From: Odiellus spinosus
Taxonomy: Eukaryota; Arthropoda; Arachnida; Opiliones; Phalangiidae
Assembly (NCBI GenBank): GCA_963920705.1
Contig: CAWUCO010000268.1
Span: 434,001 to 498,000 of the forward strand
Direction: 5' to 3'
Length of the DNA stretch: 64,000 bases
Both the position numbers and the translations under genes were made by a program. Under the pieces are notes generated by a model that saw only the letters and a list, made by a program, of their open reading frames with translations, searched no databases and was not told the DNA's origin. Shown here in pieces: positions 1 to 64,000 of this stretch (the first letter of the stretch is position 1; each line of letters starts with the position of its first letter).

Positions 1-637
1 ACGGATTTTTGAAAACTCTTATTATTTAGACTGTCCATTAATTGCTCTTTCGAATGACTTTGGTTTTGTCTAAATTGCAAAATTGTGACAAATATAAAAT
101 TGGTTAAAATAAAGCAAAAACACTTAAAAATCCAAGATTATTGGATTCAAATGGACACAAAACTTTTGATTTTTAAGCGATTTAGACAAAATTAAGACCA
201 CTCGAAAGAGCAAATATTGGTCTATCTAAAAAACAAGAGTTTTGGAAAATCCGTTGAAAAACATGGAAAATATGGACAATTCAAAAAACATCTAATATCA
301 AAAAGCGAATTTTGAAAATCTGAAATTTGACTATTTTGATATTCTATGATTTCTTGAATTGGCCATATTTTTCTTGTTTTTCCACGGATTTTTGAAAACT
401 CTTATTATTTAGACTGTCCATTAATTGCTCTTTCGAATGACTTTGGTTTTGTCTAAATTGCAAAATTGTGACAAATATAAAATTGGTTAAAATTAAGCAA
501 AAACACTTAAAAATCCAAGATTATTGGATTCAAATGGACACAAAACTTTTGATTTTTAAGCGATTTAGACAAAATTAAGACCACTCGAAAGAGCAAATAT
601 TGGTCTATCTGAAAATCAAGAGTTTTGGAAAATCCGT
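1..637 (-). repeat. Array block 1, (-) orientation
   Basis: About 1.7 monomers, opening inside arm A at the window edge. Near 382 one copy reads TTTTTCCACGG instead of TTTTTCAACGG. The block ends in arm B, where the first switch occurs. Confidence 0.92.
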
Positions 638-646
638 TGAAAAACA
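629..646. other. Orientation switch 1, (-) to (+), B to B
   Basis: Arm B diagnostic bases (TTTTGG) end at 628 and the opposite-polarity arm A connector (AAGAAAAATATGGCC) begins at 647. The 18 bases between are identical in both arms. This is the only B-B switch that uses the left copy of the stretch, so its whole connector is in (+) polarity. Confidence 0.88.
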
Positions 647-1046
647 AGAAAAATATGGCCAATTCAAGAAACCATACAATATCAAAATAGTCAAATTTCA
701 GATTTTAAAAATTCGCTTTTTGATATTAGATGCTTTTTGAATTGTCCATATTTTCCATGTTTTTCAACGGATTTCCCAAAACTCTTGTTTTTTAGATAGA
801 CCAATATTTGCTCTTTCGACTGCTCTTAATTTTGTCTATATCGCTTAAAAATCAAAACTTTTGTGTCCATTTTAATCCAATAATCTTGGATTTTTAAGTG
901 TTTTTGCTTAATTTTAACCAATTTTATATTTGTCACAATTTTGCAATTTAGACAAAACCAAAGTCATTCGAAAGAGCAATTAATGGACAGTCTAAATAAT
1001 AAGAGTTTTCAAAAATCCGTTGAAAAACAAGAAAAATATGGCCAAT
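638..1046 (+). repeat. Array block 2, (+) orientation
   Basis: About one monomer. Arm B here has private changes not noticed elsewhere: GGATTTCCCAAAAC near 770, TCGACTGCTCTTA near 816 and AAAACTTTTG near 855. Confidence 0.92.
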
Positions 1047-1050
1047 TCAA
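1043..1050. other. Orientation switch 2, (+) to (-), A to A
   Basis: The arm A marker GGCC ends at 1042 and the opposite-polarity connector AAAACATCTAAT starts at 1051. CAATTCAA lies between. The same fused text recurs at switches 6, 8, 10 and 16. Confidence 0.9.
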
Positions 1051-1533
1051 AAAACATCTAATATCAAAAAGCGAATTTTTAAAATCTGAAATTTGACTAT
1101 TTTGATATTGTATGATTTCTTGAATTGGCCATATTTTTCTTGTTTTTCAACGGATTTTTGAAAACTCTTGTTATTTAGACTGTCCATTAATTGCTCTTTC
1201 GAATGACTTTGGTTTTGTCTAAATTGCAAAATTGTGACAAATATAAAATTGGTTAAAATAAAGCAAAAACACTTAAAAATCCAAGATTATTGGATTCAAA
1301 TGGACACAAAACTTTTTATTTTTAAGCGATTTAGACAAAATTAAGACCACTCGAAAGAGCAAATATTGGTCTATCTGAAAATCAAGAGTTTTGGAAAATC
1401 CGTTGAAAAACATGGAAAATATGGACAATTCAAAAAACATCTAATATCAAAAAGCGAATTTTGAAAATCTGAAATTTGACTATTTTGATATTGTATGATT
1501 TCTTGAATTTGCCATATTTTTCTTCTTTTTCAA
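1047..1533 (-). repeat. Array block 3, (-) orientation
   Basis: About 1.3 monomers. It contains GAATTTGCCATA near 1508, a private variant of GAATTGGCCATA. Confidence 0.92.
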
Positions 1534-1541
1534 CGGATTTT
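1526..1541. other. Orientation switch 3, (-) to (+), B to B, private C class
   Basis: Connector text TATTTTTCTTC leads into TTTTTCAACGGATTTT, then arm B text CCAAAACTC starts at 1542. The C at 1525 replaces the usual G and marks a family of five switches (3, 5, 11, 13, 15). Confidence 0.9.
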
Positions 1542-1889
1542 CCAAAACTCTTGATTTTCAGATAGACCAATATTTGCTCTTTCGAGTGGTCTTAATTTTG
1601 TCTAAATCGCTTAAAAATCAAAAGTTTTGTGTCCATTTGAATCCAATAATCTTGGATTTTTAAGTGTTTTTGCTTAATTTTAACCAATTTTATAATTGTC
1701 ACAATTTTGCAATTTAGACAAAACCAAAGTCATTCGAAAGAGCAATTAATGGACAGTCTAAATAACAAGAGTTTTCAAAAATCCGTTGAAAAACAAGAAA
1801 AATATGGCCAATTCAAGAAATCATACAATATCAAAATAGTCAAATTTCAGATTTTAAAAATTCGCTTTTTGATATTAGATGTTTTTTGA
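1534..1889 (+). repeat. Array block 4, (+) orientation
   Basis: Just under one monomer, holding one arm B, spacer and arm A, then a connector in (+) polarity. Confidence 0.92.
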
Positions 1890-1893
1890 ATTG
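1886..1893. other. Orientation switch 4, (+) to (-), A to A, mirror site
   Basis: Connector text GATGTTTTT (B-side type) passes through TTGAATTG into GGCCATATTTTTCTTG (A-side type). This is the mirror copy of switch stretch 2 and the only switch in the window using it. Confidence 0.88.
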
Positions 1894-2299
1894 GCCATAT
1901 TTTTCTTGTTTTTCAACGGATTTTTGAAAACTCTTATTATTTAGACTGTCCATTAATTGCTCTTTCGAATGACTTTGGTTTTGTCTAAATTGCAAAATTG
2001 TGACCAATATAAAATTGGTTAAAATTAAGCAAAAACACTTAAAAATCCAAGATTATTGGATTCAAATGGACACAAAACTTTTGATTTTTAAGCGATTTAG
2101 ACAAAATTAAGACCACTCGATAGAGCAAATATTGGTCTATCTAAAAAACAAGATTTTTGGAAAATCCGTTGAAAAACATGGAAAATATGGACAATTCAAA
2201 AAACATCTAATATCAAAAAGCGAATTTTGAAAATCTGAAATTTGACTATTTTGATATTGTATGATTTCTTGAATTGGCCATATTTTTCTTCTTTTTCAA
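1890..2299 (-). repeat. Array block 5, (-) orientation
   Basis: About one monomer, with GACCAATAT near 2002 and ACTCGATAGAG near 2116 as local variants. Confidence 0.92.
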
Positions 2300-2307
2300 C
2301 GGATTTT
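2292..2307. other. Orientation switch 5, (-) to (+), B to B, private C class
   Basis: Same text as switch 3: TATTTTTCTTC into TTTTTCAACGGATTTT, then CCAAAACTC from 2308. The diagnostic C is at 2291. Confidence 0.9.
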
Positions 2308-3343
2308 CCAAAACTCTTGATTTTCAGATAGACCAATATTTGCTCTTTCGAGTGGTCTTAATTTTGTCTAAATCGCTTAAAAATCAAAAGTTTTGTGTCC
2401 ATTTTAATCCAATAATCTTGGATTTTTAAGCGTTTTTGCTTAATTTTAACCAATTTTATATTTGTCACAATTTTGCAATTTAGTCAAAACCAAAGTCATT
2501 CGAAAGAGCAATTAATGGACAGTCTAAATAATAAGAGTTTTCAAAAATCCGTTGAAAAACAAGAAAAATATGGCCAATTCAAGAAATCATAGAATATCTA
2601 AATAGTCAAATTTCAGATTTTCAAAATTCGCTTTTTGATATTAGATGCTTTTTGAATTGTCCATATTTTCCATGTTTTTCAACGGATTTTCCAAAACTCT
2701 TGATTTTTAGATAGACCAATATTTGCTTTTTCGAATGGTCTTAATTTTGTCTAAATCGCTTAAAAATCAAAAGTTTTGTGTCCATTTGAATCCAATAATC
2801 TTGGATTTTTAAGTGTTTTTGCTTTATTTTAACCAATTTTATATTTGTCACGTCTTGGCAATTTAGACAAAACCAAAGTCATTCGAAAGAGCAATTAATG
2901 GACAGTCTAAATAATAAGAGTTTTCAAAAATCCGTTGAAAAACAAGAAAAATATGGCCAATTCAAGAAATCATACAATATCAAAATAGTCAAATTTCAGA
3001 TTTTAAAAATTCGCTTTTTGATATTAGATGTTTTTTGAATTGTCCATATTTTCCATGTTTTTCAACGGATTTTCCAAAACTCTTGATTTTCAGATAGACC
3101 AATATTAGCTCTTTCGAGTGGTCTTAATTTTGTCTAACTCGCTTAAAAATCAAAAGTTTTGTGTCCATTTGAATCCTATAATCTTGGATTTTTAAGTGTT
3201 TTTGCTTTATTTTAACCAATTTTATATTTGTCACAATTTTGCAATTTAGAAAAAACAAAGTCATTCGAAAGAGCAATTAATGGACAGTCTAAATAATAAG
3301 AGTTTTCAAAAATCCGTTGAAAAACAAGAAAAATATGGCCAAT
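2300..3343 (+). repeat. Array block 6, (+) orientation
   Basis: About 2.7 monomers. Includes the rare spacer/arm variant CACGTCTTGGCAATTT near 2849, which recurs at 36161 (+) and, inverted, at 50591 (-). Confidence 0.92.
2849..2864 (+). repeat. Rare monomer variant ACGTCTTGGC, copy 1
   Basis: CACGTCTTGGCAATTT replaces the usual CACAATTTTGCAATTT, with four clustered base changes. I find it in three monomers only, in both orientations, so it marks shared ancestry across more than 30 kb. Confidence 0.85.
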
Positions 3344-3347
3344 TCAA
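3340..3347. other. Orientation switch 6, (+) to (-), A to A
   Basis: GGC then CAATTCAA then AAAACATCTAAT, identical to switch 2 and followed by the same GCGAATTTTTAAAATC form of the centre. Confidence 0.9.
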
Positions 3348-4596
3348 AAAACATCTAATATCAAAAAGCGAATTTTTAAAATCTGAAATTTGACTATTTT
3401 GATATTCTATGATTTCTTGAATTGGCCATATTTTTCTTGTTTTTCAACGGATTTTTGAAAACTCTTATTATTTAGACTGTCCATTAATTGCTCTTTCGAA
3501 TGACTTTGGTTTTGTCTAAATTGCAAAATTGTGACAAATATAAAATTGGTTAAAATAAAGCAAAAACACTTAAAAATCCAAGATTATTGGATTCAAATGG
3601 ACACAAAACTTTTGATTTTTAAGCGATTTAGACAAAATTAAGACCACTCGAAAGAGCAAATATTGGTCTATCTAAAAAACAAGAGTTTTGGAAAATCCAT
3701 TGAAAAACATGGAAAATATGGACAATTCAAAAAACATCTAATATCAAAAAGCGAATTTTGAAAATCTGAAATTTGACTATTTTGATATTCTATGATTTCT
3801 TGAATTGGCCATATTTTTCTTGTTTTTCAACGGATTTTTGAAAACTCTTATTATTTAGACTGTCCATTAATTGCTCTTTCGAATGACTTTGGTTTTGTCT
3901 AAATTGCAAAATTGTGACAAATATAAAATTGGTTAAAATAAAGCAAAAACACTTAAAAATCCAAGATTATTGGATTCAAATGGACACAAAACTTTTGATT
4001 TTTAAGCGATTTAGACAAAATTAAGACCACTCGAAAGAGCAAATATTGGTCTATCTTAAAAAACAAGAGTTTTGGAAAATCCGTTGAAAAACATGGAAAA
4101 TATGGACAATTCAAAAAGCATCTAATATCAAAAAGCGAATTTTTAAAATCTGAAATTTGACTATTTTGATATTGTATGATTTCTTGAATTTTCCATATTT
4201 TTCTTGTTTTTCAACGGATTTTTGAAAACTCTTATTATTTAGACAGTCCATTAATTGCTCTTTCGAATGACTTTGGTTTTGTCTAAATTGCAAAATTGTG
4301 ACCAATATAAAATTGGTTAAAATTAAGCAAAAACACTTAAAAATCCAAGATTATTGGATTCAAATGGACACAAAACTTTTGATGTTTAAGCGATTTAGAC
4401 AAAATTAAGACCACTCGAAAGAGCAAATATTGGTCTATCTAAAAAACAAGAAGTTTGGAAAATCCGTTGAAAAACATGGAAAATATGGACAATTCAAAAA
4501 GCATCTAATATCAAAAAGCGAATTTTTAAAATCTGAAATTTGACTATTTTGATATTGTATGATTTCTTGAATTGGCCATATTTTTCTTGTTTTTCA
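3344..4596 (-). repeat. Array block 7, (-) orientation
   Basis: About 3.3 monomers. Private variants include GATGTTTAAG near 4381 and ACAAGAAGTTTGG near 4446. Confidence 0.92.
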
Positions 4597-4605
4597 ACGG
4601 ATTTT
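4588..4605. other. Orientation switch 7, (-) to (+), B to B, G class
   Basis: Connector CTTG keeps the normal G, then TGTTTTTCAACGGATTTT passes into arm B CCAAAACTC at 4606. It shares this text with switches 9 and 17. Confidence 0.9.
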
Positions 4606-6408
4606 CCAAAACTCTTGATTTTCAGATAGACCAATATTTGCTCTTTCGAGTGGTCTTAATTTTGTCTAAATCGCTTAAAAATCAAAAGTTTTGTGTCCAT
4701 TTGAATCCAATAATCTTGGATTTTTAAGTGTTTTTGCTTAATTTTAACCAATTTTATAATTGTCACAATTTTGCAATTTAGACAAAACCAAAGTCATTCG
4801 AAAGAGCAATTAATGGACAGTCTAAATAATAAGAGTTTTCAAAAATCCGTTGAAAAACAAGAAAAATATGGCCAATTCAAGAAATCATAGAATATCAAAA
4901 TAGTCAAATTTCAGATTTTCAAAATTCGCTTTTTGATATTAGATGCTTTTTGAATTGTCCATATTTTCCATGTTTTTCAACGGATTTTCCAAAACTCTTG
5001 TTTTTTAGATAGACCAATATTTGCTCTTTCGAGTGGTGTTAATTTTGTCTAAATCGCTTAAAAATCAAAAGTTTTGTGTCCATTTGAATCCAATAATCTT
5101 GGATTTTTAAGCGTTTTTGCTTAATTTTAACCAATTTTATATTGGTCACAATTTTGCAATTTAGACAAAACCAAAGTCATTCGAAAGAGCAATTAATGGA
5201 CAGTCTAAATAATAAGAGTTTTCAAAAATCCGTTGAAAAACAAGAAAAATATGGCCAATTCAATAAATCATACAATATCAAAATAGTCAAATTTCAGATT
5301 TTAAAAATTCGCTTTTTGATATTAGATGTTTTTTGAATTGTCCATATTTTCCATGTTTTTCAACGGATTTTCCAAAACTCTTGATTTTCAGATAGACCAA
5401 TATTTGCTCTTTCGAGTGGTCTTAATTTTGTCTAAATCGCTTAAAAATCAAAAGTTTTGTGACCATTTTAATCCAATAATCTTGGATTTTTAAGTGTTTT
5501 TGCTTAATTTTAACCAATTTTATATTTGTCACAATTTTGCAATTTAGACAAAACCAAAGTCATTCGAAAGAGCAATTAATGGACAGTCTAAATAACAAGA
5601 GTTTTCAAAAATCCGTTGAAAAACAAGAAAAATATGGCCAATTCAAGAAATCATACAATATCAAAATAGTCAAATTTCAGATTTTAAAAATTCGCTTTTT
5701 GATATTAGATGTTTTTTGAATTGTCCATATTTTCCATGTTTTTCAACGGATTTTCCAAAACTCTTGTTTTTTAGATAGACCAATATTTGATCTTTCGAGT
5801 GGTGTTAATTTTGTCTAAATCGCTTAAAAATCAAAAGTTTTGTGTCCATTTGAATCCAATAATCTTGGATTTTTAAGCGTTTTTGCTTAATTTTAACCAA
5901 TTTTATATTGGTCACAATTTTGCAATTTAGACAAAACCAAAGTCATTCGAAAGAGCAATTAATGGACAGTCTAAATAATAAGAGTTTTCAAAAATCCGTT
6001 GAAAAACAAGAAAAATATGGCCAATTCAAGAAATCATACAATATCAAAATAGTCAAATTTCAGATTTTAAAAATTCGCTTTTTGATATTAGATGTTTTTT
6101 GAATTGTCCATATTTTCCATGTTTTTCAACGGATTTTCCAAAACTCTTGATTTTCAGATAGACCAATATTTGCTCTTTCGAGTGGTCTTAATTTTGTCTA
6201 AATCGCTTAAAAATCAAAAGTTTTGTGTCCATTTGAATCCTATAATCTTGGATTTTTAAGTGTTTTTGCTTTATTTTAACCAATTTTATATTTGTCACAA
6301 TTTTGCAATTTAGACAAAACCAAAGTCATTCGAAAGAGCAATTAATGGACAGTCTAAATAATAAGAGTTTTCAAAAATCCGTTGAAAAACAAGAAAAATA
6401 TGGCCAAT
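4597..6408 (+). repeat. Array block 8, (+) orientation
   Basis: About 4.7 monomers. Arm A copies alternate between AATAATAAGAG and AATAACAAGAG. TTTGATCTTTCG near 5788 recurs at 7319, so neighbouring (+) blocks share monomers at about 1.53-kb spacing. Confidence 0.92.
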
Positions 6409-6412
6409 TCAA
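6405..6412. other. Orientation switch 8, (+) to (-), A to A
   Basis: GGC then CAATTCAA then AAAACATCTAAT, same form as switches 2, 6, 10 and 16. Confidence 0.9.
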
Positions 6413-6894
6413 AAAACATCTAATATAAAAAAGCGAATTTTTAAAATCTGAAATTTGACTATTTTGATATTGTATGGTTTCTTGAATTGGCCATATTTTT
6501 CTTGTTTTTCAACGGATTTTTGAAAACTCTTATTATTTAGACTGTCCATTAATTGCTCTTTCGAATGACTTTGGTTTTGTCTAAATTGCAAAAGTGTGAC
6601 AAATATAAAATTGGTTAAAATAAAGCAAAAACACTTAAAAATCCAAGATTATTGGATTAAAATGGACACAAAACTTTTGATTTTTAAGCGATATAGACAA
6701 AATTAAGACCACTCGAATGAGCAAATATTGGTCTATCTAAAAAACAAGAGTTTTGGAAAATCCGTTGAAAAACATGGAAAATATGGACAATTCACAAAGC
6801 ATCTAATATCAAAAAGCGAATTTCTAAAATCTGAAATTTGCCTATTTTGATATTGTATGGTTTCTTGAATTGGCCATATTTTTCTTGTTTTTCA
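6409..6894 (-). repeat. Array block 9, (-) orientation
   Basis: About 1.3 monomers, with private ACTCGAATGAGC near 6712 and AATTTGCCTATTTTG near 6834. Confidence 0.92.
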
Positions 6895-6903
6895 ACGGAT
6901 TTT
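6886..6903. other. Orientation switch 9, (-) to (+), B to B, G class
   Basis: TGTTTTTCAACGGATTTT joins an A-side connector (CTTG form) to arm B CCAAAACTC at 6904. Confidence 0.9.
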
Positions 6904-8323
6904 CCAAAACTCTTGATTTTCATATAGACCAATATTTGCTCTTTCGAGTGGTCTTAATTTTGTCTAAATCGCTTAAAAATCAAAAGTTTTGTGTCCATTT
7001 GAATCCAATAATCTTGGATTTTTAAGTGTTTTTGCTTAATTTTAACCAATTTTATATTTGTCACAATTTTGCAATTTAGACAAAACCAAAGTCATTCGAA
7101 AGACCAATTAATGGACAGTCTAAATAATAAGAGTTTTCAAAAATCCGTTGAAAAACAAGAAAAATATGGCCAATTCAAGAAATCATACAATATCAAAATA
7201 GTCAAATTTCAGATTTTAAAAATTCGCTTTTTGATATTAGATGTTTTTTGAATTGTCCATATTTTCCATGTTTTTCAACGGATTTTCCAAAACTCTTGTT
7301 TTTTAGATAGACCAATATTTGATCTTTCGAGTGGTGTTAATTTTGTCTAAATCGCTTAAAAATCAAAAGTTTTGTGTCCATTTGAATCCAATAATCTTGG
7401 ATTTTTAAGCGTTTTTGCTTAATTTTAACCAATTTTATATTGGTCACAATTTTGCAATTTAGACAAAACCAAAGTCATTCGAAAGAGCAATTAATGGACA
7501 GTCTAAATAATAAGAGTTTTCAAAAATCCGTTGAAAAACAAGAAAAATATGGCCAATTCAAGAAATCATACAATATCAAAATAGTCAAATTTCAGATTTT
7601 AAAAATTCGCTTTTTGATATTAGATGTTTTTTGAATTGTCCATATTTTCCATGTTTTTCAACGGATTTTCCAAAACTCTTGATTTTCAGATAGACCAATA
7701 TTTGCTCTTTCGAGTGGTCTTAATTTTGTCTAAATCGCTTAAAAATCAAAAGTTTTGTGTCCATTTTAATCCAATAATCTTGGATTTTTAAGTGTTTTTG
7801 CTTAATTTTAACCAATTTTATATTTGTCACAATTTTGCAATTTAGTCAAAACCAAAGTCATTCGAAAGAGCAATTAATGGACAGTCTAAATAATAAGAGT
7901 TTTCAAAAATCCGTTGAAAAACAAGAAAAATATGGCCAATTCAAGAAATCATAGAATATCTAAATAGTCAAATTTCAGATTTTCAAAATTCGCTTTTTGA
8001 TATTAGATGCTTTTTGAATTGTCCATATTTTCCATGTTTTTCAACGGATTTTCCAAAACTCTTGTTTTTTAGATAGACCAATATTTGCTCTTTCGAGTGG
8101 TCTTAATTTTGTCTATATCGCTTAAAAATCAAAAGTTTTGTGTCCATTTTAATACAATAATCTTCGATTTTTAAGTGTTTTTGCTTAATTTTAACCAATT
8201 TTATATTTGTCACAATTTTGCAATTTAGACAAAACCAAAGTCATTCGAAAGAGCAATTAATGGACAGTCTAAATAATAAGAGTTTTCAAAAATCCGTTGA
8301 AAAACAAGAAAAATATGGCCAAT
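6895..8323 (+). repeat. Array block 10, (+) orientation
   Basis: About 3.7 monomers. The monomer around 7850-7985 repeats variants seen at 2485-2605 (TTTAGTCAAAACC and ATATCTAAATAG), linking the two (+) blocks. Confidence 0.92.
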
Positions 8324-8327
8324 TCAA
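8320..8327. other. Orientation switch 10, (+) to (-), A to A
   Basis: GGC then CAATTCAA then AAAACATCTAAT. It opens the first long uniform block. Confidence 0.9.
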
Positions 8328-10050
8328 AAAACATCTAATATCAAAAAGCGAATTTTTAAAATCTGAAATTTGACTATTTTGATATTGTATGATTTCTTGA
8401 ATTGGCCATATTTTTCTTGTTTTTCAACGGATTTTTGAAAACTCTTGTTATTTAGACTGTCCATTAATTGCTCTTTCGAATGACTTTGGTTTTGTCTAAA
8501 TTGCAAAATTGTGACAAATATAAAATTGGTTAAAATTAAGCAAAAACGCTTAAAAATCCAAGATAATTGGATTAAAATGGACACAAAACTTTTGATTTTT
8601 AAGCGATTTAGACAAAATTAAGACCACTCGAAAGAGCAAATATTGGTCTACATGAAAATCAAGAGATTTGGAAAATCCGTTGAAAAACATGGAAAATATG
8701 GACAATTCAAAAAACATCTAATATCAAAAAGCGAATTTTTAAAATCTGAAATTTGACTATTTTGATATTGTATGATTTCTTGAATTGGCCATATTTTTCT
8801 TGTTTTTGAACGGATTTTTGAAAACTCTTATTATTTAGACTGTCCATTAATTGCTCTTTCGAATGACTTTGGTTTTGTCTAAATTGCAAAATTGTGACAA
8901 ATATAAAATTGGTTAAAATTAAGCAAAAACGCTTAAAAATCCAAGATTATTGGATTAAAATGGACACAAAACTTTTGATTTTTAAGCGATTTAGACAAAA
9001 TTAAGACCACTCGAAAGAGCAAATATTGGTCTATCTGAAAATCAAGAGCTTTGGAAAATCCGTTGAAAAACATGGAAAATATGGACAATTCAAAAAACAT
9101 CTAATATCAAAATGCGAATTTTGAAAATCTGAAATTTGACTATTTTGATATTCTATGATTTCTTGAATTGGCCATATTTTTCTTGTTTTTCAACGGATTT
9201 TTGAAAACTCTTGTTATTTAGACTGTCCATTAATTGCTCTTTCGAATGACTTTGGTTTTGTCTAAATTGCAAAATTGTGACCAATATAAAATTGGTTAAA
9301 ATTAAGCAAAAACGCTTAAAAATCCAAGATTATTGGATTCAAATGGACACAAAACTTTTGATTTTTAAGCGATTTAGACAAAATTAAGACCACTCGAAAG
9401 AGCAAATATTGGTCTATCTAAAAAACAAGAGTTTTGGAAAATCCGTTGAAAAACATGGAAAATATGGACAATTCAAAAAGCATCTAATATCAAAAAGCGA
9501 ATTTTGAAAATCTGAAATTTGACTATTTTGATATTCTATGATTTCTTGAATTGGCCATATTTTTCTTGTTTTTCAACGGATTTTTGAAAACTCTTATTAT
9601 TTAGACTGTCCATTAATTGCTCTTTCGAATGACTTTGGTTTTGTCTAAATTGCAAAATTGTGACAAATATAAAATTGGTTAAAATTAAGCAAAAACACTT
9701 AAAAATCCAAGATTATTGGATTAAAATGGACACAAAACTTTTGATTTTTAAGCGATTTAGACAAAATTAAGACCACTCGAAAGAGCAAATATTGGTCTAC
9801 ATGAAAATCAAGAGATTTGGAAAATCCGTTGAAAAACGTGGAAAATATGGACAATTCAAAAAACATCTAATATCAAAAAGCGAATTTTGAAAATCTGAAA
9901 TTTGACTATTTTGATATTCTATGATTTCTTGAATTGGCCATATTTTTCTTGTTTTTCAACGGATTTTTGAAAACTCTTATTATTTAAACTGTCCATTAAT
10001 TGCTCTTTCGAATGACTTTGGTTTTGTCTAAATTGCAAAATTGTGACAAA

Positions 10051-12349
10051 TATAAATTTGGTTAAAATTAAGCAAAAACACTTAAAAATCCAAGATTATT
10101 GGATTCAAATGGACACAAAACTTTTGATTTTTAAGCAATTTAGACAAAATTAAGACTACTCGAAAGAGCAAATATTGGTCTATCTAAAAAACAAGAGTTT
10201 TGGAAAATCCGTTGAAAAACATGGAAAATATAGCCAATTCAAAAAACATCTAATATCAAAAAGCGAATTTTGAAAATCTGAAATTTGACTATTTTGATAT
10301 TCTATGATTTCTTGAATTGGCCATATTTTTCTTGTTTTTCAACGGATTTTTGAAAACTCTTATTATTTAGACTGTCCATTAATTGCTCTTTCGAATGACT
10401 TTGGTTTTGTCTAAATTGCAAAATTGTGACAAATATAAAATTGGTTAAAATTAAGCAAAAACGCTTAAAAATCCAAGATTATTGGATTCAAATGCACACA
10501 AAACTTTTGATTTTTAAGCGATTTAGACAAAATTAAGACCACTCGAAAGAGCAAATATTGGTCTACATGAAAATCAAGAGATTTGGAAAATCCGTTGAAA
10601 AACGTGGAAAATATGGACAATTCAAAAAACATCTAATATCAAAAAGCGAATTTTGAAAATCTGAAATTTGACTATTTTGATATTCTATGATTTCTTGAAT
10701 TGGCCATATTTTTCTTGTTTTTCAACGGATTTTTGAAAACTCTTATTATTTAGACTGTCCATTAATTGCTCTTTCGAATGACTTTGGTTTTGTCTATATT
10801 GCAAAATTGTGACCAATATAAAATTGGTTAAAATTAAGCAAAAACGCTTAAAAATCCAAGATTATTGGATTCAAATGCACACAAAACTTTTGATTTTTAA
10901 GCGATTTATACAAAATTAAGACCACTCGAAAGAGAAAATATTGGTCTATCTAAAAAACAAGAGTTTTGGAAAATCCGTTGAAAAACATGGAAAATATAGC
11001 CAATTCAAAAAACATCTAATATCAAAAAGCGAATTTTGAAAATCTGAAATTTGACTATTTTGATATTCTATGATTTCTTGAATTGGCCATATTTTTCTTG
11101 TTTTTCAACGGATTTTTGAAAACTCTTATTATTTAGACTGTCCATTAATTGCTCTTTCGAATGACTTTGGTTTTGTCTAAATTGCAAAATTGTGACAAAT
11201 ATAAAATTGGTTAAAATTAAGCAAAAACGCTTAAAAATCCAAGATTATTGGATTAAAATGGACACAAAACTTTTGATTTTTAAGCGATTTAGACAAAATT
11301 AAGACCACTCGAAAGAGCAAATATTGGTCTATCTGAAAATCAAGAGTTTTGGAAAATACGTTGAAAAACATGGAAAATATGGACAATTCAAAAAACATCT
11401 AATATCAAAAAGCGAATTTTGAAAATCTGAAATTTGACTATTTTGATATTCTATGATTTCTTGAATTGGCCATATTTTTCTTGTTTTTCAACGGACTTTT
11501 GAAAACTCTTATTATTTAGACTGTCCATTAATTGCTCTTTCGAATGACTTTGGTTTTGTCTATATTGCAAAATTGTGACCAATATAAAATTGGTTAAAAT
11601 TAAGCAAAAACGCTTAAAAATCCAAGATTATTGGATTCAAATGCACACAAAACTTTTGATTTTTAAGCGATTTATACAAAATTAAGACCACTCGAAAGAG
11701 AAAATATTGGTCTATCTAAAAAACAAGATTTTTGGAAAATCCGTTGAAAAACATGGAAAATATGGACAATTCAAAAAGCATCTAATATCAAAAAGCGAAT
11801 TTTGAAAATCTGAAATTTGACTATTTTGATATTCTATGATTTCTTGAATTGGCCATATTTTTCTTGTTTTTCAACGGATTTTTGAAAACTCTTATTATTT
11901 AGACTGTCCATTAATTGCTCTTTCGAATGACTTTGGTTTTGTCTAAATTGCAAAATTGTGACAAATATAAAATTGGTTAAAATTAAGCAAAAGCGCTTAA
12001 AAATCCAAGATTATTGGATTCAAATGGACACAAAACTTTTGATTTTTAAGCGATTTAGACAAAATTAAGACCACTCGAAAGAGCAAATATTGGTCTACAT
12101 GAAAATCAAGAGATTTGGAAAATCCGTTGAAAAACGTGGAAAATATGGACAATTCAAAAAACATCTAATATCAAAAAGCGAATTTTGAAAATCTGAAATT
12201 TGACTATTTTGATATTCTATGATTTCTTGAATTGGCCATATTTTTCTTGTTTTTCAACGGATTTTTGAAAACTCTTATTATTTAGACTGTCCATTAATTG
12301 CTCTTTCGAATGACTTTGGTTTTGTCTAAATTGCAAAATTGTGACAAAT
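10051..12349 (-). repeat. Six-monomer spacing of a marked monomer (2298 bp)
   Basis: A monomer with TATAAATTTG, TTTAAGCAATTTAG, GACTACTCG and ATAGCCAATTC together begins its marker at 10051 and again at 12349, exactly six monomers apart. A third copy at 13115 is two monomers further on. Confidence 0.8.
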
Positions 12350-13522
12350 ATAAATTTGGTTAAAATTAAGCAAAAACACTTAAAAATCCAAGATTATTGG
12401 ATTCAAATGGACACAAAACTTTTGATTTTTAAGCAATTTAGACAAAATTAAGACTACTCGAAAGAGCAAATATTGGTCTATCTAAAAAACAAGAGTTTTG
12501 GAAAATCCGTTGAAAAACATGGAAAATATAGCCAATTCAAAAAACATCTAATATCAAAAAGCGAATTTTGAAAATCTGAAATTTGACTATTTTGATATTC
12601 TATGATTTCTTGAATTGGCCATATTTTTCTTGTTTTTCAACGGATTTTTGAAAACTCTTATTATTTAGACTGTCCATTAATTGCTCTTTCGAATGACTTT
12701 GGTTTTGTCTAAATTGCAAAATTGTGACAAATATAAAATTGGTTAAAATTAAGCAAAAGCGCTTAAAAATCCAAGATTATTGGATTCAAATGGACACAAA
12801 ACTTTTGATTTTTAAGCGATTTAGACAAAATTAAGACCACTCGAAAGAGCAAATATTGGTCTACATGAAAATCAAGAGATTTGGAAAATCCGTTGAAAAA
12901 CGTGGAAAATATGGACAATTCAAAAAACATCTAATATCAAAAAGCGAATTTTGAAAATCTGAAATTTGACTATTTTGATATTCTATGATTTCTTGAATTG
13001 GCCATATTTTTCTTGTTTTTCAACGGATTTTTGAAAACTCTTATTATTTAGACTGTCCATTAATTGCTCTTTCGAATGACTTTGGTTTTGTCTAAATTGC
13101 AAAATTGTGACAAATATAAATTTGGTTAAAATTAAGCAAAAACACTTAAAAATCCAAGATTATTGGATTCAAATGGACACAAAACTTTTGATTTTTAAGC
13201 AATTTAGACAAAATTAAGACTACTCGAAAGAGCAAATATTGGTCTATCTAAAAAACAAGAGTTTTGGAAAATCCGTTGAAAAACATGGAAAATATAGCCA
13301 ATTCAAAAAACATCTAATATCAAAAAGCGAATTTTGAAAATCTGAAATTTGACTATTTTGATATTCTATGATTTCTTGAATTGGCCATATTTTTCTTGTT
13401 TTTCAACGGATTTTTGAAAACTCTTATTATTTAGACTGTCCATTAATTGCTCTTTCGAATGACTTTGGTTTTGTCTAAATTGCAAAATTGTGACAAATAT
13501 AAAATTGGTTAAAATTAAGCAA
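11991..13522 (-). repeat. Two-monomer higher-order repeat, 766 bp x 2
   Basis: AAGCGCTTAA at 11991 and 12757, and TATAAATTTG at 12349 and 13115, are both 766 apart. Between them the two copies look the same by eye, including CGTGGAAAATATGG and ATAGCCAATTC. The second copy ends by 13511, where the marker is absent. Confidence 0.85.
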
Positions 13523-15500
13523 AAACGCTTAAAAATCCAAGATTATTGGATTAAAATGGACACAAAACTTTTGATTTTTAAGCGATTTAGACAAAATTAA
13601 GACCACTCGAAAGAGCAAATATTGGTCTATCTGAAAATCAAGAGTTTTGGAAAATCCGTTGAAAACATGGAAAATATGGACAATTCAAAAAACATCTAAT
13701 ATCAAAAAGCGAATTTTGAAAATCTGAAATTTGACTATTTTGATATTCTATGATTTCTTGAATTGGCCATATTTTTCTTGTTTTTCAACGGACTTTTGAA
13801 AACTCTTATTATTTAGACTGTCCATTAATTGCTCTTTCGAATGACTTTGGTTTTGTCTATATTGCAAAATTGTGACCAATATAAAATTGGTTAAAATTAA
13901 GCAAAAACGCTTAAAAATCCAAGATTATTGGATTCAAATGCACACAAAACTTTTGATTTTTAAGCGATTTATACAAAATTAAGACCACTCGAAAGAGAAA
14001 ATATTGGTCTATCTAAAAAACAAGAGTTTTGGAAAATCCGTTGAAAAACATGGAAAATATGGACAATTCAAAAAGCATCTAATATCAAAAAGCGAATTTT
14101 GAAAATCTGAAATTTGACTATTTTGATATTCTATGATTTCTTGAATTGGCCATATTTTTCTTGTTTTTCAACGGATTTTTGAAAACTCTTATTTTTTAGA
14201 CTGTCCATTAATTGCTCTTTCGAATGACTTTGGTTTTGTCTAAATTGCAAAATTGTGACAAATATAAAATTGGTTAAAATTAAGCAAAAGCGCTTAAAAA
14301 TCCAAGATTATAGGATTCAAATGGAAACAAAACTTTTGATTTTTAAGCGATTTAGACAAAATTAAGACTACTCGAAAGAGCAAATATTGGTCTATCTAAA
14401 AAACAAGAGTTTTGGAAAATCCGTTGAAAAACATGGAAAATATAGCCAATTCAAAAAACATCTAATATCAAAAAGCGAATTTTGAAAATCTGAAATTTGA
14501 CTATTTTGATATTCTATGATTTCTTGAATTGGCCATATTTTTCTTGTTTTTCAACGGATTTTTGAAAACTCTTATTATTTAGACTGTCCATTAATTGCTC
14601 TTTCGAATGACTTTGGTTTTGTCTAAATTGCAAAATTGTGACAAATATAAAATTGGTTAAAATTAAGCAAAAACGCTTAAAAATCCAAGATTATTGGATT
14701 AAAATGGACACAAAACTTTTGATTTTTAAGCGATTTAGACAAAATTAAGACCACTCGAAAGAGCAAATATTGGTCTATCTGAAAATCAAGAGTTTTGGAA
14801 AATCCGTTGAAAACATGGAAAATATGGACAATTCAAAAAACATCTAATATCAAAAAGCGAATTTTGAAAATCTGAAATTTGACTATTTTGATATTCTATG
14901 ATTTCTTGAATTGGCCATATTTTTCTTGTTTTTCAACGGACTTTTGAAAACTCTTATTATTTAGACTGTCCATTAATTGCTCTTTCGAATGACTTTGGTT
15001 TTGTCTATATTGCAAAATTGTGACCAATATAAAATTGGTTAAAATTAAGCAAAAACGCTTAAAAATCCAAGATTATTGGATTCAAATGCACACAAAACTT
15101 TTGATTTTTAAGCGATTTATACAAAATTAAGACCACTCGAAAGAGAAAATATTGGTCTATCTAAAAAACAAGAGTTTTGGAAAATCCGTTGAAAAACATG
15201 GAAAATATGGACAATTCAAAAAGCATCTAATATCAAAAAGCGAATTTTGAAAATCTGAAATTTGACTATTTTGATATTCTATGATTTCTTGAATTGGCCA
15301 TATTTTTCTTGTTTTTCAACGGATTTTTGAAAACTCTTATTTTTTAGACTGTCCATTAATTGCTCTTTCGAATGACTTTGGTTTTGTCTAAATTGCAAAA
15401 TTGTGACAAATATAAAATTGGTTAAAATTAAGCAAAAGCGCTTAAAAATCCAAGATTATAGGATTCAAATGGAAACAAAACTTTTGATTTTTAAGCGATT
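13205..15500 (-). repeat. Three-monomer higher-order repeat, 1148 bp x 2
   Basis: Four markers recur at a lag of 1148: ATTAAGACTA (13213, 14361), the one-base deletion GAAAACATGG (13661, 14809), ATGCACAC (13938, 15086) and ATTTTTTAGA (14191, 15339). The lag is one short of 3 x 383 because each copy carries that deletion. Outside 13205-15500 the match fails on both sides. Confidence 0.88.
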
Positions 15501-15655
15501 TAGACAAAATTAAGACCACTCGAAAGAGCAAATATTGGTCTATCTGAAAATCAAGAGTTTTGGAAAATCCGTTGAAAAACATGGAAAATATGGACAATTC
15601 AAAAAACATCTAATATCAAAAAGCGAATTTTTAAAATCTGAAATTTGACTATTTT

Positions 15656-15676
15656 GATATTAGATGTTTGTTGAAT
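15656..15676 (-). repeat. Arm-to-arm conversion tract, type 1 (first copy)
   Basis: The connector half next to arm A normally reads CTATGATTTCTTGAATTGG. Here it reads AGATGTTTGTTGAATTGG, one base shorter, matching the B-side half in inverted blocks (AGATGTTTTTTGAATTG). The flanks stay A-side type. Copies at 17961, 20642, 30972 and 32121 share a GCA insertion 70 bases downstream, so they descend from one event. Confidence 0.75.
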
Positions 15677-16930
15677 TGGCCATATTTTTCTTGTTTTTCA
15701 ACGGATTTTTGAAAACTCTTGTTATTTAGACTGTCCAGCATTAATTGCTCTTTCGAATGACTTTGGTTTTGTCTAAATTGCAAAATTGTGACAAATATAA
15801 AATTGGTTAAAATAAAGCAAAAACACTTAAAAATCCAAGATTATTGGATTCAAATGGACACAAAACTTTTGATTTTTAAGCGATTTAGACAAAATTAAGA
15901 CCACTCGAAAGAGCAAATATTGGTCTATCTGAAAATCAAGAGTTTTGGAAAATCCGTTGAGAAACATGGAAAATATGGACAATTCAAAAAACATCTAATA
16001 TCAAAAAGCGAATTTTGAAAATCTGAAATTTGACTATTTTGATATTCTATGATTTCTTGAATTGGCCATATTTTTCTTGTTTTTCAACGGATTTTTGAAA
16101 ACTCTTGTTATTTAGACTGTCCATTAATTGCTCTTTCGAATGACTTTGGTTTTGTCTATATTGCAAAATTGTGACCAATATAAAATTGGTTAAAATTAAG
16201 CAAAAACGCTTAAAAATCCAAGATTATTGGATTCAAATGGACACAAAACTTTTGATTTTTAAGCGATTTATACAAAATTAAGACCACTCGAAAGAGCAAA
16301 TATTGGTCTATCTAAAAAACAAGAGTTTTGGAAAATCCGTTGAAAAACATGGAAAATATGGACAATTCAAAAAGCATCTAATATCAAAAAGCGAATTTTG
16401 AAAATCTGAAATTTGACTATTTTGATATTCTATGATTTCTTGAATTGGCCATATTTTTCTTATTTTTCAACGGATTTTTGAAAACTCTTATTATTTAGAC
16501 TGTCCATTAATTGCTCTTTCGAATGACTTTGGTTTTGTCTAAATTGCAAAATTGTGACCAATATAAAATTGGTTAAAATTAAGCAAAAACGCTTAAAAAT
16601 CCAAGATTATTGGATTCAAATGGACACAAAACTTTTGATTTTTAAGCGATTTAGACAAAATTAAGACCACTCGAAAGAGCAAATATTGGTCTATCTAAAA
16701 AACAAGAGTTTTGGAAAATCCGTTGAAAAACATGGAAAAAATGGACAATTCAAAAAACATCTAATATCAAAAAGCGAATTTTTAAAATCTGAAATTTGAC
16801 TATTTTGATATTGTATGATTTCTTGAATTGGCCATATTTTTCTTGTTTTTCAACGGATTTTTGAAAACTCTTATTATTTAGACTGTCCATTAATTGCTCT
16901 TTCGAATGACTTTGGTTTTGTCTAAATTGC

Positions 16931-17028
16931 AAAATTGTGACAAATATAAAATTTGTTAAAATTAAGCAAAAACGCTTAAAAATCCAAGATTATTGGATTA
17001 AAATGGACACAAAACTTTTGATTTTTAA
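16931..17028. repeat. 98-bp spacer between arms A and B
   Basis: Similarity between the arms fades outside the shared TTTTGTCTAAAT boundary. The roughly 98 bases between the outer arms, which include AATATAAAAT and the GATTATTGGATT region, have no mirror partner of comparable length. In every block of the window this spacer still joins one arm A to one arm B in the same polarity, so arm A-spacer-arm B behaves as the invariant core of the repeat. The connector on the other side is the part that is rearranged. Confidence 0.8.
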
Positions 17029-17030
17029 GC
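16974..17030. repeat. 11-bp inverted repeat flanking the spacer hairpin
   Basis: GCTTAAAAATC (16974-16984) and GATTTTTAAGC (17020-17030) are perfect inverted repeats about 35 bases apart. In many monomers the left copy reads ACTTAAAAATC, which leaves 10 paired bases. The element is not concentric with the 19-base hairpin it encloses. Confidence 0.7.
16981..16999. repeat. Short hairpin in the spacer
   Basis: AATCCAA GATTA TTGGATT is a 7-bp inverted repeat with a 5-base loop, present in nearly every monomer. A minority have TAGGATT (for example near 15465 and 17758), which breaks the last stem pair before the loop. No function can be assigned. Confidence 0.75.
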
Positions 17031-17053
17031 GATTTAGACAAAATTAAGACCAC

Positions 17054-17065
17054 TCGAAAGAGCAA
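17054..17065. repeat. Conserved dodecamer present in both arms
   Basis: TCGAAAGAGCAA in arm B has its exact complement in arm A at 16894-16905 and is nearly invariant through the window. Exceptions include GAGAAAATA around 10935, 11697, 13995 and 15144. It could be a protein-binding site or simply the part of the arms kept alike by exchange; the sequence alone cannot decide. Confidence 0.6.
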
Positions 17066-17097
17066 ATATTGGTCTATCTGAAAATCTAGAGTTTTGG

Positions 17098-17115
17098 AAA
17101 ATCCGTTGAAAAACA
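17098..17115. repeat. Arm-identical 18-mer, switch stretch 1 (B-side copy)
   Basis: AAAATCCGTTGAAAAACA is identical in both arms of most monomers; its mirror copy here is at 17227-17244. All nine (-)-to-(+) orientation switches in the window fall in this stretch or its mirror copy. It also sits in a run of A-tracts spaced about 9-12 bases, which may bend the DNA. Confidence 0.85.
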
Positions 17116-17128
17116 TGGAAAATATGGA

Positions 17129-17136
17129 CAATTCAA
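17129..17136. repeat. Arm-identical octamer, switch stretch 2
   Basis: CAATTCAA (mirror TTGAATTG at 17206-17213) is the block shared by both arms between the diagnostic bases GGAC/GGCC and AAAAAC/GAAATC. Six of the eight (+)-to-(-) switches lie within it. Confidence 0.85.
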
Positions 17137-20100
17137 AAAACATCTAATATCAAAAAGCGAATTTTTAAAATCTGAAATTTGACTATTTTGATATTGTATG
17201 ATTTCTTGAATTGGCCATATTTTTCTTGTTTTTCAACGGATTTTTGAAAACTCTTATTATTTAGACTGTCCATTAATTGCTCTTTCGAATGACTTTGGTT
17301 TTGTCTAAATTGCAAAATTGTGACAAATATAAAATTGGTTAAAATTAAGCAAAAACGCTTAAAAATCCAAGATTATTGGATTAAAATGGACACAAAACTT
17401 TTGATTTTTAAGCGATTTAGACAAAATTAAGACCACTCGAAAGAGCAAATATTGGTCTATCTAAAAAAGAAGAGTTTTGGAAAATCCGTTGAAAAACATG
17501 GAAAATATGGACAATTCAAAAAGCATCTAATATCAAAAAGCGAATTTTGAAAATCTGAAATTTGACTATTTTGATATTGTATGATTTCTTGAATTGGCCA
17601 TATTTTTCTTGTTTTTCAACGGATTTTTGAAAACTCTTATTATTTAGACTGTCCATTAATTGCTCTTTCGAATGACTTTGGTTTTGTCTAAATTGCAAAA
17701 TTGTGACAAATATAAAATTGGTTAAAATTAAGCAAAAGCGCTTAAAAATCCAAGATTATAGGATTCAAATGGAAACAAAACTTTTGATTTTTAAGCGATT
17801 TAGACAAAATTAAGACCACTCGAAAGAGCAAATATTGGTCTATCTGAAAATCAAGAGATTTGGAAAATCCGTTGAAAAACATGGAAAATATGGACAATTC
17901 AAAAAACATCTAATATCAAAAAGCGAATTTTTAAAATCTGAAATTTGACTATTTTGATATTAGATGTTTGTTGAATTGGCCATATTTTTCTTGTTTTTCA
18001 ACGGATTTTTGAAAACTCTTGTTATTTAGACTGTCCAGCATTAATTGCTCTTTCGAATGACTTTGGTTTTGTCTAAATTGCAAAATTGTGACAAATATAA
18101 AATTGGTTAAAATAAAGCAAAAACACTTAAAAATCCAAGATTATTGGATTCAAATGGACACAAAACTTTTGATTTTTAAGCGATTTAGACAAAATTAAGA
18201 CCACTCGAAAGAGCAAATATTGGTCTATCTGAAAATCAAGAGTTTTGGAAAATCCGTTGAGAAACATGGAAAATATGGACAATTCAAAAAACATCTAATA
18301 TCAAAAAGCGAATTTTGAAAATCTGAAATTTGACTATTTTGATATTCTATGATTTCTTGAATTGGCCATATTTTTCTTGTTTTTCAACGGATTTTTGAAA
18401 ACTCTTGTTATTTAGACTGTCCATTAATTGCTCTTTCGAATGACTTTGGTTTTGTCTATATTGCAAAATTGTGACCAATATAAAATTGGTTAAAATTAAG
18501 CAAAAACGCTTAAAAATCCAAGATTATTGGAATCAAATGGACACAAAACTTTTGATTTTTAAGCGATTTATACAAAATTAAGACCACTCGAAAGAGCAAA
18601 TATTGGTCTATCTAAAAAACAAGAGTTTTGGAAAATCCGTTGAAAAACATGGAAAATATGGACAATTCAAAAAGCATCTAATATCAAAAAGCGAATTTTG
18701 AAAATCTGAAATTTGACTATTTTGATATTCTATGATTTCTTGAATTGGCCATATTTTTCTTATTTTTCAACGGATTTTTGAAAACTCTTATTATTTAGAC
18801 TGTCCATTAATTGCTCTTTCGAATGACTTTGGTTTTGTCTAAATTGCAAAATTGTGACCAATATAAAATTGGTTAAAATTAAGCAAAAACGCTTAAAAAT
18901 CCAAGATTATTGGATTCAAATGGACACAAAACTTTTGATTTTTAAGCGATTTAGACAAAATTAAGACCACTCGAAAGAGCAAATATTGGTCTATCTAAAA
19001 AACAAGAGTTTTGGAAAATCCGTTGAAAAACATGGAAAAAATGGACAATTCAAAAAACATCTAATATCAAAAAGCGAATTTTTAAAATCTGAAATTTGAC
19101 TATTTTGATATTGTATGATTTCTTGAATTGGCCATATTTTTCTTGTTTTTCAACGGATTTTTGAAAACTCTTATTATTTAGACTGTCCATTAATTGCTCT
19201 TTCGAATGACTTTGGTTTTGTCTAAATTGCAAAATTGTGACAAATATAAAATTTGTTAAAATTAAGCAAAAACGCTTAAAAATCCAAGATTATTGGATTA
19301 AAATGGACACAAAACTTTTGATTTTTAAGCGATTTAGACAAAATTAAGACCACTCGAAAGAGCAAATATTGGTCTATCTGAAAATCTAGAGTTTTGGAAA
19401 ATCCGTTGAAAAACATGGAAAATATGGACAATTCAAAAAACATCTAATATCAAAAAGCGAATTTTTAAAATCTGAAATTTGACTATTTTGATATTGTATG
19501 ATTTCTTGAATTGGCCATATTTTTCTTGTTTTTCAACGGATTTTTGAAAACTCTTATTATTCAGACTGTCCATTAATTGCTCTTTCGAATGACTTTGGTT
19601 TTGTCTAAATTGCAAAATTGTGACAAATATAAAATTGGTTAAAATTAAGCAAAAACACTTAAAAATCCAAGATTATTGGATTAAAATGGACACAAAACTT
19701 TTGATTTTTAAGCGATTTAGACAAAATTAAGACCACTCGAAAGAGCAAATATTGGTCTATCTGAAAATCAAGAGTTTTGGAAAATCCGTTGAAAAACATG
19801 GAAAATATGGACAATTCAAAAAACATCTAATATCAAAAAGCGAATTTTGAAAATCTGAAATTTGACTATTTTGATATTGTATGATTTCTTGAATTGGCCA
19901 TATTTTTCTTGTTTTTCAACGGATTTTTGAAAACTCTTATTATTTAGACTGTCCATTAATTGCTCTTTCGAATGACTTTGGTTTTGTCTAAATTGCAAAA
20001 TTGTGACAAATATAAAATTGGTTAAAATTAAGCAAAAACGCTTAAAAATCCAAGATTATTGTATTAAAATGGACACAAAACTTTTGATTTTTAAGCGATT

Positions 20101-23100
20101 TAGACAAAATAAGACCACTCGAAAGAGCAAATATTGGTCTATCTAAAAAAGAAGAGTTTTGGAAAATCCGTTGAAAAACATGGAAAATATGGACAATTCA
20201 AAAAGCATCTAATATCAAAAAGCGAATTTTGAAAATCTGAAATTTGACTATTTTGATATTGTATGATTTCTTGAATTGGCCATATTTTTCTTGTTTTTCA
20301 ACGGATTTTTGAAAACTCTTATTATTTAGACTGTCCATTAATTGCTCTTTCGAATGACTTTGGTTTTGTCTAAATTGCAAAATTGTGACAAATATAAAAT
20401 TGGTTAAAATTAAGCAAAAGCGCTTAAAAATCCAAGATTATAGGATTCAAATGGAAACAAAACTTTTGATTTTTAAGCGATTTAGACAAAATTAAGACCA
20501 CTCGAAAGAGCAAATATTGGTCTATCTGAAAATCAAGAGATTTGGAAAATCCGTTGAAAAACATGGAAAATATGGACAATTCAAAAAACATCTAATATCA
20601 AAAAGCGAATTTTTAAAATCTGAAATTTGACTATTTTGATATTAGATGTTTGTTGAATTGGCCATATTTTTCTTGTTTTTCAACGGATTTTTGAAAACTC
20701 TTGTTATTTAGACTGTCCAGCATTAATTGCTCTTTCGAATGACTTTGGTTTTGTCTAAATTGCAAAATTGTGACAAATATAAAATTGGTTAAAATAAAGC
20801 AAAAACACTTAAAAATCCAAGATTATTGGATTCAAATGGACACAAAACTTTTGATTTTTAAGCGATTTAGACAAAATTAAGACCACTCGAAAGAGCAAAT
20901 ATTGGTCTATCTGAAAATCAAGAGTTTTGGAAAATCCGTTGAGAAACATGGAAAATATGGACAATTCAAAAAACATCTAATATCAAAAAGCGAATTTTGA
21001 AAATCTGAAATTTGACTATTTTGATATTCTATGATTTCTTGAATTGGCCATATTTTTCTTGTTTTTCAACGGATTTTTGAAAACTCTTGTTATTTAGACT
21101 GTCCATTAATTGCTCTTTCGAATGACTTTGGTTTTGTCTATATTGCAAAATTGTGACCAATATAAAATTGGTTAAAATTAAGCAAAAACGCTTAAAAATC
21201 CAAGATTATTGGATTCAAATGGACACAAAACTTTTGATTTTTAAGCGATTTATACAAAATTAAGACCACTCGAAAGAGCAAATATTGGTCTATCTAAAAA
21301 ACAAGAGTTTTGGAAAATCCGTTGAAAAACATGGAAAATATGGACAATTCAAAAAGCATCTAATATCAAAAAGCGAATTTTGAAAATCTGAAATTTGACT
21401 ATTTTGATATTCTATGATTTCTTGAATTGGCCATATTTTTCTTATTTTTCAACGGATTTTTGAAAACTCTTATTATTTAGACTGTCCATTAATTGCTCTT
21501 TCGAATGACTTTGGTTTTGTCTAAATTGCAAAATTGTGACCAATATAAAATTGGTTAAAATTAAGCAAAAACGCTTAAAAATCCAAGATTATTGGATTCA
21601 AATGGACACAAAACTTTTGATTTTTAAGCGATTTAGACAAAATTAAGACCACTCGAAAGAGCAAATATTGGTCTATCTAAAAAACAAGAGTTTTGGAAAA
21701 TCCGTTGAAAAACATGGAAAAAATGGACAATTCAAAAAACATCTAATATCAAAAAGCGAATTTTTAAAATCTGAAATTTGACTATTTTGATATTGTATGA
21801 TTTCTTGAATTGGCCATATTTTTCTTGTTTTTCAACGGATTTTTGAAAACTCTTATTATTTAGACTGTCCATTAATTGCTCTTTCGAATGACTTTGGTTT
21901 TGTCTAAATTGCAAAATTGTGACAAATATAAAATTTGTTAAAATTAAGCAAAAACGCTTAAAAATCCAAGATTATTGGATTAAAATGGACACAAAACTTT
22001 TGATTTTTAAGCGATTTAGACAAAATTAAGACCACTCGAAAGAGCAAATATTGGTCTATCTGAAAATCTAGAGTTTTGGAAAATCCGTTGAAAAACATGG
22101 AAAATATGGACAATTCAAAAAACATCTAATATCAAAAAGCGAATTTTTAAAATCTGAAATTTGACTATTTTGATATTGTATGATTTCTTGAATTGGCCAT
22201 ATTTTTCTTGTTTTTCAACGGATTTTTGAAAACTCTTATTATTCAGACTGTCCATTAATTGCTCTTTCGAATGACTTTGGTTTTGTCTAAATTGCAAAAT
22301 TGTGACAAATATAAAATTGGTTAAAATTAAGCAAAAACACTTAAAAATCCAAGATTATTGGATTAAAATGGACACAAAACTTTTGATTTTTAAGCGATTT
22401 AGACAAAATTAAGACCACTCGAAAGAGCAAATATTGGTCTATCTGAAAATCAAGAGTTTTGGAAAATCCGTTGAAAAACATGGAAAATATGGACAATTCA
22501 AAAAACATCTAATATCAAAAAGCGAATTTTGAAAATCTGAAATTTGACTATTTTGATATTGTATGATTTCTTGAATTGGCCATATTTTTCTTGTTTTTCA
22601 ACGGATTTTTGAAAACTCTTATTATTTAGACTGTCCATTAATTGCTCTTTCGAATGACTTTGGTTTTGTCTAAATTGCAAAATTGTGACCAATATAAAAT
22701 TGGTTAAAATTAAGCAAAAACGCTTAAAAATCCAAGATTATTGGATTCAAATGGACACAAAACTTTTGATTTTTAAGCGATTTAGACAAAATTAAGACCA
22801 CTCGAAAGAGCAAATATTGGTCTATCTAAAAAACAAGAGTTTTGGAAAATCCGTTGAAAATCATGGAAAATATGGACAATTCAAAAAGCATCTAATATCA
22901 AAAAGCGAATTTTGAAAATCTGAAATTTGACTATTTTGATATTCTATGATTTCTTGAATTGGCCATATTTTTCTTGTTTTTCAACGGATTTTTGAAAACT
23001 CTTATTATTTAGACTGTCCATTAATTGCTCTTTCGAATGACTTTGGTTTTGTCTAAATTGCAAAATTGTGACAAATATAAAATTGGTTAAAATTAAGCAA

Positions 23101-23199
23101 AAACGCTTAAAAATCCAAGATTATTGGATTAAAATGGACACAAAACTTTTGATTTTTAAGCGATTTAGACAAAATTAAGACCACTCGAAAGAGCAAATA

Positions 23200-26100
23200 T
23201 TGGTCTATCTAAAAAAGAAGAGTTTTGGAAAATCCGTTGAAAAACATGGAAAATATGGACAATTCAAAAAGCATCTAATATCAAAAAGCGAATTTTGAAA
23301 ATCTGAAATTTGACTATTTTGATATTGTATGATTTCTTGAATTGGCCATATTTTTCTTGTTTTTCAACGGATTTTTGAAAACTCTTATTATTTAGACTGT
23401 CCATTAATTGCTCTTTCGAATGACTTTGGTTTTGTCTAAATTGCAAAATTGTGACCAATATAAAATTGGTTAAAATTAAGCAAAAACGCTTAAAAATCCA
23501 AGATTATTGGATTCAAATGGACACAAAACTTTTGATTTTTAAGCGATTTAGACAAAATTAAGACCACTCGAAAGAGCAAATATTGGTCTATATAAAAAAC
23601 AAGAGTTTTGGAAAATCCGTTGAAAAACATGGAAAATATGGACAATTCAAAAAGCATCTAATATCAAAAAGCGAATTTTTAAAATCTGAAATTTGACTAT
23701 TTAGATATTGTATGGTTTCTTGAATTGGCCATATTTTTCTTGTTTTTCAACGGATTTTTGAAAACTCTTATTATTTAGACTGTCCATTAATTGCTCTTTC
23801 GAATGACTTTGGTTTTGTCTAAATTGCAAAATTGTGACAAATATAAAATTGGTTAAAATTAAGCAAAAACGCTTAAAAATCCAAGATTATTGGATTAAAA
23901 TGGACACAAAACTTTTGATTTTTAAGCGATTTAGACAAAATTAAGACCACTCGAAAGAGCAAATATTGGTCTATCTGAAAATCAAGAGTTTTGGAAAATC
24001 CGTTGAAAAACATGGAAAATATGGACAATTCAAAAAACATCTAATATCAAAAAGCGAATTTTGAAAATCTGAAATTTGACTATTTTGATATTGTATGATT
24101 TCTTGAATTGGCCATATTTTTCTTGTTTTTCAACGGATTTTTGAAAACTCTTATTATTTAGACTGTCCATTAATTGCTCTTTCGAATGACTTTGGTTTTG
24201 TCTAAATTGCAAAATTGTGACAAATATAAAATTGGTTAAAATTAAGCAAAAACGCTTAAAAATCCAAGATTATTGGATTAAAATGGACACAAAACTTTTG
24301 ATTTTTAAGCGATTTAGACAAAATTAAGACCACTCGAAAGAGCAAATATTGGTCTATCTAAAAAAGAAGAGTTTTGGAAAATCCGTTGAAAAACATGGAA
24401 AATATGGACAATTCAAAAAACATCTAATATCAAAAAGCGAATTTTGAAAATCTGAAATTTGACTATTTTGATATTGTATGATTTCTTGAATTGGCCATAT
24501 TTTTCTTGTTTTTCAACGGATTTTTGAAAACTCTTATTATTCAGACTGTCCATTAATTGCTCTTTCGAATGACTTTGGTTTTGTCTAAATTGCAAAATTG
24601 TGACAAATATAAAATTGGTTAAAATTAAGCAAAAACACTTAAAAATCCAAGATTATTGGATTAAAATGGACACAAAACTTTTGATTTTTAAGCGATTTAG
24701 ACAAAATTAAGACCACTCGAAAGAGCAAATATTGGTCTATCTAAAAAAGAAGAGTTTTGGAAAATCCGTTGAAAAACATGGAAAATATGGACAATTCAAA
24801 AAGCATCTAATATCAAAAAGCGAATTTTGAAAATCTGAAATTTGACTATTTTGATATTGTATGATTTCTTGAATTGGCCATATTTTTCTTGTTTTTCAAC
24901 GGATTTTTGAAAACTCTTTTTATTTAGACTGTCCATTAATTGCTCTTTCGAATGACTTTGGTTCTGTCTAAATTGCAAAATTGTGACCAATATAAAATTG
25001 GTTAAAATTAAGCAAAAACGCTTAAAAATCCAAGATTATTGGATTCAAATGGACACAAAAACTTTTGATTTTTAAGCGATTTAGACAAAATTAAGACCAC
25101 TCGAAAGAGCAAATATTGGTCTATCTAAAAAACAAGAGTTTTGGAAAATCCGTTGAAAAACATGGAAAATATGGACAATTCAAAAAGCATCTAATATCAA
25201 AAAGCGAATTTTTAAAATCTGAAATTTGACTATTTAGATATTGTATGGTTTCTTGAATTGGCCATATTTTTCTTGTTTTTCAACGGATTTTTGAAAACTC
25301 TTATTATTTAGACTGTCCATTAATTGCTCTTTCGAATGACTTTGGTTTTGTCTAAATTGCAAAATTGTGACAAATATAAAATTGGTTAAAATTAAGCAAA
25401 AACGCTTAAAAATCCAAGATTATTGGATTCAAATGGACACAAAACTTTTGATTTTTAAGCGATTTAGACAAAATTAAGACCACTCGAAAGAGCAAATATT
25501 GGTCTATCTGAAAATCAAGAGTTTTGGAAAATCCGTTGAAAAACATGGAAAATATGGACAATTCAAAAAACATCTAATATCAAAAAGCGAATTTTTAAAA
25601 TCTGAAATTTGACTATTTTGATATTGTATGATTTCTTGAATTGGCCATATTTTTCTTGTTTTTCAACGGATTTTTGAAAACTCTTATTATTTAGACTGTC
25701 CATTAATTGCTCTTTCGAATGACTTTGGTTTTGTCTAAATTGCAAAATTGTGACAAATATAAAATTGGTTAAAATTAAGCAAAAACGCTTAAAAATCCAA
25801 GATTATTGGATTAAAATGGACACAAAACTTTTGATTTTTAAGCGATTTAGACAAAATTAAGACCACTCGAAAGAGCAAATATTGGTCTATCTAAAAAAGA
25901 AGAGTTTTGGAAAATCCGTTGAAAAACATGGAAAATATGGACAATTCAAAAAGCATCTAATATCAAAAAGCGAATTTTGAAAATCTGAAATTTGACTATT
26001 TTGATATTGTATGATTTCTTGAATTGGCCATATTTTTCTTGTTTTTCAACGGATTTTTGAAAACTCTTATTATTTAGACTGTCCATTAATTGCTCTTTCG

Positions 26101-26350
26101 AATGACTTTGGTTTTGTCTAAATTGCAAAATTGTGACCAATATAAAATTGGTTAAAATTAAGCAAAAACGCTTAAAAATCCAAGATTATTGGATTCAAAT
26201 GGACACAAAACTTTTGATTTTTAAGCGATTTAGACAAAATTAAGACCACTCGAAAGAGCAAATATTGGTCTATCTAAAAAAAAGGAGTTTTGGAAAATCC
26301 GTTGAAAAACATGGAAAATATGGACAATTCAAAAAGCTTCTAATATCAAA
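23200..26350 (-). repeat. Four-monomer higher-order repeat, about 1532 bp
   Basis: TTAGATATTGTATGG occurs at 23701 and 25233, 1532 bases apart. The AAAAAAGAAGAG form of arm B recurs at about 23215 and 24748 at the same distance. Limits are approximate because neighbouring monomers are very alike. Confidence 0.7.
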
Positions 26351-26433
26351 AAGCGAATTTTTAAAATCTGAAATTTGACTATTTTGATATTGTATGGTTT
26401 CTTGAATTGGCCATATTTTTCTTGTTTTTCAAC

Positions 26434-27967
26434 GGATTGTTAAAAAATTCTTATTATTTAGACTGTCCATTAATTGCTCTTTCGAATGAATTTGGTTTTG
26501 TCTAAATTGCAAAATTGTGACAAATATAAAATTGGTTAAAATTAAGCAAAAACGCTTAAAAATCCAAGATTATTGGATTCAAATGGACACAAAACTTTTG
26601 ATTTTTAAGCGATTTAGACAAAATTAAGACCACTCGAAAGAGCAAATATTGGTCTATCTGAAAATCTAGAGTTTTGGAAAATCCGTTGAAAAACATGGAA
26701 AATATGGACAATTCAAAAAACATCTAATATCAAAAAGCGAATTTTTAAAATCTGAAATTTGACTATTTTGATATTGTATGATTTCTTGAATTGGCCATAT
26801 TTTTCTTGTTTTTTAACGGATTTTTGAAAACTCTTATTATTTAGACTGTCCATTAATTGCTCTTTCGAATGACTTTGGTTTTGTCTAAATTGCAAAATTG
26901 TGACAAATATAAAATTGGTTAAAATAAAGCAAAAACACTTAAAAATCCAAGATTATTGGATTAAAATGGACAAAAAACTTTTGATTTTTAAGCGATTTAG
27001 ACAAAATTAAGACCACTCGAAAGAGCAAATATTGGTCTATCTAAAAAACAAGAGTTTTGGAAAATCCATTGAAAAACATGGAAAATATGGACAATTCAAA
27101 AAGCATCTAATATCAAAAAGCGAATTTTTAAAATCTGAAATTTGACTATTTTGATATTGTATGGTTTCTTGAATTGGCCATATTTTTCTTGTTTTTCAAC
27201 GGATTGTTAAAAAATTCTTATTATTTAGACTGTCCATTAATTGTTCTTTCGAATGAATTTGGTTATGTCTAAATTGCAAAATTGTGACAAATATAAAATT
27301 GGTTAAAATAAAGCAAAAACACTTAAAAATCCAAGATTATTGGATTAAAATGGACACAAAACTTTTGATTTTTAAGCGATTTAGACAAAATTAAGACCAC
27401 TCGAAAGAGCAAATATTGGTCTATCTGAAAAACAAGAGTTTTGGAAAATCCGTTAAAAAACATGGAAAATATGGACAATTCAAAAAACATCTAATATCAA
27501 AAAGCGAATTTTGAAAATCTGAAATTTGACTATTTTGATATTCTATGATTTCTTGAATTGGCCATATTTTTCTTGTTTTTCAACGGATTTTTGAAAACTC
27601 TTGTTATTTAGACTGTCCATTAATTGCTCTTTCGAATGACTTTGGTTTTGTCTAAATTGCAAAATTGTGACCAATATAAAATTGGTTAAAATTAAGCAAA
27701 AACGCTTAAAAATCCAAGATTATTGGATTAAAATGGACACAAAACTTTTGATTTTTAAGCGATTTAGACAAAATTAAGACCACTCGAAAGAGCAAATATT
27801 GGTCTACATGAAAATCAAGAGATTTGGAAAATCCGTTGAAAAACGTGGAAAATATGTACAATTCAAAAAACATCTAATATCAAAAAGCGAATTTTGAAAA
27901 TCTGAAATTTGACTATTTTGATATTCTATGATTTCTTGAATTGGCCATATTTTTCTTGTTTTTCAAC
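26434..27967 (-). repeat. Two-monomer repeat marked by GGATTGTTAAAAAATTC
   Basis: The changed arm A start GGATTGTTAAAAAATTC appears at 26434 and 27201, 767 apart, each followed by GAATGAATTTGG. Only two copies carry it. Confidence 0.7.
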
Positions 27968-28245
27968 GGATTTTTGAAAACTCTTATTATTTAGACTGTC
28001 CATTAATTGCTCTTTCGAATGACTTTGGTTTTGTCTAAATTGCAAAATTGTGACAAATATAAATTTGGTTAAAATTAAGCAAAAACACTTAAAAATCCAA
28101 GATTATTGGATTCAAATGGACACAAAACTTTTGATTTTTAAGCGATTTAGACAAAATTAAGACCACTCGAAAGAGCAAATATTGGTCTATCTAAAAAACA
28201 AGAGTTTTGGAAAATCCGTTGAAAAACATGGAAAATATGGACAAT

Positions 28246-28790
28246 TCAAAAAGCATCTAATATCAAAAAGCGAATTTTTAAAATCTGAAATTTGACTATT
28301 TTGATATTGTATGATTTCTTGAATTTTCCATATTTTTCTTGTTTTTCAACGGATTTTTGAAAACTCTTGTTATTTAGACTGTCCATTAATTGCTCTTTCG
28401 AATGACTTTGGTTTTGTCTAAATTGCAAAATTGTGACAAATATAAAATTGGTTAAAATAAAGCAAAAACACTTAAAAATCCAAGATTATTGGATTCAAAT
28501 GGACACAAAACTTTTGATTTTTAAGCGATTTAGACAAAATTAAGACCACTCGAAAGAGCAAATATTGGTCTATCTAAAAAACAAGAGTTTTGGAAAATAC
28601 GTTGAAAAACATGGAAAATATGGACAATTCAAAAAGCATCTAATATCAAAAAGCGAATTTTTAAAATCTGAAATTTGACTATTTTGATATTGTATGATTT
28701 CTTGAATTTTCCATATTTTTCTTGTTTTTCAACGGATTTTTAAAACTCTTGTTATTTAGACTGTCCATTAATTGCTCTTTCGAATGACTT
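28246..28790 (-). repeat. Segment duplicated 4.2 kb away (first copy)
   Basis: Two monomers marked by GAATTTTCCATATTT (28320 and 28700), AAAATACGTTG and the shortened GGATTTTTAAAACTC (28733) are repeated at 32445-32989, a lag of 4199. The interval between contains the inverted inserts at 30.2 and 31.4 kb. Confidence 0.8.
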
Positions 28791-29861
28791 TGGTTTTGTC
28801 TAAATTGCAAAATTGTGACAAATATAAAATTGGATAAAATAAAGCAAAAACACTTAAAAATCCAAGATTATTGGATTAAAATGGACACAAAACTTTTGAT
28901 TTTTAAGCGATTTAGACAAAATTAAGACCACTCGAAAGAGCAAATATTGGTCTATCTGAAAATCAAGAGTTTTGGAAAATCCGTTGAAAAACATGGAAAA
29001 TATGGACAATTCAAAAAACATCTAATATCAAAAAGCGAATTTTGAAAATCTGAAATTTGACTATTTTGATATTGAATGATTTCTTGAATTGGCCATATTT
29101 TTCTTGTTTTTCAACGGATTTTTGAAAACTCTTATTATTTAGACTGTCCATTAATTGCTCTTTCGAATGACTTTGGTTTTGTCTAAATTGCAAAATTGTG
29201 ACCAATATAAAATTGGTTAAAATTAAGCAAAAACACTTAAAAATCCAAGATTATTGGATTCAAATGGACACAAAATTTTGATTTTTAAGCGATTTAGACA
29301 AAATTAAGACCACTCGTAAAAGCAAATATTGGTCTATCTAAAAAACAAGAGTTTTGGAAAATCCGTTGAAAAACATGGAAAATATGGACAATTCAAAAAG
29401 CATCTAATATCAAAAAGCGAATTTTTAAAATCTGAAATTTGACTATTTTGATATTGTATGATTTCTTGAATTGGCCATATTTTTCTTGTTTTTCAACGGA
29501 TTTTTGAAAACTCTTGTTATTTAGACTGTCCATTAATTGCTCTTTCGAATGACATTGGTTGTGTCTAAATTGCAAAATTGTGACAAATATAAAATTGGTT
29601 AAAATAAAGCAAAAACACTTAAAAATCCAAGATTATTGGATTAAAATGGACACAAAACTTTTGATTTTTAAGCGATTTAGACAAAATTAAGACCACTCGA
29701 AAGAGCAAATATTGGTCTATCTGAAAATCAAGAGTTTTGGAAAATCCGTTGAAAAACATGGAAAATATGGACAATTCAAAAAACATCTAATATCAAAAAG
29801 CGAATTTTGAAAATCTGAAATTTGACTATTTTGATATTGTATGATTTCTTGAATTGGCCAT

Positions 29862-29868
29862 ATTCAAC
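29862..29868 (-). repeat. 12-base deletion in a connector
   Basis: GGCCATATTCAACGG replaces the usual text, with 12 bases missing between short TTC-type repeats. It is the largest single deletion I noticed in the window and occurs once. Confidence 0.85.
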
Positions 29869-30242
29869 GGATTTTTGAAAACTCTTGTTATTTAGACTGT
29901 CCATTAATTGCTCTTTCGAATGACTTTGGTTGTGTCTAAATTGCAAAATTGTGACAAATATAAAATTGGTTAAAATAAAGCAAAAACACTTAAAAATCCA
30001 AGATTATTGGATTAAAATGGACACAATACTTTTGATTTTTAAGCGATTTAGTCAAAATTAAGACCACTCGAAAGAGCAAATATTGGTCTATCTGAAAATC
30101 AAGAATTTTGGAAAATCCGTTGAAAAACATGGAAAATATGGACAATTCAAAAAACATCTAATATCAAAAAGCGAATTTTGAAAATCTGAAATTTGACTAT
30201 TTTGATATTGTATGATTTCTTGAATTGGCCATATTTTTCTTC

Positions 30243-30258
30243 TTTTTCAACGGATTTT
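30243..30258. other. Orientation switch 11, (-) to (+), B to B, private C class
   Basis: TCTTC then TTTTTCAACGGATTTT then CCAAAATTC. Unlike the others, the (+) arm B that follows carries the private variants of the (-) arm B just before it (see the inverted insert). Confidence 0.92.
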
Positions 30259-30474
30259 CCAAAATTCTTGATTTTCAGATAGACCAATATTTGCTCTTTC
30301 GAGTGGTCTTAATTTTGACTAAATCGCTTAAAAATCAAGTTTTGTGTCCATTTGAATCCAATAATCTTGGATTTTTAAGTGTTTTTGCTTTATTTTAACC
30401 AATTTTATATTTGTCACAATTTTGCAATTTAGACACAACCAAAGTCATTCGAAAGAGCAATTAATGGACAGTCT
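30251..30474 (+). repeat. Inverted 0.2-kb insert templated by the upstream monomer
   Basis: This short (+) block mirrors 29.9-30.13 kb around a centre at about 30185. Three unusual bases match in reverse complement: T30052 with A30318, A30105 with T30265, and G29932 with C30436; midpoints are 30185, 30185 and 30184. The half-step shift at the last is explained by a 2-base loss (AAATCAAGTTTTG near 30333) in the insert. This is what fold-back copying of the neighbouring monomer would leave. Confidence 0.85.
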
Positions 30475-30477
30475 AAA
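30472..30477. other. Orientation switch 12, (+) to (-), inside the arm
   Basis: Arm A text GGACAG passes through TCTAAA into arm B text AAACAAGAGTTTTGG in the other polarity. It lies farther from the dyad centre than the other switches and has only 6 identical bases. Confidence 0.88.
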
Positions 30478-31399
30478 AAACAAGAGTTTTGGAAAATCCG
30501 TTGAATAACATGGAAAATATGGACAATTCAAAAAACATCTAATATCAAAAAGCGAATTTTGAAAATCTGAAATTTGACTATTTTGATATTCTATCATTTC
30601 TTGAATTGGCCATATTTTTCTTGTTTTTCAACGGATTTTTGAAAACTCTTATTATTTAGACTGTCCATTAATTGCTCTTTCGAATGACTTTGGTTTTGTC
30701 TAAATTGCAAAATTGTGACAAATATAAAATTGGTTAAAATTAAGCAAAAACGCTTAAAAATCCAAGATTATAGGATTCAAATGGAAACAAAACTTTTGAT
30801 TTTTAAGCGATTTAGACAAAATTAAGACCACTCGAAAGAGCAAATATTGGTCTATCTGAAAATCAAGAGTTTTGGAAAATCCGTTGAAAAACATGGAAAA
30901 TATGGACAATTCAAAAAACATCTAATATCAAAAAGCGAATTTTTAAAATCTGAAATTTGACTATTTTGATATTAGATGTTTGTTGAATTGGCCATATTTT
31001 TCTTGTTTTTCAACGGATTTTTGAAAACTCTTGTTATTTAGACTGTCCAGCATTAATTGCTCTTTCGAATGACTTTGGTTTTGTCTAAATTGCAAAATTG
31101 TGACAAATATAAAATTGGTTAAAATAAAGCAAAAACACTTAAAAATCCAAGATTATTGGATTCAAATGGACACAAAACTTTTGATTTTTAAGCGATTTAG
31201 ACAAAATTAAGACCACTCGAAAGAGCAAATATTGGTCTATCTAAAAAACAAGAGTTTTGGAAAATCCGTTGAAAAACATGGAAAATATGGACAATTCAAA
31301 AAACATCTAATATCAAAAAGCGAATTTTGAAAATCTGAAATTTGACTATTTTGATATTGTATGATTTCTTGAATTGGCCATATTTTTCTTCTTTTTCAA
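30475..31399 (-). repeat. Array block 13, (-) orientation
   Basis: About 2.4 monomers, starting with GTTGAATAACATGG and CTATCATTTC, both repeated 1149 bases downstream. It includes a type 1 conversion tract at 30972 and the GCA insertion at 31043. Confidence 0.92.
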
Positions 31400-31407
31400 C
31401 GGATTTT
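31392..31407. other. Orientation switch 13, (-) to (+), duplicate of switch 11
   Basis: Same text as switch 11 including CCAAAATTC. Here the upstream arm B reads CTAAAAAACAAGAG and does not match, as expected for a duplicated junction. Confidence 0.9.
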
Positions 31408-31623
31408 CCAAAATTCTTGATTTTCAGATAGACCAATATTTGCTCTTTCGAGTGGTCTTAATTTTGACTAAATCGCTTAAAAATCAAGTTTTGTGTCCAT
31501 TTGAATCCAATAATCTTGGATTTTTAAGTGTTTTTGCTTTATTTTAACCAATTTTATATTTGTCACAATTTTGCAATTTAGACACAACCAAAGTCATTCG
31601 AAAGAGCAATTAATGGACAGTCT
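31400..31623 (+). repeat. Second copy of the inverted 0.2-kb insert
   Basis: Repeats 30251-30474 with the same three variants and the same 2-base loss. Confidence 0.9.
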
Positions 31624-31626
31624 AAA
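31621..31626. other. Orientation switch 14, (+) to (-), duplicate of switch 12
   Basis: GGACAG then TCTAAA then AAACAAGAGTTTTGG, 1149 bases after switch 12. Confidence 0.88.
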
Positions 31627-34079
31627 AAACAAGAGTTTTGGAAAATCCGTTGAATAACATGGAAAATATGGACAATTCAAAAAACATCTAATATCAAAAA
31701 GCGAATTTTGAAAATCTGAAATTTGACTATTTTGATATTCTATCATTTCTTGAATTGGCCATATTTTTCTTGTTTTTCAACGGATTTTTGAAAACTCTTA
31801 TTATTTAGACTGTCCATTAATTGCTCTTTCGAATGACTTTGGTTTTGTCTAAATTGCAAAATTGTGACAAATATAAAATTGGTTAAAATTAAGCAAAAAC
31901 GCTTAAAAATCCAAGATTATAGGATTCAAATGGAAACAAAACTTTTGATTTTTAAGCGATTTAGACAAAATTAAGACCACTCGAAAGAGCAAATATTGGT
32001 CTATCTGAAAATCAAGAGTTTTGGAAAGTCCGTTGAAAAACATGGAAAATATGGACAATTCAAAAAACATCTAATATCAAAAAGCGAATTTTTAAAATCT
32101 GAAATTTGACTATTTTGATATTAGATGTTTGTTGAATTGGCCATATTTTTCTTGTTTTTCAACGGATTTTTGAAAACTCTTGTTATTTAGACTGTCCAGC
32201 ATTAATTGCTCTTTCGAATGACTTTGGTTTTGTCTAAATTGCAAAATTGTGACAAATATAAAATTGGTTAAAATAAAGCAAAAACACTTAAAAATCCAAG
32301 ATTATTGGATTCAAATGGACACAAAACTTTTGATTTTTAAGCGATTTAGACAAAATTAAGACCACTCGAAAGAGCAAATATTGGTCTATCTAAAAAACAA
32401 GAGTTTTGGAAAATCCGTTGAAAAACATGGAAAATATGGACAATTCAAAAAGCATCTAATATCAAAAAGCGAATTTTTAAAATCTGAAATTTGACTATTT
32501 TGATATTGTATGATTTCTTGAATTTTCCATATTTTTCTTGTTTTTCAACGGATTTTTGAAAACTCTTGTTATTTAGACTGTCCATTAATTGCTCTTTCGA
32601 ATGACTTTGGTTTTGTCTAAATTGCAAAATTGTGACAAATATAAAATTGGTTAAAATAAAGCAAAAACACTTAAAAATCCAAGATTATTGGATTCAAATG
32701 GACACAAAACTTTTGATTTTTAAGCGATTTAGACAAAATTAAGACCACTCGAAAGAGCAAATATTGGTCTATCTAAAAAACAAGAGTTTTGGAAAATACG
32801 TTGAAAAACATGGAAAATATGGACAATTCAAAAAGCATCTAATATCAAAAAGCGAATTTTTAAAATCTGAAATTTGACTATTTTGATATTGTATGATTTC
32901 TTGAATTTTCCATATTTTTCTTGTTTTTCAACGGATTTTTAAAACTCTTGTTATTTAGACTGTCCATTAATTGCTCTTTCGAATGACTTTGGTTTTGTCT
33001 AAATTGCAAAATTGTGACAAATATAAAATTGGTTAAAATTAAGCAAAAACACTTAAAAATCCAAGATTATTGGATTCAAATGGACACAAAACTTTTGATT
33101 TTTAAGCGATTTAGACAAAATTAAGACCACTCGAAAAAGCAAATATTGGTCTATCTAAAAAACAAGAGTTTTGGAAAATCCGTTGAAAAACATGGAAAAT
33201 ATGGACAATTCAAAAAGCATCTAATATCAAAAAGCGAATTTTTAAAATCTGAAATTTGACTATTTTGATATTGTATGATTTCTTGAATTGGCCATATTTT
33301 TCTTGTTTTTCAACGGATTTTTGAAAACTCTTGTTATTTAGACTGTCCATTAATTGCTCTTTCGAATGACATTGGTTGTGTCTAAATTGCAAAATTGTGA
33401 CAAATATAAAATTGGTTAAAATAAAGCAAAAACACTTAAAAATCCAAGATTATTGGATTAAAATGGACACAAAACTTTTGATTTTTAAGCGATTTAGACA
33501 AAATTAAGACCACTCGAAAAAGCAAATATTGGTCTATCTAAAAAACAAGAGTTTTGGAAAATCCGTTGAAAAACATGGAAAATATGGACAATTCAAAAAG
33601 CATCTAATATCAAAAAGCGAATTTTTAAAATCTGAAATTTGACTATTTTGATATTGTATGATTTCTTGAATTGGCCATATTTTTCTTGTTTTTCAACGGA
33701 TTTTTGAAAACTCTTGTTATTTAGACTGTCCATTAATTGCTCTTTCGAATGACATTGGTTGTGTCTAAATTGCAAAATTGTGACAAATATAAAATTGGTT
33801 AAAATAAAGCAAAAACACTTAAAAATCCAAGATTATTGGATTAAAATGGACACAAAACTTTTGATTTTTAAGCGATTTAGACAAAATTAAGACCACTCGA
33901 AAGAGCAAATATTGGTCTATCTGAAAATCAAGAGTTTTGGAAAATCCGTTGAAAAACATGGAAAATATGGACAATTCAAAAAACATCTAATATCAAAAAG
34001 CGAATTTTGAAAATCTGAAATTTGACTATTTTGATATTGTATGATTTCTTGAATTGGCCATATTTTTCTTCTTTTTCAA
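31624..34079 (-). repeat. Array block 15, (-) orientation
   Basis: About 6.4 monomers. It contains the fifth type 1 conversion tract (32121), the GCA insertion (32192), the second copy of the 28.2-kb segment and two GACATTGGTTGTG monomers. Confidence 0.92.
32445..32989 (-). repeat. Segment duplicated 4.2 kb away (second copy)
   Basis: Matches 28246-28790 including GAATTTTCC, AAAATACGTTG and GGATTTTTAAAACTC. Downstream, the GACATTGGTTGTG variant seen once at 29551 is present twice, at 33368 and 33751, so the second copy has gained a monomer. Confidence 0.8.
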
Positions 34080-34087
34080 CGGATTTT
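34072..34087. other. Orientation switch 15, (-) to (+), B to B, private C class
   Basis: Diagnostic C at 34071, then TTTTTCAACGGATTTT, then CCAAAACTCTTGTTTTTTAG. The flanking arm B copies belong to different variants (CTGAAAATC before, CTAAAAAAC type after), so the junction has been re-flanked by exchange. Confidence 0.9.
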
Positions 34088-34200
34088 CCAAAACTCTTGT
34101 TTTTTAGATAGACCAATATTTGCTCTTTCGAGTGGTCTTAATTTTGTCTAAATCGCTTAAAAATCAAAAGTTTTGTGTCCATTTGAATCCAATAATCTTG

Positions 34201-36050
34201 GATTTTAAAGCGTTTTTGCTTAATTTTAACCAATTTTATATTGGTCACAATTTTGCAATTTAGACAAAACCAAAGTCATTCGAAAGAGCAATTAATGGAC
34301 AGTCTAAATAATAAGAGTTTTCAAAAATCCGTTGAAAAACAAGAAAAATATGGCCAATTCAAGAAATCATAGAATATCAAAATAGTCAAATTTCAGATTT
34401 TCAAAATTCGCTTTTTGATATTAGATGCTTTTTGAATTGTCCATATTTTCCATGTTTTTCAACGGATTTTCCAAAACTCTTGTTTTTTAGATAGACCAAT
34501 ATTTGCTCTTTCGAATGGTCTTAATTTTGTCTAAATCGCTTAAAAATCAAAAGTTTTGTGTCCATTTGAATCCAATAATCTTGGATTTTTAAGCTTTTTT
34601 GCTTAATTTTAACCAATTTTATATTGGTCACAATTTTGCAATTTAGACAAAACCAAAGTCATTCGAAAGAGCAATTAATGGACAGTCTAAATAATAAGAG
34701 TTTTCAAAAATCCGTTGAAAAACAAGAAAAATATGGCCAATTCAAGAAATCATACAATATCAAAATAGTCAAATTTCTGATTTTCGAAATTCGCTTTTTG
34801 ATATTAGATGTTTTTTGAATTGTCCATATTTTCCATGTTTTTCAACGGATTTTCCAAAACTCTTGTTTTTTAGATAGACCAATATTTGCTCTTTCGAATG
34901 GTCTTAATTTTGTCTAAATCGCTTAAAAATCAAAAGTTTTGTGTCCATTTGAATCCAATAATCTTGGATTTTTAAGCTTTTTTGCTTAATTTTAACCAAT
35001 TTTATATTGGTCACAATTTTGCAATTTAGACAAAACCAAAGTCATTCGAAAGAGCAATTAATGGACAGTCTAAATAATAAGAGTTTTCAAAAATCCGTTG
35101 AAAAACAAGAAAAATATGGCCAATTCAAGAAATCATACAATATCAAAATAGTCAAATTTCTGATTTTCGAAATTCGCTTTTTGATATTAGATGTTTTTTG
35201 AATTGTCCATATTTTCCATGTTTTTCAACGGATTTTCCAAAACTCTTGTTTTTTAGATAGACCAATATTTGCTCTTTCGAGTAGTCTTAATTTTGTCTAA
35301 ATCGCTTAAAAATCAAAAGTTTTGTGTCCATTTGAATCCAATAATCTTGGATTTTAAAGCGTTTTTGCTAAATTTTAACCAATTTTATATTGGTCACAAT
35401 TTTGCAATTTAGACAAAACCAAAGTCATTCGAAAGAGCAATTAATGGACAGTCTAAATAATAAGAGTTTTCAAAAATCCGTTGAAAAACAAGAAAAATAT
35501 GGCCAATTCAAGAAATCATAGAATATCAAAATAGTCAAATTTCAGATTTTCAAAATTCGCTTTTTGATATTTGATGCTTTTTGAATTGTCCATATTTTCC
35601 ATTTTTTTCAACGGATTTTCCAAAACTCTTGTTTTTTAGATAGACCAATATTTGCTCTTTCGAATGGTCTTAATTTTGTCTAAATCGCTTAAAAATCAAA
35701 AGTTTTGTGTCCATTTGAATCCAATAATCTTGGATTTTTAAGCGTTTTTGCTTAATTTTAACCAATTTTATATTGGTCACAATTTTGCAATTTAGACAAA
35801 ACCAAAGTCATTCGAAAGAGCAATTAATGGACAGTCTAAATAATAAGAGTTTTCAAAAATCCGTTGAAAAACAAGAAAAATATGGCCAATTCAAGAAATC
35901 ATACAATATCAAAATAGTCAAATTTCTGATTTTCAAAATTCGCTTTTTGATATTAGATGTTTTTTGAATTGTCCATATTTTCCATGTTTTTCAACGGATT
36001 TTCCAAAACTCTTGTTTTTTAGATAGACCAATATTTGCTCTTTCGAGTAG
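34201..36050 (+). repeat. Three-monomer repeat, 1149 bp, with a 383-bp doublet
   Basis: GGATTTTAAAGCG lies near 34200 and 35349, 1149 apart. Inside, the monomers beginning near 34570 and 34953 share AAGCTTTTTTGC, TTTCTGATTTTCG and TTTCGAATGGTC and look alike throughout. Confidence 0.75.
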
Positions 36051-36160
36051 TCTTAATTTTGTCTAAATCGCTTAAAAATCAAAAGTTTTGTGTCCAGTTG
36101 AATCCAATAATTTTGGATTTTTAAGTGTTTTTGCTTTATTTTAACCAATTTTATATTTGT

Positions 36161-36176
36161 CACGTCTTGGCAATTT
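36161..36176 (+). repeat. Rare monomer variant ACGTCTTGGC, copy 2
   Basis: CACGTCTTGGCAATTT again, identical to 2849-2864 and in the same polarity, 33.3 kb away. Confidence 0.85.
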
Positions 36177-37034
36177 AGACAAAACCAAAGTCATTCGAAA
36201 GAGCAATTAATGGACAGTCTAAATAATAAGAGTCTTCAAAAATCCGTTGAAAAACAAGAAAAATATGGCCAATTCAAGAAATCATAGAATATCAAAATAG
36301 TCATATTTCAGATTTTAAAAATTCGCTTTTTGATATTAGATGTTTTTTGAATTGTCCATATTTTCCATGTTTTTCAACGGATTTTCCAAAACTCTTGATT
36401 TTCAGATAGACCAATATTTGCTCTTTCGAGTGGTCTTAATTTTGTCTAAATCGCTTAAAATTCAAAAGTTTTGTGTCCATTTGAATCCAATAATCGTGGA
36501 TTTTTAAGTGTTTTTGCTTTATTTTAACCAATTTTATATTTGTCAAAATTTTGCAATTTAGACAAAACCAAAGTCATTCGAAGGAGCAATTAATGGACAG
36601 TCTAAATAACAAGAGTTTTCAAAAATCCGTTGAAAAACAAGAAAAATATGGCCAATTCAAGAAATCATACAATATCAAAATAGTCAAATTTCAGATTTTA
36701 AAAATTCGCTTTTTGATATTAGATGCTTTTTGAATTGTCCATATTTTCCATGTTTTTCAACGGATTTTCCAAAACTCTTGTTTTTAGATAGACCAATATT
36801 TGCTCTTTCGAGTGGTCTTAATTTTGTCTATATCGCTTAAAAATCAAAAGTTTTGTGTCCATTTTAATCCAATAATCTTGGATTTTTAAGTGTTTTTGCT
36901 TAATTTTAACCAATTTTATATTTGTCACAATTTTGCAATTTAGACAAAACCAAAGTCATTCGAAAGAGCAATTAATGTACAGTCTAAATAATAAGAGTTT
37001 TCAAAAATCCGTTGAAAAACAAGAAAAATATGGC

Positions 37035-37042
37035 CAATTCAA
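37035..37042. other. Orientation switch 16, (+) to (-), A to A
   Basis: GGC then CAATTCAA then AAAACATCTAAT, same form as switches 2, 6, 8 and 10. It opens the second long block. Confidence 0.9.
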
Positions 37043-40000
37043 AAAACATCTAATATCAAAAAGCGAATTTTTAAAATCTGAAATTTGACTATTTTGATAT
37101 TGTATGATTTCTTGAATTGGCCATATTTACTTGTTTTTCAACGGATTTTTGAAAACTCTTGTTATTTAGACTGTCCATTAATTGCTCTTTCGAATGACTT
37201 TGGTTTTGTCTAAATTGCAAAATTGTGACAAATATAAAATTGGTTAAAATAAAGAAAAAACACTTAAAAATCCAAGATTATTGGATTCAAATGGACACAA
37301 AACTTTTGATTTTTAAGCGATTTAGACAAAATTAAGACCACTCGAAAGAGCAAATATTGGTCTATCTGAAAATCAAGAGTTTTGGAAAATCCGTTGAAAA
37401 ACATGGAAAATATGTACAATTCAAAAAGCATCTAATATCAAAAAGCGAATTTTGAAAATCTGAAATTTGACTATTTTGATAATGTATGATTTCTTGAATT
37501 GGCCATATTTTTCTTGTTTTTCAACGGATTTTTGAAAACTCTTGTTATTTAGACTGTCCATTAATTGCTCTTTCGAATGACTTTGGTTTTGTCTAAATTG
37601 CAAAATTGTGACAAATATAAAATTGGTTAAAATAAATCAAAAACACTTAAAAATCCAAGATTATTGGATTCAAATGGACACAAAACTTGATTTTTAAGCG
37701 ATTTAGACAAAATTAAGACCACTCGAAAGAGCAAATATTGGTCTATCTAAAAAACAAGAGTTTTGGAAAATCCGTTGAAAAACATGGAAAATATGGACAA
37801 TTCAAAAAACATCTAATATCAAAAAGCGAATTTTGAAAATCTGAAATTTGACTATTTTGATATTGTATGATTTCTTGAATTGGCCATATTTTTCTTGTTT
37901 TCAACGGATTTTTGAAAACTCTTGTTATTTAGACTGTCCATTAATTGCTCTTTCGAATGACTTTGGTTTTGTCTAAATTGCAAAATTGTGACAAATATAA
38001 AATTGGTTAAAATAAAGCAAAAACACTTAAAAATCCAAGATTATTGGATTAAAATGGACACAAAACTTTTGATTTTTAAGCGATTTAGACAAAATTAAGA
38101 CCACTCGAAAGAGCAAATATTGGTCTATCTGAAAATCAAGAGTTTTGGAAAATCCGTTGAAAAACATGGAGAATATGGACAATTCAAAAAACATCTAATA
38201 TCAAAAAGCGAATTTTGAAAATCTGAAATTTGACTATTTTGATATTCTATGATTTCTTGAATTGGCCATATTTTTCTTGTTTTTCAACGGATTTTTGAAA
38301 ACTCTTGTTATTTAGACTGTCCATTAATTGCTCTTTCGAATGACTTTGGTTTTGTCTAAATTGCAAAATTGTGACCAATATAAAATTGGTTAAAATTAAG
38401 CAAAAACGCTTAAAAATCCAAGATTATTGGATTCAAATGGACACAAAACTTTTGATTTTTAAGCGATTTAGACAAAATTAAGACCACTCGAAAGAGCAAA
38501 TATTGGTCTCTCTAAAAAACAAGAGTTTTGGAAAATCCGTTGAAAAACATGGAAAATATGGCCAATTCAAAAAACATCTAATATCAAAAAGCGAATTTTG
38601 AAAATCTGAAATTTGACTATTTTGATATTCTATGATTTCTTGAATTGGCCATATTTTTCTTGTTTTTCAACGGATTTTTGAAAACTCTTATTATTTAGAC
38701 TGTCCATTAATTGCTCTTTCGAATGACTTTGGTTTTGTCTAAATTGCAAAATTGTGACAAGTATAAAATTGGTTAAAATAAAGCAAAAACACTTAAAAAT
38801 CCAAGATTATTGGATTAAAATGGACACAAAACTTTTGATTTTTAAGCGATTTAGACAAAATTAAGACCACTCGAAAGAGCAAATATTGGTCTATCTGAAA
38901 ATCAAGAGTTTTGGAAAATCCGTTGAAAAACATGGAAAATATGGACAATTCAAAAAACATCTAATATCAAAAAGCGAATTTTGAAAATCTGAAATTTGAC
39001 TATTTTGATATTCTATGATTTCTTGAATTGGCCATATTTTTCTTGTTTTTCAACGGATTTTTGAAAACTCTTATTATTTAGACTGTCCATTAATTGCTCT
39101 TTCGAATGACTTTGGTTTTGTCTAAATTGCAAAATTGTGACAAATATAAAATTGGTTAAAATTAAGCAAAAACGATTAAAAATCCAAGATTATTGGATTA
39201 AAATGGACACAAAACTTTTGATTTTTAAGCGATTTAGACAAAATTAAGACCACTCGAAAGAGCAAATATTGGTCTATCTGAAAATCAAGAGTTTTGGAAA
39301 ATCCGTTGAAAAACATGGAAAATATGGACAATTCAAAAAACATCTAATATCAAAAAGCGAATTTTGAAAATCTGAAATTTGACTATTTTGATATTCTATG
39401 ATTTCTTGAATTGGCCATATTTTTCTTGTTTTTCAACGGATTTTTGAAAACTCTTGTTATTTAGACTGTCCATTAATTGCTCTTTCGAATGACTTTGGTT
39501 TTGTCTAAATTGCAAAATTGTGACCAATATAAAATTGGTTAAAATTAAGCAAAAACGCTTAAAAATCCAAGATTATTGGATTCAAATGGACACAAAACTT
39601 TTGATTTTTAAGCGATTTAGACAAAATTAAGACCACTCGAAAGAGCAAATATTGGTCTATCTAAAAAACAAGAGTTTTGGAAAATCCGTTGAAAAACATT
39701 GAAAATATGGACAATTCAAAAAGCATCTAATATCAAAAAGCGAATTTTGAAAATCTGAAATTTGACTATTTTGATATTCTATGATTTGTTGAATTGGCCA
39801 TATTTTTCTTGTTTTTCAACGGATTTTTGAAAACTCTTATTATTTAGACTGTCCATTAATTGCTCTTTCGAATGACTTTGGTTTTGTCTAAATTGCAAAA
39901 TTGTGACAAATATAAAATTGGTTAAAATAAATCCAAAACACTTAAAATTCAAGATTATTGGATTCAAATGGACACAAAACTTTTGATTTTTAAGCGATTT

Positions 40001-40062
40001 AGACAAAATTAAGACCACTCGAAAGAGCAAATATTGGTCTATCTAAAAAACAAGAGTTTTGG

Positions 40063-40100
40063 AAAATCCGTTGAAAAACAAGAAAAATATGGCCAATTCA
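40063..40100 (-). repeat. Arm-to-arm conversion tract, type 2 (first copy)
   Basis: Inside a (-) arm B connector, AAAATCCGTTGAAAAACA (40063-40080) is followed by A-side text AGAAAAATATGGC in inverted polarity, then CAATTCAA (40093-40100) and normal B-side text. The replaced patch is bounded on the left by switch stretch 1 and on the right by switch stretch 2. Copies follow at 43523 and 44669. Confidence 0.85.
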
Positions 40101-41089
40101 AAAACATCTAATATCAAAAAGCGAATTTTTAAAATCTGAAATTTGACTATTTTGATATTCTATGATTTCTTGAATTGGCCATATTTTTCTTGTTTTTCAA
40201 CGGATTTTTGAAAACTCTTATTATTTAGACTGTCCATTAATTGCTCTTTCGAATGACTTTGGTTTTGTCTAAATTGCAAAATTGTGACAAGTATAAAATT
40301 GGTTAAAATAAAGCAAAAACACTTAAAAATCCAAGATTATTGGATTAAAATTGACACAAAACTTTTGATTTTTAAGCGATTTAGACAAAATTAAGAACAC
40401 TCGAAAGAGCAAATATTGGTCTATCTGAAAATCAAGAGTTTTGGAAAATCCGTTGAAAAACATGGAAAATATGGACAATTCAAAAAACATCTAATATCAA
40501 AAAGCGAATTTTGAAAATCTGAAATTTGACTATTTTGATATTCTATGATTTCTTGAATTGGCCATATTTTTCTTGTTTTTCAACGGATTTTTGAAAACTC
40601 TTGTTATTTAGACTGTCCATTAATTGCTCTTTCGAATGACTTTGGTTTTGTCTAAATTGCAAAATTGTGACCAATATAAAATTGGTTAAAATTAAGCAAA
40701 AACGCTTAAAAATCCAAGATTATTGGATTAAAATGGACACAAAACTTTTGATTTTTAAGCGATTTAGACAAAATTAAGACCACTCGAAAGAGCAAATATT
40801 GGTCTATCTGAAAATCAAGAGTTTTGGAAAATCCGTTGAAAAACATGGAAAATATGGACAATTCAAAAAACATCTAATATCAAAAAGCGAATTTTGAAAA
40901 TCTGAAATTTGACTATTTTGATATTCTATGATTTCTTGAATTGGCCATATTTTTCTTGTTTTTCAACGGATTTTTGAAAACTCTTATTATTTAGACTGTC
41001 CATTAATTACTCTTTCGAATGACTTTGGTTTTGTCTAAATTGCAAAATTGTGACAAATATAAAATTGGTTAAAATTAAGCAAAAACGAT

Positions 41090-43236
41090 TAAAAATCCAA
41101 GATTATTGGATTAAAATGGACACAAAACTTTTGATTTTTAAGCGATTTAGACAAAATTAAGACCACTCGAAAGAGCAAATATTGGTCTATCTGAAAATCA
41201 AGAGTTTTGGAAAATCCGTTGAAAAACATGGAAAATATGGACAATTCAAAAAACATCTAATATCAAAAAGCGAATTTTGAAAATCTGAAATTTGACTATT
41301 TTGATATTCTATGATTTCTTGAATTGGCCATATTTTTCTTGTTTTTCAACGGATTTTTGAAAACTCTTGTTATTTAGACTGTCCATTAATTGCTCTTTCG
41401 AATGACTTTGGTTTTGTCTAAATTGCAAAATTGTGACCAATATAAAATTGGTTAAAATTAAGCAAAAACGCTTAAAAATCCAAGATTATTGGATTCAAAT
41501 GGACACAAAACTTTTGATTTTTAAGCGATTTAGACAAAATTAAGACCACTCGAAAGAGCAAATATTGGTCTATCCAAAAAAACAAGAGTTTTGGAAAATC
41601 CGTTGAAAAACATTGAAAATATGGACAATTCAAAAAGCATCTAATATCAAAAAGCGAATTTTGAAAATCTGAAATTTGACTATTTTGATATTCTATGATT
41701 TGTTGAATTGGCCATATTTTTCTTGTTTTTCAACGGATTTTTGAAAACTCTTATTATTTAGACTGTCCATTAATTGCTCTTTCGAATGACTTTGGTTTTG
41801 TCTAAATTGCAAAATTGTGACAAATATAAAATTGGTTAAAATTAAGCAAAAACGCTTAAAAATCCAAGATTATTGGATTAAAATGGACACAAAACTTTTG
41901 ATTTTTAAGCGATTTAGACAAAATTAAGACCACTCGAAAGAGCAAATATTGGTCTATCTAAAAAACAAGTTTTGGAAAATCTGTTGAAAAACATTGAAAA
42001 TATGGACAATTCAAAAAGCATCTAATATCAAAAAGCGAATTTTGAAAATCTGAAATTTGACTATTTTGATATTCTATGATTTCTTGAATTGGCCATATTT
42101 TTCTTGTTTTTCAACGGATTTTTGAAAACTCTTGTTATTTAGACTGTCCATTAATTGCTCTTTCGAATGACTTTGGTTTTGTCTAAATTGCAAAATTGTG
42201 ACCAATATAAAATTGGTTAAAATTAAGCAAAAACGCTTAAAAATCCAAGATTATTGGATTAAAATGGACACAAAACTTTTGATTTTTAAGCGATTTAGAC
42301 AAAATTAAGACCACTCGAAAGAGCAAATATTGGTCTATCTGAAAATCAAGAGTTTTGGAAAATCCGTTGAAAAACATGGAAAATATGGACAATTCAAAAA
42401 ACATCTAATATCAAAAAGCGAATTTTGAAAATCTGAAATTTGACTATTTTGATATTCTATGATTTCTTGAATTGGCCATATTTTTCTTGTTTTTCAACGG
42501 ATTTTTGAAAACTCTTGTTATTTAGACTGTCCATTAATTGCTCTTTCGAATGACTTTGGTTTTGTCTAAATTGCAAAATTGTGACCAATATAAAATTGGT
42601 TAAAATTAAGCAAAAACGCTTAAAAATCCAAGATTATTGGATTCAAATGGACACAAAACTTTTGATTTTTAAGCGATTTAGACAAAATTAAGACCACTCG
42701 AAAGAGCAAATATTGGTCTATCCAAAAAAACAAGAGTTTTGGAAAATCCGTTGAAAAACATTGAAAATATGGACAATTCAAAAAGCATCTAATATCAAAA
42801 AGCGAATTTTGAAAATCTGAAATTTGACTATTTTGATATTCTATGATTTGTTGAATTGGCCATATTTTTCTTGTTTTTCAACGGATTTTTGAAAACTCTT
42901 ATTATTTAGACTGTCCATTAATTGCTCTTTCGAATGACTTTGGTTTTGTCTAAATTGCAAAATTGTGACAAATATAAAATTGGTTAAAATTAAGCAAAAA
43001 CGCTTAAAAATCCAAGATTATTGGATTAAAATGGACACAAAACTTTTGATTTTTAAGCGATTTAGACAAAATTAAGACCACTCGAAAGAGCAAATATTGG
43101 TCTATCTAAAAAACAAGTTTTGGAAAATCTGTTGAAAAACATTGAAAATATGGACAATTCAAAAAGCATCTAATATCAAAAAGCGAATTTTGAAAATCTG
43201 AAATTTGACTATTTTGATATTCTATGATTTCTTGAA
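41090..43236 (-). repeat. Three-monomer higher-order repeat, 1148 bp
   Basis: TATCCAAAAAAACAAG (41571, 42719) and AAAACAAGTTTTGG with AATCTGTTG (41960, 43108) recur at 1148. The match breaks at 41085 (AACGATT versus AACGCTT) and at 43239 (TTGGCATA), so the second copy is slightly short. Confidence 0.82.
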
Positions 43237-43504
43237 TTGGCATATTTTTCTTGTTTTTCAACGGATTTTTGAAAACTCTTATTATTTAGACTGTCCATTA
43301 ATTGCTCTTTCGAATGACTTTGGTTTTGTCTAAATTGCAAAATTGTGACAAATATAAAATTGGTTAAAATAAATCCAAAACACTTAAAATTCAAGATTAT
43401 TGGATTCAAATGGACACAAAACTTTTGATTTTTAAGCGATTTAGACAAAATTAAGACCACTCGAAAGAGCAAATATTGGTCTATCTAAAAAACAAGAGTT
43501 TTGG

Positions 43505-43542
43505 AAAATCCGTTGAAAAACAAGAAAAATATGGCCAATTCA
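43505..43542 (-). repeat. Arm-to-arm conversion tract, type 2 (second copy)
   Basis: Same patch as 40063-40100, nine monomers downstream (lag 3442). The upstream spacer variant AATCCAAAACACTTAAAATTC is shared, so it is a copy rather than a new event. Confidence 0.82.
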
Positions 43543-44650
43543 AAAACATCTAATATCAAAAAGCGAATTTTTAAAATCTGAAATTTGACTATTTTGATAT
43601 TCTATGATTTCTTGAATTGGCCATATTTTTCTTGTTTTTCAACGGATTTTTGAAAACTCTTATTATTTAGACTGTCCATTAATTGCTCTTTCGAATGACT
43701 TTGGTTTTGTCTAAATTGCAAAATTGTGACAAGTATAAAATTGGTTAAAATAAAGCAAAAACACTTAAAAATCCAAGATTATTGGATTAAAATTGACACA
43801 AAACTTTTGATTTTTAAGCGATTTAGACAAAATTAAGACCACTCGAAAGAGCAAATATTGGTCTATCTGAAAATCAAGAGTTTTGGAAAATCCGTTGAAA
43901 AACATGGAAAATATGGACAATTCAAAAAACATCTAATATCAAAAAGCGAATTTTGAAAATCTGAAATTTGACTATTTTGATATTCTATGATTTCTTGAAT
44001 TGGCCATATTTTTCTTGTTTTTCAACGGATTTTTGAAAACTCTTGTTATTTAGACTGTCCATTAATTGCTCTTTCGAATGACTTTGGTTTTGTCTAAATT
44101 GCAAAATTGTGACCAATATAAAATTGGTTAAAATTAAGCAAAAACGCTTAAAAATCCAAGATTATTGGATTCAAATGGACACAAAACTTTTGATTTTTAA
44201 GCGATTTAGACAAAATTAAGACCACTCGAAAGAGCAAATATTGGTCTATTTAAAAAACAAGAGTTTTGGAAAATCCGTTGAAAAACATTGAAAATATGGA
44301 CAATTCAAAAAGCATCTAATATCAAAAAGCGAATTTTGAAAATCTGAAATTTGACTATTTTGATATTCTATGATTTCTTGAATTGGCATATTTTTCTTGT
44401 TTTTCAACGGATTTTTGAAAACTCTTATTATTTAGACTGTCCATTAATTGCTCTTTCGAATGACTTTGGTTTTGTCTAAATTGCAAAATTGTGACAAATA
44501 TAAAATTGGTTAAAATAAATCCAAAACACTTAAAATTCAAGATTATTGGATTCAAATGGACACAAAACTTTTGATTTTTAAGCGATTTAGACAAAATTAA
44601 GACCACTCGAAAGAGCAAATATTGGTCTATCTAAAAAACAAGAGTTTTGG

Positions 44651-44688
44651 AAAATCCGTTGAAAAACAAGAAAAATATGGCCAATTCA
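44651..44688 (-). repeat. Arm-to-arm conversion tract, type 2 (third copy)
   Basis: Same patch, 1146 bases after the second copy, again downstream of AATCCAAAACACTTAAAATTC. Confidence 0.82.
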
Positions 44689-44905
44689 AAAACATCTAAT
44701 ATCAAAAAGCGAATTTTTAAAATCTGAAATTTGACTATTTTGATATTCTATGATTTCTTGAATTGGCCATATTTTTCTTGTTTTTCAACGGATTTTTGAA
44801 AACTCTTATTATTTAGACTGTCCATTAATTGCTCTTTCGAATGACTTTGGTTTTGTCTAAATTGCAAAATTGTGACCAATATAAAATTGGTTAAAATTAA
44901 GCAAA

Positions 44906-44914
44906 AACACAAGA
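44906..44914 (-). repeat. 10-base deletion in a spacer
   Basis: GCAAAAACACAAGATTATTGG lacks ten bases that normally include TTAAAAATCC. This removes the left half of both spacer inverted repeats. It occurs once. Confidence 0.82.
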
Positions 44915-47900
44915 TTATTGGATTCAAATGGACACAAAACTTTTGATTTTTAAGCGATTTAGACAAAATTAAGACCACTCGAAAGAGCAAATATTGGTCT
45001 ATCTAAAAAACAAAAGTTTTGGAAAATCCGTTGAAAAACATTGAAAATATGGACAATTCAAAAAGCATCTAATATCAAAAAGCGAATTTTGAAAATCTGA
45101 AATTTGACTATTTTGATATTCTATGATTTGTTGAATTGGCCATATTTTTCTTGTTTTTCAACGGATTTTTGAAAACTCTTATTATTTAGACTGTCCATTA
45201 ATTGCTCTTTCGAATGACTTTGGTTTTGTCTAAATTGCAAAATTGTGACATATATAAAATTGGCTAAAATAAATCCAAAACACTTAAAATTCAAGATTAT
45301 TGGATTCAAATGGACACAAAACTTTTGATTTTTAAGCGATTTAGACAAAATTAAGACTACTCGAAAGAGCAAATATTGGTCTATCTAAAAAACAAGAGTT
45401 TTGGAAAATCCGTTGAAAAACATGGAAAATATGGACAATTCAAAAAACATCTAATATCAAAAAGCGAATTTTGAAAATCTGAAATTTGACTATTTTGATA
45501 TTCTATGATTTCTTGAATTGGCCATATTTTTCTTGTTTTTCAACGGATTTTTGAAAACTCTTGTTATTTAGACTGTCCATTAATTGCTCTTTCGAATGAC
45601 TTTGGTTTTGTCTAAATTGCAAAATTGTGACCAATATAAAATTGGTTAAAATTAAGCAAAAACGCTTAAAAATCCAAGATTATTGGATTCAAATGGACAC
45701 AAAACTTTTGATTTTTAAGCGATTTAGACAAAATTAAGACTACTCGAAAGAGCAAATATTGGTCTATCTAAAAAACAAGAGTTTTGGAAAATCCGTTGAA
45801 AAACATGGAAAATTTAGCCAATTCAAAAAACATCTAATATCAAAAAGCTAATTTTTAAAATCTGAAATTTGACTATTTTGATATTGTATGGTTTCTTGAA
45901 TTGGCCATATTTTTCTTGTTTTTCAACGGATTTTTGAAAACTCTTATTATTTAGACTGTCCATTAATTGCTCTTTCGAATGACTTTGGTTTTGTCTAAAT
46001 TGCAAAATTGTGACCAATATAAAATTGGTTAAAATTAAGCAAAAACGCTTAAAAATCCAAGATTATTGGATTCAAATGGACACAAAACTTTTGATTTTTA
46101 AGCGATTTAGACAAAATTAAGACCACTCGAAAGAGCAAATATTGGTCTATCTAAAAAACAAGAGTTTTGGAAAATCCGTTGAAAAACATTGAAAATATGG
46201 ACAATTCAAAAAGCATCTAATATCAAAAAGCGAATTTTGAAAATCTGAAATTTGACTATTTTGATATTCTATGATTTGTTGAATTGGCCATATTTTTCTT
46301 GTTTTTCAACGGATTTTTGAAAACTCTTGTTATTTAGACTGTCCATTAATTGCTCTTTCGAATGACTTTGGTTTTGTCTAAATTGCAAAATTGTGACCAA
46401 TATATAATTGGTTAAAATTAAGCAAAAACGCTTAAAAATCCAAGATTATTGGATTAAAATGGACACAAAACTTTTGATTTTTAAGCGATTTAGACAAAAT
46501 TAAGACCACTCGAAAGAGCAAATATTGGTCTATCTAAAAAACAAGTTTTGGAAAATCCGTTGAAAAACATTGAAAATATGGACAATTCAAAAAGCATCTA
46601 ATATCAAAAAGCGAATTTTGAAAATCTGAAATTTGACTATTTTGATATTCTATGATTTCTTGAATTGGCCATATTTTCTTGTTTTTCAACGGATTTTTGA
46701 AAACTCTTATTATTTAGACTGTCCATTAATTGCTCTTTCGAATGACTTTGGTTTTGTCTAAATTGCAAAATTGTGACAAATATAAAATTGGTTAAAATAA
46801 ATCCAAAACACTTAAAATTCAAGATTATTGGATTCAAATGGACACAAAACTTTTGATTTTTAAGCGATTTAGACAAAATTAAGACTACTCGAAAGAGCAA
46901 ATATTGGTCTATCTAAAAAACAAGAGTTTTGGAAAATCCGTTGAAAAACATGGAAAATATGGACAATTCAAAAAACATCTAATATCAAAAAGCGAATTTT
47001 GAAAATCTGAAATTTGACTATTTTGATATTCTATGATTTCTTGAATTGGCCATATTTTTCTTGTTTTTCAACGGATTTTTGAAAACTCTTATTATTTAGA
47101 CTGTCCATTAATTGCTCTTTCGAATGACTTTGGTTTTGTCTAAATTGCAAAATTGTGACAAATATAAAATTGGTTAAAATAAAGCAAAAACACTTAAAAA
47201 TCCAAGATTATTGGATTCAAATGGACACAAAACTTTTGGTTTTTAAGCGATTTAGACAAAATTAAGACTACTCGAAAGAGCAAATATTGGTCTATCTAAA
47301 AAACAAGAGTTTTGGAAAATCAGTTGAAAAACATTGAAAATATGGACAATTCAAAAAGCATCTAATATCAAAAAGCGAATTTTGAAAATCTGAAATTTGA
47401 CTATTTTGATATTCTATGATTTCTTGAATTGGCCATATTTTTCTTGTTTTTCAACGGATTTTTGAAAACTCTTATTATTTAGACTGTCCATTAATTGCTC
47501 TTTCGAATGACTTTGGTTTTGTCTAAATTGCAAAATTGTGACAAATATAAAATTGGTTAAAATAAAGCAAAAACACTTAAAAATCCAAGATTATTGGATT
47601 CAAATGGACACAAAACTTTTGATTTTTAAGCGATTTAGACAAAATTAAGACCACTCGAAAGAGCAAATATTGGTCTATCTGAAAATCAAGAGCTTTGGAA
47701 AATCAGTTGAAAAACATTGAAAATATGGACAATTCAAAAAGCATCTAATATCAAAAAGCGAATTTTGAAAATCTGAAATTTGACTATTTTGATATTCTAT
47801 GATTTCTTGAATTGGCCATATTTTTCTTGTTTTTCAACGGATTTTTGAAAACTCTTATTATTTAGACTGTCCATTAATTGCTCTTTCGAATGACTTTGGT

Positions 47901-48310
47901 TTTGTCTAAATTGCAAAATTGTGACAAATATAAAATTGGTTAAAATAAAGCAAAAACACTTAAAAATCCAAGATTATTGGATTCAAATGGACACAAAACT
48001 TTTGATTTTTAAGCGATTTAGACAAAATTAAGACCACTCGAAAGAGAAAATATTGGTCTATCGGAAAATCAAGAGCTTTGGAAAATCCGTTGAAAAACAT
48101 GGAAAATATGGACAATTCAAAAAGCATCTAATATCAAAAAGCGAATTTTGAAAATCTGAAATTTGACTATTTTGATATTCTATGATTTCTTGAATTGGCC
48201 ATATTTTTCTTGTTTTTCAACGGATTTTTGAAAACTCTTGTTATTTAGACTGTCCATTAATTGCTCTTTCGAATGACTTTGGTTTTGTCTAAATTGCAAA
48301 ATTGTGACCA

Positions 48311-49842
48311 ATATAAATTTGGTTAAAATTAAGCAAAAACGCTTAAAAATCCAAGATTATTGGATTCAAATGGACACAAAAATTTTGATTTTTAAGCGAT
48401 TTAGACAAAATTAAGACCACTCGAAAGAGCAAATATTGGTCTATCTAAAAAACAAGAGTTTTGGAAAATCAGTTGAAAAACATTGAAAATATGGACAATT
48501 CAAAAAGCATCTAATATCAAAAAGCGAATTTTGAAAATCTGAAATTTGACTATTTTGATATTCTATGATTTCTTGAATTGGCCATATTTTTCTTGTTTTT
48601 CAACGGATTTTTGAAAACTCTTATTATTTAGACTGTCCATTAATTGCTCTTTCGAATGACTTTGGTTTTGTCTAAATTGCAAAATTGTGACAAATATAAA
48701 ATTGGTTAAAATAAAGCAAAAACACTTAAAAATCCAAAATTATTGGATTCAAATGGACACAAAACTTTTGATTTTTAAGCGATTTAGACAAAATTAAGAC
48801 TACTCGAAAGAGCAAATATTGGTCTATCTGAAAATCAAGAGTTTTGGAAAATCCGTTGAAAAACATGGAAAATATGGACAATTCAAAAAACATCTAATAT
48901 CAAAAAGCGAATTTTGAAAATCTGAAATTTGACTATTTTGATATTGTATGATTTCTTGAATTGGCCATATTTTTCTTGTTTTTCAACGGATTTTTGAAAA
49001 CTCTTGTTATTTAGACTGTCCATTAATTGCTCTTTCGAATGACTTTGGTTTTGTCTAAATTGCAAAATTGTGACCAATATAAATTTGGTTAAAATTAAGC
49101 AAAAACGCTTAAAAATCCAAGATTATTGGATTCAAATGGACACAAAAATTTTGATTTTTAAGCGATTTAGACAAAATTAAGACCACTCGAAAGAGCAAAT
49201 ATTGGTCTATCTAAAAAACAAGAGTTTTGGAAAATCAGTTGAAAAACATTGAAAATATGGACAATTCAAAAAGCATCTAATATCAAAAAGCGAATTTTGA
49301 AAATCTGAAATTTGACTATTTTGATATTCTATGATTTCTTGAATTGGCCATATTTTTCTTGTTTTTCAACGGATTTTTGAAAACTCTTATTATTTAGACT
49401 GTCCATTAATTTCTCTTTCGAATGACTTTGGTTTTGTCTAAATTGCAAAATTGTGACAAATATAAAATTGGTTAAAATAAAGCAAAAACACTTAAAAATC
49501 CAAAATTATTGGATTCAAATGGACACAAAACTTTTGATTTTTAAGCGATTTAGACAAAATTAAGACTACTCGAAAGAGCAAATATTGGTCTATCTAAAAA
49601 ACAAGAGTTTTGGAAAATCCGTTGAAAAACATGGAAAATATAGCCAATTCAAAAAACATCTAATATCAAAAAGCGAATTTTTAAAATCTGAAATTTGACT
49701 ATTTTGATATTCTATGATTTCTTGAATTGGCCATATTTTTCTTGTTTTTCAACGGATTTTTGAAAACTCTTATTATTTAGACTGTCCATTAATTGCTCTT
49801 TCGAATGACTTTGGTTTTGTCTAAATTGCAAAATTGTGACAA
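48311..49842 (-). repeat. Two-monomer higher-order repeat, 766 bp x 2
   Basis: ATATAAATTT (48311, 49077), ACACAAAAATTTTG, AAAATCAGTTG and ATCCAAAATTATTGG all recur at 766. Confidence 0.82.
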
Positions 49843-50590
49843 ATATAAAATTGGTTAAAATAAAGCAAAAACGCTTAAAAATCCAAGATTATTGGATTCA
49901 AATGGACACAAAACTTTTGATTTTTAAGCGATTTAGACAAAATTAAGACTACTCGAAAGAGCAAATATTGGTCTATCTAAAAAACAAGAGTTTTGGAAAA
50001 TCCGTTGAAAAACATGGAAAATATGGACAATTCAAAAAGCATCTAATATCAAAAAGCGAATTTTGAAAATCTGAAATTTGACTATTTTGATATTCTATGA
50101 TTTCTTGAATTGGCCATATTTTTCTTGTTTTTCAACGGATTTTTGAAAACTCTTTTTATTTAGACTGTCCATTAATTGCTCTTTCGAATGACTTTGGTTT
50201 AGTCTAAATTGCAAAATTGTGACAAATATAAAATTGGTTAAAATAAAGCAAAAACGCTTAAAAATCCAAGATTATTGGATTAAAATGGACACAAAACTTT
50301 TGATTTTTAAGCGATTTAGACAAAATTAAGACTACTCGAAAGAGCAAATATTGGTCTATCTGAAAATCAAGAGTTTTGGAAAATCCGTTGAAAAACATGG
50401 AAAATATGGACAATTCAAAAAACATCTAATATCAAAAAGCGAATTTTGAAAATCTGAAATTTGACTATTTTGATATTGTATGATTTCTTGAATTGGCCAT
50501 ATTTTTCTTGTTTTTCAACGGATTTTTGAAAACTCTTGTTATTTAGACTGTCCATTAATTGCTCTTTCGAATGACTTTGGTTTTGTCTAA

Positions 50591-50606
50591 ATTGCCAAGA
50601 CGTGAC
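50591..50606 (-). repeat. Rare monomer variant, copy 3, inverted
   Basis: ATTGCCAAGACGTGAC is the reverse complement of the variant at 2849 and 36161. It sits in the (-) block, so the same monomer type is found in both orientations. Confidence 0.85.
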
Positions 50607-52250
50607 AAATATAAAATTGGTTAAAATAGAGCAAAAACACTTAAAAATCCAAGATTATTGGATTCAAATGGACACAAAACTTTTGATTTTTAAGCGATTT
50701 AGACAAAATTAAGACTACTCGAAAGAGCAAATATTGGTCTATCTAAAAAACAAGAGTTTTGGAAAATCCGTTGAAAAACATGGAAAATATAGCCAATTCA
50801 AAAAACATCTAATATCAAAAAGCGAATTTTTAAAATCTGAAATTTGACTATTTTGATATTCTATGATTTCTTGAATTGGCCATATTTTTCTTGTTTTTCA
50901 ACGGATTTTTGAAAACTCTTATTATTTAGACTGTCCATTAATTGCTCTTTCGAATGACTTTGGTTTTGTCTAAATTGCAAAATTGTGACAAATATAAAAT
51001 TGGTTAAAATAAAGCAAAAACGCTTAAAAATCCAAGATTATTGGATTCAAATGGACACAAAACTTTTGATTTTTAAGCGATTTAGACAAATTTAAGACCA
51101 CTCGAAAGAGCAAATATTGGTCTATCTGAAAATCAAGAGTTTTGGAAAATCCGTTGAAAAACATGGAAAATATGGACAATTCAAAAAGCATCTAATATCA
51201 AAAAGCGAATTTTGAAAATCTGAAATTTGACTATTTTGATATTCTATGATTTCTTGAATTGGCCATATTTTTCTTGTTTTTCAACGGATTTTTGAAAACT
51301 CTTATTATTTAGACTGTCCATTAATTGCTCTTTCGAATGACTTTGGTTTTGTTTAAATTGCAAAATTGTGACAAATATAAAATTGGTTAAAATTAAGCAA
51401 AAACGCTTAAAAATCCAAGATTATTGGATTCAAATGGACACAAAACTTTTGATTTTTAAGCGATTTAGACAAAATTAAGACCACTCGAAAGAGTAAATAT
51501 TGGTCTATCTAAAAAACAAGAGTTTTGGAAAATCCCTTGAAAAACATGGAAAATAAGGACAATTCAAAAAACATCTAATATCAAAAAGCGAATTTTGAAA
51601 ATCTGAAATTTGACTATTTTGATATTCTATGATTTCTTGAATTGGCCATATTTTTCTTGTTTTTCAACGGATTTTTGAAAACTCTTATTATTTAGACTGT
51701 CCATTAATTGCTCTTTCGAATGACTTTGGTTTTGTCTAAATTGCAAAATTGTGACAAATATAAAATTGGTTAAAATAAAGCAAAAACACTTAAAAATCCA
51801 AGATTATTGGATTCAAATGGACACAAAACTTTTGCTTTTTAAGCGATTTAGACAAAATTAAGACCACTCGAAAGAGCAAATATTGGTCTATCTAAAAAAC
51901 AAGAGTTTTGGAAAATCCGTTGAAAAACATGGAAAATATAGCCAATTCAAAAAACATCTAATATCAAAAAGCGAATTTTTAAAATCTGAAATTTGACTAT
52001 TTTGATATTGTATGATTTCTTGAATTGGCCATATTTTTCTTGTTTTTCAACGGATTTTTGAAAACTCTTGTTATTTAGACTGTCCATTAATTGCTCTTTC
52101 GAATGACTTTGGTTTTGTCTAAATTGCAAAATTGTGACCAATATAAAATTGGTTAAAATTAAGCAAAAACGCTTAAAAATCCAAGATTATTGGATTCAAA
52201 TGGACACAAAACTTTTGATTTTTAAGCGATTTAGACAAAATTAAGACCAC

Positions 52251-53783
52251 TCGAAAGAACAAATATTGGTCTATCTAAAAAACAACAGTTTTGGAAAATC
52301 CGTTGAAAAACATTGAAAATATGGACAATTCAAAAAGCATCTAATATCAAAAAGCGAATTTTGAAAATCTGAAATTTGACTATTTTGATATTCTATGATT
52401 TCTTGAATTGGCCATATTTTTCTTGTTTTTCAACGGATTTTTGAAAACTCTTATTATTTAGACTGTCCATTAATTGCTCTTTCGAATGACTTTGGTTTTG
52501 TCTAAATTGCAAAATTGTGACAAATATAAAATTGGTTAAAATTAAGGAAAAACGCTTAAAAATCCAAGATTATTGGATTCAAATGGACACAAAACTTTTG
52601 ATTTTTAAGCGATTTAGACAAAATTAAGAAAACTCGAAAGAGCAAATATTGGTCTATCTAAAAAACAAGAGTTTTGGAAAATCCGTTGAAAAACATGGAA
52701 AATATGGACAATTCAAAAAGCATCTAATATCAAAAAGCGAATTTTGAAAATCTGAAATTTGACTATTTTGATATTCTATGATTTCTTGAATTGGCCATAT
52801 TTTTCTTGTTTTTCAACGGATTTTTGAAAACTCTTATTATTTAGACTGTCCATTAATTGCTCTTTCGAATGAGTTTGGTTTTGTCTAAATTGCAAAATTG
52901 TGACAAATATAAAATTGGTTAAAATTAAGGAAAAACGCTTAAAAATCCAAGATTATTGGATTCAAATGGACACAAAACTTTTGATTTTTAAGCGATTTAG
53001 ACAAAATTAAGACCACTCGAAAGAACAAATATTGGTCTATCTAAAAAACAACAGTTTTGGAAAATCCGTTGAAAAACATTGGAAATATGGACAATTCAAA
53101 AAGCATCTAATATCAAAAAGCGAATTTTGAAAATCTGAAATTTGACTATTTTGATATTCTATGATTTCTTGAATTGGCCATATTTTTCTTGTTTTTCAAA
53201 GGATTTTTGAAAACTCTTATTATTTAGACTGTCCATTAATTGCTCTTTCGAATGACTTTGGTTTTGTCTAAATTGCAAAATTGTGACAAATATAAAATTG
53301 GTTAAAATTAAGGAAAAACGCTTAAAAATCCAAGATTATTGGATTCAAATAGACACAAAACTTTTGATTTTTAAGCGATTTAGACAAAATTAAGAAAACT
53401 CGAAAGAGCAAATATTGGTCTATCTAAAAAACAAGAGTTTTGGAAAATCCGTTGAAAAACATGGAAAATATGGACAATTCAAAAAGCATCTAATATCAAA
53501 AAGCGAATTTTGAAAATCTGAAATTTGACTATTTTGATATTCTATGATTTCTTGAATTGGCCATATTTTTCTTGTTTTTCAACGGATTTTTGAAAACTCT
53601 TATTATTTAGACTGTCCATTAATTGCTCTTTCGAATGACTTTGGTTTTGTCTAAATTGCAAAATTGTGACAAATATAAAATTGGTTAAAATTAAGGAAAA
53701 ACGCTTAAAAATCCAAGATTATTGGATTCAAATGGACACAAAACTTTTGATTTTTAAGCGATTTAGACAAAATTAAGAAAACT
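52251..53783 (-). repeat. Two-monomer higher-order repeat, 766 bp, near 52-54 kb
   Basis: TCGAAAGAAC with AACAACAG occurs at 52251 and 53017, and TTAAGAAAACTCG at about 52625 and 53391, both 766 apart. A third TTAAGAAAACTCG one monomer later (about 53774) and four successive AAGGAAAAACGC spacers (52545-53695) show the sub-array also grew by single monomers. Confidence 0.8.
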
Positions 53784-54729
53784 CGAAAGAGCAAATATTG
53801 GTCTATCTAAAAAACAAGAGTTTTGGAAAATCCGTTGAAAAACATGGAAAATATGGACAATTCAAAAAGCATCTAATATCAAAAAGCGAATTTTGAAAAT
53901 CTGAAATTTGACTATTTTGATATTCTATGATTTCTTGAATTGGCCATATTTTTCTTGTTTTTCAACGGATTTTTGAAAACTCTTATTATTTAGACTGTCC
54001 ATTAATTGCTCTTCCGAATGACTTTGGTTTTGTCTAAATTGCAAAATTGTGACATATATAAAATTGGTTAAAATTAAGCAAAAACGCTTAAAAATCCAAG
54101 ATTATTGGATTAAAATGGACACAAAACTTTTGATTTTTAAGCGATTTAGACAAAATTAAGACCACTCGAAAGAGCAAATATTGGTCTATCTGAAAATCAA
54201 GAGTTTTGGAAAATCCGTTGAACAACATGGAAAATATGGACAATTCAAAAAACATCTAATATCAAAAAGCGAATTTTGAAAATCTGAAATTTGACTATTT
54301 TGATATTCTATGATTTCTTGAATTGGCCATATTTTTCTTGTTTTTCAACGGATTTTTGAAAACTCTTATTATTTAGACTGTCCATTAATTGCTCTTTCGA
54401 ATGACTTTGGTTTTGTCTAAATTGCAAAATTGTGACAAATATAAAATTGGTCAAAATTAAGCAAAAACACTTAAAAATCCAAGATTATTGGATTCAAATG
54501 GACACAAAACTTTTGATTTTTAAGCGATTTAGACAAAATTAAGACCACTCGAAAGAGCAAATATTGGGCTATCTAAAAAACAAGAGTTTTGGAAAATCCG
54601 TTGAAAAACATGGAAAATATGGACAATTAAAAAAGCATCTAATATCAAAAAGCGAATTTTGAAAATCTGAAATTTGACTATTTTGATATTGTATGGATTC
54701 TTGAATTGGCCATATTTTTCTTGTTTTTC

Positions 54730-57700
54730 AACGGATTTTTAAAAAATTCTTATTATTTAGACTGTCCATTAATTGCTCTTTCGAATGACTTTGGTTTTGT
54801 CTAAATTGCAAAATTGTGACAAATATAAAATTGGTTAAAATAAAGCAAAAACACTTAAAAATCCAAGATTATTGGATTCAAATGGACACAAAACTTTTGA
54901 TTTTTAAGCGATTTAGACAAAATTAAGACAACTCGAAAGAGCAAATATTGGTCTATCTGAAAATCAAGAGTTTTGGAAAATCCGTTGAAAAACATGGAAA
55001 ATATGGACAGTTCAAAAAACATCTAATATCAAAAAGCGAATTTTGAAAATCTGAAATTTGACTATTTTGATATTCTATGATTTCTTGAATTGGCCATATT
55101 TTTCTTGTTTTTCAATGGATTTTTGAAAACTCTTATTATTTAGACTGTCCATTAATTGCTCTTTCGAATGACTTTGGTTTTGTCTAAATTGCAAAATTGT
55201 GACAAATATAAAATTGGTGAAAATTAAGCAAAAACGCTTAAAAATCCAAGATTATTGGATTCAAATGGACACAAAACTTTTGATTTTTAAGCGATTTAGA
55301 CAAAATTGAGACCACTCGAAAGAGCAAATATTGGTCTATCTAAAAAACAAGAGTTTTGGAAAATCCGTTGAAAAACATGGAAAATATGGACAATTCAAAA
55401 AGCATCTAACATAAAAAAGCGAATTTTGAAAATCTGAAATTTGACTATTTTGATATTCTATGATTTCTTGAATTGGCCATATTTTTCTTGTTTTTCAACG
55501 GATTTTTGAAAACTCTTATTATTTAGACTGTCCATTAATTGCTCTTTCGAATGACTTTGGTTTTGTCTAAATTGCAAAATTGTGACAAATATAAAATTGG
55601 TTAAAATAAAGCAAAAACACTTAAAAATCCAAGATTATTGGATTCAAATGGACACAAAACTTTTGCTTTTTAAGCGATTTAGACAAAATTAAGACCACTC
55701 GAAAGAGCAAATATTGGTCTATCTGAAAATCAAGAGTTTTGGAAAATCCGTTGAAAAACATGGAAAATATGGACAATTCAAAAAGCATCTAATTTCAAAA
55801 AGCGAATTTTGAAAATCTGAAATTTGACTATTTTGATATTCTATGATTTCTTGAATTGGCCATATTTTTCTTGTTTTTCAACGGATTTTTGAAAACTCTT
55901 ATTATTTAGACTGTTCATTAATTTCTCTTTCGAATGACTTTGGTTTTGTCTAAATTGCAAAATTGTGACAAATATAAAATTGGTTAAAATTAAGCAAAAA
56001 CACTTAAAAATCCAAGATTATTGGATTCAAATGGACACAAAACTTTTGATTTTTAAGCGATTTAGACAAAATTAAGACCACTCGAAAGAGCAAATATTGG
56101 TCTATCTGAAAATCAAGAGTTTTGGAAAATCCGTTGAAAAACATTGAAAATATGGACAATTCAAAAAGCATCTAATATCAAAAAGCGAATTTTGAAAATC
56201 TAAAATTTGACTATTTTGATATTCTATGATTTCTTGAATTGGCCATATTTTTCTTGTTTTTCAACGGATTTTTGAAAAATTCTTATTATTTAGACTGTCC
56301 ATTAATTGCTCTTTCGAATGACTTTGGTTTTGTCTAAATTGCAAAATTGTGACAAATATAAAATTGGTTAAAATAAAGCAAAAACACTTAAAAATCCAAG
56401 ATTATTGGATTCAAATGGACACAAAACTTTTGATTTTTAAGCGATTTAGACAAAATTAAGACAACTCGAAAGAGCAAATATTGGTCTATCTGAAAATCAA
56501 GAGTTTTGGAAAATCCGTTGAAAAACATGGAAAATATGGACAATTCAAAAAACATCTAATATCAAAAAGCGAATTTTGAAAATCTGAAATTTGACTATTT
56601 TGATATTCTATGATTTCTTGAATTGGCCATATTTTTCTTGTTTTTCAATGGATTTTTGAAAACTCTTATTATTTAGACTGTCCATTAATTGCTCTTTCGA
56701 ATGACTTTGGTTTTGTCTAAATTGCAAAATTGTGACAAATATAAAATTGGTTAAAATTAAGCAAAAACGCTTAAAAATCCAAGATTATTGGATTCAAATG
56801 GACACAAAACTTTTGATTTTTAAGCGATTTAGACAAAATTGAGACCACTCGAAAGAGCAAATATTGGTCTATCTAAAAAACAAGAGTTTTGGAAAATCCG
56901 TTGAAAAACATGGAAAATATGGACAATTCAAAAAGCATCTAACATAAAAAAGCGAATTTTGAAAATCTGAAATTTGACTATTTTGATATTGTATGGTTTC
57001 TTGAATTGGCCATATTTTTCTTGTTTTTCAACGGATTTTTAAAAAATTCTTATTATTTAGACTGTCCATTAATTGCTCTTTCGAATGACTTTGGTTTTGT
57101 CTAAATTGCAAAATTGTGACAAATATAAAATTGGTTAAAATAAAGCAAAAACACTTAAAAATCCAAGATTATTGGATTCAAATGGACACAAAACTTTTGC
57201 TTTTTAAGCGATTTAGACAAAATTAAGACCACTCGAAAGAGCAAATATTGGTCTATCTGAAAATCAAGAGTTTTGGAAAATCCGTTGAAAAACATGGAAA
57301 ATATGGACAATTCAAAAAGCATCTAATTTCAAAAAGCGAATTTTGAAAATCTGAAATTTGACTATTTTGATATTCTATGATTTCTTGAATTGGCCATATT
57401 TTTCTTGTTTTTCAACGGATTTTTGAAAACTCTTATTATTTAGACTGTTCATTAATTTCTCTTTCGAATGACTTTGGTTTTGTCTAAATTGCAAAATTGT
57501 GACAAATATAAAATTGGTTAAAATTAAGCAAAAACACTTAAAAATCCAAAATTTATTGGATTCAAATGGACACAAAACTTTTGATTTTTAAGCGATTTAG
57601 ACAAAATTAAGACCACTCGAAAGAGCAAATATTGGTCTATCTAAAAAACAACAGTTTTTGAAAATCCGTTGAAAAACATTGAAAATATGGACAATTCAAA

Positions 57701-59000
57701 AAGCATCTAATATCAAAAAGCGAATTTTGAAAATCTAAAATTTGACTATTTTGATATTCTATGATTTCTTGAATTGGCCATATTTTTCTTGTTTTTCAAC
57801 GGATTTTTGAAAACTCTTATTATTTAGACTGTCCATTAATTGCTCTTTCGAATGACTTTGGTTTTGTCTAAATTGCAAAATTAAGACAAATATAAAATTG
57901 GTTAAAATAAAGCAAAAACACTTAAAAATCCAAGATTATTGGATTCAAATGGACACAAAACTTTTGATTTTTAAGCGATTTAGACAAAATTAAGACCACT
58001 CGAAAGAGCAAATATTGGTCTATCTGAAAATCAAGAGTTTTGGAAAATCCGTTGAAAAACATGGAAAATATGGACAATTCAAAAAACATCTAATATCAAA
58101 AAGCGAATTTTGAAAATCTGAAATTTGACTATTTTGATATTCTATGATTTCTTGAATTGGCCATATTTTTCTTGTTTTTCAATGGATTTTTGAAAACTCT
58201 TATTATTTAGACTCCATTAATTTCTCTTTCGAATGACTTTGGTTTTGTCTAAATTGCAAAATTGTGACAAATATAAAATTGGTTAAATTTAAGCAAAAAC
58301 GCTTAAAAATCCAAGATTATTGGATTCAAATGGACACAAAACTTTTGATTTTAAAGCGATTTAGACAAAATTAAGACCACTCGAAAGAGCAAATATTGGT
58401 CTATCTAAAAAACAAGAGTTTTGGAAAATCCGTTGAAAATCATGGAAAATATGGACAATTCAAAAAGCATCTAACATAAAAAAGCGAATTTTGAAAATCT
58501 GAAATTTGACTATTTTGATATTCTATGATTTCTTGAATTGGCCATATTTTTCTTGTTTTTCAACGGATTTTTAAAAAATTCTTATTATTTAGACTGTCCA
58601 TTAATTGCTCTTTCGAATGACTTTGGTTTTGTCTTAATTGCAAAATTGTGACCAATATAAAATTGGTTAAAATTAAGCAAAAACGCTTAAAAATTCAAGA
58701 TTATTGGATTCAAATGGACACAAAACTTTTGATTTTTAAGCGATTTAGACAAAATTAAGACAACTCGAAAGAGCAAATATTGGTCTATCTAAAAAACAAG
58801 AGTTTTGGAAAATCCGTTGAAAAACATGGACAATATGGACAATTCAAAAAACATCTAATATCAAAAAGCGAATTTTGAAAATCTGAAATTTGACTATTTT
58901 GATATTGTATGGTTTCTTGAATTGGCCATATTTTTCTTGTTTTTCAACGGATTTTTAAAAAATTCTTATTATTTAGACTGTCCATTAATTGCTCTTTCGA
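54730..59000 (-). repeat. Four-monomer higher-order repeat, about 1533 bp x 3
   Basis: CAATGGATTTTTG lies at 55113, 56646 and 58180. AACATAAAAAAGCG (about 55408, 56941, 58471), AAATTGAGACC (two copies), TTTTGCTTTTTAAG (about 55664, 57197) and CTGTTCATTAATTTC (55911, 57445) follow the same step. TTTTTAAAAAATTC also recurs, at 54738, 57037, 58570 and 58954, with extra copies that do not fit the step. Confidence 0.82.
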
Positions 59001-59321
59001 ATGACTTTGGTTTTGTCTAAATTGCAAAATTGTGACAAATATAAAATTGGTTAAAATTAAGCAAAAACACTTAGAAATCCAAGATAATTGGATTCAAATG
59101 GACTCAAAACTTTTGATTTTTAAGCGATTTAGACAAAATTAAGACTACTCGAAAGAGCAAATATTGGTCTATCTAAAAAACAAGAGTTTTTAAAAATCCG
59201 TTGAAAAACATGGAAAATATAGCCAATTCAAAAAACATCTAATATCAAAAAGCGAATTTTTAAAATCTGAAATTTGACTATTTTGATATTGTATGATTTC
59301 TTGAATTGGCCATATTTTTCT

Positions 59322-59339
59322 TGTTTTTCAACGGATTTT
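59322..59339. other. Orientation switch 17, (-) to (+), B to B, G class
   Basis: TGTTTTTCAACGGATTTT joins the CTTG connector to arm B CCAAAACTC at 59340. It is the last switch; the array stays (+) to the window end. Confidence 0.9.
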
Positions 59340-62300
59340 CCAAAACTCTTGATTTTCAGATAGACCAATATTTGCTCTTTCGAGTGGTCTTAATTTTGTC
59401 TAAATCGCTTAAAAATCAAAAGTTTTGTGTCCATTTGAATCCAATAATCTTGGATTTTTAAGAGTTTTTGCTTTATTTTAACCAATTTTATATTTGTCAC
59501 AATTTTGCAATTTAGACAAAACCAAAGTCATTCGAAAGAGCAATTAATGGACAGTCTATATAATAAGAATTTTTTAAAAATCCGTTGAAAAACAAGAAAA
59601 ATATGGCCAATTCAAGAAACCATACAATATCAAAATAGTCAAATTTCAGATTTTAAAAATTCGCTTTTTGATATTAGATGTTTTTGAATTGTCCATATTT
59701 TCCATGTTTTTCAACGGATTTTCCAAAACTCTTGTTTTTTAGATAGACCAATATTTGCTCTTTCGAGTGGTCTTGATTTTGTCTAAATCGCTTAAAAATC
59801 AAAAGTTTTGCGTCCATTTGAATCCAATAATCTTGGATTTTTAAGTGTTTTTGCTTTATTTTAACCAATTTTATATTTGTCACAATTTTGCAATTTAGAC
59901 AAAACCAAAGTCATTCGAAAGAGCAATTAATGGACAGTCTAAATAACAAGAGTTTTCAAAAATCCGTTGAAAAACAAGAAAAATATGGCCAATTCAAGAA
60001 ATCATAGAATATCAAAATAGTCAAATTTCAGATTTTCAAAATTCGCTTTTTGATATTAGATGTTTTTTGAATTGTCCATATTTTCCATGTTTTTCAACGG
60101 ATTTTCCAAAACTCTTGTTTTTTAGATAGTCCAATATTTGCTCTTTCGAGTAGTCTTAATTTTGTCTAAATCGCTTAAAAATCAAAAGTTTTCTGTCCAT
60201 TTGAATCCAATAATCTTGGATTTTTAAGTGTTTTTGCTTTATTTTAACCAATTTTATATTTGTCACAATTTTGCAATTTAGACAAAACCAAAGTCATTCG
60301 AAAGAGCAATTAATGGACAGTCTAAATAACAAGAGTTTTCAAAAATCCGTTGAAAAACAAGAAAAATATGGCCAATTCAAGAAATCATAGAATATCAAAA
60401 TAGTCAAATTTCAGATTTTAAAAATTCGCTTTTTGATATTAGATGTTTTTTGAATTGGCCATATTTTCCATGTTTTTCAACGGATTTTCCAAATTTCTTG
60501 TTTTTTAGATAGACCAATATTTGCTCTTTCGAGTGGTCTTAATTTTGTCTAAATCGCTTAAAAATCAAAAGTTTTGTGTCCATTTGAATCCAATAATCTT
60601 GGATTTTTAAGCGTTTTTGCTTAATTTTAACCAATTTTATATTGGTCAAAATTTTGCAATTTAGACAAAACCAAAGTCATTCGAAAGAGCAATTAATGGA
60701 CAGTCTAAATAACAAGAGTTTTCAAAAATCCGTTGAAAAACAAGAAAAATATGGCCAATTCAAGAAATCATAGAATATCAAAATAGTCAAATTTCAGATT
60801 TTCAAAATTCGCTTTTTGATATTAGATGCTTTTTGAATTGTCCATATTTTCCATGTTTTTCAACGGATTTTCCAAAACTCTTGATTTTCAGATAGACCAA
60901 TATTTGCTCTTTCGAGTGGTCTTAATTTTGTCTAAATCGCTTAAAAATCAAAAGTTTTGTGTCCATTTGAATCCAATAATCTTGGATTTTTAAGTGTTTT
61001 TGCTTTATTTTAACCAATTTTATATTTGTCACAATTTTGCAATTTAGACAAAACCAAAGTCATTCGAAAGAGCAATTAATGGACAGTCTAAATAACAAGA
61101 GTTTTCAAAAATCCGTTGAAAAACAAGAAAAATATGGCCAATTCAAGAAATCATAGAATATCAAAATAGTCAAATTTCAGATTTTTAAAATTCGCTTTTT
61201 GATATTAGATGTTTTTGAATTGTCCATATTTTCCATGTTTTTCAACGGATTTTCCAAAACTCTTGTTTTTTAGATAGACCAATATTTGCTCTTTCGAGTG
61301 GTCTTAATTTTGTCTAAATCGCTTAAAAATCAAAAGTTTTGTGTCCATTTGAATCCAATAATCTTGGATTTTTAAGTGTTTTTGCTTTATTTTAACCAAT
61401 TTTATATTTGTCACAATTTTGCAATTTAGACAAAACCAAAGTCATTCGAAAGAGCAATTAATGGACAGTCTAAATAACAAGAGTTTTCAAAAATCCGTTG
61501 AAAAACAAGAAAAATATGGCCAATTCAAGAAATCATAGAATATCAAAATAGTCAAATTTCAGATTTTCAAAATTCGCTTTTTGATATTAGATGTTTTTTG
61601 AATTGTCCATATTTTCCATGTTTTTCAACGGATTTTCCAAAACTCTTGTTTTTTAGATAGTCCAATATTTGCTCTTTCGAGTAGTCTTAATTTTGTCTAA
61701 ATCGCTTAAAAATCAAAAGTTTTGTGTCCATTTGAATCCAATAATCTTGGATTTTTAAGTGTTTTTGCTTTATTTTAATCAATTTTATATTTGTCACAAT
61801 TTTGCAATTTAGACAAAACCAAAGTCATTCGAAAGAGCAATTAATGGACAGTCTAAATAACAAGAGTTTTCAAAAATCCGTTGAAAAACAAGAAAAATAT
61901 GGCCAATTCAAGAAATCATAGAATATCAAAATAGTCAAATTTCAGATTTTTAAAATTCGCTTTTTGATATTAGATGTTTTTGAATTGTCCATATTTTCCA
62001 TGTTTTTCAACGGATTTTCCAAAACTCTTGTTTTTTAGATAGACCAATATTTGCTCTTTCGAGTGGTCTTAATTTTGTCTAAATCGCTTAAAAATCAAAA
62101 GTTTTGTGTCCATTTGAATCCAATAATCTTGGATTTTTAAGTGTTTTTGCTTTATTTTAACCAATTTTATATTTGTCACAATTTTGCAATTTAGACAAAA
62201 CCAAAGTCATTCGAAAGAGCAATTAATGGACAGTCTAAATAACAAGAGTTTTCAAAAATCCGTTGAAAAACAAGAAAAATATGGCCAATTCAAGAAATCA

Positions 62301-64000
62301 TAGAATATCAAAATAGTCAAATTTCAGATTTTCAAAATTCGCTTTTTGATATTAGATGTTTTTTGAATTGTCCATATTTTCCATGTTTTTCAACGGATTT
62401 TCCAAAACTCTTGTTTTTTAGATAGTCCAATATTTGCTCTTTCGAGTGGTCTTAATTTTGTCTAAATCGCTTAAAAATCAAAAGTTTTGTGTCCATTTGA
62501 ATCCAATAATCTTGGATTTTTAAGTGTTTTTGCTTAATTTTAACCAATTTTATATTTGTCACAATTTTGCAATTTAGACAAAACCAAAGTCATTCGAAAG
62601 AGCAATTAATGGACAGTCTAAATAACAAGAGTTTTCAAAAATCCGTTGAAAAACAAGAAAAATATGGCCAATTCAAGAAATCATAGAATATCAAAATAGT
62701 CAAATTTCAGATTTTCAAAATTCGCTTTTTGATATTAGATGTTTTTTGAATTGTCCATATTTTCCATGTTTTTCAACGGATTTTCCAAAACTCTTGTTTT
62801 TTAGATAGTCCAATATTTGCTCTTTCGAGTGGTCTTAATTTTGTCTAAATCGCTTAAAAATCAAAAGTTTTGTGTCCATTTGAATCCAATAATCTTGGAT
62901 TTTTAAGTGTTTTTGCTTTATTTTAACCAATTTTATATTTGTCACAATTTTGCAATTTAGACAAAACCAAAGTCATTCGAAAGAGCAATTAATGGACAGT
63001 CTAAATAACAAGAGTTTTCAAAAATCCGTTGAAAAACAAGAAAAATATGGCCAATTCAAGAAATCATAGAATATCAAAATAGTCAAATTTCAGATTTTTA
63101 AAATTCGCTTTTTGATATAAGTTGTTTTTGAATTGTCCATATTTTCCATGTTTTTCAACGGATTTTCCAAAACTCTTGTTTTTTAGATAGACCAATATTT
63201 GCTCTTTCGAGTGGTCTTAATTTTGTCTAAATCGCTTAAAAATCAAAAGTTTTGTGTCCATTTGAATCCAATAATCTTGGATTTTTAAGTGTTTTTGCTT
63301 TATTTTAACCAATTTTATATTTGTCACAATTTTGCAATTTAGACAAAACCAAAGTCATTCGAAAGAGCAATTAATGGACAGTCTAAATAACAAGAGTTTT
63401 CAAAAATCCGTTGAAAAACAAGAAAAATATGGCCAATTCAAGAAATCATAGAATATCAAAATAGTCAAATTTCAGATTTTCAAAATTCGCTTTTTGATAT
63501 TAGATGTTTTTTGAATTGTCCATATTTTCCATGTTTTTCAACGGATTTTCCAAAACTCTTGTTTTTTAGATAGTCCAATATTTGCTCTTTCGAGTAGTCT
63601 TAATTTTGTCTAAATCGCTTAAAAATCAAAAGTTTTGTGTCCATTTGAATCCAATAAGCTTGGATTTTTAAATGTTTTTGCTTTATTTTAATCAATTTTA
63701 TATTTGTCACAATTTTGCAATTTAGACAAAACCAAAGTCATTCGAAAGAGCAATTAATGGACAGTCTAAATAACAAGAGTTTTCAAAAATCCGTTGAAAA
63801 ACAAGAAAAATATGGCCAATTCAAGAAATCATAGAATATCAAAATAGTCAAATTTCAGATTTTTAAAATTCGCTTTTTGATATTAGATGTTTTTGAATTG
63901 TCCATATTTTCCATGTTTTTCAACGGATTTTCCAAAACTCTTGTTTTTTAGATAGTCCAATATTTGCTCTTTCGAGTGGTCTTAATTTTGTCTAAATCGC
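59331..64000 (+). repeat. Array block 18, (+) orientation, to the window end
   Basis: About 12.2 monomers, cut by the window edge in arm B. Except for the first, all copies read AAATCATAGAATATC, so the recurrent frame is closed by TAG. Confidence 0.95.
60120..64000 (+). repeat. Four- and five-monomer higher-order repeat (1531 and 1913 bp)
   Basis: GTAGTCTT lies at 60150, 61681 and 63594, and TTTAGATAGT at 60121, 61652 and 63565, giving steps of 1531 and 1913. TATTTTAATC (61771, 63684) and the shortened connector GTTTTTGAATTG (61211, 61976, 63124, 63889) fit the 1913 step. The copy length thus changed by one monomer between rounds. Confidence 0.85.

Follow-up and report, generated by a model that had tools for sequence, protein, structure and literature searches.

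Shared and possibly independent origins of orientation switches in a palindromic satellite array of Odiellus spinosus

When a satellite array changes direction repeatedly, and always within the same few stretches of its monomer, does each change record a separate inversion or the copying of an earlier one? The question is raised by a window of 64,000 nucleotides (the whole stretch of DNA analysed here) from Odiellus spinosus (assembly GCA_963920705.1, contig CAWUCO010000268.1, positions 434,001 to 498,000). The 17 orientation switches in this window had been attributed in the initial annotation to a monomer that serves as its own inversion substrate, through either cruciform exchange or fold-back template switching.

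An array of inverted dimers

A single AT-rich satellite with a period of 383 bp fills the entire window (1..64000, no strand assigned), as indicated by Tandem Repeats Finder, spacer anchors, and a GC content of 0.265-0.272 in 2-kb steps. The monomer is an inverted dimer, with an asymmetric spacer of about 98 bp and a palindrome of about 285 bp out of the 383; the two arms are about 80% alike over k=35-140, where k is the distance in bases from the palindrome dyad, and match poorly in the core. Scanning with an asymmetric 26-base spacer anchor, at six or fewer mismatches, located 167 spacers in the window, 131 in the + and 36 in the - orientation; the 166 palindromes between spacers comprise 122 ++, 27 --, 9 +- and 8 -+ cases (+- being the (-)-to-(+) switch of the initial annotation).

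In ordinary monomers, the arms are told apart by 30 diagnostic columns. In 27 of these, the opposite arm's allele stays below 5%, and the three leaky ones are columns 70 (30% of R arms), 113 (9.4% of L arms), and 126 (9.4% of R arms), the first of which, being polymorphic, was skipped for the right arm in one mosaic filter. The longest identical run between the consensus arms is 18 bp. The + and - monomers differ by medians of 11-12, and the possibility of two separate lineages was rejected. The first 22 units of the array are more diverse (median 21). The unit matrix covers 165 of the 167 spacer units (first and last left out).

Positions of the orientation switches

All 17 breakpoints, nine +- and eight -+, lie inside the palindrome, within three stretches that are identical between the arms and sit 35-94 bases from a single dyad; the earlier placement of every switch in such stretches, within about 90 bases of the same dyad, is thus upheld by the 30 diagnostic columns. 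The +- breakpoints, without exception, fall between the diagnostic sites k=55 and k=74, that is, in the 18-base stretch, which on the + strand occupies positions 629..646 (p001, of mirror polarity, where the arm-diagnostic columns place the switch in the left-arm copy of the stretch), 1524..1541 (p003), 2290..2307 (p005), 4588..4605 (p011), 6886..6903 (p017), 30241..30258 (p078), 31390..31407 (p081), 34070..34087 (p088), and 59322..59339 (p154). The claim that all nine share one exact stretch holds for its location and not for its sequence, given that five of them (p003, p005, p078, p081, and p088) carry one changed base there. The division of the -+ switches into six and two stands as well: six are in CAATTCAA at k=35-42 (+ strand, 1043..1050 in p002, 1886..1893 in the mirror-polarity p004, 3340..3347 in p008, 6405..6412 in p016, 8320..8327 in p021, and 37035..37042 in p096), and two are in TCTAAA at k=89-94 (+ strand, 30472..30477 in p079 and 31621..31626 in p082). 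The spacings at the switches, 369 and, twice, 367 at +- and 397 and, twice, 396 at -+, fit one common dyad. A few stray columns of the opposite arm type occur inside a side, for example, in p001 and p154.

The switches delimit runs of 1 to 58 monomers and are clustered, with 10 of the 16 gaps spanning at most three monomers (mean under random placing, 4.4; P 0.00055). The + core is kept in 15 of the 17 junctions (two-sided P 0.0023 under equal arm use). If the nine +- junctions were independent, the probability that all fall in one shared stretch would be 4e-7 with breaks distributed by identical length, and 0.1 if perfect identity of about 12 bp were required. Independence, however, is a premise that fails in part.

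Probable common descent among the junctions

The changed base, a C at k=57, occurs in five of the nine +- junctions, which form two clusters separated by about 30 kb, and in none of the 149 ordinary palindromes; the chance that five copies of this base would all fall among the nine +- junctions is 1.6e-7. Located within the 18-base stretch itself, C57 marks common descent. A at k=-137 (2 of 149 ordinary palindromes) and G at k=30 (9 of 149) are common to two more +- junctions, p001 and p017, whose polarity is nevertheless opposite, and the first three units to the right of p011 differ from those of p017 by 6, 4, and 5 bases, a closeness that just 39 of 6925 same-orientation triplet pairs attain. 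The TCTAAA junctions p079 and p082 are identical (0 differences) and lie within a three-unit duplication, in agreement with the earlier view that they are copies of one event; the three units to the right of p081 similarly copy those of p078. The six CAATTCAA junctions, too, are closer to each other than independently built local composites (mean 4.2 vs 6.7, P 0.0165): p002 and p021 agree at all 341 positions compared, p004 differs from each of these by 3, and p096, 36 kb away, differs from p002 by 3. The two TCTAAA junctions were excluded from the -+ composite tests because their breakpoint is different.

Other comparisons point the opposite way. As a set, the nine +- junctions are not closer than independent local composites (10.83 vs 10.05, fraction 0.755); the same holds for the four that lack C57 (fraction 0.82), and four of the five C57 junctions, with p081 omitted as a copy, reach a fraction of just 0.07. 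Among the single-pair tests, which did not list rare alleles confined to the two copied pairs, values below 0.05 were obtained for 1 of 36 +- pairs (p003-p088, 0.0167) and 2 of 15 -+ type I pairs (p002-p021, 0.0053; p002-p096, 0.041), and three of 51 is about the chance level. A T at k=-5 is present in all six CAATTCAA junctions, yet also in 43 of the 149 ordinary palindromes. Near-identical copies among the units adjoining junctions are absent at most junctions. Collinear copies, defined by at most four differences per unit over at least three units, were found only in units 79-84, 40-58, and 25-33; recent segmental duplication was rejected as the origin of all copies because, among these, only units 79-84 contain junctions.

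On balance, at least half of the +- switches appear to have been inherited from a single old flip. The private base, the rare alleles shared by two more junctions, the segmental duplication, and the bias in polarity together suggest fewer founders than 17, contrary to the notion of 17 independent flips. At most about four +- lineages, and several -+ ones, could represent independent uses of the same stretches.

Origin of the inversions

We favour, with moderate confidence, an origin of the junctions in a small number of inversion-producing crossovers, each between arms that face each other on different monomers and each with a short conversion tract, followed by spread through array turnover. 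The crossover with conversion, the number of founders, and the order of events that we infer would be as follows. The right arm of one monomer faces the left arm of another as inverted repeats, and a crossover between them would invert the stretch between the two palindromes and leave a hybrid palindrome at each end, with both outer sides of left-arm type in the +- hybrid and of right-arm type in the -+ hybrid. Either conversion over about 12-38 bp at the crossover, or an arm converted earlier, would shift the visible breakpoints so that the reciprocal ones land in adjacent identical runs, the 18-bp stretch and CAATTCAA; the TCTAAA pair calls for a second event or further conversion. A few crossovers of this kind would be the founders, and many of the 17 junctions would have arisen by later copying, shuffling, and re-inversion of these founders through ordinary recombination of full monomers with one another. 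A flip in array direction requires two palindromes, so that, of the idea that the monomer is its own inversion substrate, the likely role of the arms as substrate survives, whereas the sufficiency of one monomer does not.

Three palindromes in ordinary orientation are relevant to the conversion step. Denoted L|R|L (p104, p113, and p116, following the spacers at 39939, 43381, and 44527 in the region 39939..44898, + strand), they carry in their left arms a right-arm tract at k=43-55, flanked by the 18-bp stretch and CAATTCAA, which is exactly what separates these two breakpoint stretches. When the k=43-55 columns are exchanged in the consensus arms, the identity grows to 39 bp from 18. Over the compared region the three monomers show no differences from each other, and so probably derive from one event. 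They could be descendants of a -+ junction instead of its parent; outside the tract, they rank just 11-13 of 149 in closeness to the -+ junction.

A possible, if unlikely, alternative is recurrent independent inversion at a hot stretch, with several lineages resulting from separate crossovers at the same arm identity. All nine +- junctions, including the at most four lineages that are not surely tied to others, do use the longest run shared by the consensus arms, those lacking C57 differ as much as independent composites do, and the probability of nine hits in one run under the 12-bp requirement is 0.1. Against recurrence stand the private base common to five of the nine, a polarity of 15 to 2, and the short runs at the -+ breakpoints (8 bp in six of eight and 6 bp in two), which a requirement for 10 bp or more would forbid. 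The stronger claim, that the 18-bp stretch or the 39-bp L|R|L form is a recurrent hotspot, so that there are several independent lineages, the sequence sets the turning points, and single inverted monomers are made repeatedly, seems rather doubtful.

Inverted duplications produced at the palindrome by fold-back template switching or by snap-back copying appear improbable as the main route. In the fold-back model, the two sides of a junction begin as mirror copies, and no such trace was found at the junctions here: the outer arms show no excess likeness over permuted pairs (fraction 0.90 for +-, 0.94 for -+), nor do mirror-placed flanking units over non-mirror pairs from the same flanks (mean 7.43 vs 7.53 of 237 columns, P 0.45, 87 pairs), although in old events the signal could have been lost. 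The 87-pair test replaced a first comparison (median 17 vs 12-14) that was unfair because of the hybrid arms in junction units and the diverse first 22 units; three low values in that comparison (0, 1, and 3) stem from direct duplication. In favour of folding, structure prediction folds one strand of an ordinary palindrome into a hairpin with a minimum free energy of -74.7 kcal/mol (z -13.2), and p078 has an identical rare base on its two outer arms. Fold-back is a source of large inverted duplications (PMC3907307).

Satellite arrays are difficult to assemble, but creation of the switches by the assembler is highly improbable, given that each junction is a hybrid located at one of three stretches, a private base marks one group, and as many as 21 of about 380 bases differ between junctions. 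The initially proposed cruciform exchange, confined to one monomer, has a negligible chance of being correct even though the palindrome could extrude and the predicted single-strand hairpins are stable, because reciprocal exchange within one palindrome would invert the core alone, leaving the array direction as before, and inverted cores were found in 0 of the 149 ordinary palindromes. Site-specific recombination would call for a recombinase gene together with defined sites. Satellite sequence occupies the whole window, and an enzyme could be encoded elsewhere.

Related satellites and implications

The closest known system is TmSat2, the minor satellite of Tribolium madens, with a 704-bp unit of seven subunits of 59-113 bp and an inner imperfect palindrome of about 600 of the 704 bp (Veseljak et al. 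2026, PMC13081366). As described there, it resembles the present satellite in its large imperfect palindrome, orientation changes, and conserved inversion sites: the INV_2 site, distinct from the canonical subunits, is conserved from copy to copy (6428 sites, 98.2%), for which the authors proposed ectopic recombination between similar subunits (PMC13081366). Here, we found 17 orientation changes over 166 palindromes within one array and, in this small sample, three breakpoint stretches for all of them, with C57 in five of the nine +- junctions. By the same description, TmSat2 lies inside a second, major satellite, bordered by fixed transition zones (PMC13081366); the 64-kb window shows one satellite throughout and no such cassette, and the DNA beyond the window may be different. 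The present unit differs from that of TmSat2 in its 383-bp period, its build as an inverted dimer plus spacer, and its palindrome of about 285 bp. The T. madens arrays mostly consist of two long subarrays of similar length (PMC13081366); the present runs, of 1-58 monomers and 131 + against 36 - in total, come from a window that is part of an array. Other differences from TmSat2 are that runs of one inverted monomer occur here, that the breakpoints are placed at base level, and that the reciprocal offset is visible. The INV_1a and INV_1b sites of TmSat1 are likewise conserved junction sequences reused over thousands of switches, but hold a degenerate subunit (PMC13081366), whereas the junction here is a plain two-arm hybrid.

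Long inverted repeats within the monomer are also described for the 385-bp satellite of Trichogramma brassicae (80-bp inverted repeats) and the 1061-bp satellite of Tribolium brevicornis (inverted segments of about 470 bp), both cited in PMC13081366, in a passage that does not mention orientation switching. A literature search on 383-bp satellites and short monomer stretches found only HSR1, a subtelomeric satellite of hop characterised via KpnI digestion (PMC12406709), which by its description shares the 383-bp monomer length but does not fit, as the 64 kb contain no KpnI site (GGTACC). Segments of 3.0 and 2.7 kb of the window had no match in phage and plasmid collections in megablast mode, a 23-base pattern had none in viral contigs, and Rfam gave none at gathering scores. 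The 18-base stretch matched once each in 6 viral and 44 prokaryote stretches, which by our own estimate is about the chance expectation for an 18-mer of AT-rich sequence in this amount of DNA.

In Tribolium, the conserved inversion sites have been interpreted as potentially functional, the named alternative being spread and exchange (PMC13081366). The Odiellus satellite bears on this choice: because its 30 diagnostic columns tell the arms apart, switches can be placed within 6-18 bases and sorted into lineages, which makes it a means of separating inherited inversion junctions from new ones, and, in this array, the copying of founders accounts for at least part of the conservation of the inversion sites.

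Structure of the array and position of its switches

The whole 64-kb window is a single satellite with a period of 383 bp and about 27% G+C, in which an Rfam search at gathering scores returned no matches. With the asymmetric spacer as an anchor, the array resolves into 167 spacers, of which 131 point one way and 36 the opposite way, and which enclose 166 palindromes (numbered p001 onward): 122 of type ++ and 27 of type --, which are ordinary, and nine +- and eight -+, which are junctions where orientation switches. The consensus unit has its dyad at position 197, counting from 0, and its arms are about 80% matching at distances (k) of 35 to 140 from the dyad, with low agreement closer in and across the spacer. 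The monomer therefore consists, as the initial annotation had described it, of an inverted dimer (about 285 bp) and a spacer (about 98 bp). Units 40-58 (about 15440-22722) form a multi-monomer higher-order repeat, in which the block 40-44 returns as 46-50 and again as 53-57, and the block 45-51 as 52-58, each unit having 0-3 differences; at 9697-12761, units 25-27 and 31-33 represent another near-identical three-unit copy, six units apart. The spacer-to-spacer distances at 29617-29988 and 44527-44899 are 12 and 11 bases under the period.

The left (L) and right (R) arms are told apart by 30 columns, which we read through each switch. Among the 149 ordinary palindromes, 27 of these columns have the allele of the opposite arm at a frequency under 5%. 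At the three exceptions, R arms carry the L allele in 30% of cases (column 70) and in 9.4% (column 126), and L arms carry the R allele in 9.4% (column 113); column 70 (k=85), in contrast to most diagnostic columns, is a polymorphism common to both arms. Each switch shows a single principal change from one arm type to the other, and there are a few stray columns, for example, in p001 and p154. All nine +- breakpoints lie within AAAATCCGTTGAAAAACA, an 18-bp stretch at k=56-73, whereas six of the eight -+ breakpoints lie within CAATTCAA (k=35-42) and the remaining two within TCTAAA (k=89-94); none of the switches breaks in the two outer 12-bp identical runs (k=106-117 and 128-139). This mapping confirms the breakpoint coordinates, 629 to 59339, and the stretches of the initial annotation, the direction labels of which are reversed relative to the usage here. 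The switches are clustered, with 10 of the 17 in the first 8.5 kb (1-8548), six at about 30-37 kb (29988-37262), and one at 59 kb, and two runs of 57 and 58 monomers contain no switch.

Probable shared descent of some of the junctions

The premise that the 17 switches are separate events does not hold for all of them. Five of the nine +- junctions (stretches starting at 1524, 2290, 30241, 31390, and 34070) carry an altered base at k=57, within the 18-bp stretch, that is absent from all 149 ordinary palindromes. The junctions p001 and p017 share an A at k=-137 and a G at k=30, found in two and nine of the 149 ordinary palindromes, respectively; these two junctions are mirror images of each other and, nevertheless, carry the same rare alleles, which suggests that junctions changed orientation once they had formed. 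Units 79-81 were duplicated as 82-84, so that p082 is a copy of p079, and p002 equals p021, with no differences across 341 compared positions. The three units to the right of p011 show 6, 4, and 5 differences from those at p017, a closeness that only 39 among 6925 triplet pairs of the same orientation reach, and p011 and p078 have in common one base that is present in a single ordinary palindrome of the 149. The six CAATTCAA junctions are separated by 4.2 differences versus 6.7 in random composites of neighbouring monomers (P = 0.0165), and may represent one lineage or several. The core, that is, the part near the dyad, is in the + sense in 15 of the 17 junctions, an imbalance with P = 0.0023 under independent use of both arms.

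Against such composites, no extra closeness was detected for the nine +- junctions as a set (10.83 versus 10.05; 0.755) or for the four of them that lack the private C at k=57 (0.82), and three of 51 single pair tests fell under 0.05, about the chance number. The +- switches comprise at most about four lineages, perhaps, fewer: p003, p005, p078, p081, and p088; p001 and p017; p011; and p154. Were breakpoints distributed in proportion to the length of arm identity, nine would fall in the 18-bp run with a probability of 4e-7 and two with a probability of 0.04; under a requirement for about 12 bp of identity, the probability for nine is 0.1. The shared stretch, therefore, argues for descent or a homology requirement, the two being not fully separable here.

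A proposed crossover between palindromes and its alternatives

The initial annotation took the single monomer to be its own inversion substrate. However, reciprocal exchange between the arms of one palindrome would invert the core only, and inverted cores occur in none of the 149 ordinary palindromes; array direction is unaffected by such exchange and, therefore, two palindromes are needed for the array to turn. The R arm of one monomer would recombine with the L arm of a second monomer that faces it, yielding a +- hybrid (L outside, R inside, core +) and a -+ hybrid (L inside, R outside, core +), and these predicted structures are the majority polarity in both classes. A clean crossover would place both reciprocal breakpoints in one stretch, whereas those observed are in neighbouring stretches; on the exchanged arm, junctions of both the 18-bp and the CAATTCAA class have R-type bases at columns k=43, 53, and 55. 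Conversion over a short tract where the arms crossed would explain the offset, as would a parent arm converted earlier. Three ordinary palindromes, p104, p113, and p116, mutually identical in the compared region, have a left arm of the form L|R|L, with a right-arm tract at k=43-55; swapping the three columns of this tract in the consensus extends the perfect arm match from 18 to 39 bp, and a crossover at any point of this match would produce both breakpoint classes. These palindromes may instead be junction descendants; when the tract is set aside, their similarity to the -+ junctions places them at ranks 11-13 among the 149. The TCTAAA pair would require a second event or additional conversion.

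Fold-back copying, with which the identical rare base on both arms of p078 is consistent, would make the outer arms and the units beyond a junction mirror copies. Yet, outer arms at junctions are no closer than permuted arms (0.90 and 0.94), and, with hybrid parts of units excluded, 87 mirror-placed unit pairs show a mean of 7.43 differences versus 7.53 in 400 non-mirror pairs from the same flanks (permutation P = 0.45), although old events could have lost the signal. Single-strand hairpins are predicted to be stable (-74.7 kcal/mol for one ordinary palindrome and -122.7 for one junction), a prediction that says nothing about behaviour in the cell. The pattern in the initial annotation was true and well read; its cause was over-read.

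Relation to known satellites

No described satellite with the present sequence was found in the open-access literature searched. The one 383-bp satellite that turned up there, HSR1 of hop, is described as characterised via KpnI digestion, whereas the 64-kb window contains no KpnI site. The nearest case found in this literature is TmSat2, a minor satellite of Tribolium madens, in which a palindrome of about 600 bp lies within a 704-bp monomer, and the segment of the inversion site INV_2 (6428 sites, 98.2% conserved) differs from the canonical subunits at 12 positions (PMC13081366). The same study reports support from raw reads, proposes ectopic recombination between similar subunits, weighs functional meaning and spread mechanisms alike, and describes macro-dyad satellite arrays as until then documented in Tribolium only (PMC13081366); in the open-access literature searched, the term macro-dyad appeared in one further paper, as a reference-list mention only. 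The array described here is of the same kind but a different satellite, with breakpoints mapped more finely. This orientation-switching array joins an already known kind of satellite organisation, and is a test bed for the origin and spread of satellite inversion junctions.
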